Below, piece by piece: positions 1-64,000 of a stretch of 64,000 nucleotides of DNA (its first letter is position 1; each line of letters starts with the position of its first letter). Below the pieces are notes generated by a model. The model did no database searches. It was not told the origin of the DNA and worked only from the letters and a program-made list of their open reading frames with translations. This DNA comes from Cordylochernes scorpioides (Eukaryota > Arthropoda > Arachnida > Pseudoscorpiones > Chernetidae), in contig CP092886.1 in the NCBI GenBank assembly GCA_030710605.1, forward strand, positions 54,873,382 to 54,937,381. The letters are read 5' to 3'. The position numbers and the translations under genes are program-made.

Positions 1-480
1 TTTACATTTGAAGCGACATTTCATTTGTGTCGCGCAGAGCGCCTCGAGGAATGAGCCGCCAATATTCCGATCACGCCAGGAGAAGAAGGAATTCCTTGCT
101 CTTACAATCATTGAAGTCGGCCACAAAGCCGAGTTCCAATACGAAATAAAAGGAGAATAATTGAATTTCGACAAATTGTATTTGCAGGTAGAATCCAGCG
201 CGCATTAATTCGAAGAGCTACCACACGTTTTAAAATGCATTACACGCGGATAAAAGGAATTTCTCGTCGAGGAGGCGCAGGCTCCCCAATGAAAATGCAA
301 AATGTTAATGTTGGAACGGAGGTGGCGGATGGAGAGTTTAAATATTTATCAAGGGATCAAAGAGCGGTGGCGGCGGTCATCGGCGCTTTTATTTATTTCC
401 TATGTGGGCAGCAGGCAGATTTATAGGGCACATTAGTAGGGCTACACACCGACGTGAGAGAATTCCGAGACGCGGATTAA
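1..480. other. Non-repetitive, G+C-richer island at window start
   Basis: This stretch is less AT-rich than the several kb after it and shows no tandem or inverted repeats. It has CpG-containing words and balanced composition. A 63-codon open frame (235-426, +) exists, but nothing in it is recognisable. It lies outside the mirrored part of the window, so no second copy is available for comparison. It could be a conserved non-coding element, an exon edge or simple unique DNA; I cannot tell which. Confidence 0.3.
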
Positions 481-1095
481 AAAGGGAAAAAAAGAGATTG
501 TATTGACATTAAGGAGAAGCAGGGAGCGTTGCCCCAAAGTAAATTTTTAAAAATTCAAGTTCATGATGAATGGAATGGGGAGAGGGAGAACTACCCATAT
601 TTTTCCCTTCAATTTTGTAGATTTCTTTCTTTTTTTTTTTTTTAAAGTTGGAGTTAGGAGATTTTGCATTGAATATTCGCTTAATTCCAGAATGTAGCTA
701 AAATATATTTTGGAAAAAGGATTTTTGAAAAGCTCTTTTGAAATAAAAACATTTTTATTCAGAACTGGGGTTGTATATTTTAGACGGCTTTAAAGAAAAT
801 TTTATTATATTTTCGAACAACATTTTTATAGCATTCCTCTATATTAAAATAGAAGTTTATTAATAACGGAATAGGTAAATATCACCATAATTAAAATATC
901 GGAAGTGTGTTTTAAGGTTTTTTTTATAGTAGTATTAATATATATAAAGAGAGGAAAATTGTGTGAATTATTAATATTAATGATAAAAGAGCTAAAAAGA
1001 GTTGAAATAATTTGTGTGTGTGTGTGAATATATAAATATACATATAATATATTTAACAGAGAAGTATGCTTACTCTGTGTCATATATATTATTAT
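481..1095. other. AT-rich intergenic DNA, nothing recognised
   Basis: Poly-T, poly-A and a short (TG)n run near 1,012-1,026. No gene or element can be supported here; the short open frame on the minus strand is low-complexity AT sequence. Confidence 0.5.
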
Positions 1096-1123
1096 TTTGA
1101 AAATAAAGCAATCCATAAATAAA

Positions 1124-1366
1124 TCTTTAAATAAAAAGACATATATTGGATCAAAATATCATTTATTTTATCAATATTTCAGTTGGCTGAACGCCAACCT
1201 TTATTAAGGTATTATAACATTTTAAAGTGTCTTATAATAACACTAGGTGTAAAATAATACTTTAAAATGTTATAATACCTTAATAAAAGTTGGCGTTCAG
1301 CCAACTGAAATATTGGTAAAATAAATGATATTTTAATCCAATATATGCCTTTTTTATTTAAAGATA
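1124..1366. mobile_element. Fold-back MITE, family A, copy 1
   Basis: Two ~105-bp arms (about 1,124-1,228 and 1,260-1,366) are near-perfect inverted copies around a ~30-bp loop. Each arm carries the words GGCATATATTGGATC-like, CAATATTTCAGTTGGC and GAACGCCAAC. There is no coding capacity. Other copies of the same family lie at ~21.9 kb and ~31.0 kb, with mirror copies at ~49.7 and ~40.8 kb. The structure is that of a non-autonomous inverted-repeat DNA element; the partner transposase is unknown. Confidence 0.75.
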
Positions 1367-1389
1367 TATTATTATATATTATTATTTAA

Positions 1390-1845
1390 TATAAAAATAG
1401 AAAATAATGAAGAATAGGAGAAACATAATGAGCAGACGTACATTTATATTTTTATTTTTGAGGTGAATATTTCGAATTTTTCAATAAAGATTTAAAATGT
1501 TCAACAGCAAGATTTATAAGAACGTAACCAAGCTTATAAATAAGCTTTTGGGGCGTCATACACTTGTCCAAATAAAAAACAACCGTGGTAACGAACCAAA
1601 TATTAATATGCTTTTTTTAATTAAAAAATATCTGGTTCGTTACCCCAGTTTTTGTTTTTTGGACAAGTGTATGACGCCCTAAAAGCCGATTTATAAGCTT
1701 GGTGTTCCGTTAAAAAAAATCTCGCAGTTAGAAACATTTTAAATATTTATTGAAGATATTCGGAATATATTCTCTCAATATATATAAATGTCCTTGAACT
1801 CATGGTTCTCCTACTCTTCATTATTTTCTATATATATATAAAGAA
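1390..1845. mobile_element. Long imperfect fold-back element
   Basis: An inverted repeat spans about 450 bp. The outer words AGAAAATAATGAAGA and the inner words GGGCGTCATACACTTGTCC and GGTAACGAACCA each occur on both sides in opposite orientation. The central ~135 bp (about 1,549-1,683) is a tighter hairpin bounded by GGGCGTC/GACGCCC. It may be one large fold-back element, or a small MITE inserted in an older palindrome. A 61-codon open frame inside it is an accident of the repeat. Confidence 0.6.
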
Positions 1846-2811
1846 AAATTCCCTGGAACCAATATATATTTTTATATAAATTCATTTTTAATATGTATTA
1901 TTAGGTACTATATTTAACGATCTTGTTTGGAATAGGTTTAGTCCTCAGTTCAAATGGTCCACATAGAGATTATTTCAATAAAGATATATAGAAAGAGTTG
2001 TATTTAAAAACATTTTATTAACCACTCAGTTCAAAATGGTAGGAGAAAAGACTTATAAATTTGAGTGCCAGCTAAGCACTTTGATAAAAATAAATTTTAA
2101 AAATATACAATTATGTTCCATTGAGGAAGATTTTCCAACGATGAAGATTCCTTCTCCATGCAATCAGGTCTTCACAGGTGTCTCAAATTTCCAGAGTCAT
2201 ATAAAGAACTTGTAGATTCTTGAATTGGCCGAGTCTTGAAGGCCATACCCGAAGGGTATTTTGCAGGTCATGAAGCCGTTGTAGATGATTGAGACTTCCC
2301 GGGTGAGCAGTGCCGGTACCTATGGGTCAGCGACATGTCACCGGGCCGACGAACAATTCAGCAGTCACAGGAAGCGCATGCAAGGTCAGGCGCAGTTACA
2401 TTGGCGACATGCAGAGAGATAAACATACCGCAATATGAATGCTGTCTAAATAAGCCTAAACTAAGGGTCTTGGTTCTTCTCTCTTTATCGTTCTGCTTTA
2501 TAAAATCCTGTGGAAAGAGAAATATGTCCGCTCCCACCAAACAAGGATCTACCGCCGTCAGCCCTCCTCCAACAGACAAGGTTTAACTTGGAGTGGTGTG
2601 CGCGCGGATATTTCCTCAAATCATCAATTACAACTGAAAGACAGACGCTACTAGAAGGTGTTGTTGGTATACGGCCCAGCCTGGTGGTTTGATTTCATTT
2701 CGCCAGGAAAACGGTAGATCCAACACTAGGTGTAGAATTCATTATTCTTCTATTATCTAGTCATTAGAATATATTATAAGAGGATATATTTTTAAATCTA
2801 CATCAGATATA
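1846..2811. other. Unclassified, partly higher-complexity segment
   Basis: 1,846-2,130 is AT-rich. About 2,130-2,720 is more balanced in composition and not internally repeated. It contains a short overlapping pair of open frames on both strands (2,335-2,586), neither recognisable. It could be a decayed element, for instance an LTR remnant, but no terminal motifs or duplication prove that. The Tc1-type element begins immediately after it. Confidence 0.3.
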
Positions 2812-2858
2812 CACTGCGTGACATTGAAAATGGAACACCAAGAAATAGTGGCCAGAAA
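2812..2858. repeat. Left terminal inverted repeat of the Tc1-type element
   Basis: 47 bp, matching the reverse complement of 4,169-4,215 without a mismatch that I can see. Preceded by TA. Confidence 0.93.
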
Positions 2859-3054
2859 ATTATGCAAATTTCAGGGTAGACGCGCCTAAACGAGTTATGC
2901 AAATGATGTAAAATGCGCAGCTCTCGTGCACACATGGAGTAAGATATAAGGGAAGGAACTTGAAGAAAGGACAGTATTCGTGTCGTTATTTCCTCAAGGA
3001 AAATCATTGTAGAAATTTTGTTCTTGTGTCAAAAGACACGTGTAATAACAGAGA

Positions 3055-4071
3055 ATGCCAGGTCATCGTAAACGGAGGCAGTTCAAGCAGACAGACGCTT
3101 TTACGAGGGGCATGGTGATCGGACTGAAAAGGGCAGGTTGGTCCATACGTCAAATCGCAGCTGATACACACCTTGGTGCGTCCACGGTGCACCGAATGTG
3201 GAGAAGATGGTTGGAACAAGGAAATGTGGCAATTTATAGGAATGTCGGTGCAACCAGAGTGACGTCAGCACGTGTGGATCAGCGTATCCTTCGACAAGCA
3301 GTGGCGGCCCCACAAGCCACTTGTACCCCCATCCTGCAACATGTGCAAGACACCCTAGATCATTCCATCTCGACCAGAACCATTTCCCGTCGATTGGTTG
3401 CTAATGGCTTGCACTCATGCCGTCCGCTAAGAAGACTGCCATTGACCCTACCGAATAGGCGCCAACTTTTGGAATGGTGCCGGGCTAGATCGACGTGGAT
3501 GACGGAATGGCACAGGGTCGTGTTCTCAGATGAGTCGCGTTTCTGCTTGTCCAGTGATAGTCGCCGTGTACGCGTGTGGCGTCGACGTGGAGAAAGGTCC
3601 AATCCGGCAGCAATTGTGGAACGCCCCACCGTGCGACAACGTGGAATCATGGTTTGGGGCGCAATCGCGTATGATTCCAGGTCACCTTTACTTCGTATTC
3701 AGGGCACTATGACGGCCCAACGATACGTTGATGATGTGCTGCGACCGGTGACACTCCCCTACCTTCAGGGGGTACCCAATGCCCTTTATCAGCAGGATAA
3801 CGCCCGACCGCACACTGCTCGCATTAGCCAACAAGCTCTGCAAGATGTACAGATGCTTCCCTGGCCACCGCACTCTCCTGATCTCTCACCAATCGAGCAC
3901 GTCTGGGGCATCATTAGACGCCGTTTGCATGCCTTGCCACAGCCGCGTTCAGAAGACGAACTGTGGCAAATGGTTGAGAGGGAATGGAGAGCCATCCGTA
4001 CTCTGATTGACTCTCTACCTAGACGTGTTGCTGCGTGCATCGCCGTCCGCGGTGGTCCTACTTGCTACTAA
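3055..4071 (+). CDS. Tc1-type transposase (DDE, IS630/Tc1/mariner superfamily)
   Basis: A 338-residue protein, the usual length for a Tc1-family transposase, which cuts the element out and reinserts it at TA sites. Residues ~12-60 form the N-terminal helix-turn-helix that binds the terminal repeats (RGMVIGLKRAGWSIRQIA then STVHRMWRRW). The catalytic core has D159 (FSDESRF), D248 (YQQDNARPHTA) and E281 (SPDLSPIEHVWG). I count 32 residues between the last two, against 34 in classical Tc1. The conserved VWGAI lies at ~200-204. The frame is uninterrupted and ends with a stop 144 bp before the right terminus. The ATG at 3,055 gives the expected N terminus. A short gap is possible near residue 314 (WRAIRTLID), where relatives often carry a few more residues. 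The gene is likely intact; activity is not proven. Confidence 0.93.
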   Translation: MPGHRKRRQFKQTDAFTRGMVIGLKRAGWSIRQIAADTHLGASTVHRMWRRWLEQGNVAIYRNVGATRVTSARVDQRILRQAVAAPQATCTPILQHVQDTLDHSISTRTISRRLVANGLHSCRPLRRLPLTLPNRRQLLEWCRARSTWMTEWHRVVFSDESRFCLSSDSRRVRVWRRRGERSNPAAIVERPTVRQRGIMVWGAIAYDSRSPLLRIQGTMTAQRYVDDVLRPVTLPYLQGVPNALYQQDNARPHTARISQQALQDVQMLPWPPHSPDLSPIEHVWGIIRRRLHALPQPRSEDELWQMVEREWRAIRTLIDSLPRRVAACIAVRGGPTCY

Positions 4072-4168
4072 GCCGACGCCGTTCTCGCTCTGTATTATGA
4101 CTATCATTTTGAAATAAAGATCACTTATTGTTCGTCCCTGTCTCTCTCTGTCTGCCGAGTTTCATCAC

Positions 4169-4215
4169 TTTCTGGCCACTATTTCTTGGTGTTCCATTTT
4201 CAATGTCACGCAGTG
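4169..4215. repeat. Right terminal inverted repeat of the Tc1-type element
   Basis: Inverted partner of 2,812-2,858, followed by TA at 4,216-4,217. Confidence 0.93.
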
Positions 4216-5000
4216 TATTTTGGAATTATTGCAATTTTTCTTTCTGAAAGTTGAATATTTTATTTTCAATTTACAAATTTTGGCTGTTTAAAACTGCAAT
4301 AAGATGAATAAATGTCAACTACAACTCAAGCAAATATATAATGCTATTAAATGAACATTTCTATCAATTCTGATTATTTTATTTCGGTTTTAAAAGGACA
4401 TAATTGTTGATATTATAGTTCTCCATGTGTGTATACTATTATTATTCGTTTGCATTTGAAAAATATCTTCTTTACTCGAATAAATGGCTATCATAGCCAA
4501 ATTGGTTGCAGGAAGCGTAGAATATGACATTTGACGAAATTGGAATATATTTTGTCAAATACATGTGGTGGGTCTAGTGGCTTGAACCTTGAAACCACGA
4601 CACTGGCATGGAAGCATCTGCATGGAAGAACATTAATTATTTATGACGTGAATATGTTTTTTTAAAAATCAAACAAATTTCTCCTGCCTCTACTATAATG
4701 AAAACATATAAAATCAAGAAAAGGCATCTCCTGATAGTGCAACTAAAAGTTACTGATAGTGTTTGAGCTTTACTATTTAATTATTCTTTATATTTTTGTA
4801 TATATTTAACCAACAATATATGGTCACGTGTATAAATGGAATGTATATAAAATGTGGTTGAAAAATAAAATGTAGGTAGGATCAGTGTGCCTGAAAGGCG
4901 GTTGTTTGGATCCTGGTGGCTCCGCTGCTTTCTTGGGGGAGACGCCAACTATACCTAGGATCTCAAGAAGTGAATTACTGCAACCAGCGAAATCTACCGA
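4216..5000. other. AT-rich intergenic DNA, no gene seen
   Basis: Mostly AT-rich single-copy-looking DNA. At ~4,722 the words AGGCATCTCCTGA and GTGCAACTAAAAGTT resemble pieces of the GGCAT..CCTGACC MITE family seen at 32.2 kb and 54.0 kb, so a decayed end of that family may lie here. No coding sequence is supported. Confidence 0.4.
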
Positions 5001-5002
5001 AC

Positions 5003-5385
5003 AGATAGTTTGCGCAATCTGTTGGAATAAATATAAATTATTAGTTGATTTTTAATTATTACACAATTGACTAAATATTCTTTCTTGATATATCAAGAAA
5101 AACTAATTATGTACGCGTCTCAGGTTATTAGACCTCATCGCCGTTATGCAAGCTGTGCCTCAATGAAAATAAAAACAGGTCTTTGAGACTTCCTGAAAAA
5201 TCAAGGAATGGGTATTTAATCCGTAAGGGTGTGATAACTGTCCGAAACGCGTACGTATTTAGCTTTTCTTGATTAATCCCGAAAGGTTATTTTGGTCAAT
5301 TCTGGAATCAACAAAAAAAAAAACAACGATTAGTTGATATTCATTCCGACAGATGGCGCAAGCCATTAGCAATTTTTAGTTTCAC
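5003..5385. mobile_element. Old inverted-repeat element (MITE-like)
   Basis: Degenerate inverted arms: TTTGCGCAATCTGTTGGAAT near 5,010 corresponds to the reverse of ATTCCGACAGATGGCGCAAG near 5,342. TTAGTTGAT and TTCTTGAT words also recur in reverse further in. Arms are diverged and no protein is encoded. The right arm includes AGATGGCGC, discussed as a recurrent motif. Confidence 0.5.
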
Positions 5386-6440
5386 GATTAGAATATGCCT
5401 TTTTATTAATTTATAAACTTGATCCCAGTATAGTTGCACTTTTGTACAATTTTTTTTCAATGCGTTCATATGATAAATGCATTTTTATTATATTATGTAA
5501 TACCAAATCTAAATCAATACTTTCAATTCAAATATATATTTGTAATAATTTGCTTTAAATGTAAAGTTATATAGAGATACAAATAAACAACCAACCATCC
5601 AGGTAGTTTCAGTAAAAAGTTCTCGTCACGTGGGGCTAGTGCAGGGAACAGCTGAACTAGTTGGCCATAAAATTCCACGTGGCAACGATTCGATGACCAA
5701 CGATTGAGCAGTTCATGTAGTAAGGCTGTCTGCAATATGTTCTTCTCAGCTGGGCATCTGAATTGGAGATGTCTGTGGCTCTTTCAAGCAGTGAAGGCGA
5801 ATTGAACCATTTCAATAGAAGAGTGCAAGATCTTCCTGGAAATTGTCCCGTTGACCTTGAGGATGGTGGTGCTGACCTCTTCGTGAATCTTTGAGGAGAG
5901 AAGACGTCTTGGAGTAGATAAGATTCTCCTGAAGGAGCTGATTGAATGTTCCTGGGTGTCAAATTGTGCCAAGCTGCGAGAACGCTCCAAGCAAGACTTC
6001 GAAGCAGACGCAATATTAGGGTTATATTGTAGAAGCAGCAGCATTCTCTTTGCGGCTCATAAAGATGCATATAATAGTTACCAAATAGGAATATTTCCAT
6101 CTTAAAATTTAAATTGAAATAGAAAATATTTTTAAAAACACTTTTCACAATTTATATCACATTAAAATTTGATTTTAAAAAGTTAAAATATCTCTCGTTG
6201 TTAAAAATTTAAAAAATATTATCTTATAAAAGTATAAAAAGCCTTTATATATGCACAAAATATTTTTTAAAATGTCTTCAACATATATAACATGTATCTT
6301 TATCCAAACCAAAAAGGTATATAGATATCGCCATAGTAATTGTAGAAATGTGAGAGTGGAACCAAACAAAAAATTGAAACTAATTTTCAATGATAAAGAA
6401 ACTAAATATTTGATCTGTATAAATAACGAAGCAAACTTTG
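5386..6440. other. No recognisable gene; one higher-complexity block
   Basis: The flanks are AT-rich. About 5,590-6,060 is more balanced and open on the minus strand for 163 codons (5,657-6,148), but its N-terminal third is AT-rich filler and I recognise no family or motif. It may be a decayed element or unique DNA. Confidence 0.35.
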
Positions 6441-6444
6441 TGTT

Positions 6445-6880
6445 TGTTCCGCATACGTTTCCTCAATATTTGAACAACCCGATTAAACTTTAACATCATA
6501 TAGTGTTAGGTCTGTGAGAAGTCGAGGTCCTGATTTCAGTACCTAATATGCAAATTTTCTCCATAAATGTCTGATTTGCATATTCCGTTTGTTCCGCATA
6601 GTTTTCCCACAATATTTGACTTTAATGATGAAACTGTGAGATCATATATTGTTGGGTTTGTAATGGGCCAATGGTCCTGATTTCAAGACCGGATATGTAA
6701 ATTAGTCCTAAAAAGGGCTAATTTGCATATTCTGCATACGTTTCCACAAAAATTTCTACTCTAGTCAGAATTGTATATGGAATTAAACGCATCATGGCTT
6801 TTTTCAGCCGCGGAATATGCGAATTAGTTTGATTACGGGAAATTTTCAAATTCTGTTTGTTCAACCTATCCGGAACATTT
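6445..6880. repeat. Degenerate ~140-bp tandem repeat with octamer motifs
   Basis: Three diverged units begin near CGCATACGTTTCC (6,449), CGCATAGTTTTCC (6,595) and TGCATACGTTTCC (6,732), spacings 146 and 137 bp. Each unit carries a TCATAT-TGTT(A/G)GG block, GGTCCTGATTTCA, and A/T-rich octamer-like words (ATATGCAAAT or ATTTGCATAT) in opposed orientation. No coding. Confidence 0.6.
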
Positions 6881-7299
6881 GTGAATACATGTATATGTAA
6901 CATGAGATGACCAGAATAATTTGAAACAATAAGGTATACTAGAGCCATGCTGTGGAATCAATTCTCAGTTGATAAAAACATCTCTAAGAATTCTTTTGAA
7001 TCACTACGATTCAATTTATTTCAGCCAGAACAATTCACCTTATGCACAAAAAAAGAAAGAAAGGCAAGTAGAGAAATTTGTTGAGCAAAAAAAAAAATCA
7101 GAATATTATTATCAATATTATTATTAAAATTATATTTTGAACATGTGGGTTATAAATTAAAGTTTGGCCCGCTGGAAAAATCTCGAGACTGGAAAGCTTG
7201 CACAACCTAAATATTAAATATAAATAAATTTATTGAAAATATAATTTTCAATTTGAAAAGTTTGAATATTTTCATGTATCCCGTGTGTAACCAACAGAC
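6881..7299. other. AT-rich intergenic DNA, nothing recognised
   Basis: AT-rich with poly-A tracts, leading into the 36-bp satellite. No features seen. Confidence 0.45.
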
Positions 7300-8720
7300 A
7301 ACCGAAAAGCTATATAAAAATAATATCCAAGATATATAAGCGAAATATAACTGCGATTGTAAGCATGTTTGAAGTCTATATAAAAATTGCGGTCGTAAGC
7401 ATGTTTAAAGTCTATATATAAATGTGATTGTAAATATATTCAAAGTAGTGTCTATATATATTACTAGGATTGTAACATGTTTAAAGTCCATATATAATTA
7501 CGATGGTAAACATGTTTAAAGTCCTTATATAAATGCGGTTGTAAGCATGTTTAAAGTCTATATATAAATGTGGTTGTAAGCATGTTTAAAGTCTATATAT
7601 AAATGTGATTGTAAATATATTCAAAGTAGTGTCTATATATATAACTAGGATTGTAACATGTTTAAAGTCCATATATAATTACGATGGTAAACATGTTTAA
7701 AGTCCTTATATAAATGCGGTTGTAAGCATGTTTAAAGTCTATATATAAATGCGGTTGTAAGCATGTTTAAAGTCTATATATAAATGTGATTGTAAATATG
7801 TTCAAAGTAGTGTCTATATATATAACTAGGATTGTAACATGTTTAAAGTCCATATATAATTACGATGGTAAACATGTTTAAAGTCCTTATATAAATGCGG
7901 TTGTAAGCATGTTTAAAGTCTATATATAAATGCGGTTGTAAGCATGTTTAAAGTCTATATATAAATGTGATTGTAAATATGTTCAAAGTAGTGTCTATAT
8001 ATATAACTAGGATTGTAACATGTTTAAAGTCCATATATAATTATGATGGTAAACATGTTTAAAGTCCTTATATAAATGTGGTTGTAAGCATGTTTAAAGT
8101 CTATATATAAATGTGATTGTAAATATATTCAAAGTAGTGTCTATATATATAACTAGGATTGTAACATGTTTAAAGTCCATATATAATTATGATGGTAAAC
8201 ATGTTTAAAGTCCTTATATAAATGTGGTTGTAAGCATGTTTAAAGTCTATATATAAATGTGATTGTAAATATGTTCAAAGTAGTGTCTATATATATATAA
8301 CTAGGATTGTAACATGTTTAAAGTCCATATATAATTACGATTGTAACATGTTTAAAGTCCATATAAAATTACGATTGTAAACATGTTTAAAGTCCATATA
8401 TAAATGCGAATTTAAATATACATAAAGCCTATATATAAATGCGGTTCTAAGCATGTTCAAAGTCTATATATAACTAAGATTGTAACATGCTTAAATTGTC
8501 TATATATAACTACGATTTAAAGCACACACATGTTCAAAGTTCATATATAATTACGATTGTAAATATGTTTAAAGTCCATATATAAATGCGAATGTAAACA
8601 TGCATAAAGCCCATATTTAAATGCGGTTGTAAACATGTTTAAAGTCTATATATAACTAGGATTGTAAGCATGTTTAAAGCCCATATATAAATGCGATTGT
8701 AGCATGCTTAAAGTCCAAAT
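7300..8720. repeat. 36-bp satellite with ~181-bp higher-order repeat
   Basis: Monomers of about 35-36 bp read as CATGTTTAAAGTC + TATATATAA + variable ATGCGGTTGTAAG. Five variant monomers form a higher-order unit: the variant containing ACTAGGATTGTAAC recurs at ~7,463, 7,643, 7,824, 8,006, 8,152 and 8,306, i.e. steps of ~180, 181, 182, then 146 and 154. The last steps fit loss of one monomer. The array decays after 8,340. The mirror copy at the right end of the window enters the same array and lacks at least one monomer. Confidence 0.9.
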
Positions 8721-8880
8721 ATAACTCATGAGCTTCACACTTTAATCAGAATAAAAAATTCCTATGAAAATATTGATTCTAAAAAGATTTATTTCTTTAT
8801 CCACAGATGGTGATGATATTTGAGAAGTTAAATTTTTATCTTTATAGGATTTATTTCAACGTAAAGTTGCGCTATAAAAA

Positions 8881-9420
8881 CGACATGCACTACCAAGCTT
8901 CTTGTACTGTTCATTAGAGGTATTGTCATTCGCGTCTTATCAGCAGAGCCTGGTGGTGGCATTAAGCTAATCACCCAGTTCCGGCCGACCATTACCAATT
9001 CAGCAGATGGTCTCGCTGCAGGGATTTTATTTAAACCAAATTAATCTTTAGGGAGCCTCCGCCCAGTCGTAAAATTTCACCTGCCATAAAAGTTGGGACT
9101 TTAAAACGAGGTGTCTGGCCGTTGGCCCAGATCTCTAGATTAAACCAAGCCTTTAAACTAGGGCTGGAGGGGAATTTTTATAAACACACCCCCGCTGTAA
9201 AACCTGCCCTTCAAGGGAAATCAACTTGGACTGCAATCCTTTCTACAAGAAATGAAGTGATAAAAGCTAACATGCCCAACATTGTTCAGCCTTGATTCCT
9301 TTTACGACTTTCCCGATGTCCCAGGGAGACGTGAACGGAAGGCGTTAGCAGCGTGAGGTTTTATCACGAACTGATCTTGATCGCTTTCATTGTATAACTG
9401 AGGAGGGAAACTTTTTCCAG
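8881..9420. other. Non-repetitive block, nearly identical in both arms
   Basis: About 540 bp of balanced composition with no internal repeats and no long open frame. Against its mirror copy (62,829-63,370) I see one substitution in about 530 bp, while AT-rich stretches nearby differ every few tens of bases. It contains homeodomain-type words such as GCCATAAAA, AAATTAATC and TTTAAACC. It is a candidate conserved non-coding (regulatory) element, but constraint between two alleles is weak evidence on its own. Confidence 0.4.
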
Positions 9421-10119
9421 TGGTTGTATAGAACACAGTGAAATTGTATACATTCATTTTAAAACTTATCACATTAGGATATATGGGAAAGGTTTACAAT
9501 AACATTCACATTTTAATATTGATGCATTTATTTTTATTATATGTTCATACCCATGTTTTTGAATAGGTATATTAAAATTAGTTTCGAGAGAGAAATGGTA
9601 ACAATATTTAAGATATGATATTCAAACAAATTTTAAAATAGAAACATATAATAATTTAATAATTCGAGTCAACGCATAGGTACCATTCTTCAAGTGAGGA
9701 ATCGTAAGTGACATTGCAAGGCTGACTGCCATTTCGACAAACAAACGAAAGAAGACTGGGGTTGAAGAAATATTTTAAATATTTACATTTCGATAAAAAC
9801 ACATTTTGACTCGAATTATTGAAATAAATTCGTAGAGATCCAAGATGCGTCTCTTTTATTGAACGTTGACTTGCTATGGATTGCGCTATTTTAGAAAGAT
9901 ATGTTGTATCCTTGTATTTATCCAGAGACATGAGTTACAAATTCCATTCAAGCTATTGAATGACGATGTGCGATCCTCTATCATATCAAAATTCTGCCAT
10001 CTACGTACCTATATAGAGTGTATGATCTAATAACGTTCTATTTACAGTACCTCAGCTCTCACGAATGATCTGGTCGCTCTATATCAACAAAGTAGCAATA
10101 AATAAATTGTTTACATATC
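9421..10119. other. No gene supported
   Basis: AT-rich to mixed DNA. A 91-codon minus-strand frame (9,656-9,931) is read differently in the other arm because of a one-base length difference in a T run about half way through, so coding is not conserved. Confidence 0.45.
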
Positions 10120-10129
10120 AATCTACCGT

Positions 10130-10440
10130 TACTGCGTCTACCTCAGCCCATAGGTGGTGACTGACAGTATTTCTGTCCTCTCTGAGTTACCTTTCTATCT
10201 GGATAGTCTTTTGATGATATCGTAAGGTATTTTCCCTAAATTGTCTATGAATTCCATTTCTCGGCCTTTTTATTCCTAGTATTCCTTTCACAATCTGTCT
10301 ATCAATACATTCATTTACTCCGAGTGTCGGTCAAGATGTCCAATCATGCTGGTTCTCTTTCTTTCAATCCGCTCCAGCAAGCCATAACTCTACTCGATCA
10401 TTTCTAGGACGTCTTCATTGCTTAGTCTGTTTTCCGCGGT
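10130..10440 (-). pseudogene. LINE reverse-transcriptase ORF, C-terminal relic
   Basis: Read on the minus strand with stops and frame changes, this segment gives the C-terminal signature common in non-LTR retrotransposon ORF2 proteins. The pieces are NEDVLEMIE, then LLERIERKRTSMIGHLDRH, then a basic VKGILGIKRPR stretch, then YDIIKRLSR and finally VTTYGL. In intact LINEs this tail follows the reverse transcriptase domain. No RT catalytic motif or poly-A tail is present and the frame is broken several times, so it is an old 3' fragment. The same fragment sits at 61,800-62,115 in the other arm. Confidence 0.6.
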
Positions 10441-11052
10441 ATTCTCATTGTATTTGGCGCTATCATCACATCTCGAATACCTGCAGCTTTACTCCGCCTA
10501 TGGGTAATGTGTAATTAGTTTTCTCGAATGACAAAGCATTTTAAAAAGGTATCTCACGATCAATGGGCCACAGCCACTATTACATTTAAATATTTTATCA
10601 CGTCTCTTTCTTCTTAATACGAGGGATTTGGCATTGGCCTGAGTTGTAAGGAACTCCGAGTAACAAGACATATATTATTAGTGCGCCGAGTGTTTGCATA
10701 AGCATAATGTCCAAAAAATATTATATATAAATATGAGAAAGTTTTGTCTTTTAATTTACGAAGGAATTAATGTTCAAGCGCGATAAAATATAAATATAAA
10801 AAATGCGTTTTCAAATTTTATATTTAAAGAAATTTGCATAATATATTTTGAGCTGAAAGTCTACCTAAAATGTTTCAAAATACAAGTTAAGTTATCATTT
10901 GACAAAGAGACATTTAAAGGTGCTCACAAAAGTGAATCCTCGTTTATTTCAAGAGCGACAGGAGTATATGCGGGCATTCACTACAGGCAGTGCTAAATGA
11001 GTACTTTTTGTACATATATAAATATACACAAAGCAATAACGCGCCATCTATA
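10441..11052. other. No gene supported
   Basis: Mixed then AT-rich DNA without recognisable coding or repeat structure. The word GCGCCATCT at 11,041 is one of several AGATGGCGC occurrences in the window. Confidence 0.4.
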
Positions 11053-11140
11053 CATATAAAATAAAAGGATTTAAAAGCGCGAATGTTTCTTTTATACATA
11101 AAACGAACTTCTACTGTCCTTACTGCGATGAAAAAATATA

Positions 11141-11206
11141 TTGGGAGGGCTTGGCTCATCAGTGGTGAACCCTCCCAGCGGTTTCGCCAATTTAATCCAC
11201 CAGACC
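11141..11206 (-). repeat. Family X structured repeat, copy 1
   Basis: On the minus strand the unit reads TTGGCGAAACCGC, TGGGAGGGTTCACCA, CTGATGAGCCAAG, CCCTCCC. GGGAGGG and CCCTCCC close a strong hairpin. TTGGC next to GAAAC and GCCAA next to CTGATGA are complementary, as in stem II of a hammerhead ribozyme. See the finding on this family. Confidence 0.75.
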
Positions 11207-11342
11207 GCTTCTCAGAGCTCTAATACTGTATTGGATCATTCTGCTTTTATATGCTACACTGAAGGATGGAATCTTAGAAATGGTTTTCAAGTAAACTATG
11301 GACATAAGCTTATAGGACAGTAGAATTACATTCAAATGAGAA

Positions 11343-11412
11343 GCGGTCTGGTGGATTAAATTGGCGAAACCGCTGGGAGGGTTCACCACTGATGAGCCAA
11401 GCCCTCCCAATA
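11343..11412 (+). repeat. Family X structured repeat, copy 2
   Basis: Inverted partner of copy 1 inside the nested palindrome. Upstream it also has GCGGTCTGGTGG, whose GCGGT and TGGTG are complementary to ACCGC and CACCA within the unit. Confidence 0.75.
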
Positions 11413-11814
11413 TATTTTTTCATCGCAGAAAGGACAGTAGAAGTTCGTTTTATGTATAAAAGAAACATTCGCGCTTTTAAATCCTTTTATTTTATATATA
11501 AATATCTTTCTATTTATCAATATTTAATTCTATATATCCCACACATATAGATTTTGATTTATTTATAATAAATAGAATATATTTACATCTTATATATCAT
11601 ATGAAGCTAAAATAAAATATATATTGAAAATATTCTTATTTTATGAATTGTATACAGAAGAACAATACTCGGAAAATATATTCACACGTATCATCCTTTA
11701 CTCTCAAAGATTATGTTCATAGTTCGCTTAAATATCTCTAACCGAGAATATTCCCTCAAAGTACTGGAAATGTAGAAACCACAGCTCAATAGAATATAAG
11801 AATGGTGTGTGGTA

Positions 11815-11880
11815 GATTAAACTGACAAAACCTCTGAGAGAATTAACCACTGATGAGCCAAACCCTTTTCTATTATTTTT
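11815..11880 (+). repeat. Family X, degenerate copy
   Basis: Reads TGGTAGATTAAACTGAC, AAAACCTCTGAGAGAA, ACCACTGATGAGCCAAACCC. The CTGATGAG core is kept but the GAAAC block and outer stem are eroded. Confidence 0.6.
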
Positions 11881-11984
11881 TTATCAATCCAGTAAGAGCG
11901 CAGTAAAATTTCGTTTCATTTGCAAAAAAAAATCATTCTAAAGTAGTTTATATTTCTAATTACACAGGTCTACAAAAAAAAACT

Positions 11985-13290
11985 TTTTTTTTTGCACAAG
12001 AGAACCTGATGGTGTTTCTAGTGTAACTTTTCATGCTGTACTCAAAAATCTAATCAGAAATTTCCCATCACCCATGGTTTTTGCCTGACGATATTATTTT
12101 AGTATTGGGATAAATACATGCATCCAACATGAAAGAGACTTACGAAAACATGAAACTGCTTGTGAAAAAGATAGAATATGAAAGATACGGTTGGAAAATA
12201 TGCAGTGATTTGAAAGTCGTTGCTCTCTTGCGTGGATTACAGCTTGGATATACAAAATTTTGTTGTTTTCTGTGTGAGTAGGATAGCAGAGATAGGGAAA
12301 GGCATTATATTTAAAAAAATCTGGCCAAACCGTAAAATCTTTACTCCAGGATATAAAAATATTGCAAATCTACCCCTGATCGATTTAGAAAATATTTATT
12401 TACCACCATTACATATTAAACTGGGATTAAAGAAGAACTTTGTCAAGGCAATGGATCGAAATGCCAGTGGATTTGCCTACCTAAAACAAAACTTTTCTAG
12501 TATAAGTGAAGCGAAGATTAAAGAAGGCATTTTCGTTGGACCTCAGATTCGAGAATTGCAGCAGGATGGAAATTTTCAAAGTAGTTTGAATGAAGTTGAA
12601 GCAGCAGCATGGAATTCCTTTAGAAACGTTTGCAAAAACTTCTTAGGAAGTGTCAAGGTTGAAAATTACCGAGACATAGTTAATGATCTGTTGCTTTCCT
12701 ACAAGGCACTGGGATGTAACATGTCCCTCAAGATCCATTTCCTGCATTCACATCTAGATTTCTTTCCAGACAATCTTGGCGCAGTTAGCGATGAGCATGG
12801 TGAGAGGTTTCATCAAGCTACATCAAGCATGGAGAAGCGGTACCAAGGTAAATGGAGTCCCGCTATGCTTGCCGACGACTGCTGGGCACTCAAGAGGGAT
12901 CTACCATAAGCAAAGTATAGAAGAAAATCCACTGTCACTGCTTTTCAATAATAAATATGTTTCGTTCATATATGCCTATATATTAACAATATTTCCAAAT
13001 TCAAGTAGGTGTATCTCAGAAATATTGTGTAATAGAAAAAAACTAATGGTATATTTGGATTCAGGACATAGATAAGATGCTATTTCTTTGTGGACAAAGA
13101 AAAATATTTTTTGATAAACCAGTTACGTGACATTGTTTGCAATTTTTAGTGTATTTATCCCAATACTAAAAAAAGACCGTCACGCAAAAACCATAGGTGA
13201 TGGGAAATTTCTGATTAGATTTTTGAGTTCAGCATGAAAAGTTACACTAGAAACATAATCAGGTTCTCTTGTGCAAAAATCTTGTTGACC
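11985..13290. mobile_element. Element with ~130-bp inverted repeats around a broken protein
   Basis: About 11,993-12,119 and 13,147-13,283 are inverted copies (shared words GTAACTTTTCATGCTG, CTAATCAGAAATTTCCCATC, AGTATTGGGATAAATAC). Between them lies the 'EHGERFHQ' protein relic. The arrangement suggests a mobile unit or a local inverted duplication of an element end. No clear target duplication was identified. The mirror copy is at ~58,970-60,265. Confidence 0.6.
12130..12909 (+). pseudogene. Broken protein of an arthropod-type repetitive element family
   Basis: The conserved part runs from YGWKICSDLKVVALLRGLQ through YTKFCCFLCEWDSRDRERHY, PPLHIKLGLKKNFVKAMDR, KIKEGIFVGPQIREL, SLKIHFLHSHLDFFPDNLGA, SDEHGERFHQ to MEKRYQGKWSP, ending in WALKRDLP and a stop. 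From memory this is a widespread uncharacterised family found in multiple copies in arthropod genomes and presumably mobile-element derived; its biochemical role is not known. Here a TAG replaces the W codon of CEW in this arm, and an A-run length change just downstream shifts the frame (7 A here, 9 in the other arm). The C-terminal 150 residues from MDRNASGF are open in both arms. It is a decayed copy. Confidence 0.7.
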
Positions 13291-14480
13291 AGTAATTATA
13301 TATACTTGCTCAATATTTTTGAATATATAAAATATTGCAAATACAGTAGTGAAGTTTGGAAAATAATAATGTACTTTCACTCCATTGTTGATAACAGGCT
13401 TCTCTGATCTGTATAACATCGCTGTATCGGGTTTAAGGTGTTGTTCGCCCTGAGCGCGTTGTGGTTCTCAGGTGTAGAGTGGAGAGCTTGAGCTGATCCT
13501 GGTGCTCTGTAGACGTCGGCTAAGCAGAGGCCAACTTTGAAGTAAACTAAGGCAACGTTCAGTGTAAGTAGATCTTTCGACGTTGTATAGATTATTTCTC
13601 TAACTTTGCTTAATCTTTTCAGCACCATTCACACTGACAGACGTCGTCGCGAACTTTGGCTTCCAAGAACGATGCCAATCCAGAATGACTTTCTTACCTT
13701 TTTAGAATGTATATATACATCTATTCAAGCCTTTTTATTGAGACACCTCAGATTAAATAGACTCACCCTGGAGTCCAAAAAGAAAGGAAAAACAAATAAA
13801 AGTCAGAGCATCAAAAATTAAATAAGTAAAGAAATTTACACAGGCTCAATGTTTAGATATAACTGATATCGAGTTGCTTCTTTAATCTTTCAGATTTGAT
13901 AAGTATTCTCAACTATGCTGCTGAACTGTAGAACTGCTAGTACAGGAAGACAAAGTTATTATTGGCCAATGAATCAGTAGAAAGCTTGTATAACTTTGAC
14001 TCGTTACATTGATAGACATGTGAGACTATCAAATATTCCCACAGTGTCACATACGTACAATGTTCCTGGAATTACATGCATCTAGTGAATGTTATCCAAA
14101 TAATATAACTAGGAATGATCTCAACTGACGCAAGAAATAATAATAGAACTCTATTCAAAAGAAATACATTTTATTGGAGATTTAAAATGTTTGTAATAGC
14201 TGAGGCTCGAGCGACGTTCTAATCCCATACGGGGCTGACACAGCATTACCTTTGTATCATAGGGAGGTTTGTTCGCTTGATAGGTTTTATATAGTCAGCA
14301 TTACACGAACCTTGGGTCTCCAGTTGAACTAGAACTAGTAAAATATACGTAAATGGGGAGAGGAAACTACAAAAAGGTATTACCATTTTCTTATAAATAA
14401 AGGCGTATCATATGATCAAAGTATAACAATATAATTGTATATAAAGGGTGATAACTACCCATGTAGGGGTCATAACTACA
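13291..14480. other. No recognisable gene
   Basis: Contains short minus- and plus-strand open frames around 13,380-13,820, with some balanced composition near 13,430-13,530. No family or motif is recognised. The frames differ in start and length between the arms. Confidence 0.4.
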
Positions 14481-14483
14481 TAA

Positions 14484-14587
14484 CAAGGATCACTAGACAA
14501 TCGCTATTACTTTAGGGTAAATCTCTGTTGTTTTAAAAGAAACACTTTACCCTGAAGTTTTTTATAGCCTTGGCTCATTGATCCTTG
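14484..14587. mobile_element. Small hairpin MITE, CAAGGATCA ends
   Basis: Inverted ends CAAGGATCA and TGATCCTTG enclose inner inverted words TAGGGTAAA and TTTACCCT. About 104 bp with no coding. The mirror copy is at ~56,895-57,000, just beside the Helitron insertion. Confidence 0.65.
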
Positions 14588-14955
14588 TTTGGTATAATTA
14601 TATTATCTAACAATAATCATCTTTTTCGTCCCTGTATAACAAAAAGCCCAAGGACGAAGGGAGGTGAAATTTATATATTAGCTTTCATAGGTACCTCAAC
14701 TCCTTATGCTCTCATATATAGCTATGATAATTATATTAATTAGCTTAATAGGTATCAAATACTGTAGGTGTATTTTCATATCTAAGCTCTATCGTTTTAA
14801 ATGGATGCCTTTTTTGTGAAAGTGCTCTCATTTTTTACCCGAATTAAATTCTTGTTCCAAAATCACTTTATTAGGTACCGCTTAAAAAGAGCAGCCTAGT
14901 TTATGATATGTGCAACAATAAATAACATATGATGGTTATTCACATATTAAACAAA

Positions 14956-15031
14956 ATGTTAACGCGGGATTCGATCCCGGTTCATGGCTGTCGGGAATCG
15001 AGGGTGTTACCCACTCGTCCACCGACTGTTT
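14956..15031 (-). repeat. tRNA-derived SINE head relic (SINE-2)
   Basis: On the minus strand it reads GTCGGTGGACGAGTGG... with a near B box GGGATCGAATCCC and ends GCGTTAACA. An A-box-like word TGGACGAGTGG lies 45 bp upstream of the B box. Acceptor ends do not pair, so it is not a working tRNA gene. It shares the head GTCGGTGGA with the SINE at 29.4-29.75 kb. Confidence 0.65.
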
Positions 15032-15600
15032 TTATCGAATTAAATTTTAATCTCTTTATAGTTCTGATAATTATATTAAAATATTAAAATGACATTTCTG
15101 AATGCGTCATAGAGAATTATAAAAAAATATTAATGTGATTTTAGATGATGAAACAATTGTTTGTAACTATCCATTTCTAAGTACATTTTGCGGCTGAGAT
15201 TGCTGAAATCAGACGTGATACGACAAATATATTTATAGTAGAACATTAGTCCGTCACATTCATGCGACGACAATATAAATAATCAAAACTAAATAGTGTG
15301 TCTTGAAGTAATAAAATCGAATTATTCTTACATTGCTAAAATTTACAAAACCAGAATAAAGAGCTCTAGCGTCAGATCCCTATATAATACAAGAAATAAA
15401 TAAACACAATATCAAAATAATTCATAAATACTACTATGAAATATATATACTTTTTAAATTGCTGAAAAAATTGTTTAAAAATGTATATATTACCAAAATA
15501 TATAAATTCCGGAAATCGATTTTAATATAGAACTTTGTGTTGTTCGATGCAACTACTGAACTAAAAAAAAAATAAATACAGGCTAATGGGCTAATGAACT
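15032..15600. other. AT-rich intergenic DNA, nothing recognised
   Basis: No repeats or genes supported. Confidence 0.45.
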
Positions 15601-15601
15601 C

Positions 15602-15660
15602 AACGCTGATTGGCTGATTAGGTTAGGTGATATTAGAAAACCAATCAGCGAGCGAGTAAG
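15602..15660. promoter_or_regulatory. Clustered, inverted CCAAT-box motifs
   Basis: CGCTGATTGGCTGATT is followed after ~30 bp by the inverse CCAATCAGCGAGCG, giving CCAAT (NF-Y-type) pentamers in opposed orientation and a GATTGG-CTGATT doublet. The mirror copy at ~55,822-55,880 keeps them. This is typical of a promoter or an LTR, but no gene or TATA box is clearly attached, so function is inferred only. Confidence 0.3.
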
Positions 15661-16850
15661 CTGGACGCCTACCACTAATACGAATGCATATAAACCAATT
15701 TAAGGCGTATATTATAGTAGAAGTTGTGTGATTGTGATGATTATCTTTATTTTTTTTTGATATTTTCATAATCACACAAAATGGCACTTGTATGAGTTGC
15801 TCTTTTATTTCGTTGTTCATAGTTTTTCAAGCAAATGCATTAAAACTAAGACCAAGAAACACACTGATGCTTAGATATTTCTAGATCTGCCTCGCAAGAT
15901 GCAGATAAACAAAGCAATCAGTGGCGACGGAAGTCTGAAGCGTCGCATTGCTGCGTGAAGCTCCTAGACTAGGGCTTCCTAAGAGGAGAGACACGTTGAC
16001 ATCCAAGTATGTCACGTGAGTTACTCGGGTTTGTCACCAAATATCAACACATCTGGGTTTTATAATAAACACTAAATCAGTGATAGAGAGATATAAAACT
16101 ACGATCATTTCGAAATATAAGCTAGCAAATATACATGCCTAAATTTAGCTCAAATTACACTTCAGCGTTCATTTCTCTCTCATATTCCACCTAAATATAT
16201 TCCAATTTGACTAGTGTCGTCGCTGGTTATTGGGAACCACTGTTCTAGAAGATCGAAGCTTTCCACAATTCAGAATATCTGTCATTTTGGTCAGTGTCCC
16301 ACATGTCATTCTCGGAATAATGTCAAACTACGTACTATACGGTTATATTCTGTCCCAAACCTACGTTCCCTATCGTGTCCATCAACAATAGTAGTGCGAA
16401 GGAGAGATCAGGAGAAGAACTGTTACTAAGAAAACCCCCAAGAACTATTATGTAGAGAAGATTTCAAACCATTAGTTGATGAAATCTTCAGGAACGAATT
16501 GTTATTTCCTTTGAAGAATTCTTTATATTAAAATGGAGCGGTAGTGTATCAAAATATCAATTTCCTCATTCCGTAAACAGGTTTTATTTTACAAAAATGA
16601 TTTGACTGAGTAAATCTCCGAAATGCAGAGCTTCCTAGAGTCTAGTAACAGATCTGGGAAAGCGAGCTCGATTATATATATTGTAACAATGTATTTATTA
16701 TTTTATCAGCAGAGTATCATTTTTATGTTTGTATTTTGCTACTCTGTGCACTTCCTCTTTGCTTATCTTTTGTTTATCACTCGTAGTTTGTTCTTGCCTT
16801 AAATAAATTGCTGTCTCATCCCGAAGTTGGTCTTCCCTAATTTTCCACGT
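15661..16850. other. No gene supported
   Basis: Around 15,880-16,030 the DNA is more balanced (a block with GCGTCGCATTGCTGCG), with no recognisable product. The rest is mixed AT-rich DNA. Confidence 0.35.
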
Positions 16851-16852
16851 GG

Positions 16853-16853
<1 letters not shown>

Positions 16854-16889
<36 letters not shown>
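16854..16889. repeat. (TA)n microsatellite
   Basis: About 17 TA units here. The mirror position (~54,640-54,658) has roughly half as many, a length polymorphism between arms. Confidence 0.9.
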
Positions 16890-16891
<2 letters not shown>

Positions 16892-17394
16892 TAGCAAGGC
16901 CGAAACTCTCGCTGGTTTTACTTTTGATAAGACCTGACTCGGTACCAATCTCTTTCCATCCTGGTTGAACCATTGTGGTTTCCATTAACACAAAACAAAC
17001 AAATTTGACTCCTATTTGCACAAAAAATATAAACACTTTTAAAAGTGTTATTAACACATAAAAAACCCATAAAATTTGATAAAATACCTTTAAAAAATTT
17101 AAATTTTCTTTTTTTTTTACCTTTAAAAGTTTGATAAAAGGTTAACATGTTTCTGTCTTTGCTCTTTTTCTTATCCTAATACCTTCAATTCTTTTTTCCC
17201 CCTATGTTCTGCTTCTATGACGCGTAACTGCCGATGCTACAGCGTGAACTTGTTATAACCCTATGTTGTTACTTAAAATACAAAACCTTTTTGATACCTT
17301 AAAATGAATATTTTTCTAATTTGTTTTTAATTATCATTACTCCTTCTCTAATACCAACTATCTTTCATATAAATTATATATAATTCTACTATAT

Positions 17395-17455
17395 ATATAC
17401 TATAGAAATCTACTAGGGGTAATATATATTACCTCATAGTAGATTTCTTTATCAA
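17395..17455. repeat. Short perfect-looking hairpin
   Basis: AGAAATCTACTA and TAGTAGATTTCT are inverted around GGGGTAATATATATTACC. In the other arm a 137-bp MITE has inserted just beside it. Confidence 0.6.
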
Positions 17456-18237
17456 TATATGTTCCTTGCAAGTGTGTTGTTAAATATAATTAGCAAAAAT
17501 ATATTAATATCAAGAGAGGAGCTTAAAAGACGATGATGTGAAATACATTAGGGAAATTCTTTGGGAGAGAGTAATGCAAGGAGAAAGATTTACATGCTCC
17601 TAGTTGGGTTTGTATCCTTTCCTTGTCACAAAACAACCTAAAAATATTCTCAACTCAGTAAGCCCCTATACAAAAAATGTAAATATGTATTTATTCTCTC
17701 GTAATGGGGGGTCTTTAAATAAGTATAAATTAATAAAATAATTTCCTATATTAGTATGCTCACTGTATATAAAATACACAAGGGTGTATAGGATCTTCAC
17801 ATATGAAACTAGGCGCAACTATATAAATATAAAACCTTTTTATAAGCCATAGCGATGAACATATCTCTCTTTTTAATGAAAATAATTAATGGATATTTTT
17901 ATCAACCTACATATTTTAATTTCAATAGGTTGGATGCTAATTCCACATTTAAAACTTTGGAGATTCCTTGTAGAAAATAATGTTCCCCCTCATCAGCGAA
18001 TCTCTGTTTGAATTCCTGATCAGCAAGAAACTTGTAAAAGAAAAGGATCAGATAGAAATGGGATGGTTCCATATCGATGGAGTGAACTAAATGAGTCAAA
18101 ATCTCTTGTTCAAGAAATTGTATTATGATGCATTTGCGCGCCTTCTGTTATCAAAATTCGAAACTATTATAGATATAGACGCGTATGATTCTTTTTAAGC
18201 ATAAACAATTTCTACTGTCCTTACTGCAATGGAAAAA

Positions 18238-18390
18238 TTAATGGGAGGGCCTGGCTTATCAGTGGTGAACCCTCCCTGCGGTTTCGCCAGTTTATTCTAC
18301 CATCCTTACTGCAATGGAAAAATTAATGGGAGGGCCTGGCTCATCAGTGGTGAATCCTTCCAGCGGTTTCGCCAGTTTAATCTATTATTG
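18238..18390 (-). repeat. Family X, two direct tandem copies
   Basis: Two units in direct repeat about 75-80 bp apart. On the minus strand each gives CTGGCGAAACCGC, then a G-rich stem strand, TTCACCACTGATGAGCCAG, then CCTCCC. The stem-II-like pair is GCCAG/CTGGC here rather than GCCAA/TTGGC at 11 kb: both sides changed. The mirror copies are at 52,965-53,145. Confidence 0.75.
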
Positions 18391-19090
18391 GATCAGTTTG
18401 AATGAGCCGGTAACATGATGCTAGATGCTTGCCCAACCATACATGAGCAGTAGATTCTTTAAGTGTGATGCTCCCGATTTTCTCGAAATTGTGGGCTGTA
18501 TCTCTTGTTATGAAACGCCTTTTTATATGTCTATAAAATATAACTCTTAAACGTTAGAAGTTCTCAGGTTACGAACGCTGATTGCAGTTCGTTAAGATCA
18601 TGAAACATCCACATTATCATTTCCACATTCTTTTGGTTTAATAAAGGTGAATTCTAGATAGGTTTCGGAAAATACATCATATACTTGAGTTATGAATTCT
18701 CTGTAATAATCCCTTAAACTGCTTTTCCAGGCTCTTATGACCAACAAATATGGACATGTCCCTATCTAGTTGAAGGCTTCAATCACCAGAGCGAAATATA
18801 CCAAGCCATGTTGCCGCTGGATGTTTGGCGTGGACTGCCATCTCGCTATACATGATCAATTACTGATTCCTCGGTGGAATTCATAATCCACTCTCAATGT
18901 TCATATGTTTGATCGATGAGGCTCATTTTGAAAAGAAATTGTGAATTACCGCGTCCGCAAATATATATTCATCATAGATTCTATTGTGAGTATGCATTCA
19001 CACAAAAAGCAAAAAAAAAAAAATCATCTCTGAAAAATAAGTTTATTTTTATATTTATCCTTGTAGGTTTTCAAGTTTTTAACACTTAAT
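18391..19090. other. No gene supported
   Basis: Mixed AT-rich DNA with short frames only. Confidence 0.4.
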
Positions 19091-19094
19091 TAGA

Positions 19095-19290
19095 CAAAGC
19101 AATTTAACCTTTCAACAAAAATCTTTGTCTTTGTCAGAAGAAATAAATAAAATATAGCAAGACGTTAAAAATTGTTCTGAGCATGCAACCACAGAACAAT
19201 TTTTACCGCTTTGCCAAATGTTTTATTTGTATTTATTTCTTCTGACGAAGACAAAAGATTTTTATTGAAACGTTGATAAAATACAACTCT
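19095..19290. mobile_element. Fold-back MITE (AACGTT...CTTCTGAC arms)
   Basis: Inverted arms: AATCTTTGTCTTTGTCAGAAG with AAATAAATAAAATA on the left, matched in reverse by TATTTATTTCTTCTGACGAAG and AAAGATTTTTATTGAAACG. The centre is a second hairpin, AAAAATTGTTCTG / CAGAACAATTTTT. Mirror copy at ~52,065-52,245. Confidence 0.8.
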
Positions 19291-19383
19291 AACTGGCAGA
19301 AGTGTCTATTTTATAATGCCAGGCAACCTCTATCTTTACGACAATTTAAATATGTTATTAAATGTGCAAACCTAATGTTTATT

Positions 19384-19567
19384 ATTAGAAAATTACAATT
19401 ATGAATTTAATTGTTATCTATCGATATAATTTATAATACTTATTTATGGCAATGTGTTTCATGTGATAATATTTGATGATATGTATCATAAGAAACATTG
19501 TCAAAAAATAATTATTACAGATTCTATCGGAATATGGCAATTTATTTATAATTGTAATTTTCTAATA
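19384..19567. mobile_element. Fold-back MITE (TATTAGAAAATTACAATTAT ends)
   Basis: The ends ATTAGAAAATTACAATTAT and ATAATTGTAATTTTCTAAT are inverted, and inner words GGCAATGTGTTTC-like and GAAACATTGTC also pair. About 184 bp, no coding. Mirror copy at ~51,780-51,965. Confidence 0.8.
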
Positions 19568-19754
19568 GATTCATGAAACAATATTTGCGGAAGAACATTG
19601 CTCGATGCAATTTCTTGTAAATATATGTATGCACCTGTACAGATCTATAGGCTTATGTTTATAGGTTCCTAAAACGTCCCTACGCTGCCTTCATGATAAA
19701 TGCAGGGTATATACGAGAAAAACCTAGAAAAACAATCCAATACAATAGTAGAGC

Positions 19755-19830
19755 GTTTTAGAGACTAATTTAACGAAACGTCTGAAAGGGTTCACCACTA
19801 AAGAGCCAAGCCCTCTCATTTAATCATTTT
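19755..19830 (+). repeat. Family X, degenerate copy
   Basis: Reads TTTAACGAAACGTC, GAAAGGGTTCACCA, CTAAAGAGCCAAG, CCCTCTC. The core CTGATGA has become CTAAAGA here but is intact in the other arm (51,538-51,610). Confidence 0.6.
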
Positions 19831-19959
19831 TATCCTTGCATTAAAGTCTGAAGAGATAATATTGATAATATGTATAATAAAAAAACCTTCGTCAAAAAAA
19901 AATTATTACTAATGCTTATTACAGAAAAATTTGTCTCAAATGTCTGATAACTCATCTTA

Positions 19960-20378
19960 AAAACTCTCTCTCTCTATCGTAAGTTGATTTTTAATTCTAT
20001 ATAATTAAAACTTTCTGAAAATAGTCTTTAAGACCAAATATGAATGAATAAGCTGAAAAAGTCTTTTAACGCGCATAAAAAAAAAGAGAATAAGACCAGG
20101 GTGATTATTTAGTGAAAGATAATTGCCTAATCATGCAACTAAAAGTTGTTGACGGCAAAGCTCCATCTATCCATTATACATATATCCTACTCACTTCCAA
20201 ATAAAAAACTCTCTTTAAAATATTAGAATTCATAATATAATATTTAGAGCTCGTTAATTTTATTTATGAAACTCTAATATTATAGTACATTCAAAATTAT
20301 AAAGAAAAACATATTTTATGAGATAAACATAATTTTAAAGAACTTCTAAAGTCTGTGTCGAGTGGGGGCAGCATTCGA
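19960..20378. other. Segment present only in the left arm
   Basis: Between CAAATGTC (19,937) and GAGCATATTCC (20,375) this arm has roughly 390-420 bp that the other arm lacks (right junction near 51,381-51,410). AT-rich, with an internal TATTAGAATT.../...ACTCTAATATT inverted word pair, but no clean target duplication was found. It is either an insertion here or a deletion there. Confidence 0.6.
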
Positions 20379-20589
20379 GCATATTCCTTTTACCGACAAA
20401 TTTTTCAATAGAGCGTTTCCTTTGAGATCGCGACGCGCACTCGCAAGCGTTATATATTTTAAATTAAAATTAGCATTGTAAAAGTTACTTTGAAAATATA
20501 CTCTCTCTGTAAATGTATACATACATTTTATATCGTATTTTACGGCGTAAATATATATTTGTTATTAATAAATATGTGCATGTGTGTTA

Positions 20590-21035
20590 ATTGTGATCAA
20601 AGATGTTCCCGGCCGTTTTACAACTTTTAGAGATCGATTCTTCTAGTTTAGGTATTGGGAGTACTCAGACCTACTGATCAGACATTTTGTGAAAACAGGC
20701 ATCATTTCCCTTAAGTAGCAGAAAATTGGTTTATATCCTTTGTGAGGTTTGGTTCCCCGGGATGGAACAGGAAGAAAACAGGAAGAATATATAAGTTGCC
20801 GGATTATCCAGATGGGAAGCTTTGGAGCTTGTTTACCAAGAAGATTCATCAGACTCCACGCGCCCAATTCATCATCCCGAGAAATTATCCAAGTCCAGGT
20901 GCAGGCCTTTCCAATTATTGAGTTTGATGTCCAAAGGTAGGCATTTGGATCCCCCCGGGTGAACGTAATTAGTAGGTATGCCCGTCCGCCCGCCCGCTCC
21001 GCCGCTGCAGCGGATTCGGGGACCCTTTTTCTTAT
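20590..21035. other. Second non-repetitive, higher-G+C block
   Basis: A balanced-composition block ending in a CpG-rich run (CCGTCCGCCCGCCCGCTCC at 20,984). From ~20,740 to ~21,035 it is nearly identical to its mirror apart from a small indel (AGGAAGAAAAC duplicated here). From ~20,600 to 20,740 divergence is clearly higher. It is open for 131 codons on the minus strand (20,643-21,038), but indels between arms change that frame, so I do not call a gene. Confidence 0.35.
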
Positions 21036-21479
21036 CACCCAAATATATTGAAATCTATATTGAACGTGTGAGTGTATAAGTGAGACATTCTTTTATAAAT
21101 AAATTTATTGGATAGCTCGAGATTTATTACAATTATCCATTTCCGTTTTAAAATATTTGTGGTGTATGATAACTGATTTGAATAATTCAGCAGCTATATA
21201 TATAGGCTTTGAAAAATCTAGTCACATCAACCAATTCCCGACGTTTCAGTGACTTGTGTCACTCTACTTTGTCAGTGACAGTCAGTGTCAGTGACATAAT
21301 CAAAACATTCGGTAAAGTCTCAGTGCACACATTTACTAGGGAAAACTTGGGTGAGGCCAGGCCAGATATGCAGGGTGAGTACAAGATACACGGACAAACT
21401 TCAGGAATAGGTTATACACATATAATCAATCGAAATCATTTCGTCTTTTTGAATATTTAAAGTTGTAAACCTTTTTTCG

Positions 21480-21850
21480 AAAAAAATCTAGAAAATGGCT
21501 ATATGTGTGTGATAAATATCGATATATTTTACCTAATCAGATGAAACTTTGACATACAATAGAGGTGATCCTGTAAGGAATCACAGTTTCAGATCCGGAA
21601 TACTGCAAATATTCTCCTTAATTTATCCGATATTAATATCATTCCGTTTAAAAATTTATTTTCATCATTTTCAGTCCTAGAATATCAGATAAATTATTGT
21701 CATTAATTTTAATATTTGGAATCTGAAACTGTGCAAATGATTCCTTTCAGATATCATTCTGTGGCAAAGTTTAATCTGAATAGGTCAAATATATAATTAT
21801 TTATCATCATTTCTTCCTTTTTCGAAAGGCTCTACATCAATTTTTCAAAA
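21480..21850. mobile_element. Imperfect fold-back element
   Basis: Inverted words: ATCAGATGAAACTTTG / CAAAGTTTAATCTGA, GGAATCACAGTTTCAGATCC / GGAATCTGAAACTGTG, and GATATTAATATC near the centre. About 350 bp, AT-rich, non-coding. Mirror copy at ~49,905-50,280. Confidence 0.65.
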
Positions 21851-21904
21851 ACCAAGAAATATTCTTAAAACATTTTTCTATTGATTTTATTTATTTTTTA
21901 AATA

Positions 21905-22120
21905 GAACAATCCATAAATAGATCTATAATTAAAGAGGCATATATTGGATCAAAATATCATTCATTTTACCAATATTTAACACACAGTAATATTTCTTAA
22001 AAATAAAGATACTTCGGCCAGGCAGCCTCTATCTTTACACATTAATATGTTATAATACTTGAAAAAGGTTGGCGTTAAGCCAACTGTGAAATATTGGTAA
22101 GATAATTGATTTTATGTGTA
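21905..22120. mobile_element. MITE family A, copy 2
   Basis: CAATCCATAAATAGATC, GGCATATATTGGATCAAAAT and a GGTTGGCGTTAAGCCAACTG hairpin place it in family A. It also carries a GGCAGCCTCTATCTTTAC word shared with ~19,325. Mirror copy at ~49,640-49,855. Confidence 0.65.
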
Positions 22121-22590
22121 GAACCTATTCCGAAATTCTATTATGTGTATTTTGTATTTACACTGCATATAAATAAATGGAATAATTTATATTCACATAA
22201 TTTCTATCAAAACTAATAAATCAATTGTTAGGAAATTTCACAGGTAGGTAGAAAAGAATAGAGTTTAACATCAGGCTATTACAATGTAAATTGTTTAATT
22301 AGCGAACTAATTTATATATTTTATGATAGGAAAATAACGAGGATGCGGATATATTAACGAATTCGTATAATCGCTATTACCATTATAATAATACGAAGGC
22401 GATTCAATAAGTACATATGTTTGGAGAGAGAGAGAGAGAGACAATGACAATTCACATAATTTATTGACATCTTGTCAATACATGTAAAGTGCACAGTCCG
22501 CACTAATTATGAGAAAATGAGAAATTTATAATGAGGATGATGGTTATAATAAAAAATGATTTTAAAAATGATTAAAAAAAAAACAACTAT
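22121..22590. other. AT-rich DNA with a (GA)n run
   Basis: A (GA)n microsatellite at ~22,425-22,441, longer as (CT)n in the other arm (~49,300-49,327). Otherwise nothing is recognised. Confidence 0.5.
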
Positions 22591-22591
22591 G

Positions 22592-22770
22592 TACATGGCG
22601 CCTCTGCCACCGCTGCAGAGTTTGATGGAAGATCGCCAATGGGTTCCCAGCGATACCACGCATTTCGCGATCTACGAAGAAAACGTAGATGGCATGCTTT
22701 GCCGCTGAGGAGATGGTGATGGCGTGGTTCTCGAGGTCCACCGCGAAGATCCAGGATCCAGGAGAGAGAG
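22592..22770 (-). CDS. Exon-like open segment, unidentified
   Basis: On the minus strand this gives about 60 residues of ordinary amino-acid composition: SPGSWIFAVDLENHAITISS, AAKHAIYVFFVDREMRGIAG, then PLAIFHQTLQRWQRR. It stands out from the AT-rich surroundings by its balanced codons and lies directly after a long CT tract, as an exon would after a polypyrimidine tract. In the other arm (48,970-49,163) the frame is kept with one N-to-D change. A second frame is also open across much of it, there is no convincing splice acceptor AG at the tract, and I recognise no family. It may be a host exon or an element fragment. Confidence 0.25.
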
Positions 22771-22925
22771 AGAGAATCAAAGTTTTTACCTCAATATCAA
22801 ATTATTTATTTTTCAATATGTTCCATTTCGGGTATATACATTCCTAACAATGTCTCTGGCCTTTTCCAAGCCCTCCAAACATAGGAATTTCCGAGTCTCT
22901 AAAATACATCTCCGACTCAGAGATA

Positions 22926-24241
22926 CAAGGTGTGTCCAATAAATAATGAGACTGGTCAAAATAAAGAAAAAATAGAATGATTAAAAAAAAAATTATTAGT
23001 ATTTTTCAAAATAGTTCCCTCCCGCATCTATATATAATTTCCATCTCTTCTCCCATGATTTAAAACATTTAGAAAAGGCATCTTTCGGGTTGTTCTTCAA
23101 GACCTTTTTCGAATCCGCTATGATGGACTCTCTAGTGTCAAATCTCCTTCCTTTTAGAGCCATTTTGAGTTTTGGAAAGAGAAAAAAATCATTTGGAGCT
23201 AGTCCGGGAAATAGGGAGGTTGTTGAAGTATTTGGATGCCGTGCTTAGCCAAATAAGTCAGTACAGATGTAGCGGTGTGTGGTGATGCATTATCTTGATG
23301 GATAATCCAATTTTTGGAACTCCACATTTCACTTCTTTTCAGACGAATTGATTCACGTACACGTCTCATAATGTTTAAATAAGACTCCTTATTGATTGTT
23401 TACCTTCCTCTAGATATTCATAATTCACAATTCCCTTTATGTCAAAGAACGTGACCAATAAGACTTTGTTTTTTTGACTTGCAAAGTCGGGATTTCTTCG
23501 TTCTTGTTTCATCTTTTCCTTTCCACTCCATGGATTGGCGTTTTGTTTCCGGGTCATACCCGTAAACCCATGTCTCGTCTCCAGTTATTACTTTTTCCTT
23601 CCAATTAGGGTTTTCTTCCACCATTTCAAGCATTTTTTGGCAATTTCAACGCGATTCTCCTTTTGTTGGATTGTGAGCATTTTAGGGAAATTTTGAAGGT
23701 TTCTTCTTTAGCTGCAAGTCTTCTTTAATTATCGATTCAACTAATGATTTTGATATCCCTGTTTCTTCCTCAATGTCCCGAAACCCTATTCGTGGATTTT
23801 CTTTTATCAAATTTGAAATTTGGCTCACCTTTTCAGGGTTCCTGTGCAGATTTGGACGTCCAACACGCTTCTCATCTTTCACCGATTCCATTCCATGTTT
23901 AAATCGTGATAACCATCTTAATGTGGTTGGCTTATTTACATTTTCATTTCCAAATGTCAATTTCAACAAATCTAAAGTTTCTGAAGCCGATTTCCCAATT
24001 TTGTAGCAAAATTTAATACAAATTCGTTGTTAGAATTTTCTATCCATTACAAATTAGAAGTTGTTATATGCAATGCGTTCTTTTTACAAGCTTACAAATT
24101 ATCGACTGCGCGCGCAATCACGTGATGTGATATACCGCAGTTTAGCTGAAGCTTTCTATTTTTCTAATAGACTTAAAAAAAATTATCATTTCATTTTTTA
24201 TTTGTTTTTGACCGGTCTCATTATTTATTGGACACACCTTG
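22926..24241 (-). mobile_element. Mariner element A with intact ends
   Basis: 1,316 bp between TA dinucleotides (22,924-22,925 and 24,242-24,243). Terminal inverted repeats start CAAGGTGTGTCCAATAAATA, and about 36 bp match with one difference. The transposase inside is broken. The same element sits at 47,487-48,804 in the other arm with the same TA flanks, so insertion predates the split between the arms. Confidence 0.9.
23050..24046 (-). pseudogene. Mariner transposase pseudogene (DD34D type)
   Basis: Pieces in order on the minus strand: an N-terminal HTH region (LKLTFGNENVNKPTTLRW, then RVGRPNLHRNPEKV, the GRP linker), then the first catalytic D in TGDETWVYGYD. The later parts lie in other frames: WIIHQDNASPHTA holds the second D, followed by PPY-PD. 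A one-base deletion just after this breaks the SPDLAPND motif with a TAG in both arms. The conceptual spacing is DD34D, the mariner signature. Further frameshifts occur near the start and after IGHVL. Non-functional; sharing of the main lesion by both arms shows it decayed before they diverged. Confidence 0.85.
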
Positions 24242-24279
24242 TAACTTCCTCATTTTTGAGCCAAAATTCCTTCCCAATT

Positions 24280-25145
24280 GTCATCTCTTCATATTTGGAA
24301 GCAAATAGAAATCACAGAGGCCATGTATGTCAAATATGGAAGTGTGACAGAAATTCGTGTAATTAGGCTGCGACAACTCTGGATGAATGTGCTGATGCGT
24401 TGTCATGGAGAAAAGAAGCTTTTTCTTCGCCGAAAGGGGCTTTGCCTTCTTTAATTTCATATAACTGAGGTAATATTGCCTCCAGTGATAGTTATTCCGT
24501 TTTCTAAGAAATCTATGAGAATGACTCCCGTTGTATTTCCAAAGAATCTTCGCCATAACTTTCCTAGCAGATAGGAAAATCTTCGCTTCTTTTAGAGCAG
24601 ATTCTTTGGAAGTAACTCATTGTTTTGATCGTTGTTTGTTTCCGGAGTATAATAATATAAATCCAGGGAACATCGACAATCACATTTCGGCGCAAAAAAC
24701 CTTTAGGTATATCTTTAAATTTTCCAAACATTGCTTTGAAGCTGAAGGTATCATCCGCTTGTTGTCCACCGTGAGCTATCGCGGCACCAATCGCGGGCTT
24801 GACCTGTTCATCTCTAACTTTTCCTACAAAATATTACGTACAGTTCACGTTGATACCCCTATGTCCTCTTCTATTTCACACACCTTCATTCGTCAATCTG
24901 AGTGAATCATGTCGTGGATCTTTCTACTATTTCCTCAGTAGCCACGTCTGCTGGATGTTCTGGACGATACTCATTGAATCCCGGTGTTCGAACTCTTCTA
25001 TAAATCCGTTATTCCAATATTTATCTGACGTTATGGATGGAGAAGGGTTCCCATAAACGTCAGACAGCTGTGATTTTATTAAATCGTATGTTTTACCGCC
25101 CAAAAGTAAAAAGCGAATAACTGAACGATACTGCTCTTTTTCCAT
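24280..25145 (-). pseudogene. Second mariner transposase relic (B), adjacent to A
   Basis: It starts on the minus strand with MEKEQYRSVIRFLLLGGKTY, then YGNPSPSITSDKYW: the N-terminal helix-turn-helix typical of another mariner lineage. Further on, in broken frames, come GNTTGVILIDFLENG and a late CFQI-type remnant of the FLFPN segment. There are many stops and frameshifts. Element A begins right at the point where the tail of B should continue, so A may have inserted into B or landed beside it. The B terminal repeats were not found. Mirror copy at 46,585-47,450. Confidence 0.75.
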
Positions 25146-26270
25146 CTTAGCCTAAACAACGTGGGGTGATTCACTAAACTGGCTACCAAACATTTTCACG
25201 AATCAGTGAAACATAAGGCGCGTGCGCCTTTAAAGAATACCAGCGAGGAAAAGACACTTTGTTATAGCAACGGCACCTTTCTCTAAACACAGTTATTCAT
25301 TGAACTAGCCTCGCTGCCATTGATAAAATACTTTTTGTTAGAATATTATTCATTTGAGTAGAGGCCGGATACTTTGGCAGTGTCTTCTATAATCAATTAA
25401 TTGAGTTCCTAAGAAGTAAACTCTAAAGCACAATTTTTTCTTTTTCGAATGAAACAAACTTCAAACTTCCCTTTACGGCAATAACAATATTTTGAAAGGG
25501 CCTGGCTCGTCAATGGTGAACCCTCCAAGCGGTTTCGCAAGTTTTTTTCAAGCGGTATAGTTGATTGGAGGGTTCACCAGTGACGAGATAGACCCTATCA
25601 TTGTTTTTTATTGGAGTAAAAGAAAGTATGATGTTTTCTACTTTTAAAAGAGTAAAGTTCGTGCTCACGGGTTTCATTTCTTATAAAAACGGAGTCATTG
25701 CCTTATATACTGTCTATTTATATAACCTAGTTGTGTATATTATATAGTAGCCTATTTGAATAGAAAGGTTGTTTCTGTATAGTGGAGTTCCCAAATATAT
25801 CGAATATTCTTCATGGAACCATCAGATTTGATACATAGCAATGATCTATTTGCCTACAAATGAGGTGTAACAACTTCAATATTTATTTATTGATGTATAT
25901 AAAGTGACTGCCATTGAATTTTATATAAATTAAATAGCATTCCATATTGCGTGAGAGGCAAAGGTGGATTAGACATTGTACACAATATCCCTAAGTTATA
26001 AATATTACAAAAACCCTATCTATATAAAACATCACTAAACTTAACAAAATAGATCGACCAATATAAAACCTTTCTACTTATACCAATTTTATTAAATCTA
26101 TTAACGTCATTCTATCAATAGAAAACCTTTCATATTGGAACAAAAAAACCTTAAAGAACAATCAACCAATATCACAAACACAAATCTATCAATGTAAAAC
26201 AGCCTAATTGTACCTTTCATTTATAAAAAATAATTAATATAAAACCTATTAATGTAGAAAAACCTCATTA
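25146..26270. other. Mixed DNA with a family X pair
   Basis: Two degenerate family X units in inverted orientation lie at ~25,495-25,555 and 25,560-25,605 (core TTGACGA instead of CTGATGA). The rest is AT-rich and featureless. No gene. Confidence 0.5.
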
Positions 26271-26279
26271 AACCTATCG

Positions 26280-28738
26280 TATAAAACAATTTACCAATAC
26301 ACAATCTATCAATGTGGAAAAAACTCTCATTGAACCTATCGTATAGAACAATTTACCAATCAATCTGGAACAGCCTCATTAAACCTATCGTATAGAACAA
26401 TTTACCAATACAAAATCTATCAATGTGGAACAACTTCATTAAACCGATCGTGTGGGAAGATTTATCAATACTAGCCTATCAATGTGTAACAGTCTCATTA
26501 AACCTATCGTGTAGAACAATTTACCATCACAGAACCTATCAATGTGGAACAGTCTCATTGAACCTATCGTGTAGAACAATTTACCAATGCAGAACCTATC
26601 AATGTGTAACAGTCTCATTAGACCTATCGTGTAGAACAATTTACCATCACAGAACCTATCAATGTGGAACAGTCTCATTGAACCTATCGTGTAGAACAAT
26701 TTACCATCACAGAACCTATCAATGTGTAACAGTCTCATTAAACCTATCGTGTAGAACAATTTACCATCACAGAACCTATCAATGTGTAACAGCCTCATTA
26801 AACCTATCGTATAGAACAATTTACCAATACAAAATCTATCAATGTGGAACAACTTCATTAAACCGTTCGTGTGGGAAGATTTATCAATACTAGCCTATCA
26901 ATGTGTAACAGTCTCATTAAACCTATCGTGTAGAACAATTTACCATCACAGAACCTATCAATGTGGAACAGTCTCATTGAACCTATCGTGTAGAACAATT
27001 TACCAATGCAGAACCTATCAATGTGTAACAGTCTCATTAAACCTATCGTGTAGAACAATTTACCATCACAGAACCTATCAATGTGGAACAGTCTCATTGA
27101 ACCTATCGTGTAGAACAATTTACCATCACAGAACCTATCAATGTGTAACAGTCTCATTAAACCTATCGTGTAGAACAATTTACCATCACAGAACCTATCA
27201 ATGTGTAACAGCCTCATTAAACCTATCGTATAGAACAATTTACCAATACAAAATCTATCAATGTGGAACAACTTCATTAAACCGTTCGTGTGGGAAGATT
27301 TATCAATACTAGCCTATCAATGTGTAACAGTCTCATTAAACCTATCGTGTAGAACAATTTACCATCACAGAACCTATCAATGTGGAACAGTCTCATTGAA
27401 CCTATCGTGTAGAACAATTTACCAATGCAGAACCTATCAATGTGTAACAGTCTCATTAAACCTATCGTGTAGAACAATTTACCATCACAGAACCTATCAA
27501 TGTGGAACAGTCTCATTGAACCTATCGTGTAGAACAATTTACCATCACAGAACCTATCAATGTGTAACAGTCTCATTAAACCTATCGTGTAGAACAATTT
27601 ACCATCACAGAACCTATCAATGTGTAACAGTCTCATTGAACCTATCGTGTAGAACAATTTACCAATGCAGAACCTATCAATGTGGAACAACCTTATTAAA
27701 CCTATCGTATAGAACAATTTACCAATACAGAACCTATCAATGTGGAACAACCTTATTAAACCTATCGTATAGAACAATTTACCAATACAGAACCTATCAA
27801 TGTGGAACAACCCTTTTAAACCTATCGTATAGAACAATTTACCAATACAGAACCTATCAATGTGGAACAACCTTATTAAACCTATCGTATAGAACAATTT
27901 ACCAATGCAGAACCTATCAATGTGGAACAACCTTATTAAACCTATCGTATAGAACAATTTACCAATACAGAACCTATCAATGTAGAAAAACCTTATTAAA
28001 CCTATCGTATAGAACAACTTACCAATACAGAACCTATCAATGTGGAACAACCTTATTAAACCTATCGTATAGAACAATTTACCAATACAGAACCTATCAA
28101 TGTGGAACAACCTCATTGAACCTATCGTGTAGAACAATTTACCAATGCAGAACCTATCAATGTGGAACAACCTTATTAAACCTATCGTATAGAACAATTT
28201 TCCAATACAGAACCTATCAATGTGGAACAACCTTATTAAACCTATCGTATAGAACAATTTACCAATACAGAACCTATCAATGTGGAACAACCTTATTAAA
28301 CCTATCGTATAGAACAATTTACCAATACAGAACCTATCAATGTGGAACAACCTCATTGAACCTATCGTGTAGAACAATATACCAATGTAGAGCCTATCAA
28401 TGTGGAACAACCTTATTAAACCTATCGTATAGAGCAATTTACCAATACAGAACCTATCGTATAAAACAATTTATCATAATAGAACTTATCAATGTGGAAT
28501 AACCTCATTGAACCTATCGTAAAGAACAATTTACCAATACAGAACCTATCGTATAAAACAATTTACCAATATAGAACTTATCAATGTGGAACAACCTCAT
28601 AGAACATATCGTAAAGAACATTTATCAATACAGAACCTATCAATGTGGAAAAAACCTCATTGAACCTATCGTATAAAATAATTTACTAATACAAAATCTA
28701 TGAATGTTAGAAAAGCCTCACTAAACATATAAATGTAG
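26280..28738. repeat. 60-bp satellite array, left arm
   Basis: Tandem units of 60 bp: AACCTATCGT(A/G)TAGAACAAT, TTACCAATACAGAACCTATC, AATGTGGAACAACCTCATT-like. About 40 units, degenerate at both edges. Units 26,423-26,841, 26,842-27,260 and 27,261-27,679 form a 419-bp higher-order repeat (seven monomers less one base) present three times almost unchanged. Because 60 is divisible by 3, both strands stay open for hundreds of codons; these are not genes. The other arm's array is about 1 kb shorter. Confidence 0.95.
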
Positions 28739-29089
28739 AACAAAACACTAATCAATAATAAATGTAGAATAATTCAACTGAACATTTCAATGAGAAACAT
28801 TTTCATCAAACCAATTAATCTAGAACAATTTCACTAATCATTCAATATAGAAGAATTTCACTTAAAACTATTATAGACAATCCAACTATAGAAACGTTTC
28901 TCAAAGTAGAGCAACATCATTTGATATATTTAAAAAGACTCCATTATATAAAAACTATTAATATAGAACACAGCATAACTGAAAATATACAAATCTACCG
29001 TGAGGTTGAACAAACTCAATATTATTCAATCAGGGTATTTTAACAACATACACACAAGAACATAGTAAACGTATCCAGATTATGTTTAA
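28739..29089. other. Decayed satellite edge, no gene
   Basis: Short degenerate AGAACA/CAATTT words fade out between the 60-bp and 76-bp arrays. Confidence 0.5.
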
Positions 29090-29900
29090 GCAATACCAAG
29101 CGAAAAGTCTAAAACCTATTAAATAGTACAAATCACAGATATAAGTACAGCCATACTAAAGAACACTAGATACATAAATAAACTTTGAAACCAATCAAAT
29201 AATACAAAACCTAGATATAAGTACAGCCATACTAAAGAACACTAGATACATAGATAAACTTTAAAACCAATCAAATAATACAAAACATAGATATAAGTAC
29301 AGCCATACTAAATAACACTATATACATAGATAAACTTTAAAACCAATCAAATAATACAAAACATAGATATAAGTACAGCCATACTAAAGAACACACTAGA
29401 TACATAGATGAACTTTAAAACCAATCAAATAATACAAACATAGATTTTTTTTTGCTTATCCCTAGTACACGTGGTACAGGCTATGATAATCATGGTGGGT
29501 AGTTAGCGACTGCTTTTTACTGTAAGTGCACCACATGTCTACACATGTGAAAAGCAGTTCGACTTTGCACTTACAAATGTGCCAGAGCCCCGTTTGGTTA
29601 CTTGCACTCGCTGGTGGGGTTGGACCTTTGCAAGAATCGGGGGTCATGGAGCTTTTTTTTTAACAGAAAAAAGTGTCCAATGCGGGAATCGAACCCGGGT
29701 CGTAGTGGTCGACCACCAAACGGTTTAACCAGCTTTCCACCGACGCCCCAGAACATAGATATAAGTGTTCTTTAGTATGGCTGTAAAACATAGATATAAG
29801 TATAGCTATACTAAAGAACACTAGATACATAGTTTAACTTTAAAACCACTCAAATAATACATAACATAGATATAAATACAGCCATACTAATTCTAAAGAA
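29090..29900. repeat. 76-bp satellite array, left arm (interrupted by a SINE)
   Basis: Unit of 76 bp: AACTTTAAAACCAATCAAAT, AATACAAAACATAGATATAA, GTACAGCCATACTAAAGAAC, ACTAGATACATAGATA. About five units lie before the SINE and two degenerate ones after it. The other arm has about 19 units. Confidence 0.9.
29446..29750 (-). mobile_element. tRNA-derived SINE (SINE-1), ~300 bp
   Basis: On the minus strand a tRNA-like head begins GGCGTCGGTGGAAAG and holds a perfect B box (GGTTCGATTCC in CCGGGTTCGATTCCCGC). It is followed by TTTTTT, a ~200-bp unrelated body and a poly-A-type tail. It sits inside the 76-bp satellite. The flanking AACATAGAT on both sides fits a ~9-bp target duplication, the mark of LINE-driven retroposition. 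Mirror copy at 42,208-42,512. SINEs carry no protein. Confidence 0.85.
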
Positions 29901-30399
29901 CTAGATAATATAAGCTGTAAAATAGATTGAAAAAAAAAAACAATTTTATATAAAACCAAACCATAAAAACTAAGGATATTTCAAGGTAGTGCAACTTGCG
30001 TAACATGTATATCAGGCCATACGAAGCCAATTACTAAAAGACAGCGGTTAGGGAAAATGTCAAGACAAAGCAAGATAACACATATTGAGGTTGATCCAAC
30101 TACGCAATTTTGACATAGAGGAATTTTAACTACTAATTGCGCTCATAGAAAATATATCTGAAAATAATTGCAATATATATCCTTATATGCTTCTTAAAAT
30201 AAAAATAATTGCTTCGAAAATAAAGTAAAAATATATTACGCATTGTTAAAGAAACCCTCAAAACTTGAAAAATATATTAATTTTATCTCCAAATATTTTA
30301 TAACAAATAGAGAGCGATATAATTAATTTGACAAAAAGTCTTGATATATTGAGCTCTGTACACACACTCACTCCCTTTGAAGTAAAAATATATATTTTC
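29901..30399. other. AT-rich DNA, nothing recognised
   Basis: No repeats or coding supported. Confidence 0.45.
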
Positions 30400-30960
30400 A
30401 TTTTAAAATTTATTTCGTTTGTCTAATGGATATTTCTTCCGAAACAAAATCACTCTCGCATTTTATTTAGTATCTCCAATTACAATTCCATTTCTCAATA
30501 CATTTAATCATTGTATTCGTAATCCAAGTAAAATGTATTACTGGCCAAATCTAAAGAATGCTTCCGATTCATATTTCCGGAATTTTAAAATGTATTTCTT
30601 TTTAAAATAAGATTTCTTTATTTTTCTTTGAAGTTTTGAGTTATTTAGTTAGCTTTTTTTCACTATAATTTAATTTCGCTCTTCTAACGAAGCATTTTTC
30701 ATTTTCTTTGGTGCCAATTTTTCTTGGCCTTTGTGTCGAATGCATTGGAAGCGACATCAGCGTCTCAAGCGCCATCGCTCTATACCGACCGTCCTTATCT
30801 ATCGGAAACTCTATTTACATTTACAACTTATTTCACATTTTTTGTTCTTTATTTCTTCAATCTCACTCTCTTTTATAAAAATATTAAATATACCCAACCC
30901 TTATCTTATATAGAGAATTCGAGATATAACGCGATTCTCTCTCTCTCTCTCCTGAATGTA
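30400..30960. other. Low-divergence non-repetitive block
   Basis: A 63-codon frame (30,419-30,610) is identical in both arms, and the 85-codon frame from 30,724 differs at only a few sites before its end. The sequence at 30,730-30,800 is less AT-rich than its surroundings. Neither frame resembles a known protein (the first is phenylalanine- and tyrosine-rich, from AT-rich DNA). I read this as unique DNA of low divergence rather than genes. Confidence 0.3.
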
Positions 30961-31037
30961 TGCTTAAAACATATTTTATAGCATAAGATTTGATTTTCAA
31001 TTAAAATTTTATTAAATTTGATATTTTATTTAATTTA

Positions 31038-31190
31038 ACTAAAAAGTCATATATTGTGGATCAAAATATCATCCATTTTACCAATAAAGGTTGGCGTTCA
31101 GCCAACTGAAAAATATTGATAAAAAATATATTTTGATCATATATATGCCTTTTTAATTAAAGATTTATCTATGGAATGCTTTATTTTCAA
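31038..31190. mobile_element. MITE family A, copy 3 (short)
   Basis: CATATATTGTGGATCAAAAT and GATCATATATATGCC ends enclose GGTTGGCGTTCAGCCAACTG. A shorter family A member. Mirror copy 40,770-40,922. Confidence 0.75.
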
Positions 31191-32227
31191 AAGATATTTT
31201 ATCACTCAGTATATATTTCTCATTGTCTCTCTTAATTGTTTATACTAAGTTGTTGATTGTCTTAATCAAAATAAATTGTGTTGTCATCTTCAAGTTTATC
31301 TTTCTTCACTTTTCCACGTGACAATAATTTAGCAACCAATATGGTGTGTTGTTTGCACTATATTCCTTAATCTACTTATACTATAACAGATATTATAATG
31401 TACTACTCTATGTTTTTATAAATGTGCTTCTAACTGATTGTAGCAATCATAGCGGTAAGCAGTGTAGTATTTAAAGTGCGAATATTATTATATTGTAATA
31501 GTTATTATAGTATGCTGCGTTCTATATAAATAAATGTACTTTCATTATATTCTCATATTTTTATTACGATGTGATGCGCTAGCTTTCTAGCTGTGCGTCT
31601 TACATATTGTAGTACTTTATGTCGTTTTCATATACTCTAATAGTTATCACGATGTACTGTATCATATTTTCTGATGTTTTTCACTATGTTGATGTGTGTG
31701 GGTGCACTATAGATATAAATATTTCTATATGCGGTGATTACGATAAAAACAATTTTAAAAATATATCAAATCTTTCGCAATAGTTTTTGAAATATGAAAA
31801 TCTTTTAGTTAACTTGCTTTCATGTCTGTCATCCTATATTCGATCAATTTGAACATACTTCCAGACCACGTAAAAGCCTGGAATTTTACACACTCACACA
31901 ATCCTGATAATAATGAAAATAAACAAAAAGGTCAGACTTCTAAATGGTCGGGACTAGGCTATAGAATAGAATTTGTATATTTCCTTCCAAACGCAAACAT
32001 AAAACGCAGCCGTTTCGGTAACGTTAAAGGTGGCTGGAATTCCGTAATAAGAAGTCGTCAGAATAAAATAAACTAAAAGTTTGTGAGGATATTTACAGCA
32101 ATATGGAAACATTAAAAATAACTAGAAAACATTTAAAAGAAAATAGAATATTATGTAAATATGAAAATATATATTATCCATTATTATAGTGTGTGACTGT
32201 GTTTTTATCTAATATATAATATAAACC

Positions 32228-32360
32228 AAAAAAGGCATATCCTGACCACGCTCACATAAGATTTATATATGTCAGAGCGCCATCTAGTGGAACAGAAATC
32301 AACTAAACGTTCTGCCAACTGAAAAGCTCATGTGAGCCTGGTCAGGATATGCATTTTTTA
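32228..32360. mobile_element. MITE family B with CTCF-like core motif
   Basis: The ends GGCATATCCTGACCACGCTC and its inverse (GAGCCTGGTCAGGATATGC) enclose ~85 bp, including TCCACTAGATGGCGCTCT on the minus strand (32,274-32,291). Mirror copy 39,594-39,725; a related copy at 53,990-54,126. Confidence 0.8.
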
Positions 32361-32490
32361 AAAATACAAACGCTTGACTTTCAAATTATTTTTAAACACA
32401 CACACAAATAAAAAAGGTAGATCAAAATATTCCCGAATTTTTTTAAAATTAATTATTCATTCATAGTATAGTAATTTAAACATCAATTTT

Positions 32491-32960
32491 TTAAAAATAG
32501 GAGCCTTGGTTATCTACACATTTTTTCCAGCATGAAAAAAGCTGTTGAAATGCTAGTTCAAAGTCAATTTTTCCAAACTTGTTTAGCTCCACCGTCGCAT
32601 TTTCAATTACTTCTGATGACGATGAAAAACGCCTCCCTTTTAACGTCATTTTAAGTTTTGGAAAGAAGAAGAAATCACATGGGGCGATGTCAGGAGAGTA
32701 AGAAGGATGCGGCAAGACAGATACAGAGTGCTTGACTAAATAGTCTCGAACAATAATGGCTCTATGAGCTAGTTCATTATCATGTAACAATTTCCACTGT
32801 TTTTATTTAAAGAGTTGGTTTCTTTTTCTTCTTATCGCATCACGAAGGCGCACAAGTATATCCTTGTATGCCTGTTTATTAATAGTAGCTATCTCTTTAA
32901 TAAATGGACAAAACTCAAGGAAGTGGAAATTTCTTGATGCCGGTCGTCGTATAAAAGTCA
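32491..32960 (-). pseudogene. Third mariner transposase relic (C), C-terminal half
   Basis: Minus strand: FCPFIKEIATINKQAYKDIL, VRLRDAIRRKRNQLFK, one stop, KQWKLLHDN (second catalytic D), VLPHPSYSPDIAPCDFFFFP (third D), KLKMTLKGRRFSSSSEVIE and a C terminus near KKCVDNQGSYF. The D-to-D spacing is 34, the mariner DD34D form. The N-terminal DNA-binding half is missing or unrecognisable. A single in-frame stop lies between QLFK and KQW here; the other arm has a frameshift at the same place. Non-functional. Confidence 0.85.
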
Positions 32961-33704
32961 CTTTCCATTAAATATCTTTCATAGTTATTGTCTAAATACC
33001 GATATACATGCTAAAAGGTACAACCTCCTTAATTTTGTCTATGAGTGTAAATTTAATTGTTCGTTGATGTGTGTTGTAGCTGATTTATTTTCTCCTTTTT
33101 AGTTCATTAAAAAGTATTTTATTAAAAGGTATTTTAGTGAATTAAATTTTACTGATATCACGGCGCGTTTTCGATCTTTCGTTAAAACGAGCCAAGTTAA
33201 TAAAAACAAATGTATGCGGCAGTTTTTAATCTCTACTTTAACATTCTCTTAAATGTTTTTCTCATATGCTGATAGATTGTGCCATCTTTCTTGATTTCAT
33301 TTCTGACATATTGTAATAGTTAATATGGTTTATTAGACTATATCTCTAACTTAGCTTTCACGTAATGTACTAGATACTAGGATGCGAAGTGTTCTAGTTG
33401 TAAATGTGTTTCTGACAAGCAGTAGTAGTTATTAGGATGTGCTGCTCTAGTTGTTTGTTTTTTACATATTGTAGTATTTATTATGGTATGTTGGACTATA
33501 TATATATATATTTATAACTGTGCTTTTCACCTATTGTGGTAGTCATTGTGATGTGCTGCGCTCTAGCTGTATATGTGCTTTTCACATACTGTAGTAGTTA
33601 TTATTATGCGCTACGCTCTAGTTGTAAATGTGTTTCTTACATGATATAGTAGTAATTATGATGTGCTGTGCTATAGTTGTAAGTGTTTCTCACATACTGT
33701 AGTG

Positions 33705-35088
33705 TTATATTGCGTGATTCTGCCCTTATGAGGATGTCCTTACGAAAGTAGACGTTTATATTGCGTGATTCTGCCCTTATGAGGATGTCCTTACGAAAGT
33801 AGACGTTTATATTGCGTGATTCTGCCCTTATGAGGATGTCCTTACGAAAGTAGACGTTTATATTGCGTGATTCTGCCCTTATGAGGATGTCCTTACGAAA
33901 GTAGAGGTTAATATTGCGTGATTCTGCCCTTGTGAGGATGTCCTTACGAAGGTAGACGTTTATATTGCGTGATTCTGCCCTTATGAGGATGTCCTTACAA
34001 AGGTAGACCTTTATATTGCGTGATTCTGCCCTTGTGAGGATGTTCATACGAAAGTGGACATTTATATTGCGTGATTCTGCGCTTATGAGGATGTCCTTAC
34101 GAAAGTAGACGTTAATATTGCAAATTCTGCCCTTGTGAGGATTTCCTTACGAAAGTAGACGTTTATATTGCGCGATTCTGCCCTTGTGAGGATGTTCTTA
34201 CGAAAGTAGACTTTATATTGCAAATTCTGCCCTTGTGTGTGAGGATTTCCTTACGAAAGTAGACGTTTATATTGCGTGATTCTGCCCTTGTCAGGATGTT
34301 CTTACGAAAGTAGACATTTATATTGCGTGATTCTGCCCTTATGAGGATTTTCTTTTGAAAGTAGACGTTTATATTGCAAATTCTGCCCTTGTGAGGATTT
34401 CCTTACGAAAGTAGACGTTTATATTGCAAATTCTGCCCTTGTGAGGATTTCCTTACGAAAGTAGACGTTTATATTGCGTGATTCTGCCCTTGTGAGGATG
34501 TTCTTACGAAAGTAGACATTTATATTGCGTGATTCTGCCTTTATGAGGATGTTCTTACGAAAGTAGACGTTTATATAGCAAATTCTGCCCTTGTGAGGAT
34601 TTCCCTACGAAATTAGACGTTTATATTGCAAATTCTGCCCTTGTGAGGATTTCCTTACGAAAGTAGACGTTTATATTGCGCGATTCTGCCCTTGTGAGGA
34701 TTTCCTTACGAAAGTAGACGTTTATATTGCGTGATTCTGCCCTTGTGAGGATTTCCTTACGAAATTAGACGTTTATATTGCGTGATTCTGCCCTTGTGAG
34801 GATGTTCTTACGAAAGTAGACGTTTATATTGCGTGATTCTGCCCTTGTGAATATGTCCTTACGAATGTAGACGTTTATATTGCGCGATTCTGCCCTTGAG
34901 AGGATGTTCTTACGAAAGTAGATATTTATATTGCGTGATTCTGCCCTTGTGAGGATGTCCTTACGATAGTATATGTCTATATTTCAAGCTTGTGCCCTTG
35001 TGAGAATATCCTAACGAAAATCGACATTTTTATTACAAGAATTTGCCCCTGTGGGAATGTCCTCACCAAAATAGACATATATTAAAAA
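33705..35088. repeat. 51-bp satellite array, left arm
   Basis: Unit of 51 bp: TTATATTGCGTGATTCTGCC, CTTGTGAGGATGTCCTTACG, AAAGTAGACG; about 27 units, with 45-46-bp variants lacking part of GCGTGATT. 51 is divisible by 3, so long open frames repeating a 17-residue word occur on one strand; they are not genes. It mirrors 36,823-38,200 at almost the same total length. Confidence 0.93.
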
Positions 35089-35890
35089 TGACCCTTATCT
35101 TCATAACAAAGATGGTTCTTCAAAATGATACCGATTTTATAAACACAAACCAATTTAAAAGTTCGAATTTTGGTCATTTTGCCTAGTCATCAATAATAAT
35201 GATAGTTATAAATAATCAAATAATATACACCTATGTGCTTTGAAATATTCCCGCGCTTCAATACATAGCAATCTATTTATCTACCTATATATTCTGAAAT
35301 AAATTACAACATTCAAAACTTACAACATGCATAAGAATAACTTACAATAATCTGAGAATAACATATTCAAATAGGATATGTTAATAAGTGTATTATTTAC
35401 ATATGTTAATATATACATAAGAAGAGATTAATATATTCTACTGAGTGATGATGTACTGCACAAGAGAAATATATCCGGCAAAGTGCCACCATATTTTAAT
35501 GTGAAGAGATAAAAGTTCAAAGAGAGAGTCTCTCCGCGAGAAGAAATCCAACTAGACATTTACCGAAATATGTTCGGAAAGAAAGCGCTATTAAATTAGG
35601 TGATCGCACTTGTTTTAGCCCCAAGTTGTATTTAAGCTTTTATTTTTTAATCTTTAAACACCTAACAAGAGATTAGCTTTTAGTGGGGTGTAAATGAACA
35701 TCGTAACAACTTGGGATTTTCCTCTCCCCAGTGTATTTAGTAAGAGAGAATTCGGGAGTTTTTCCTCTTTTGCTTCTGATAAATCGTTGATTCATCGCTA
35801 ATCCCATTTCTCTCACTCCCTGTTAATATTATATATAGCTAGAGGCTTTATAACAAATCATTTTTGGTACGTCTGGCGCACACCGTGCTC
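35089..35890. other. Inner end of left arm, non-repetitive
   Basis: AT-rich unique DNA up to the gap. The last ~300 bp differ from the mirror by about one base (TTTTTGG against CTTTGG), while 35,280-35,400 shows several differences per 100 bp. No gene. Confidence 0.6.
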
Positions 35891-35917
35891 TGTCTAGCTA
35901 GTATCGTCTGTTATTTA
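35891..35917. other. 27-bp unpaired spacer before the gap
   Basis: Left sequence that extends beyond the mirrored region. The right side starts exactly at the mirror of 35,890, so no partner for these bases is present. Confidence 0.85.
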
Positions 35918-36017
35918 NNNNNNNNNNNNNNNNNNNNNNNNNNNNNNNNNNNNNNNNNNNNNNNNNNNNNNNNNNNNNNNNNNNNNNNNNNNNNNNNNNN
36001 NNNNNNNNNNNNNNNNN
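35918..36017. other. Assembly gap, 100 N
   Basis: Exactly 100 undetermined bases, the customary size for a scaffold gap of unknown length. It lies at the centre of the giant inverted repeat. Confidence 0.98.
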
Positions 36018-36822
36018 GAGCACGGTGTGCGCCAGACGTACCAAAGATGATTTGTTATAAAGCCTCTAGCTATATATAATATTAACAGGGAGTGAGAGAA
36101 ATGGGATTAGCGATGAATCAACGATTTATCAGAAGCAAAAGAGGAAAAACTCCCGAATTCTCTCTTACTAAATACACTGGGGAGAGGAAAATCCCAAGTT
36201 GTTACGATGTTCATTTACACCCCACTAAAAGCTAATCTCTTGTTAGGTGTTTAAAGATTAAAAAATAAAAGCTTAAATACAACTTGGGGCTAAAACAAGT
36301 GCGATCACCTAATTTAATAGCGCTTTCTTTCCGAACATATTTCGGTAAATGTCTAGTTGGATTTCTTCTCGCGGAGAGACTCTCTCTTTGAAGTTTTATC
36401 TCTTCACATTAAAATATGGTGGCACTTTGCCGGATGTATTTCTCTTGTGCAGTACATCATCACTCAGTAGAATATATTAATCTCTTCTTATGTATATATT
36501 AACATATGTAAATAATACACTTATTAACATATCCTATTTGAATATGTTATTCTCAGATTGTTGTCAGTTATTCTAATGCATGTTGTCAGTTTTGAATGTT
36601 GTAATTTATTTCAGAATATATAGGTAGATAAATAGATTGCTATGTATTGAAGCGCGGGAATATTTCAAAGTACATAGGTGTATATTATTTGATTATTTAT
36701 AACTATCAATATTATTGATTATTAGGCAAAATGACCAAAATTCGAACTTTTAAATTGGTTTGTGTTTATAAAATCGGTATCATTTTGAAGAACCATCTTT
36801 GTTATGAAGACAAGAGCCATTT

Positions 36823-38200
36823 TATATATGTCTATTTTCGTGAGGACATTCCCACAAGGGCAAAATCCTGTATTAAAAATTGGCATTTTCGTGAGGACAT
36901 TCTCACAAAGACACAAGTTCGAAATATAAACGTCTACTTTCGTAAGGACATCCTCACAAGGGCAGAATCGCGCAATATAAACGTCTACTTTCGTAAGGAC
37001 ATCCTCACAAGGGCAGAATCACGCAATATAAACGTCTACTTTCGTAAGGATATCCTCGCAAGGGCAGAATCACGCAATATAAACGTCTACTTTCGTAAGG
37101 ACATCCTCACAAGGGCAGAATCACGCAATATAAACGTCTACTTTCGTAAGGACATCCTCACAAGGGCAGAATCACGCAATATAAACGTCTACTTTCGTAA
37201 GGATATCCTCGCAAGGGCAGAATAACGCAATATAAACGTCTACTTTCGTAAGGACATCCTCATAAGGGAAGAATCACGCAATATAAGCGTCTACTTTCGT
37301 AAGGACATCCTCACAAGGGCAGAATCACGCAATATAAACGTCTACTTTCGTAAGGACATTCTCACAAGGGCAGAATCACGCAATATAAACGTCTACTTTC
37401 GTAAGGACATCCTCACAAGGGCAGAATCACGCAATATAAACGTCTACTTTCGTAGGGACATCCTCATAAGGGCGGAATCACGCAATATAAACGTCTACTT
37501 TCGTAAGGACATCCCCATAAGGGCAGAAATTTTGATATAAACGTCTACTTTCGTAAGGACATCCCCATAAGGGCAGAAATTTTGATATAAACGTCTACTT
37601 TCGTAAGGACATCCTCATAAGGGCAGAATCACGCAATATAAACGTCTACTTTCGTAAGGACATCCTCACAAGGGCAGAATCACGCAATATAAACGTCTAC
37701 TTTCGTAAGGACATCCTCATAAGGGCAGAATCACGAAATATAACCGTCCACTTTCGTAAGGACATCCTCACAAGGGCAGAATCACGCAATATAAACGTCT
37801 ACTTTCGTAAGGACATCCTCAAAAGGGCAGAATCACGCAATATAAACGTCTACTTTCGTAAGGACATCCTCATAAGGGCAGAATCACGCAATATAAACGT
37901 CTAATTTCGTAAGGACATCCACACAAGGGCAGTATCACGCAATATAAACGTCTACTTTCGTAAGGACATCCACACAAGGGCAGAATCACGCAATATAGAC
38001 GTCTACTTTCGTAAGGACATCCTCACAAGGGCAAAATTTTCAGTATAAACGTCTACTTTCGTAAGGACATCCTCACAAGGGCAGAATCACGCAATATAAA
38101 CGTCTACTTTCGTAAGGACATCCACACCAGGCATAATCACGCAGTATAAACGTCTACTTTCGTAAGGACATCCTCATAAGGGCAGAATCACGCAATATAA
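36823..38200. repeat. 51-bp satellite array, right arm
   Basis: Mirror of 33,705-35,088, about 27 units. Variant order is not identical to the left: two adjacent units here carry GCAGAAATTTTGATATAAAC (37,525-37,590), while the left has several GCAAATTCTG variants. Internal unit turnover has therefore differed while total length stayed similar. Confidence 0.9.
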
Positions 38201-38700
38201 CTACTACAGTATGTGAGAAACACTTACAACTAGAGCACAGCACATCATAATTACTACTATATCATGTAAGAAATACATCACTACACACTACAGCACTACT
38301 ACAGTATGTGAAAGACACACTTACAACTAGAGCGTAGCGCATTACAATAGTTACTACAGTATGTGAAAGCACATATACAGCTAGAGCGCAGCACCAACAT
38401 TAACTACCACAGTATATGAAAAGCACAGTCGGAAATAGTATATATAGTCCAACATACCATAATAACTACTACAATATGTGAAAACACACAACTAGAGCAC
38501 AGCACATTCTAATACCTACTCCTGTATGCCAGAAACACATTTACAACTAGATCACATCGCATCCTAGTATCTAGTACATTACGTGAAAGCTAAGTTAGAG
38601 ATATAGTCTAATAAACCATATAACTATGACAATATGTCAGAGATGAAATCAAGAAAGATGCACAACCTATCAGTATATGAGAAACACATTTAAGAAAGTA
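38201..38700. repeat. Old ~70-80-bp tandem repeat, right arm part 1
   Basis: Reverse of the words seen at 33,290-33,704: CTACTACAGTATGTGA, CTAGAGC(A/G)CAGC, ACATTTACAACTAG. Confidence 0.6.
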
Positions 38701-38989
38701 GAGATTAAAAACTGCCGCATACATTTATTTTTTATTAACTTGTCTCATTTTAACGAAAGCTCGAAAACGCGCCGTGATATCAGTAAAATATAATTCACTA
38801 AAATACCTTTTTAATAAAATACTTTTTAATGAACTAAAAAGAGACAATAAATATATCAGCTACAACACACACCAACGAACAATTAAATTTACACTCATAG
38901 ACAAAATTGAGGAAGTTGTACCTTTTAACAACTTGTATCGGTATTCAGACAATAACTATGAAAGATATTTAATGGAAAGTGACTTTTAT

Positions 38990-39450
38990 ACGACGACCGG
39001 CATCAAGAACTTTCCACTTCCTTAAGTTTTGTCCATTTATTAAAGAGATGGCTACTATTAATAAACAGGCATACAAGGATATACTTGTGCGCCATCGTGA
39101 TGCGTTAAGAAGAAAAAGAAACCAACTCTTTTAAATAAAAACAGTGGAAATTGCTACATGATAATGACCCTGATCATAGAGCTATTATTGTTCGAGACTA
39201 TTTAGCCAAATACTCTGTATCTGTCTTGCCGCATCCTTCTTACTCTCTTGACATCGCCCCATGTGATTTCTTCTTCTTTCCAAAACTTAAAATGACGTTA
39301 AAAGGGAGACGCTTTTCATCGTCATCAGAGGTAATTGAAAATGCGACGGTGGAGCTAAACAAGTTTGGAAAAATTGACTTTGAACTAGCATTTCAACAGC
39401 TTTTTTTCACGCTGGAAAAAATGTGTAGATAACCAAGGCTCCTATTTTAA
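38990..39450 (+). pseudogene. Mariner relic C, right arm copy
   Basis: Carries FIKEMATINKQAYKDIL, RRKRNQLF, then after a frameshift KLLHDNDPDHRAIIV and SLDIAPCDFFFFPKLK. Compared with the left copy it has lost the proline of SPD (now SLD) and has a frameshift near the end. Non-functional. Confidence 0.8.
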
Positions 39451-39593
39451 AATAATTTGATGTTTAAATTACTATACTATGAATGAATAATTAATTTTCA
39501 AAATATATACTGTATATTCGGGAATATTTTGATCTACCTTTTTATTTGTGTGTGCTTAAAAACAATTTGAAAGTCAGGCGTTTGTATTTTTAA

Positions 39594-39725
39594 AAAAATG
39601 CATATCCTGACCAGGCTCACATGAGCTTTTTAGGTGGCAGAACGTTTAGTTGATTTCTGTTCCACTAGATGGCGCTCTGACATATAAAAATCTTATGTGA
39701 GCGTGGTCAGGATATGCCTTTTTTG
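39594..39725. mobile_element. MITE family B, right arm copy
   Basis: Mirror of 32,228-32,360. Contains TCCACTAGATGGCGCTCTG at 39,661. Confidence 0.8.
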
Positions 39726-40229
39726 TTATATATTATATATTAGATAAAAACACAGTCACACACTATAATAATGAATAATATATATTTTGATATTTACATA
39801 ATATTATATTTTCCTTTAAATGTAATCTAGTTATTTTTAAATGTTTCCATATTGCTGTAAATGTCCTCACAAGCCTTTAGTTTATTTTATTCTGCTGACT
39901 TCTCATTATGGAATTCCAGCCACCTTTAACGGTACCGAAACGGCTACCTTTTATGTTTGCGTTTGGAAGGAAATATACAAATTCTATTCTATAGCCTAGT
40001 ACCGACCATTTAGAAGTCTGACCTTTTTGTTTATTTTCATTATTATCAGGATTGTGCGAGTGTGTAAAATTCCAGACTTTGACGTGGTCTGGAAGTATGT
40101 TTAAATTGATCGAATATAGGATGACAGACATGAAAGCAAGTTGAATAAAATATTTTCAAATGCAAAAACAATTGCGAAAAATTTTATATATTTTAAAAAT
40201 TGTTTTTATCGTAATCACCGCATATAGAA

Positions 40230-40620
40230 ATATTTATATCTATAGTGCACCCACACACATCAACATAGTGAAAAACATCAGAAAATATGATACAGTACAT
40301 CGTGATAACTATTAGTATATGAAAGAGTATATGAAAACGACATAAAGTACTACAATATGTAAGACGCACAGCTAGAAAGCTAGCGCATCACATCGTAATA
40401 AAAATATGATAATATAATGAGAGTACATTTATTTATATAGAACGCAGCATACTATATTAACTATTACAATATAATATTCGCACTTTAAATACTACACTGC
40501 TTACCGCTATGATTGCTACAATCAGTGAGAAGTGCATTTATAAAAAACATAGAATAGTACATTATAATATCTGCTATAGTATGGGTAGATTCAGGGATAT
40601 AGTGCAAACAACACACCATA
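40230..40620. repeat. Old ~70-80-bp tandem repeat, right arm part 2
   Basis: Mirror of 31,370-31,700; same loose repeat words, strongly decayed. Confidence 0.5.
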
Positions 40621-40769
40621 TTGGTTGCTAAATTATTGTCACGTGGAAAAGTGAAGAAAGATAAACTTGATGACAACACAATTTATTTTGATTAAGACAA
40701 TTAACAACTTGTTAAAAACAATTAAGAGAGACAATGAAACATATATACAGAGAAATAAAATATCTTTTG

Positions 40770-40922
40770 AAAATTGAGCAATCCATAATTAAATCTTTAA
40801 TTAAAAAGGCATATATTGGATCAAAATATCATTGATTTTATCAATATTTCAGTTGGCTGAACGCCAACCTTTATTGGTAAAATAGATGATATTTTGATCC
40901 ACAATATATGACTTTTTAGTTA
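40770..40922. mobile_element. MITE family A, copy 3, right arm
   Basis: Mirror of 31,038-31,190. This copy has slightly different arm lengths and a perfect-looking GGCATATATTGGATCAAAAT end. Confidence 0.75.
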
Positions 40923-40989
40923 AATTAAATAAAATATCTAATTAAAAAAATTTTAATTGAAAATCAAATCTTATGCTATAAAATATGTT

Positions 40990-41550
40990 TTAAGCATACA
41001 TTCAGGAGAGAGAGAGAGAATCGCGTTAGATCTCGAATTCTCTATATAAGATAAGGGTTGGGTATATTTAATATTTTTATAAAAGAGAGTGAGATTGAAG
41101 AAATAAAGAACAAAAAATGTGAAATAAGTTGTAAATGTAAATAGAGCTTCCGATAGATAAGGACGGTCGCTATAGAGCGATGGCGCTTGAGACGCTGATG
41201 TCGCTTCCAATGCATTCGACACAAAGGCCAAGAAAAATTGGCGCCAAAGAAAATGAAAAATGCTTCGTTAGAAGAGCGAAATTAAATTATAGTGAAAAAA
41301 AGCTAACTAAATAACTCAAAACTTCAAAGAAAAATAAAGAAATCTTATTTTAAAAAGAAATACATTTTAAAATTCCGGAAATATGAATCGGAAGCATTCT
41401 TTAGATTTGGCCAGTAATACATTTTACTTGGATTACGAATACAATGATTAAATGTATTGAGAAATGGAATTGTAATTGGAGATACTAAATAAAATGCGAG
41501 AGTGATTTTGTTTCGGAAGAAATATCCATTAGACAAACGAAATAAATTTT
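40990..41550. other. Low-divergence non-repetitive block, right arm
   Basis: Mirror of 30,400-30,960. The 63-codon frame (41,345-41,536, minus) is unchanged; the other frame diverges at its end through indels. Confidence 0.3.
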
Positions 41551-42114
41551 AAAATGAAAATATATATTTTTACTTCAAAGGGAGTGAGTGTGTGTACAGA
41601 GCTCAATATATCAAGACTTTTTGTCAAATTAATTATATCGCTCTCTATTTGTTATAAAATATTTGGAGATAAAATTAATATATTTTTCAAGTTTTGAGGG
41701 TTTCTTTAACAATGCGTAATATATTTTTACTTTATTTTCAAAGCAATTATTTTTATTTTAAGAAGCATATAAGGCTATATATTGCAATTATTTTCAGATA
41801 TATTTTCTATGAGCGCAATTAGTAGATAAAATTCCTTTATGTCAAAATTGCGTAGTTGGATCAACCTCAATATGTGTTAGCTTGCTTTGTCTTGACATTT
41901 TCTCTAACCGCTGTCTTTTAGTAATTGGCTTCGTATGGCCTGATATACATGTTACGCAAGTTGCACTACCTTAAAATATCCTTAGTTTTTTATGGTTCGG
42001 TTTTATATAAAATTGTTGGGTTTTTTAAATCTATTTTACCGCTTATATTATCTAGTTCTTTAGAATTAGTATGGCTGTATTTATATCTATGTTATGTATT
42101 ATTTTTGATTGGTT

Positions 42115-43610
42115 TTAAAGTTTAACTATGTATCTAGTGTTCTTTAGTATAGCTGTACTTATATCTATGTTTTACAGCCATACTAAAGAACACTTATATC
42201 TATGTTTTGGAGGGTCGGTGGAAGGCTGGTTAAACCGTTTGGTGGTCGACCACTACGACCCGGGTTCGATTCCCGCATTGGACACTTTTTTCTGTTAAAA
42301 AAAAAATGCTTCAATGACCCCCGATTCTTGCAAAAGTTCAACCCCACCAGCGAGTGCAAGTAACCAAACGGGACTCTGGCACATTTGTAAGTGCAAAGTC
42401 GAACTGCTTTTCACATGTGTAGACATGTGGTGCGCTTACAGTAAAAGCAGTCGCTAACTACCCACCATGATTATCATGGCCTGTGCCACGTGTACTAGGG
42501 ATAAGCAAAAAAAATCTATGTTTTGTATTATTTGATTGGTTCTAAAGTTTATCTATGTATCTAGTGTTCTTTAGTATGGCTGTACTCATATCTATGTTTT
42601 GTATTATTTGATTGGTTTTAAAGTTTATCTATGTATCTAGTGTTCTTTAGTATGGCTGTACTTATATCTAGGTTTTGTATTATTTGATTGGTTTTAAAGT
42701 TTATCTATGTATCTAGTGTTCTTTAGTATGGCTGTACTTATATCTATGTTTTGTATTATTTGATTGGTTTTAAAGTTCATCTATGTATCTAGTGTTCTTT
42801 AGTATGGCTCTACTTATATCTAGGTTTTGTATTATTTGATTGGGTTTAAAGTTTATCTATGTATCTAGTGTTCTTTGGTATGGCTGTACTTATATCTATG
42901 TTTTGTATTATTTGATTGGTTTTAAAGTTTATCTATGTATCTAGTGTTCTTTAGTATAACTGTACTTATATCTATGTTTGGTATAATTTGATTGGTTTTA
43001 AAGTTTATCTATGTATCTAGTGTTCTTTAGTATGGCTGTACTTATATCTGTGATTTGTACTATTTGATTGGTTTTAAAGTTTATCTATGTACCAAGTGTT
43101 CTTTAGTATGACTGTGCTTATATCTATGGTTTGTATTATTTGATTGGTTTTAAAGTTTATCTATGTATCTAGTGTTCTTTAGTATGGCTGTACTTATATC
43201 TATGTTTTGTATTATTTGATTGGTTTTAAAGTTTACTCTATGTATCTAGTGTTCTTTAGTATGGCTGTACTTATATCTAGGTTTTGTATTATTTGATTGG
43301 TTTCAAAGTTTATTTATGTATCTAGTGTTCTTTAGTATGGCTGTACTTATATCTGTGATTTGTATTATTTGATTGGTTTTAAAGTTTATCTATATATCTA
43401 GTGTTCTTTAGTATGGCTGTACTTATATCTGTGATTTGTATTATTTGATTGGTTTTAAAGTGTATCTATGTATCTAGTGTTCTTTAGTATGGCTGTACTT
43501 ATATCTAGGTTTTGTATTATTTGATTGGTTTCAAAGTTTATTTATGTATCTAGTGTTCTTTAGTATGGCTGTACTTATATCTGTGATTTGTACTATTTAA
43601 TAGGTTTTAG
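42115..43610. repeat. 76-bp satellite array, right arm
   Basis: About 19 units of the 76-bp repeat in reverse orientation (TAGTGTTCTTTAGTATGGCT, GTACTTATATCTATG, TTTGTATTATTTGATTGG), interrupted near its outer edge by the SINE. The left arm has only about 7 units. Confidence 0.92.
42208..42512 (+). mobile_element. tRNA-derived SINE-1, right arm copy
   Basis: Mirror of 29,446-29,750. Head GGGTCGGTGGAAGGCTGG, perfect B box GGTTCGATTCC, then TTTTTT. It is flanked by ATCTATGTTT on both sides, the same target duplication as in the left arm. Presence in both arms at one site means a single insertion before they diverged. Confidence 0.85.
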
Positions 43611-43984
43611 ACTTCTCGCTTGGTATTGCTCAAACCTAATCTGGATACGTTTTCTATGTGCTTGTGTGTAGGTTGTTAAAATACCCTGATTGAATAATAT
43701 TGAGTTTGTTAAACCTCGCGATAGATATCTATAGTTTCAGTTATGCTGTGTTCTATATCAATAGTTTTTTTATAATGGAGTATTTTTAAATATATCAAAT
43801 GATGTTGCTCTACTTTGAGAAACGTTTCTATAGTTGGATTGTCTATAATAGCTTTAAGTGAAATTCTTCTATATTGAATGATTAGTGAAATTGTTCTAGA
43901 TTGATTGGTTTGATGAAAATGTTTCACATTGAAATGTTCAGTTGAATTATTATACATTTATTATTGGTTTATAGTGTTTTGTTC

Positions 43985-45490
43985 AATGAGGTTGTTCCAC
44001 TTTGATAAGTTCTATATTGGTAAATTGTTTTATACGATAGGTTCTGTATTGGTAAATTGTTCTTTACGATAGGTTCAATGAGGTTGTTCCACATTGATAA
44101 GTTCTATATTGGTAAATTGTTTTATACGATAGGTTCTGTATTGGTAAATTGTTCTTTACGATAGGTTCTGTATTGGTAAATTGTTTTTTACGATAGGTTC
44201 AATGAGGTTGTTCCACTTTGATAAGTTCTATATTGGTAAATTGTTTTATACGATAGGTTCTGTATTGGTAAATTGTTCTTTACGATAGGTTCAATGAGGT
44301 TGTTCCACATTGATAAGTTCTATATTGGTAAATTGTTTTATACGATAGGTTCTGTATTGGTAACTTGTTCTTTACGATAGGTTCAATGAGGTTGTTCCAC
44401 ATTGATAAGTTCTATATTGGTAAATTGTTTTATACGATAGGTTCTGTATTGGTAAATTGTTCTTTACGATAGGTTCAATGAGGTTGTTCCACATTGATAA
44501 GTTCTATTATGGTAAATTGTTTTATACGATAGGTTCTGTATTGGTAAATTGTTCTATACGATAGGTTTAATAAGGTTGTTCCACATTGATAGGCTCTGCA
44601 TTGGTAATTTGTTCTACACGATAGGTTCAATGAGGTTGTTCCACATTGATAGGTTCTGTATTGGTAAATTGTTTTATACGATAGGTTCTATATTGGTAAA
44701 TTGTTCTATACGATAGGTTTAATAAGGTTGTTCCACATTGATAGGTTCTGCATTGGTAATTTGTTCTACACGATAGGTTCAATGAGGTTGTTCCACATTG
44801 ATAGGTTCTGTATTGGTAAATTGTTTTATACGATAGGTTCTGTATTGGTAAATTGTTCTATACGATAGGTTTAATAAGGTTGTTCCACATTGATAGGTTC
44901 TGCATTGGTAATTTGTTCTATACGATAGGTTCAATGAGGTTGTTCCACATTGATAGGTTCTGTATTGGTAAATTGTTCTATACGATAGGTTTAATAAGGT
45001 TGTTCCACATTGATAGGTTCTGCATTGGTAATTTGTTCTATACGATAGGTTCAATGAGGTTGTTCCACATTGATAGGTTCTGTATTAGTAAATTGTTCTA
45101 CACGATAGGTTTAATGAGACTGTTACACACTGATAGGCTTTGTATTGGTAAATTGTTCCACACGATAGGTTTAATGAGGTTGTTCCACATTGATAGATTT
45201 TGTACTGGTAAATTGTTCTATACGATAGGTTTAATGAGGCTGTTCCACATTGATTGGTAAATTGTTCTATACGATAGGTTCAATGAGAGGTTTTTCCACA
45301 TTGATAGATTGTGTATTGGTAAATTGTTCTATACGATAGGTTTATTTAGGCTGTTCCACATTGTTTGGTAAATTGTTCTATACGATAGGTTCAATGGGAG
45401 GTTTTTCCACATTGATAGATTGTGTATTGGTAAATTGTTTTATACGATAGTTTTAATGAGGGTTTTCTACATTGATAGGTTTTATATTAG
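43985..45490. repeat. 60-bp satellite array, right arm
   Basis: Reverse orientation units (AATTGTTCTATACGATAGG, TTCAATGAGGTTGTTCCAC, ATTGATAGGTTCTG). Many 30-bp half-unit alternations (TTTTATACGATAGGTTC / TTCTTTACGATAGGTTC) occur at 43,985-44,560. The 419-bp higher-order triplication of the left arm is absent; only one block resembling it is seen (near 45,100-45,200). Confidence 0.92.
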
Positions 45491-46130
45491 TTGTTTTTAT
45501 AAATGAAAGGTAAATTTTGGCTGTTTTACATTGATAGATTTGTGTTTGTGATATTGTTTGATTGTTCTTTACGGTTTTTTGTCCCAATTTGATAGGTTTT
45601 CTATTGATAGAATGACGTTAATATATTTAGTAAAATTGGTATACGAAGAAAGGTGTTATATTGGTCGATCTATTTTGTTAAGTTTAGTGATGTTTTATAT
45701 AGATAGTCTTTTTGTAATATTTATAACTTTGGGATATATTGTGTACAATGTCTAATCCACCTTTGCCTCTCACGCAATATGGAATGCTATTTAATTTATA
45801 TAAAATTCAATGGCAGTTGTCACTTAATATACATCAATAAGGAAATATTGAAGTTGTTATACCTCATTTGTAGGCAAATAGATCATTGCTATGTATCAAA
45901 TCTGATGGTTCCATGAAGAATATTCTATATATTTGGGAACTCCACTATACAGAAACAACTTTTCTTTTCAAATAGGCTACTATATAATATACACAAATAG
46001 GTTATATAAATAGACAGTATATATAAGGCAATGACTCCGTTTTTATAAGAAATGAAGCCCGTGAGCACGAACTTTACTCTTTTAAAAGTAGAAAACATCA
46101 TACTTTCCTTTACTCCAATAAAAAACAATG
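45491..46130. other. AT-rich DNA, nothing recognised
   Basis: Mirror of ~25,610-26,270. No gene. Confidence 0.45.
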
Positions 46131-46240
46131 ATAGGGTCTATCTCGTCACTGGTGAACCCTCCAATCAATTATACCGCTTGAAAAAAACTTGCGAAACCGC
46201 TAGAAGGGTTCACCATTGACGAGCCAGGCCCTTTCAAAAT
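46130..46240. repeat. Family X pair, degenerate, right arm
   Basis: Mirror of 25,490-25,605; two inverted units with eroded core motifs. Confidence 0.55.
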
Positions 46241-46584
46241 ATTGTTATTGCCGTAAAGGAAAGTTTGAAGTTTGTTTCATTCGAAAAAGAAAAATTTGTG
46301 CTTTAGAGTTTTATTTCTTAGAAACTCAATTAATTGAATTTAGAAGAGGCTGCCAAAGTATCCGGCCTCTACTCAAATGAATAATATTCTAACAAAAAGT
46401 GTTTTATCAATGGCAGCGAGGCTAGTTCAATGAATAACTGTGTTTAGAGAAAGGTGCCGTTGCTATAACAAGGTGTCTTTTCCTCGCTGGTATTCTTTAA
46501 AGTCGCACGCGCCTAATGTTTCACTGATTCATGAAAATGTTTGGTAGCCAGTTTAGTGAATCACCCCACGTTGTTTAGGCTAAT

Positions 46585-47450
46585 ATGGAAAAAGAGCAGT
46601 ATCGTTCAGTTATTCGCTTTTTACTTTTGGGCGGTAAAACATACGATTTAATAAAATCACAGCTGTCTGACGTTTATGGGAACCCTTCTCCATCCATAAC
46701 GTCAGATAAATATTGGAATAACGGATTTATAGAAGAGTTCGAACACCGGGATTCAATGAGTATCGTCCAGAACATCCAGCAGACGTGGCTACTGAGGAAA
46801 TAGTAGAAAGATCCAAGACATGATTCACTCAGATTGAGGAATGAAGGTGTGTGAAATAGAAGAGGACATAGGGGTATCAACGTGAACTGTACGTAATATT
46901 TTGTAGGAAAAGTTAGAGATGAACAGGTCAAGCCCGCGATTGGTGCCGCGATAGCTCACGGTGGACAACAAGCGGATGATACCTTCAGCTTCAAAGCAAT
47001 GTTTGGAAAATTTAAAGATATACCTAAAGGTTTTTTGCGCCGAAATGTGATTGTCGATGTTCCCTGGATTTATATTATTATACTCCGGAAACAAACAACG
47101 ATCAAAACAATGAGTTACTTCCAAAGAATCTGCTCTAAAAGAAGCGAAGATTTTCCTATCTGCTAGGAAAGTTATGGCGAAGATTCTTTGGAAATACAAC
47201 GGGAGTCATTCTCATAGATTTCTTAGAAAACGGAATAACTATCACTGGAGGCAATATTACCTCAGTTATATGAAATTAAAGAAGGCAAAGCCCCTTTCGG
47301 CGAAGAAAAAGCTTCTTTTCTCCATGACAACGCATCAGCACATTCATCCAGAGTTGTCGCAGCCTAATTACACGAATTTCTGTCACACTTCCATATTTGA
47401 TATACATGGCCTCTGTGATTTCTATTTGCTTCCAAATATGAAGATATGAC
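46585..47450 (+). pseudogene. Mariner relic B, right arm copy
   Basis: Starts MEKEQYRSVIRFLLLGGKTY; same breaks as in the left arm copy (24,280-25,145). Non-functional. Confidence 0.75.
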
Positions 47451-47486
47451 AATTGGGAAGGAATTTTGGCTCAAATGAGGAAGTTA

Positions 47487-48804
47487 CAAGGTGTGTCCAA
47501 TAAATAATGAGACCGGTCAAAAACAAATAAAAAATGAAATGATAATTTTTTTTTAAATCTATTAAAAAAATAGAAAGCTTCAGCTAAACTGCGGTATATC
47601 ACATCACGTGATTGCGCGCGCAGTCGATAATTTGTAAGCTTGTAAAAAGAACGCATTGCATATAACAACTTCTAATTTGTAATGGATAGAAAATTCTAAC
47701 AACGAATTTGTATTAAATTTTGCTACAAAATTGGGAAATCGGCTTCAGAAACTTTAGATTTGTTGAAATTGACATTTGGAAATGAAAATGTAAATAAGCC
47801 AACCACATTTAGATGGTTTTCACGATTTAAACATGGAATGGAATCGGTGAAAGATGAGAAGCGTGTTGGACGTCCAAATCTGCACAGGAACCCTGAAAAG
47901 GTGAGCCAAATTTCAAATTTGATAAAAGAAAATCCACGAATAGGGTTTCGGGACATTGAGGAAGAAACAGGGATATCAAAATCATTAGTTGAATCGATAA
48001 TTAAAGAAGACTTGCAGCTAAAGAAGAAACCTTCAAAATTTTCCCTAAAATGCTCACAATCCAACAAAAGGAGAATCGCGTTGAAATTGCCAAAAAATGC
48101 TTGAAATGGTGGAAGAAAACCCTAATTGGAAGGAAAAAGTAGTAACTGGAGACGAGACATGGGTTTACGGGTATGACCCGGAAACAAAACGCCAATCCAT
48201 GGAGTGGAAAGGAAAAGATGAAACAAGAACGAAGAAATCCCGACTTTGCAAGTCAAAAAAACAAAGTCTTATTGGTCACGTTCTTTGACATAAAGGGAAT
48301 TGTGAATTATGAATATCTAGAGGAAAGTAAACAATCAATAAGGAGTCTTATTTAAACATTATGAGACGTGTACGTGAATCAATTCGTCTGAAAAGAAGTG
48401 AAATGTGGAGTTCCAAAAATTGGATTATCCATCAAGATAATGCATCACCACACACCGCTACATCTGTACTGACTTATTTGGCTAAACACGGCATCCAAAT
48501 ACTTCAACAACCTCCCTATTCCCCGGACTAGCTCCAAATGATTTTTTTCTCTTTCCAAAACTCAAAATGGCTCTAAAAGGAAGGAGATTTGACACTAGAG
48601 AGTCCATCATAGCGGATTCGAAAAAGGTCTTGAAGAACAACCCGAAAGATGCCTTTTCTAAATGTTTTAAATCATGGGAAAAGAGATGGAAATTATATAT
48701 AGATGCGGGAGGGAACTATTTTGAAAAATACTACTAAATTTTTTTTAATCATTCTATTTTTTCTTTATTTTTGACCAGTCTCATTATTTATTGGACACAC
48801 CTTG
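47487..48804 (+). mobile_element. Mariner element A, right arm copy
   Basis: 1,318 bp between TA dinucleotides, with the same CAAGGTGTGTCCAATAAATA ends as the left copy. The transposase remains broken: TGDETWVYGYD and HQDNASPHTA lie in different frames, and SPD is followed by TAG. Confidence 0.88.
47690..48740 (+). pseudogene. Mariner A transposase pseudogene, right arm
   Basis: Order on the plus strand: LKLTFGNENVNKPTTFRW, GRPNLHRNPEKV, ETWVYGYDPETKRQS, WIIHQDNASPHTATSV, PPYSPD then stop. The continuing frame gives DFFLFPKLKMALKGRRFD-like text and ends near GGNYFEKYY. The one-base loss after SPD is shared with the left copy. Reading the C terminus here is clearer than on the left. Confidence 0.83.
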
Positions 48805-48969
48805 TATCTCTGAGTCGAAGATGGATTTTAGAGACTCGGAAATTCCTATGTTTGGAGGGCTTGGAAAAGGCCAGAGACATTGTTAGGAATGTATATACCC
48901 GAAATGGAAAACATATTGAAAAATAAATAATTTGATATTGAGGTAAAAACTTTGATTCTCTCTCTCTCT

Positions 48970-49163
48970 CTCTCTCTCTCTCCTGGATCCTGGATCTTCG
49001 CGGTGGACCTCGAGAACCACGCCATCACCATCTCCTCAGCGGCAAAGCATGCCATCTACGTTTTCTTCGTAGATCGCGAAATGCGTGGTATCGCTGGGGA
49101 CCCATTGGCGATCTTCCATCAAACTCTGCAGCGGTGGCAGAGGCGCCATGTACATAGTTGTTT
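48970..49163 (+). CDS. Exon-like open segment, right arm copy
   Basis: Same ~60-residue frame as 22,592-22,770 (WIFAVDLENHAITISSAAKH, IAGDPLAIFHQTLQRWQRR), preceded by a longer (CT)n tract. Few differences and no stop, but too short to identify. Confidence 0.25.
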
Positions 49164-49639
49164 TTTTTTATCATTTTTAAAATCATTTTTTTATTATAAC
49201 CATCATCCTCATTATAAATTTCTCATTTTCTCATAATTAGTGCGGACTGTGCACTTTACATGTATTGACAAGATGTCAATAAATTATGTGAATTGTCATT
49301 GTCTCTCTCTCTCTCTCTCTCTCTCTCCAAACATATGTACTTATTGAATCGCCTTCGTATTATTATAATGGTAATAGCGATTATACGAATTCGTTAATAT
49401 ATCCGCATCCTCGTTATTTTCCTATCATTAAATATATAAATTAGTTCGCTAATTAAACAATTTACATTGTAATAGCCTGATGTTAAACTCTATTCTTTTC
49501 TACCTACCTGTGAAATTTCCTAACAATTGATTTATTAGTTTTGATAGAAATTATGTGAATATAAATTATTCCATTTATTTATATGCAGTGTAAATACAAA
49601 ATACACATAATAGAATTTCGGAATAGGTTCTACACATAA

Positions 49640-49855
49640 AATCAATTATCTTACCAATATTTCACAGTTGGCTTAACGCCAACCTTTTTCAAGATATTAT
49701 AACATATTAATGTGTAAAGATAGAGGCTGCCTGGCCGAAGTATCTTTATTTTCAAGAAATATTACTGTGTGTTAAATATTGGTAAAATGAATGATATTTT
49801 GATCTAATATATGCCTCTTTAATTATAGATCTATTTATGGATTGTTCTATTTAAA
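49640..49855. mobile_element. MITE family A, copy 2, right arm
   Basis: Mirror of 21,905-22,120, with the CAGTTGGCTTAACGCCAACC hairpin. Confidence 0.65.
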
Positions 49856-49904
49856 AAATAAATAAAATCAATAGAAAAATGTTTTAAGAATATTTCTTGG
49901 TTTT

Positions 49905-50280
49905 TGAAAAATTGATGTAGAGCCTTTCGAAAAAGGAAGAAATGATGATAAATAATTATATATTTGACCTATTCAGATTAAACTTTGCCACAGAATGATA
50001 TCTGAAAGGAATCATTTGCACAGTTTCAGATTCCAAATGTTAAAATTAATGACAATAATTTATCTGATATTCTAGGACTGAAAATGATGAAAATAAATTT
50101 TTAAACGGAATGATATTAATATCGGATAAATTAAGGAGAATATTTGCAGTATTCCGGATCTGAAACTGTGATTCCTTACAGGATCACCTCTATTGTATGT
50201 CAAAGTTCCATCTGAATAGGTAAAATATATCGATATTTATCACACACATATAGCCATTTTCTAGATTTTTTTCGAAAAAA
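49905..50280. mobile_element. Imperfect fold-back element, right arm
   Basis: Mirror of 21,480-21,850. Confidence 0.6.
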
Positions 50281-50724
50281 GCTTTAAAACTTTAAATATT
50301 CAAAAAAGACTAAATGTTTTCAATTTATTATATGTGCATAACCTATTCCTGAAGTTTGTCCGTGTATCTTGGATTCACCCTGCATATCTGGCCTGGCCTC
50401 ACCCAGGTTTTCCCTAGTAAATGTGTGCACTGAGACTTTACCGAATGTTTTGATTATGTCACTGACACTGACTGTCACTGACAAAGGAGAATGACAGAGA
50501 GTCACTGAAACGTAGGAAATTAAATAAACAATTGGTTGATGTGTCTAGATTTTTCCAAGCCTATATATAGCTGCTGAATTATTCAAATAAGTTATCACAC
50601 ACCACAAATATTTTAAAACGGAAATGGATAATTGGTGATAAAGCTGAGCTAGCGTATATATATAAAATAATGTCTCACTTATACACTCACACGTTCAATA
50701 TAGATTTCAATATATTTGGGTGAT

Positions 50725-51180
50725 AAGAAAAAGGGTCCCCGAATCCGCTGCAGCGGCGGAGCGGGCGGGCGGACGGGCATACCTACTAATTACGTTCACC
50801 CGGGGGGATCCAAATGCCTACCTTTGGACATCAAACTCAATAATTGGAAAGGCCTGCACCTGGACTTGGATAATTTCTCGGGATGATGAATTGGGCGCGT
50901 GGAGTCTGATGAATCTTCTTGGTAAACAAGCTCCAAAGCTTCCCATCTGGATAATCCGGCAACTTATATATTCTTCCTGTTCCATTCCGGGGAACCAAAC
51001 CTCACAAAGAATAGAAACCAATTTTCTGCTACTTGTCACAGAGAAATGACACCTGTTCTTACAAAAGGTATGATCGGTAGATCTAAGTACTCCCAATCCC
51101 GAAACCAGAAGAACCGATCTGTAAAAATTGTAAAATCGGCCGGGAACATCTTTGATCACAATTAACACACATGCACATAT
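50725..51180. other. Higher-G+C block, right arm
   Basis: Mirror of 20,590-21,035. The first ~280 bp match closely; 51,000-51,130 has many differences, an abrupt change in divergence. Confidence 0.35.
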
Positions 51181-51537
51181 TTATTAAGAATATATATATT
51201 TACGCCGTAAAATTTGATATAAAAAATTATGTATACATTTAGAGAGAGAGTATATTTTCAGAACAACTTTTACAATGCTAATTTTATTTTTAAATATATA
51301 ACGCTTGCGAGTGAGCGTCGCGATCTCGAAATAACGCTCTATTGAAAAATATGTCGGTAAAAGGAATATGCTCTAAAAATTCAACTTACGAGTTCGCAAC
51401 ATGAGTTATTGGGCATTTGAGACAAATTTTGTTGTAATAAATATTAATAATAATTAATTGTTGGCAATTTTTTATACATATTATCAATATTATCTCTTCA
51501 GACTTTTTACCATGGTAATACAATGATAAAATTATTA

Positions 51538-51610
51538 AATGAGAGGGCTTGACTCATCAGTGGTGAACACTCTCAGAGGTTTCGTTAAATTAATCTCTAA
51601 GACTTTCTAC
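51538..51610 (-). repeat. Family X, right arm copy with variant stems
   Basis: On the minus strand: TTTAACGAAACCTC, GAGAGTGTTCACCA, CTGATGAGTCAAG, CCCTCTC. The outer hairpin pair has become GAGAG/CTCTC, with both sides changed relative to GGGAG/CTCCC. The stem-II-like pair has one paired change (G-C to A-T) and one mismatch. Confidence 0.65.
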
Positions 51611-51779
51611 TATTGTATTGGATTGTTTTTCCTATAGAACCTGCATTTACCATGAAGGCAGCGTAGGGACGTTTTAGGAACCTATGGACATAAGCTTATA
51701 GATCTGTACAGGTGCATACATATATTTACAAGAAATTACATCGAGCAATGTTCTTCCGCAAATATTGTTTCATTATTCT

Positions 51780-51965
51780 ATTAGAAAATTGCAATTATAA
51801 ATAAATTGCCATATTCCGATAGAATTTGTAATAATTATTTTTTGACAATGTTTCTTATGATACATATCATCAAATATTATCACATGAAACACATTGCCAT
51901 AAATAAGTATTATAAATTATATCGATAGATAACAATTAAATTCATAATTGTAATTTTCTAATAAT
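51780..51965. mobile_element. Fold-back MITE (TATTAGAAAATT ends), right arm
   Basis: Mirror of 19,384-19,567. Confidence 0.78.
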
Positions 51966-52064
51966 AAACATTAGGTTTGCACATTTAATAACATATTTAA
52001 ATTGTCGTAAAGATAGAGGTTGCCTGGCATTATAAAATAGACACTTCTGCCAGTTAGAGTTGTA

Positions 52065-52245
52065 TTTTCTCAACGTTTCAATAAAAATCTTTTGTCTTCG
52101 TTAGAAGAAATAAATACAAATAAAACATTTGGCAAAGCGGTAAAAATTGTTCTGTGGTTGCATGCTCAGAACAATTTTTAACGTCTTGCTATATTTTATT
52201 TATTTCTTCTGACAAAGATTTTTGTTGAAACGTTAAATTGCTTTG
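52065..52245. mobile_element. Fold-back MITE (CTTCTGAC arms), right arm
   Basis: Mirror of 19,095-19,290, with the same central AAAAATTGTTCTG hairpin. Confidence 0.78.
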
Positions 52246-52964
52246 TCTAATTAAGTGTTAAAAACTTGAAAACCTACAAGGATAAATATAAAAATAAACT
52301 TATTTTTCAGAAATGATTTTTTTTTTTTTGCTTTTTGTGTGAATGCATACTCACAATAGAATCTATGATGAATATATAATATGCGACGCGGTAATTCATA
52401 ATTTATTTTCAAAATGAGTCTCATCGATCAAAAATATGAACATTGAGAGTGGATTATGAATTCCACCGAGGAATCAGTAATTGATCATGTATAGCGAGAT
52501 GGCAGTCCACGCCAAACCTCCAGCGGCAACATGGCTTGGTATATTTCGCTCTGGTGATTGCAGCCTTCAACTAGATAGAGACCTGTCCCTATTTGTCGGC
52601 CATAAGAGCCTGGAAAAGCAGTTTAAGCGATTATTACAGAGAATTCATAACTCAAGTATATGATGTATTTACCGAAAGCTATCTAGAATTCACCTATATT
52701 AAACCAAAATAATGTGGAAATGATAATGTGGATGTTTCATGATCTTAACGACCTGCAATCAGCGTTCATAACCTGAGAACTTCTAACGTTTAAGAGTTAT
52801 ATTTTATAGACATATAAAAAGGCGTTTCGTAACAAGAGATACAGCCCACAATTTCGAGAAAATCGGGAGCATCACACTTAAAGAATCTACTGCTCATGTA
52901 TGGTTGGGCAAGCATCTAGTCATCATCAAGGCTTCATGTTACCGGCTCATTCAAACTGATACAA

Positions 52965-53145
52965 TAATAGATTAAACTGGCGAAACCGCTGGAAGGATTC
53001 ACCACTGATGAGCCAGGCCCCTCCCATTAGTTTTTCCATTGCAGTAAGGATGGTAGAATAAACTGGCGAAACCGCAGGGAGGGTTCACCACTGATGAGCC
53101 AGGCCCTCCCATTAATTTTTCCATTGCAGTAAGGACAGTAGAAAT
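52965..53145 (+). repeat. Family X, two direct tandem copies, right arm
   Basis: Mirror of 18,238-18,390. Unit ends run through CCATTGCAGTAAGGA. CTGGCGAAACCGC and CTGATGAGCCAG are kept in both units. Confidence 0.75.
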
Positions 53146-53989
53146 TGTTTATGCTTAAAAAGAATCATACGCGTCTATATCTATAATAGTTTCGAATTTT
53201 GATAACAGAAGGCGCGCAAATGCATCATAATACAATTTCTTGAACAAGAGATTTTGACTCATTTAGTTCACTCCATCGATATGGAACCATCCCATTTCTA
53301 TCTGATTCTTTCCTTTTATACAAGTTTCTTGCTGATCAGGAATTCAAAACAGAGATTCGCTGATGAAGGGGATCATTATTTACTACAAGGAATCTCCAAA
53401 GTTTTAAATGTGGAATAAGCATCCAACCTATTGAAATTTAAAATATGTAGGTTGATAAAAATATCCATTAATTACTTTCATTAAAAAGAGAGATATGTTC
53501 ATCGCTATGACTTATTTAAAAAGCTTTATATTTATATAGTTACGCATAGTTTCATATGTAAAGATCCTATATACCCTTGTATATTTTATATACAGTAAGC
53601 ATACTAATATAGGAAATTATTTTATTAATTTATACTTATTTAAAGACCCCATTATGAATAAATACATATTTGCATTTTTATGGAGGCTTACTGAGTTGAG
53701 AATATTTTTGCGTTGATTTATAGCAAGGAAAGGATACAAAACCCAACTAGGAGCATGTAAATCTTTCCCCTTGCATTACTCTCTCTCAAAGAATTTCCTA
53801 ATGTACTTCACATTATCGTCTTTTAATCTCCTCTCTTGATATTACTATATTTTTGCTAATTATATTTAACAACACGCTTGCAAGGAACATATATATAAAG
53901 AAATCTACTATGAAGTAATATATATTACCCCTAGTAGATTTCTATAGTATATATATATATATATTATATATGAAAAAAAAACAATAGAA

Positions 53990-54126
53990 AAATAAAGAAG
54001 GCATCTCCTGACCACGAGCACATGTGCTTTTTAATAAACGTTCAGTTTAATTTTGCTCCACTAGATGGCGCTCTGCCATCTAAAAAGCACATGTGCTCGT
54101 GGTCAGGAGATGCCTTCTTTATTTTT
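53990..54126. mobile_element. MITE family B, insertion found only in the right arm
   Basis: Perfect-looking 43-bp inverted ends (AAATAAAGAAGGCATCTCCT, GACCACGAGCACATGTGC) around TCCACTAGATGGCGCTCTG (54,057-54,075). The left arm at ~17,385 runs straight through this position within TA-rich DNA. The perfect arms and the empty site in the other arm indicate recent insertion. Confidence 0.85.
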
Positions 54127-55821
54127 AATATATATATATATAGTAGAATTATATATAATTTATATGAAAGATAGTTGGTATTAGAGAAGGAGAAATGATA
54201 ATTAAAAATAAATTATAAAAATATTCCTTTTAAGGTATCAAAAAGGTTTTGTATTTTAAGTAACAACATAGGGTTATAACAAGTTCACGCTGTAGCATCG
54301 GCAGTTACGCGTCATAGAAGCAGAACATAGAGGGAAACAAGAATTGAAGGTATTAGGATAAGAAAAAGAGCAAAGACAGAAACATGTTAACCTTTTATCA
54401 AACTTTTAAAGGTAAAAAGAAAGAAAATTTAAATTTTTTAAAAGTTTTTTATCAAATTTAATGTTTTTTTTTTGTGTGTTAATAACACTTTTAAAAGTGT
54501 TTATATTTTTTGTGCAAATAGGAGTCAAATTTGTTTGTTTTGTGTTAATGGAAACCACAATGGTTCAACCAGGATGGAAAGAGATTGGTACCGAGCCAGG
54601 TCTTATCAAAAGTAAAACCAGCGAGAGTTTCGGCCTTGCTACTTATATATATATATATTGCCACGTGGAAAATTAGGGAAGACCAACTTCGGGATGAGAC
54701 AGCAATTTATTTAAGGCAAGAACAAACTACGAGTGATAAACAAAAGATAAGCAAAGAGGGAAGTGTACAGAGTAGCAAAATATGAACATAAAAATGATAC
54801 TCTGCTGATAAAATAATAAATACATTGTTACAATATATATAATCGAGCTCGCTTTCCCAGATCTGTTACTAGACTCTAGGAAGCTCTGCATTTCGGAGAT
54901 TTACTCAGTCAAATCATTTTTGTAAAATAAAACCTGTTTACGGAATGAGGAAATTGATATTTTGATACACTACCGCTCCATTTTAATATAAAGAATTCTT
55001 CAAAGGAAATAACAATTCGTTCCTGAAGATTTCATCAACTAATGGTTTGAAATCTTCTCTACATAATAGTTCTTGGGGGTTTTCTTAGTAACAGTTCTTC
55101 TCCTGATCTCTCCTCCGCCACTACTATTGTTGATGGACACGATAGTGAACGTAGGTTTGGGACAGAATATAACCGGATAGTACGTAGTTTGACATTATTC
55201 CGAGAATGACATTATGACACTGACCAAAATGACAGAAATTCTGAATTGTTGAGAGCTTCGATCTTCTAGAACAGTCGTTCCCAATAATAAGCGACGACAC
55301 TAGTCAAATTGGAATATATTTAGGTGGAATATAAGAGAGAAATGAACGCTGAAGTGTAATTTGAGCTAAATTTAGGCATGTATATTTGCTAGCTTATATT
55401 TCGAATTGATTGTAGTTTTATATCTCTCTATCACCGATTACAAACCCGAGTAGCTCTCGAGACATACTTGGATGTCACCTTGTCTCTCCTCTTAGGAAGC
55501 CCTAGTCTAGGAGCTTCACGCAGCAATGCGACGCTTCAGACTTCCGTCGCCACTGATTGCTTTGTTTATCTGCATCTTGCGAGGCAGATCTAGAAATATC
55601 TAAGCATCAGTTTGTTTCTTGGTCTTAGTTTTAATACATTTGCTTGAAAAACTATGAACAACGAAATAAAAGAGCAACTCATACAAGTACCATTTTGTGT
55701 GATTATGAAAATATCAAAAAAAAAATAAAGATAATCATCACAATCACACAACTTCTACTATAATATACGCCTTAAATTGGTTTATATGCATTCGTATTAG
55801 TGGTAGGCGTCCAGCTTACTC

Positions 55822-55880
55822 GCTCGCTGATTGGTTTTCTAATATCACCTAACCTCAATCAGCCAATCAGCGTTGAGTTC
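55822..55880. promoter_or_regulatory. Inverted CCAAT motif cluster, right arm
   Basis: Mirror of 15,602-15,660: CGCTCGCTGATTGG and AATCAGCCAATCAGCG retained, one base run changed between them. Confidence 0.3.
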
Positions 55881-56453
55881 ATTAGCCCATTAGCCTGTAT
55901 TTATTAATTAATTTTTTTTAGTTCAGTAGTTGCATCAAACAACACAAAGTTCTATATTAAAATCGATTTCCGGAATTTATATATTCTGGTAATATTTACA
56001 TTTTTAAACCATTTTTTCAGCAATTTAAAAAGTATATATATTTCATAGTAGTATTTATGAATTATTTTGATATTGTGTTTATTTATTTCTTGTATTATAT
56101 AGGGATCTGACGCTAGAGCTCTTTATTCTGGTTTAGTAAATTTTAGCAATGTAAGAATAACTCGATTTTATTACTTCAAGACACACTATTTATTTTTGAT
56201 TATTTATATTGTCGTCGCATGAATGTGACGGACTAATGTTCTACTATAAATATATTTGTCGTATCACGTCTGATTCCAGCAATCTCAGCCGCAAAATGTA
56301 CTTAGAAATGGATAGTTACAAACAATTGTTTTATCATCTAAAATCACATTAATATTTTTTGATAATTCTCTATGACGCATTCAGAAATATCATTTTGATA
56401 TTTTAATATAATTATCAGAACTATAAAGAGATTAAAATTTAATTCGATAAAAA

Positions 56454-56530
56454 CAGTCGGTGGACGAGTAGGTAACACCCTCGATTCCCGACAGCCATGA
56501 ACCGGGATCGAATCCCGCGTTAACATTTTG
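56454..56530 (+). repeat. SINE-2 head relic, right arm
   Basis: Mirror of 14,956-15,031: GTCGGTGGACGAGTAGG and B box GGGATCGAATCCC. Confidence 0.65.
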
Positions 56531-56892
56531 TTTAATATGTGAATAACCATCATATGTTATTTATTGTTGCACATATTATAAACTAGGCTGCTCTTTTTAA
56601 GCGGTACCTAATAAAGTGATTTTGGAACAAGAATTTAATTCGGGTAAAAAATGAGAGCACTTTCACAAAAAAGGCATCCATTTAAAACGATAGAGCTTAG
56701 ATATGAAAATACACCTAAAGTATTTGATACCTATTCAGCTAATTAATATAATTATCATAGCTATATATGAGAGCATAAGGAGTTGAGGTACCTATGAAAG
56801 CTAATATATAAATTTCACCTCCCTTCGTCCTTAGGTTTCTTATTATACAGGGACGAAAAAGATGATTATTGTTAGATAATATAATTACCAAA

Positions 56893-57000
56893 CAAGGATC
56901 AATGAGCCAAGGCTATAAAAAAAAAAACTCAGGGTAAAGTGTTTCTTTTAAAACAACAGAGATTTACCCTAAAGTAATAGCGATTGTCTAGTGATCCTTG
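56893..57000. mobile_element. Small hairpin MITE, CAAGGATCA ends, right arm
   Basis: Mirror of 14,484-14,587. Confidence 0.6.
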
Positions 57001-57057
57001 TTATGTAGTTATGACCCCTACATGGGTAGTTATCACCCTTTATATACAACTAGACGA

Positions 57058-57082
57058 ATGGCCCGGGCAACGCCCGGGTTTT
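57058..57082 (-). terminator. Helitron 3' terminal hairpin
   Basis: CCCGGGCGTTGCCCGGG (on the minus strand), seven-base-pair stem and three-base loop, next to the CTAG end. In Helitrons this hairpin signals the end of the transposed strand. Confidence 0.88.
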
Positions 57083-57501
57083 ACCCGAGTGCGTATATAT
57101 TTTAAAAACGTTTTAATTCGAATACTATTCGTTACAATTATAAATTGGCGCCATGGATGTCACTCTTGTGAAACGTCCCGTTCCAAACTGTGTGTTTTTA
57201 AAATACACTACATATTTTATTCTTATAAAGATTATCGATTAAAGGTACTTATATATATTTAAAGGTTCTCATAAAGGTTACCGATTTAAAAGTTTATTTT
57301 ATTTTATTTAAAGAAACATATTTTCATTTAAGTATTCTTATTTATTTTAAAAGATTAAGTAATTGTGCAAAACGATAATTGCCTTAAAAAAATTGCCTTA
57401 AAAAAAAAAAGAAACATTCGCGGTGATTTTGTCTTGCATTCGTTTATACAATTATTATATATATTGGCATCATATATTAACTTTATGAACGGAAAAATAT
57501 G

Positions 57502-57573
57502 TCCAGGGTAGCCTAGTGGTCATGGCATCTGCCCGGTAAGCGGAAGGTCGTGGGTTCGATTCCCATCCCTTGA
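57502..57573 (+). repeat. tRNA-like module inside the Helitron
   Basis: 72 nt fold as a cloverleaf: acceptor TCCAGGG/CCCTTGA (one mismatch), D arm GCC/GGC, anticodon arm TCTGC-CCGGTAA-GCGGA, T arm GTGGG-TTCGATT-CCCAT. The A box TAGCCTAGTGG and B box GGTTCGATTCC match the consensus, and a T run follows (57,577). The anticodon reads GGT (Thr-type), but position 33 is C instead of the near-universal U and the acceptor has a mismatch. It is therefore more likely a SINE or tRNA pseudogene than a working tRNA. It is oriented opposite to the Helitron. Confidence 0.75.
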
Positions 57574-57598
57574 CACTTTTTTTATTTTATCCATTCTG

Positions 57599-57668
57599 AC
57601 CAAAATCTATCCGTGAACTTCACACAGTGAACTTCACACAGACAGAATAAGGCAATTATATAAGTAGA
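57599..57668 (-). repeat. Internal copy of the Helitron 5' end
   Basis: The terminal ~58 bp of the element (57,749-57,806: CCAAAATCTATCCGTGAAC, TTCACACAGACAGAATAAGG, then AAGTAGA) recur at 57,599-57,668. The internal copy has a 14-bp TGAACTTCACACAG duplication. The element thus has two nested 5' termini in tandem. Confidence 0.85.
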
Positions 57669-57806
57669 TATATATAAGTATAATAATAATTATTATTATT
57701 ATTATCATCAGATAATGATAATGATCATAATGATGATGCGCGCGTTGATGACCAAAATCTATCCGTGAACTTCACACAGACAGAATAAGGCAAATATATA
57801 AGTAGA

Positions 57807-58970
57807 TTATATTGTTATACTTTGATCATATTATACGTCTTTATTTATAAGAAAATGGTAATACCTTTTTTTGTAGTTTCCTCTCCCCATTTACGTATAT
57901 TTTACTAGTTCTAGTTCAACTGGAGACTTATTGTCAAGGTTCGTGTAATGCTGACTATATAAAACCTATCAAGCGAACAAACCTCCCTATGATACAAAGG
58001 TAATGCTGTGTCAGCCCCGTACGGGATTAGAACGTCGCTCGAGCCTCAGCTATTACAAACATTTTAAATCTCCAATAAAATGTATTTCTTTTGAATAGCG
58101 TTCTATTATTATTTCTTGCGTCAGTTGAGATCATTCCTAGTTATATTATTTGGATAACATTCACTATATGCATGTAATTCCAGGAACATTGTACGTATGT
58201 GACACTGAGGGAATATTTGATAGTCTCACATGTCTATCAATGTAACGAGTCAAAGTTATACAAGCTTTCTACTGATTCATTGGCCAATAATAACTTTGTC
58301 TTCCTGTACTAGCAGTTCTACAGTTCAGCAGCATAGTTGAGAATACTTATCAAATATGAAAGATGAAAGAAGCAACTCGATATCAGTTATATCTAAACAT
58401 TGAGCCTGTGTAAATTTCTTTACTTATTTAATTTTTGATGCTCTGACTTTTATTTGTTTTTCCTTTCTTTTTGGACTCCAGGGTGAGTCTATATAATCTG
58501 AGGTGTCTTAATAAAAAGGCTTGTATAGATGTATATATACATTCTAAAAAGGTAAGAAAGTCATTCTGGATTGGCATCGTTCTTAGAAGCCAAAGTTCGC
58601 GACGACTTCTGCCATTGTGAATTGTGCAGACCAGATTAAGCAAAGTTAGAGAAATAATCTATACAACGTCGAAAGATCTACTTACACTGAACGTTGCCTT
58701 AGTTTACTTCATAGTTGGCCTCTGCTTAGCCGACGTCTACAGAGCACCAGGATCAGCTCAAGCTCTCCACTCTACACCTGAGAACCACAACGCGCTCAGG
58801 GCGAACAACACCTTAAACCCGATACAGCGATGTTATACAGATCAGAGAAGCCTGTTATCAACAATGGAGTGAAAGTACATTATTATTTTCCAAACTTCAC
58901 TACTGTATTTGCAATATTTTATATATTCAAAAATATTGAGCAAGTATATATAATTACTGGTCAACAAGAT
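57807..58970. other. No gene supported
   Basis: Mirror of ~13,290-14,430. An 82-codon plus-strand frame (58,624-58,872) shows no recognisable motif. Confidence 0.4.
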
Positions 58971-60265
58971 TTTTGCACAAGAGAACCTGATTATGTTTCT
59001 AGTGTAACTTTTCATGCTGAACTCAAAAATCTAATCAGAAATTTTCCATCACCTATGGTTTTTGCGTGACGGTCTTTTTTTAGTATTGGGATAAATACAC
59101 TAAAAATTGCAAACAATGTCACGTAACTGGTTTATCAAAAAATATTTTTCTTTGTCCACAAAGAAATAGCATCTTATCTATGTCCTGAATCCAAATATAC
59201 CATTAGTTTTTTTCTATTACACAATATTTCTGAGATACACCTACTTGAATTTGGAAATATTGTTAATATATAGGCATATATGAACGAAACATATTTATTA
59301 TTGAAAAGCAGTGACAGTGGATTTTCTTCTATACTTTGCTTATGGTAGATCCCTCTTGAGTGCCCAGCAGTCGTCGGCAAGCATAACGGGACTCCATTTA
59401 CCTTGGTACCGCTTCTCCATGCTTGATGTAGCTTGATGAAACCTCTCACCATGCTCATCGCTAACTGCGCCAAGATTGTCTGGAAAGAAATCTAGATGTG
59501 AATGCAGGAAATGGATCTTGAGGGACATGTTACATCCCAGTGCCTTGTAGGAAAGCAACAGATCATTAACTATGTCTCGGTAATTTTCAACCTTGACACT
59601 TCCTAAGAAGTTTTTGCAAACGTTTCTAAAGGAATTCCATGCTGCTGCTTCAACTTCATTCAAACTACTTTGAAAATTTCCATCCTGCTGCAATTCTCGA
59701 ATCTGAGGTCCAACGAAAATGCCTTCTTTAATCTTCGCTTCACTTATACTAGAAAAGTTTTGTTTTAGGTAGGCAAATCCACTGGCATTTCGATCCATTG
59801 CCTTGACAAAGTTCTTCTTTAATCCCAGTTTAATATGTAATGGTGGTAAATAAATATTTTCTGAATCGATCAGGGGTAGATTTGCAATATTTTTATATCC
59901 TGGAGTAAAGATTTTACGGTTTGGCCAGATTTTTTTTTAATATAATGCCTTTCCCTATCTCTGCTATCCCACTCACACAGAAAACAACAAAATTTTGTAT
60001 ATCCAAGCTGTAATCCACGCAAGAGAGCAACGACTTTCAAATCACTGCATATTTTCCAACCGTATCTTTCATATTCTATCTTTTTCACAAGCAGTTTCAT
60101 GTTTTCGTAAGTCTCTTTCATGTTGGATGCATGTATTTATCCCAATACTAAAAAAAGATCGTCAGGCAAAAACCATGGGTGATGGGAAATTTCTGATTAG
60201 ATTTTTGAGTTCAGCATGAAAAGTTACACTAGAAACACCATCAGGTTCTCTTGTGCAAAAAAAAA
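58970..60265. mobile_element. Inverted-repeat element with broken protein, right arm
   Basis: Mirror of 11,985-13,290, with inverted repeats at ~58,973-59,100 and ~60,130-60,262. Confidence 0.6.
59340..60121 (-). pseudogene. Arthropod-type element protein, right arm copy
   Basis: Same family as 12,130-12,909. Here the N-terminal part keeps the W codon (CCFLCEWDSRDRERHYIKKK), so the left-arm TAG is arm-specific. The A-run after RHYI is two bases longer than on the left and shifts the frame early (ending LQIYP). The C-terminal 152 residues from MDRNASGF to LKRDLP are open. Still a pseudogene. Confidence 0.7.
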
Positions 60266-60382
60266 AAGTTTTTTTTTGTAGACCTGTGTAATTAGAAATA
60301 TAAACTACTTTAGAATGATTTTTTTTTACAAATGAAACGAAATTTTACTGCGCTCTTACTGGATTGATAAAAAAATAATAGA

Positions 60383-60445
60383 AAAGGGTTTGGCTCATCA
60401 GTGGTTAATTCTCTCAGAGGTTTTGTCAGTTTAATCTACCACACA
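60383..60445 (-). repeat. Family X, degenerate copy, right arm
   Basis: Mirror of 11,815-11,880. Confidence 0.55.
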
Positions 60446-60749
60446 CCATTCTTATATTCTATTGAGCTGTGGTTTCTACATTTACAGTACTTTGAGGGAA
60501 TATTCTCGGTTAGAGATATTTAAGCGAACTATGAACATAATCTTTGAGAGTAAAGGATGATACGTGTGAATATATTTTCCGAGCATTGTTCTTCTGTATA
60601 CAATTCATAAAATAAGAATATTTTCAATATATATTTTATTTTAGCTTCATATGATATATAAGATGTAAATATATTCTATTTATTATAAATAAATCAAAAT
60701 CTATATGTGTGGGATATATAGAATTAAATATTGATAAATAGAAAGATAT

Positions 60750-61200
60750 TTATATATAAAATAAAAGGATTTAAAAGCGCGAATGTTTCTTTTATACATA
60801 AAACGAACTTCTACTGTCCTTTCTGCGATGAAAAAATATATTGGGAGGGCTTGGCTCATCAGTGGTGAACCCTCCCAGCGGTTTCGCCAATTTAATCCAC
60901 CAGACCGCTTCTCATTTGAATGTAATTCTACTGTCCTATAAGCTTATGTCCATAGTTTACTTGAAAACCATTTCTAAGATTCCATCCTTCAGTGTAGCAT
61001 ATAAAAGCAGAATGATCCAATACAGTATTAGAGCTCTGAGAAGCGGTCTGGTGGATTAAATTGGCGAAACCGCTGGGAGGGTTCACCACTGATGAGCCAA
61101 GCCCTCCCAATATATTTTTTCATCGCAGTAAGGACAGTAGAAGTTCGTTTTATGTATAAAAGAAACATTCGCGCTTTTAAATCCTTTTATTTTATATGTA
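60750..61200. repeat. Nested palindrome with two family X units, right arm
   Basis: Mirror of 11,053-11,502. Arms and loop are in the orientation expected from the large inverted repeat; the loop has not flipped. Confidence 0.83.
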
Positions 61201-61799
61201 TAGATGGCGCGTTATTGCTTTGTGTATATTTATATATGTACAAAAAGTACTCATTTAGCACTGCCTGTAGTGAATGCCCGCATATACTCCTGTCGCTCTT
61301 GAAATAAACGAGGATTCACTTTTGTGAGCACCTTTAAATGTCTCTTTGTCAAATGATAACTTAACTTGTATTTTGAAACATTTTAGGTAGACTTTCAGCT
61401 CAAAATATATTATGCAAATTTCTTTAAATATAAAATTTGAAAACGCATTTTTTATATTTATATTTTATCGCGCTTGAACATTAATTCTTTCGTAAATTAA
61501 AAGACAAAACTTTCTCATATTTATATATAATATTTTTTGGACATTATGCTTATGCAAACACTCGGCGCACTAATAACATATGTCTTGTTACTCGGAGTTC
61601 CTTACAACTCAGGCCAATGCCAAATCCCTCGTATTAAGAAGAAAGAGACGTGATAAAATATTTAAATGTAATAGTGGCTGTGGCCCATTGATCGTGAGAT
61701 ACCTTTTTAAAATGCTTTGTCATTCGAGAAAACTAATTACACATTACCCATAGGCGGAGTAAAGCTGCAGGTATTCGAGATGTGATGATAGCGCCAAAT

Positions 61800-62115
61800 A
61801 CAATGAGAATACCGCGGAAAACAGACTAAGCAATGAAGACGTCCTAGAAATGATCGAGTAGAGTTATGGCTTGCTGGAGCGGATTGAAAGAAAGAGAACC
61901 AGCATGATTGGACATCTTGACCGACACTCGGAGTGAATGATTGTATTGATAGACAGATTGTGAAAGGAATACTAGGAATAAAAAGGCCGAGAAATGGAAT
62001 TCATTGACAATTTAGGGAAAAGACCTTACGATATCATCAAAAGACTATCCAGATAGAAAGGTAACTCAGAGAGGACAGAAATACTGTCAGTCACCACCTA
62101 TGGGCTGAGGTAGAC
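61800..62115 (+). pseudogene. LINE ORF2 C-terminal relic, right arm
   Basis: Plus-strand pieces NEDVLEMIE, LLERIERKRTSMIGHLDRH, IVKGILGIKRPR, YDIIKRLSR and VTTYGL, with stops and frame shifts between them. Same as 10,130-10,440. Confidence 0.6.
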
Positions 62116-62828
62116 GCAGTAACGGTAGATTGATATGTAAACAATTTATTTATTGCTACTTTGTTGATATAGAGCGACCAGATCATTCGTGAGAGCTGAG
62201 GTACTGTAAATAGAACGTTATTAGATCATACACTCTATATAGGTACGTAGATGGCAGAATTTTGATATGATAGAGGATCGCACATCGTCATTCAATAGCT
62301 TGAATGGAATTTGTAACTCATGTCTCTGGATAAATACAAGGATACAACATATCTTTCTAAAATAGCGCAATCCATAGCAAGTCAACGTTCAATAAAAGAG
62401 ACGCATCTTGGATCTCTACGAATTTATTTCAATAATTCGAGTCAAAATGTGTTTTATCGAAAAGTAAATATTAAAAATATTTCTTCAACGCCAGTCTTCG
62501 TTCGTTTGTTTGTCGAAATGGCAGTCTGCCTTGCAATGTCACTTACGATTCCTCACTTGAAGAATAATACCTATGCGTTGACTCGAATTATTAAATTATT
62601 ATATGTTTCTATTTTAAAATTTGCTTGAATATCATATCTTATATATTGTTACCATTTCTCTCTCGAAACTAACTTTAATATACCTATTTAAAAACATGGG
62701 TATGAACATATAATAAAAATAAATGCATCAATATTAAAATGTGAATGTTATTGTAAAGCTTTCCCATATATCCTAATGTGATAAGTTTTAAAATGAATGT
62801 ATACAATTTCACTGTGTTCTATACAACC

Positions 62829-63370
62829 ACTGGAAAAAGTTTCCCTCCTCAGTTATACAATGAAAGCGATCAAGATCAGTTCGTGATAAAACCTCACGCT
62901 GCTAACGCCTTCCGTTCACGTCTCCCTGGGACATCGGGAAAGTCGTAAAAGGAATCAAGGCTGAACAATGTTGGGCATGTTAGCTTTTATCACTTCATTT
63001 CTTGTAGAAAGGATTGCAGTCCAAGTTGATTTCCCTTGAAGGGCAGGTTTTACAGCGGGGGTGTGTTTATAAAAATTCCCCTCCAGCCCTAGTTTAAAGG
63101 CTTGGTTTAATCTAGAGATCTGGGCCAACGGCCAGACACCTCGTTTTAAAGTCCCAACTTTTATGGCAGGTGAAATTTTACGACTGGGCGGAGGCTCCCT
63201 AAAGATTAATTTGGTTTAAATAAAATCCCTGCAGCGAGACCATCTGCTGAATTGGTAATGGTCGGCCGGAACTGGGTGATTAGCTTAATGCCACCACCAG
63301 GCTCTGCTGATAAGACGCGAATGACAATACCTCTAATGTACAGTACAAGAAGCTTGGTAGTGCATGTCGT
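62829..63370. other. Non-repetitive near-identical block, right arm
   Basis: Mirror of 8,881-9,420, one substitution seen (TGTACATTAG against TGTTCATTAG). Confidence 0.4.
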
Positions 63371-63539
63371 TTTTATAGCGCAACTTTACGTTGAAATAAA
63401 TCCTATAAAGATAAAAATTTAACTTCTCAAATATCATCACCATCTGTGGATAAAGAAATAAATCTTTTTAGAATCAATATTTTCATAGGAATTTTTTATT
63501 CTGATTAAAGTGTGAAGCTCATGAGTTATATTTGGACTT

Positions 63540-64000
63540 TAAGCATGATACAATCGCATTTATATATGGGCTTTAAACATGCTTACAATCCTAGTTATAT
63601 ATAGACTTTAAACATGTTTACAACCGCATTTAAATATGGGCTTTATGCATGTTTACATTCGCATTTATATATATGGACTTTAAACATATTTACATTCGTA
63701 ATTATATATGAACTTTGAACATGTGTGTGCTTTAAATCGTAGTTATATATAGACACTTTAAGCGTGTTACAATCCTAGTTATATATAGACTTTGAACATG
63801 CTTAGAACCGCATTTATATATAGGCTTTATGTATATTTAAATTCGCATTTATATATGAACTTTAAACATGCTTACAATCGTAATTTTATATGGACTTTAA
63901 ACATGTTACAATCCTAGTTATATATAGACACTACTTTGAACATATTTACAAACACATTTATATATAGACTTTAAACATGCTTAGAACCGCATTTATATAT
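63540..64000. repeat. 36-bp satellite, right arm, cut by window edge
   Basis: Mirror of the decayed end of the 7,300-8,720 array. One monomer present at ~8,340-8,375 on the left is missing here. Confidence 0.85.

What the first reader, a model, noticed from the sequence alone, without database searches (positions are those of the whole stretch)
8214..64000. ~28-kb arms form a near-complete palindrome around a 100-N gap
The whole window from ~8.2 kb is a mirror image about the gap. Shared old insertions (SINE-1 with its target duplication, mariner A with its one-base deletion) show the arms descend from one locus. Scattered substitutions, microsatellite and satellite length changes and arm-specific insertions look like ordinary allelic differences. 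The most economical reading is two haplotype contigs of one locus scaffolded head to head. The alternative is a real palindrome, as on some sex chromosomes or amplified regions, where gene conversion would tend to keep the arms alike.
Basis: partly seen in the sequence, partly recalled or inferred. Interest (0 to 1): 0.75.

Follow-up and report, generated by a model that had tools for sequence, protein, structure and literature searches.

The report
False palindrome from misplaced allele contig
The big mirror-image sequence is most likely not a real genome feature: it is two slightly different parental copies of one locus that the assembly pasted side by side, one of them backwards.

Summary
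The mirror image is real in the letters and larger than the window shows. Contig D (36018 to window coordinate 78413, 42.4 kb, a 100-N gap at each end) is the inverted counterpart of contig C (-16597 to 35917) from its first base to its last, apart from arm-specific insertions. Outside tandem arrays the arms differ by 3.0% substitutions, in a patchwork of 0.3% to about 9% per kb. Two probes from the arms without high-copy repeats each hit only these two places in 2.62 Gb.

The decisive point is the far end of D. Another contig, A, which ends 39.4 kb upstream of C, is a second copy of C's first 5964 bases (in pieces, 86-99% identical), in direct orientation. A ends at C base 5964; D, reversed, starts at C base 5965. 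B's last base and C's first base are likewise neighbours within A. So A+reversed D and B+C are two continuous versions of one locus, each cut at a base, with D put back inverted. The palindrome is therefore a scaffolding artefact. Alleles are the likeliest reading; tandem paralogues are not excluded without read depth. Low interest.

The parts
1..35917 (+). Contig C (left arm); the contig begins outside the window at -16597, 52,515 bp in all
   Evidence: 100-N gaps at -16697..-16598 and 35918..36017
35918..36017 (.). 100-N scaffold gap at the mirror centre; no sequence in the assembly links the arms
36018..64000 (-). Contig D (right arm), inverted counterpart of C; the contig ends outside the window at 78413, 42,396 bp in all
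   Evidence: matches C from 36018<->35890 to 78413<->-10633
35891..35917 (+). 27-bp overhang of C beyond the end of D; the arms converge to 1 mismatch per 200 bp in each of the last two 200-bp bins before it
   Evidence: the 28-mer 35890-35917 with up to 2 mismatches occurs once in the genome
2810..4215 (+). Tc1-like transposon present in C only, TA target; D has the empty TA site near 68782. Exact inverted ends of about 28 bp are seen by eye in the printed edges; the script's own inverted-end count gave 0 because the indel is placed two bases off
   Evidence: ORF 3049-4071 matches DDE_3 and HTH_Tnp_Tc3_2
57050..57806 (.). 757-bp segment present in D only, holding a tRNA-Thr-like match (57501-57576)
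23629..24029 (-). Mariner-type transposase stretch shared at the mirrored place, arm C
   Evidence: 99.3% to 47700-48101, one gap
47700..48101 (+). Mariner-type transposase stretch, arm D (HTH_48)
11959..13293 (.). Shared ~1.33-kb high-copy element with ~130-bp inverted repeats near its ends, arm C
58956..60291 (.). Same element at the mirrored place, arm D (edges derived from the mirror position)

Best explanation
The palindrome is an assembly artefact. The individual carries two versions of one locus that differ by about 3% substitutions plus insertions. The assembler kept both: version 1 as B+C and version 2 as A+reversed D. Both end within 27 bp of each other where the versions become nearly identical, as expected where two branches of an assembly graph rejoin (inferred). 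During scaffolding each was cut at a base and the pieces were ordered A, B, C, D with D flipped, which makes C and D face each other across a 100-N gap. Shown from sequence: containment of D in C, the shared end, the base-exact A/D and B/C junctions, and the opposite orientation of A and D. Inferred: that the two versions are alleles, and that a scaffolder's cutting and placement step made the order.
For: D is bounded by 100-N gaps and aligns to C from its first to its last base. A matches C 66-5964 in six pieces in direct orientation and ends there; reversed D starts at C 5965; the last 200 bp of A followed by the first 200 bp of reversed D align to C as one block, 401 columns at 91.3%, with no extra or missing block at the join. 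B's match ends with its last base at base 3941 of the A stretch held, and C starts at base 3942. Two of two arm probes without high-copy repeats are found only in C and D. Divergence is a patchwork, with present/empty insertion differences. The arms converge at the gap. An unrelated locus on C10 shows a diverged copy (4-6% mismatches) about 30 kb away, in direct orientation, that begins at a 100-N gap. Published signs of false duplication include a gap between the copies (PMC9516828, passages).
Against: 3% substitution is high for heterozygosity, and no read depth, read k-mers or Hi-C maps were available. A probe from B (L011:3000-5000) found no full-length second copy; its listed C24 matches are itself, one short self-match and one repeat copy, so the A/B pairing is shown only for the last ~4.8 kb of B, much of it satellite. 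Of the two RNase P pairs, the C5 pair shares only 172 bp in the loci held. No contig continuing past the shared end of C and D was identified (one search finds the C tail once only).
Confidence: 0.88

Rival explanations
1. The two versions are real paralogues in a direct tandem duplication (A+reversed D next to B+C), and only their order and the orientation of D are wrong.
For: Substitution divergence of 3% is within reach of an old duplication; contig F nearby is a 33-kb tandem array inside one contig, so tandem duplication may occur here.
Against: Both versions end within 27 bp of each other and converge there; each of two probes is found only twice; a gap separates the copies. None of these excludes paralogues.
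Confidence: 0.09
2. A real palindrome, as on some sex chromosomes, with arms C and D.
For: C and D are adjacent and inverted in a chromosome-scale scaffold; C24 is the last sequence by number and is 180 Mb, which might mean a sex chromosome (guess from order only).
Against: Reversed D continues base for base from A, which lies upstream of C in the other orientation; D is walled by gaps; arms 3% apart with unmatched insertions show little homogenisation. It would need a third partial copy (A) that happens to end exactly where D ends.
Confidence: 0.02
3. A chimeric hairpin read or duplicated sequence from one molecule (homotype false duplication).
For: Mirror symmetry at a gap; PMC9516828 mentions false palindromic PacBio chimeras of 7-17 kb (passage).
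Against: 857 substitutions in 28,243 aligned bases and present/empty insertions between arms; arms of 42 kb and more.
Confidence: 0.01

Closest known systems
Haplotig / haplotypic duplication retained in a primary assembly (purge_dups, PMC7203741, part 1 of 2 of the text read)
   Same: Two diverged copies of one region kept as separate contigs; one contained in the other
   Different: Here one haplotype version is itself in two pieces (A and D), and one piece was placed inverted, giving a false palindrome
False heterotype duplication (PMC9516828, 12 of 29 matching places read as passages)
   Same: Neighbouring copies on one scaffold separated by an assembly gap
   Different: Read depth and k-mer criteria could not be tested; the copies C and D are inverted
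Real large palindromes of sex chromosomes (recalled)
   Same: Large inverted arms around a short centre
   Different: Real ones are typically kept alike by gene conversion (recalled); here arms differ by 3%, with a gap at the centre and continuity of reversed D from A

Membership tests
Haplotypic (heterotype) false duplication | One copy contained in the other, or overlapping contig ends | tested here: met
   D 36018-78413 aligns to C 35890 to -10633
Haplotypic (heterotype) false duplication | Assembly gap between the copies | tested here: met
   100 N at 35918-36017; also at the outer ends of C and D
Haplotypic (heterotype) false duplication | Half read depth on each copy | not testable with these tools
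   no reads held
Haplotypic (heterotype) false duplication | Single-copy (heterozygous) k-mers in each copy | not testable with these tools
   needs read k-mers; the window alone shows that about half of the left arm's 31-mers are not in the right arm
Haplotypic (heterotype) false duplication | My own criterion: order of pieces incompatible with a single real chromosome without coincidence | tested here: met
   A/reversed-D and B/C junctions are base-exact
Real chromosomal palindrome | Continuous sequence across the centre | tested here: inconclusive
   the assembly has a 100-N gap there; no reads to test it
Real chromosomal palindrome | Arms homogenised by gene conversion | tested here: inconclusive
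   3.0% outside arrays, but patches at 0.3-0.7%
Real chromosomal palindrome | Outer boundary passing into unlike sequence within the contigs of both arms | tested here: not met
   D stops at a gap while still aligned to C; the matching continuation lies in A

The most novel reading that the evidence does not exclude
A real, diverged inverted duplication of about 42 kb, in which a segment of an old tandem duplicate (A+D) was moved past B+C and inverted on the chromosome, so that the gaps fall by chance on the true breakpoints.
Probability: 0.03. Interest if true: 0.4.

Novelty: not a real feature. Interest (0 to 1): 0.1.

Why it matters
It matters as a caution. Genes or repeats counted here would be doubled, and an inverted allele piece could be read as a structural variant or a sex-chromosome palindrome. 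The A/D and B/C junction test shows that sequence alone, without reads, can expose such a case when the other half of the cut contig is nearby.

Tried and rejected
Unresolved: the organism was not identified. A size-and-karyotype paper search (listing only) listed mostly fish genomes; Pfam 7tm_6 and Spidroin_N gave no match, but no control genome rang either, so neither says anything. The 18S search failed (machine error). I therefore have no published heterozygosity or duplication figure for this assembly.

Rejected: sequence error as the cause of arm differences (3% substitutions and long insertions). Rejected: a simple repeat as the reason for the break at the centre; the sequence there is not a simple repeat and the last 818 bp of C are found only in the two arms. 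The 12000-13000 probe was useless for copy number because it lies in a high-copy element. Probes from contigs B and E did not give a base rate: B's matches were partial copies of repeats (54 listed, 40 of 7247 candidates scored), E had one near-identical full-length copy, on C21. RNase MRP gave 6 hits but their loci could not be cut out, so it was not used. A search for papers holding four terms on false duplication and inverted orientation returned none, which is no proof of absence; two searches were seen as listings, and of the papers in them I opened only PMC7203741 and PMC9516828.

Full report
Setting. The window is C24:54873382-54937381 of an unnamed 2.62-Gb genome in 24 sequences. Coordinates below are window coordinates; values below 1 or above 64000 lie in the flanks.

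Observation. Self-comparison gives inverted blocks that together run from 8215/63999 to 35890/36018 around the only N run, 35918-36017, exactly 100 N. Of 25,766 distinct 31-mers in 8215-35917, 13,200 recur in the reversed right part, and 0 in one shuffle of the right part. The mirror is real in the letters.

Extent. I fetched 60 kb left and 140 kb right. In those 264 kb there are five gaps, each 100 N, starting at -56019, -16697, 35918, 78414 and 144920. They define contigs A (ends -56020), B (-55919 to -16698), C (-16597 to 35917, 52,515 bp), D (36018 to 78413, 42,396 bp), E and F. D aligns inverted to C: its first base matches C at 35890, its last base matches C at -10633, with arm-specific segments between.

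Divergence. In an alignment of C with reversed D, mismatches per 1-kb bin vary from 0.3-0.7% (bins at 0, 10-12 and 22-24 kb) to about 9% in the worst bins outside the arrays and 10% in the outer array. Outside the tandem arrays and right of -2400 there are 857 mismatches in 28,243 aligned bases (3.0%) and 151 indel runs. Long differences include a 1,406-bp Tc1-like element in C with an empty TA site in D, a 757-bp segment with a tRNA-like match in D only, a 2,041-bp segment in C only and a 1,064-bp segment in D only. The exact inverted ends of the Tc1-like element were read by eye from the printed edges; the script's own count of inverted ends was 0 because the aligner placed the indel two bases off. 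Other elements are shared at mirrored places: a mariner stretch (99.3% over 402 columns) and a 1.33-kb high-copy element. So the two arms descend from one locus and have since diverged by substitution and insertion.

Copy number. Probes 35100-35917 and 30000-31000 each occur at exactly two places in the genome, one in C and one in D. Of three arm probes sent, the third (12000-13000) lies in a high-copy element and listed 41 matches.

The shared end. C runs 27 bp further than D at the centre. The last 400 bp before D's end hold 2 mismatches; the two 200-bp bins before these hold 5 and 7, and the eleven bins before those, mostly in a 51-bp satellite, 9-24 each. The 28-mer 35890-35917 occurs once in the genome with up to 2 mismatches. 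Two contigs that end together where their sequences become nearly the same are what two arms of an assembly-graph bubble would give (inference).

The far end, the decisive test. A probe from C's first 3 kb found, besides high-copy pieces, an 88-90% copy in three pieces in contig A, in direct orientation, lacking a high-copy insertion. Detailed comparison: A matches C 66-5964 in six pieces of 86-99% identity and A's last base pairs with C 5964; reversed D's first base pairs with C 5965. The last 200 bp of A followed by the first 200 bp of reversed D align to C in one block, 401 columns at 91.3%, with nothing missing or repeated at the join beyond single-base differences. Further left, the 4 kb of A upstream match the end of B up to B's last base (base 3941 of the A stretch), and C's first base is the next one (3942). 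Part of that B match is satellite: B's internal repeat runs to about its base 38,180 of 39,222. Thus A+reversed D is one unbroken version of the locus, B+C is the other, and each carries a cut that the scaffold shows as a 100-N gap. In the scaffold the order is A, B, C, D, with D opposite in orientation to A. A real palindrome would require a third partial copy A that ends, by coincidence, at the exact base where D ends.

Is it a general feature of this assembly? RNase P RNA gave four hits in two pairs. For the C10 pair, the second copy begins directly at a 100-N gap and matches the first over about 4.8 kb, with 4-6% mismatches in the three main blocks and a 2.6-kb segment where the first has 0.2 kb, in direct orientation. 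The C5 pair shares only 172 bp in the loci held. So 1 of 2 pairs examined shows the same kind of duplication; this is support, not a rate. A probe from B found no full-length partner, so how far A runs parallel to B is unknown.

Literature. PMC7203741 (part 1 of 2 of the text) describes contained haplotigs and heterozygous overlaps left in primary assemblies, and says that divergence between haplotypes makes assemblers create two copies and breaks. PMC9516828 (passages) lists half depth, gaps between copies, discordant read pairs and single-copy k-mers as the marks of false duplications. Of these only the gap could be tested here, and it is met.

Verdict. The palindrome is not a real feature (about 0.97, taking alleles and misplaced paralogues together). 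The two versions are most likely alleles (0.88); misplaced tandem paralogues are possible (0.09); a real palindrome is unlikely (0.02). Interest is low.

Noticed in passing
contig F, window coordinates 145020 onward (L023-L028, L033, L034): Direct tandem array of a ~33.17-kb unit, about 2.35 copies in the 79 kb held, 99.62% identical with 7 mismatches but 132 gap openings over 44.7 kb; nearly all differences are indels, which looks like residual read error or a very recent array.
   Followed up: partly
L020:2000-4000 (contig E) and C21:994744-996748: A 2-kb stretch has one near-identical full-length copy on another chromosome.
   Followed up: no
C14:4826169-4828475 and C1:36757719-36822130: Six over-cut-off RNase MRP RNA matches, one pair 2 kb apart and four within 64 kb.
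   Followed up: no
C5:102814975-102914189 (L035, L038): Two RNase P RNA matches 99 kb apart share 172 identical bases but no flank in the loci held.
   Followed up: partly
C10:74625636-74655573 (L036, L037, L040, L041): Second probable haplotypic duplication, direct orientation, second copy starting at a 100-N gap.
   Followed up: partly
window 33705-35076 and 36823-38200: 51-bp-unit satellite array near the centre, about 27 copies in each arm.
   Followed up: no
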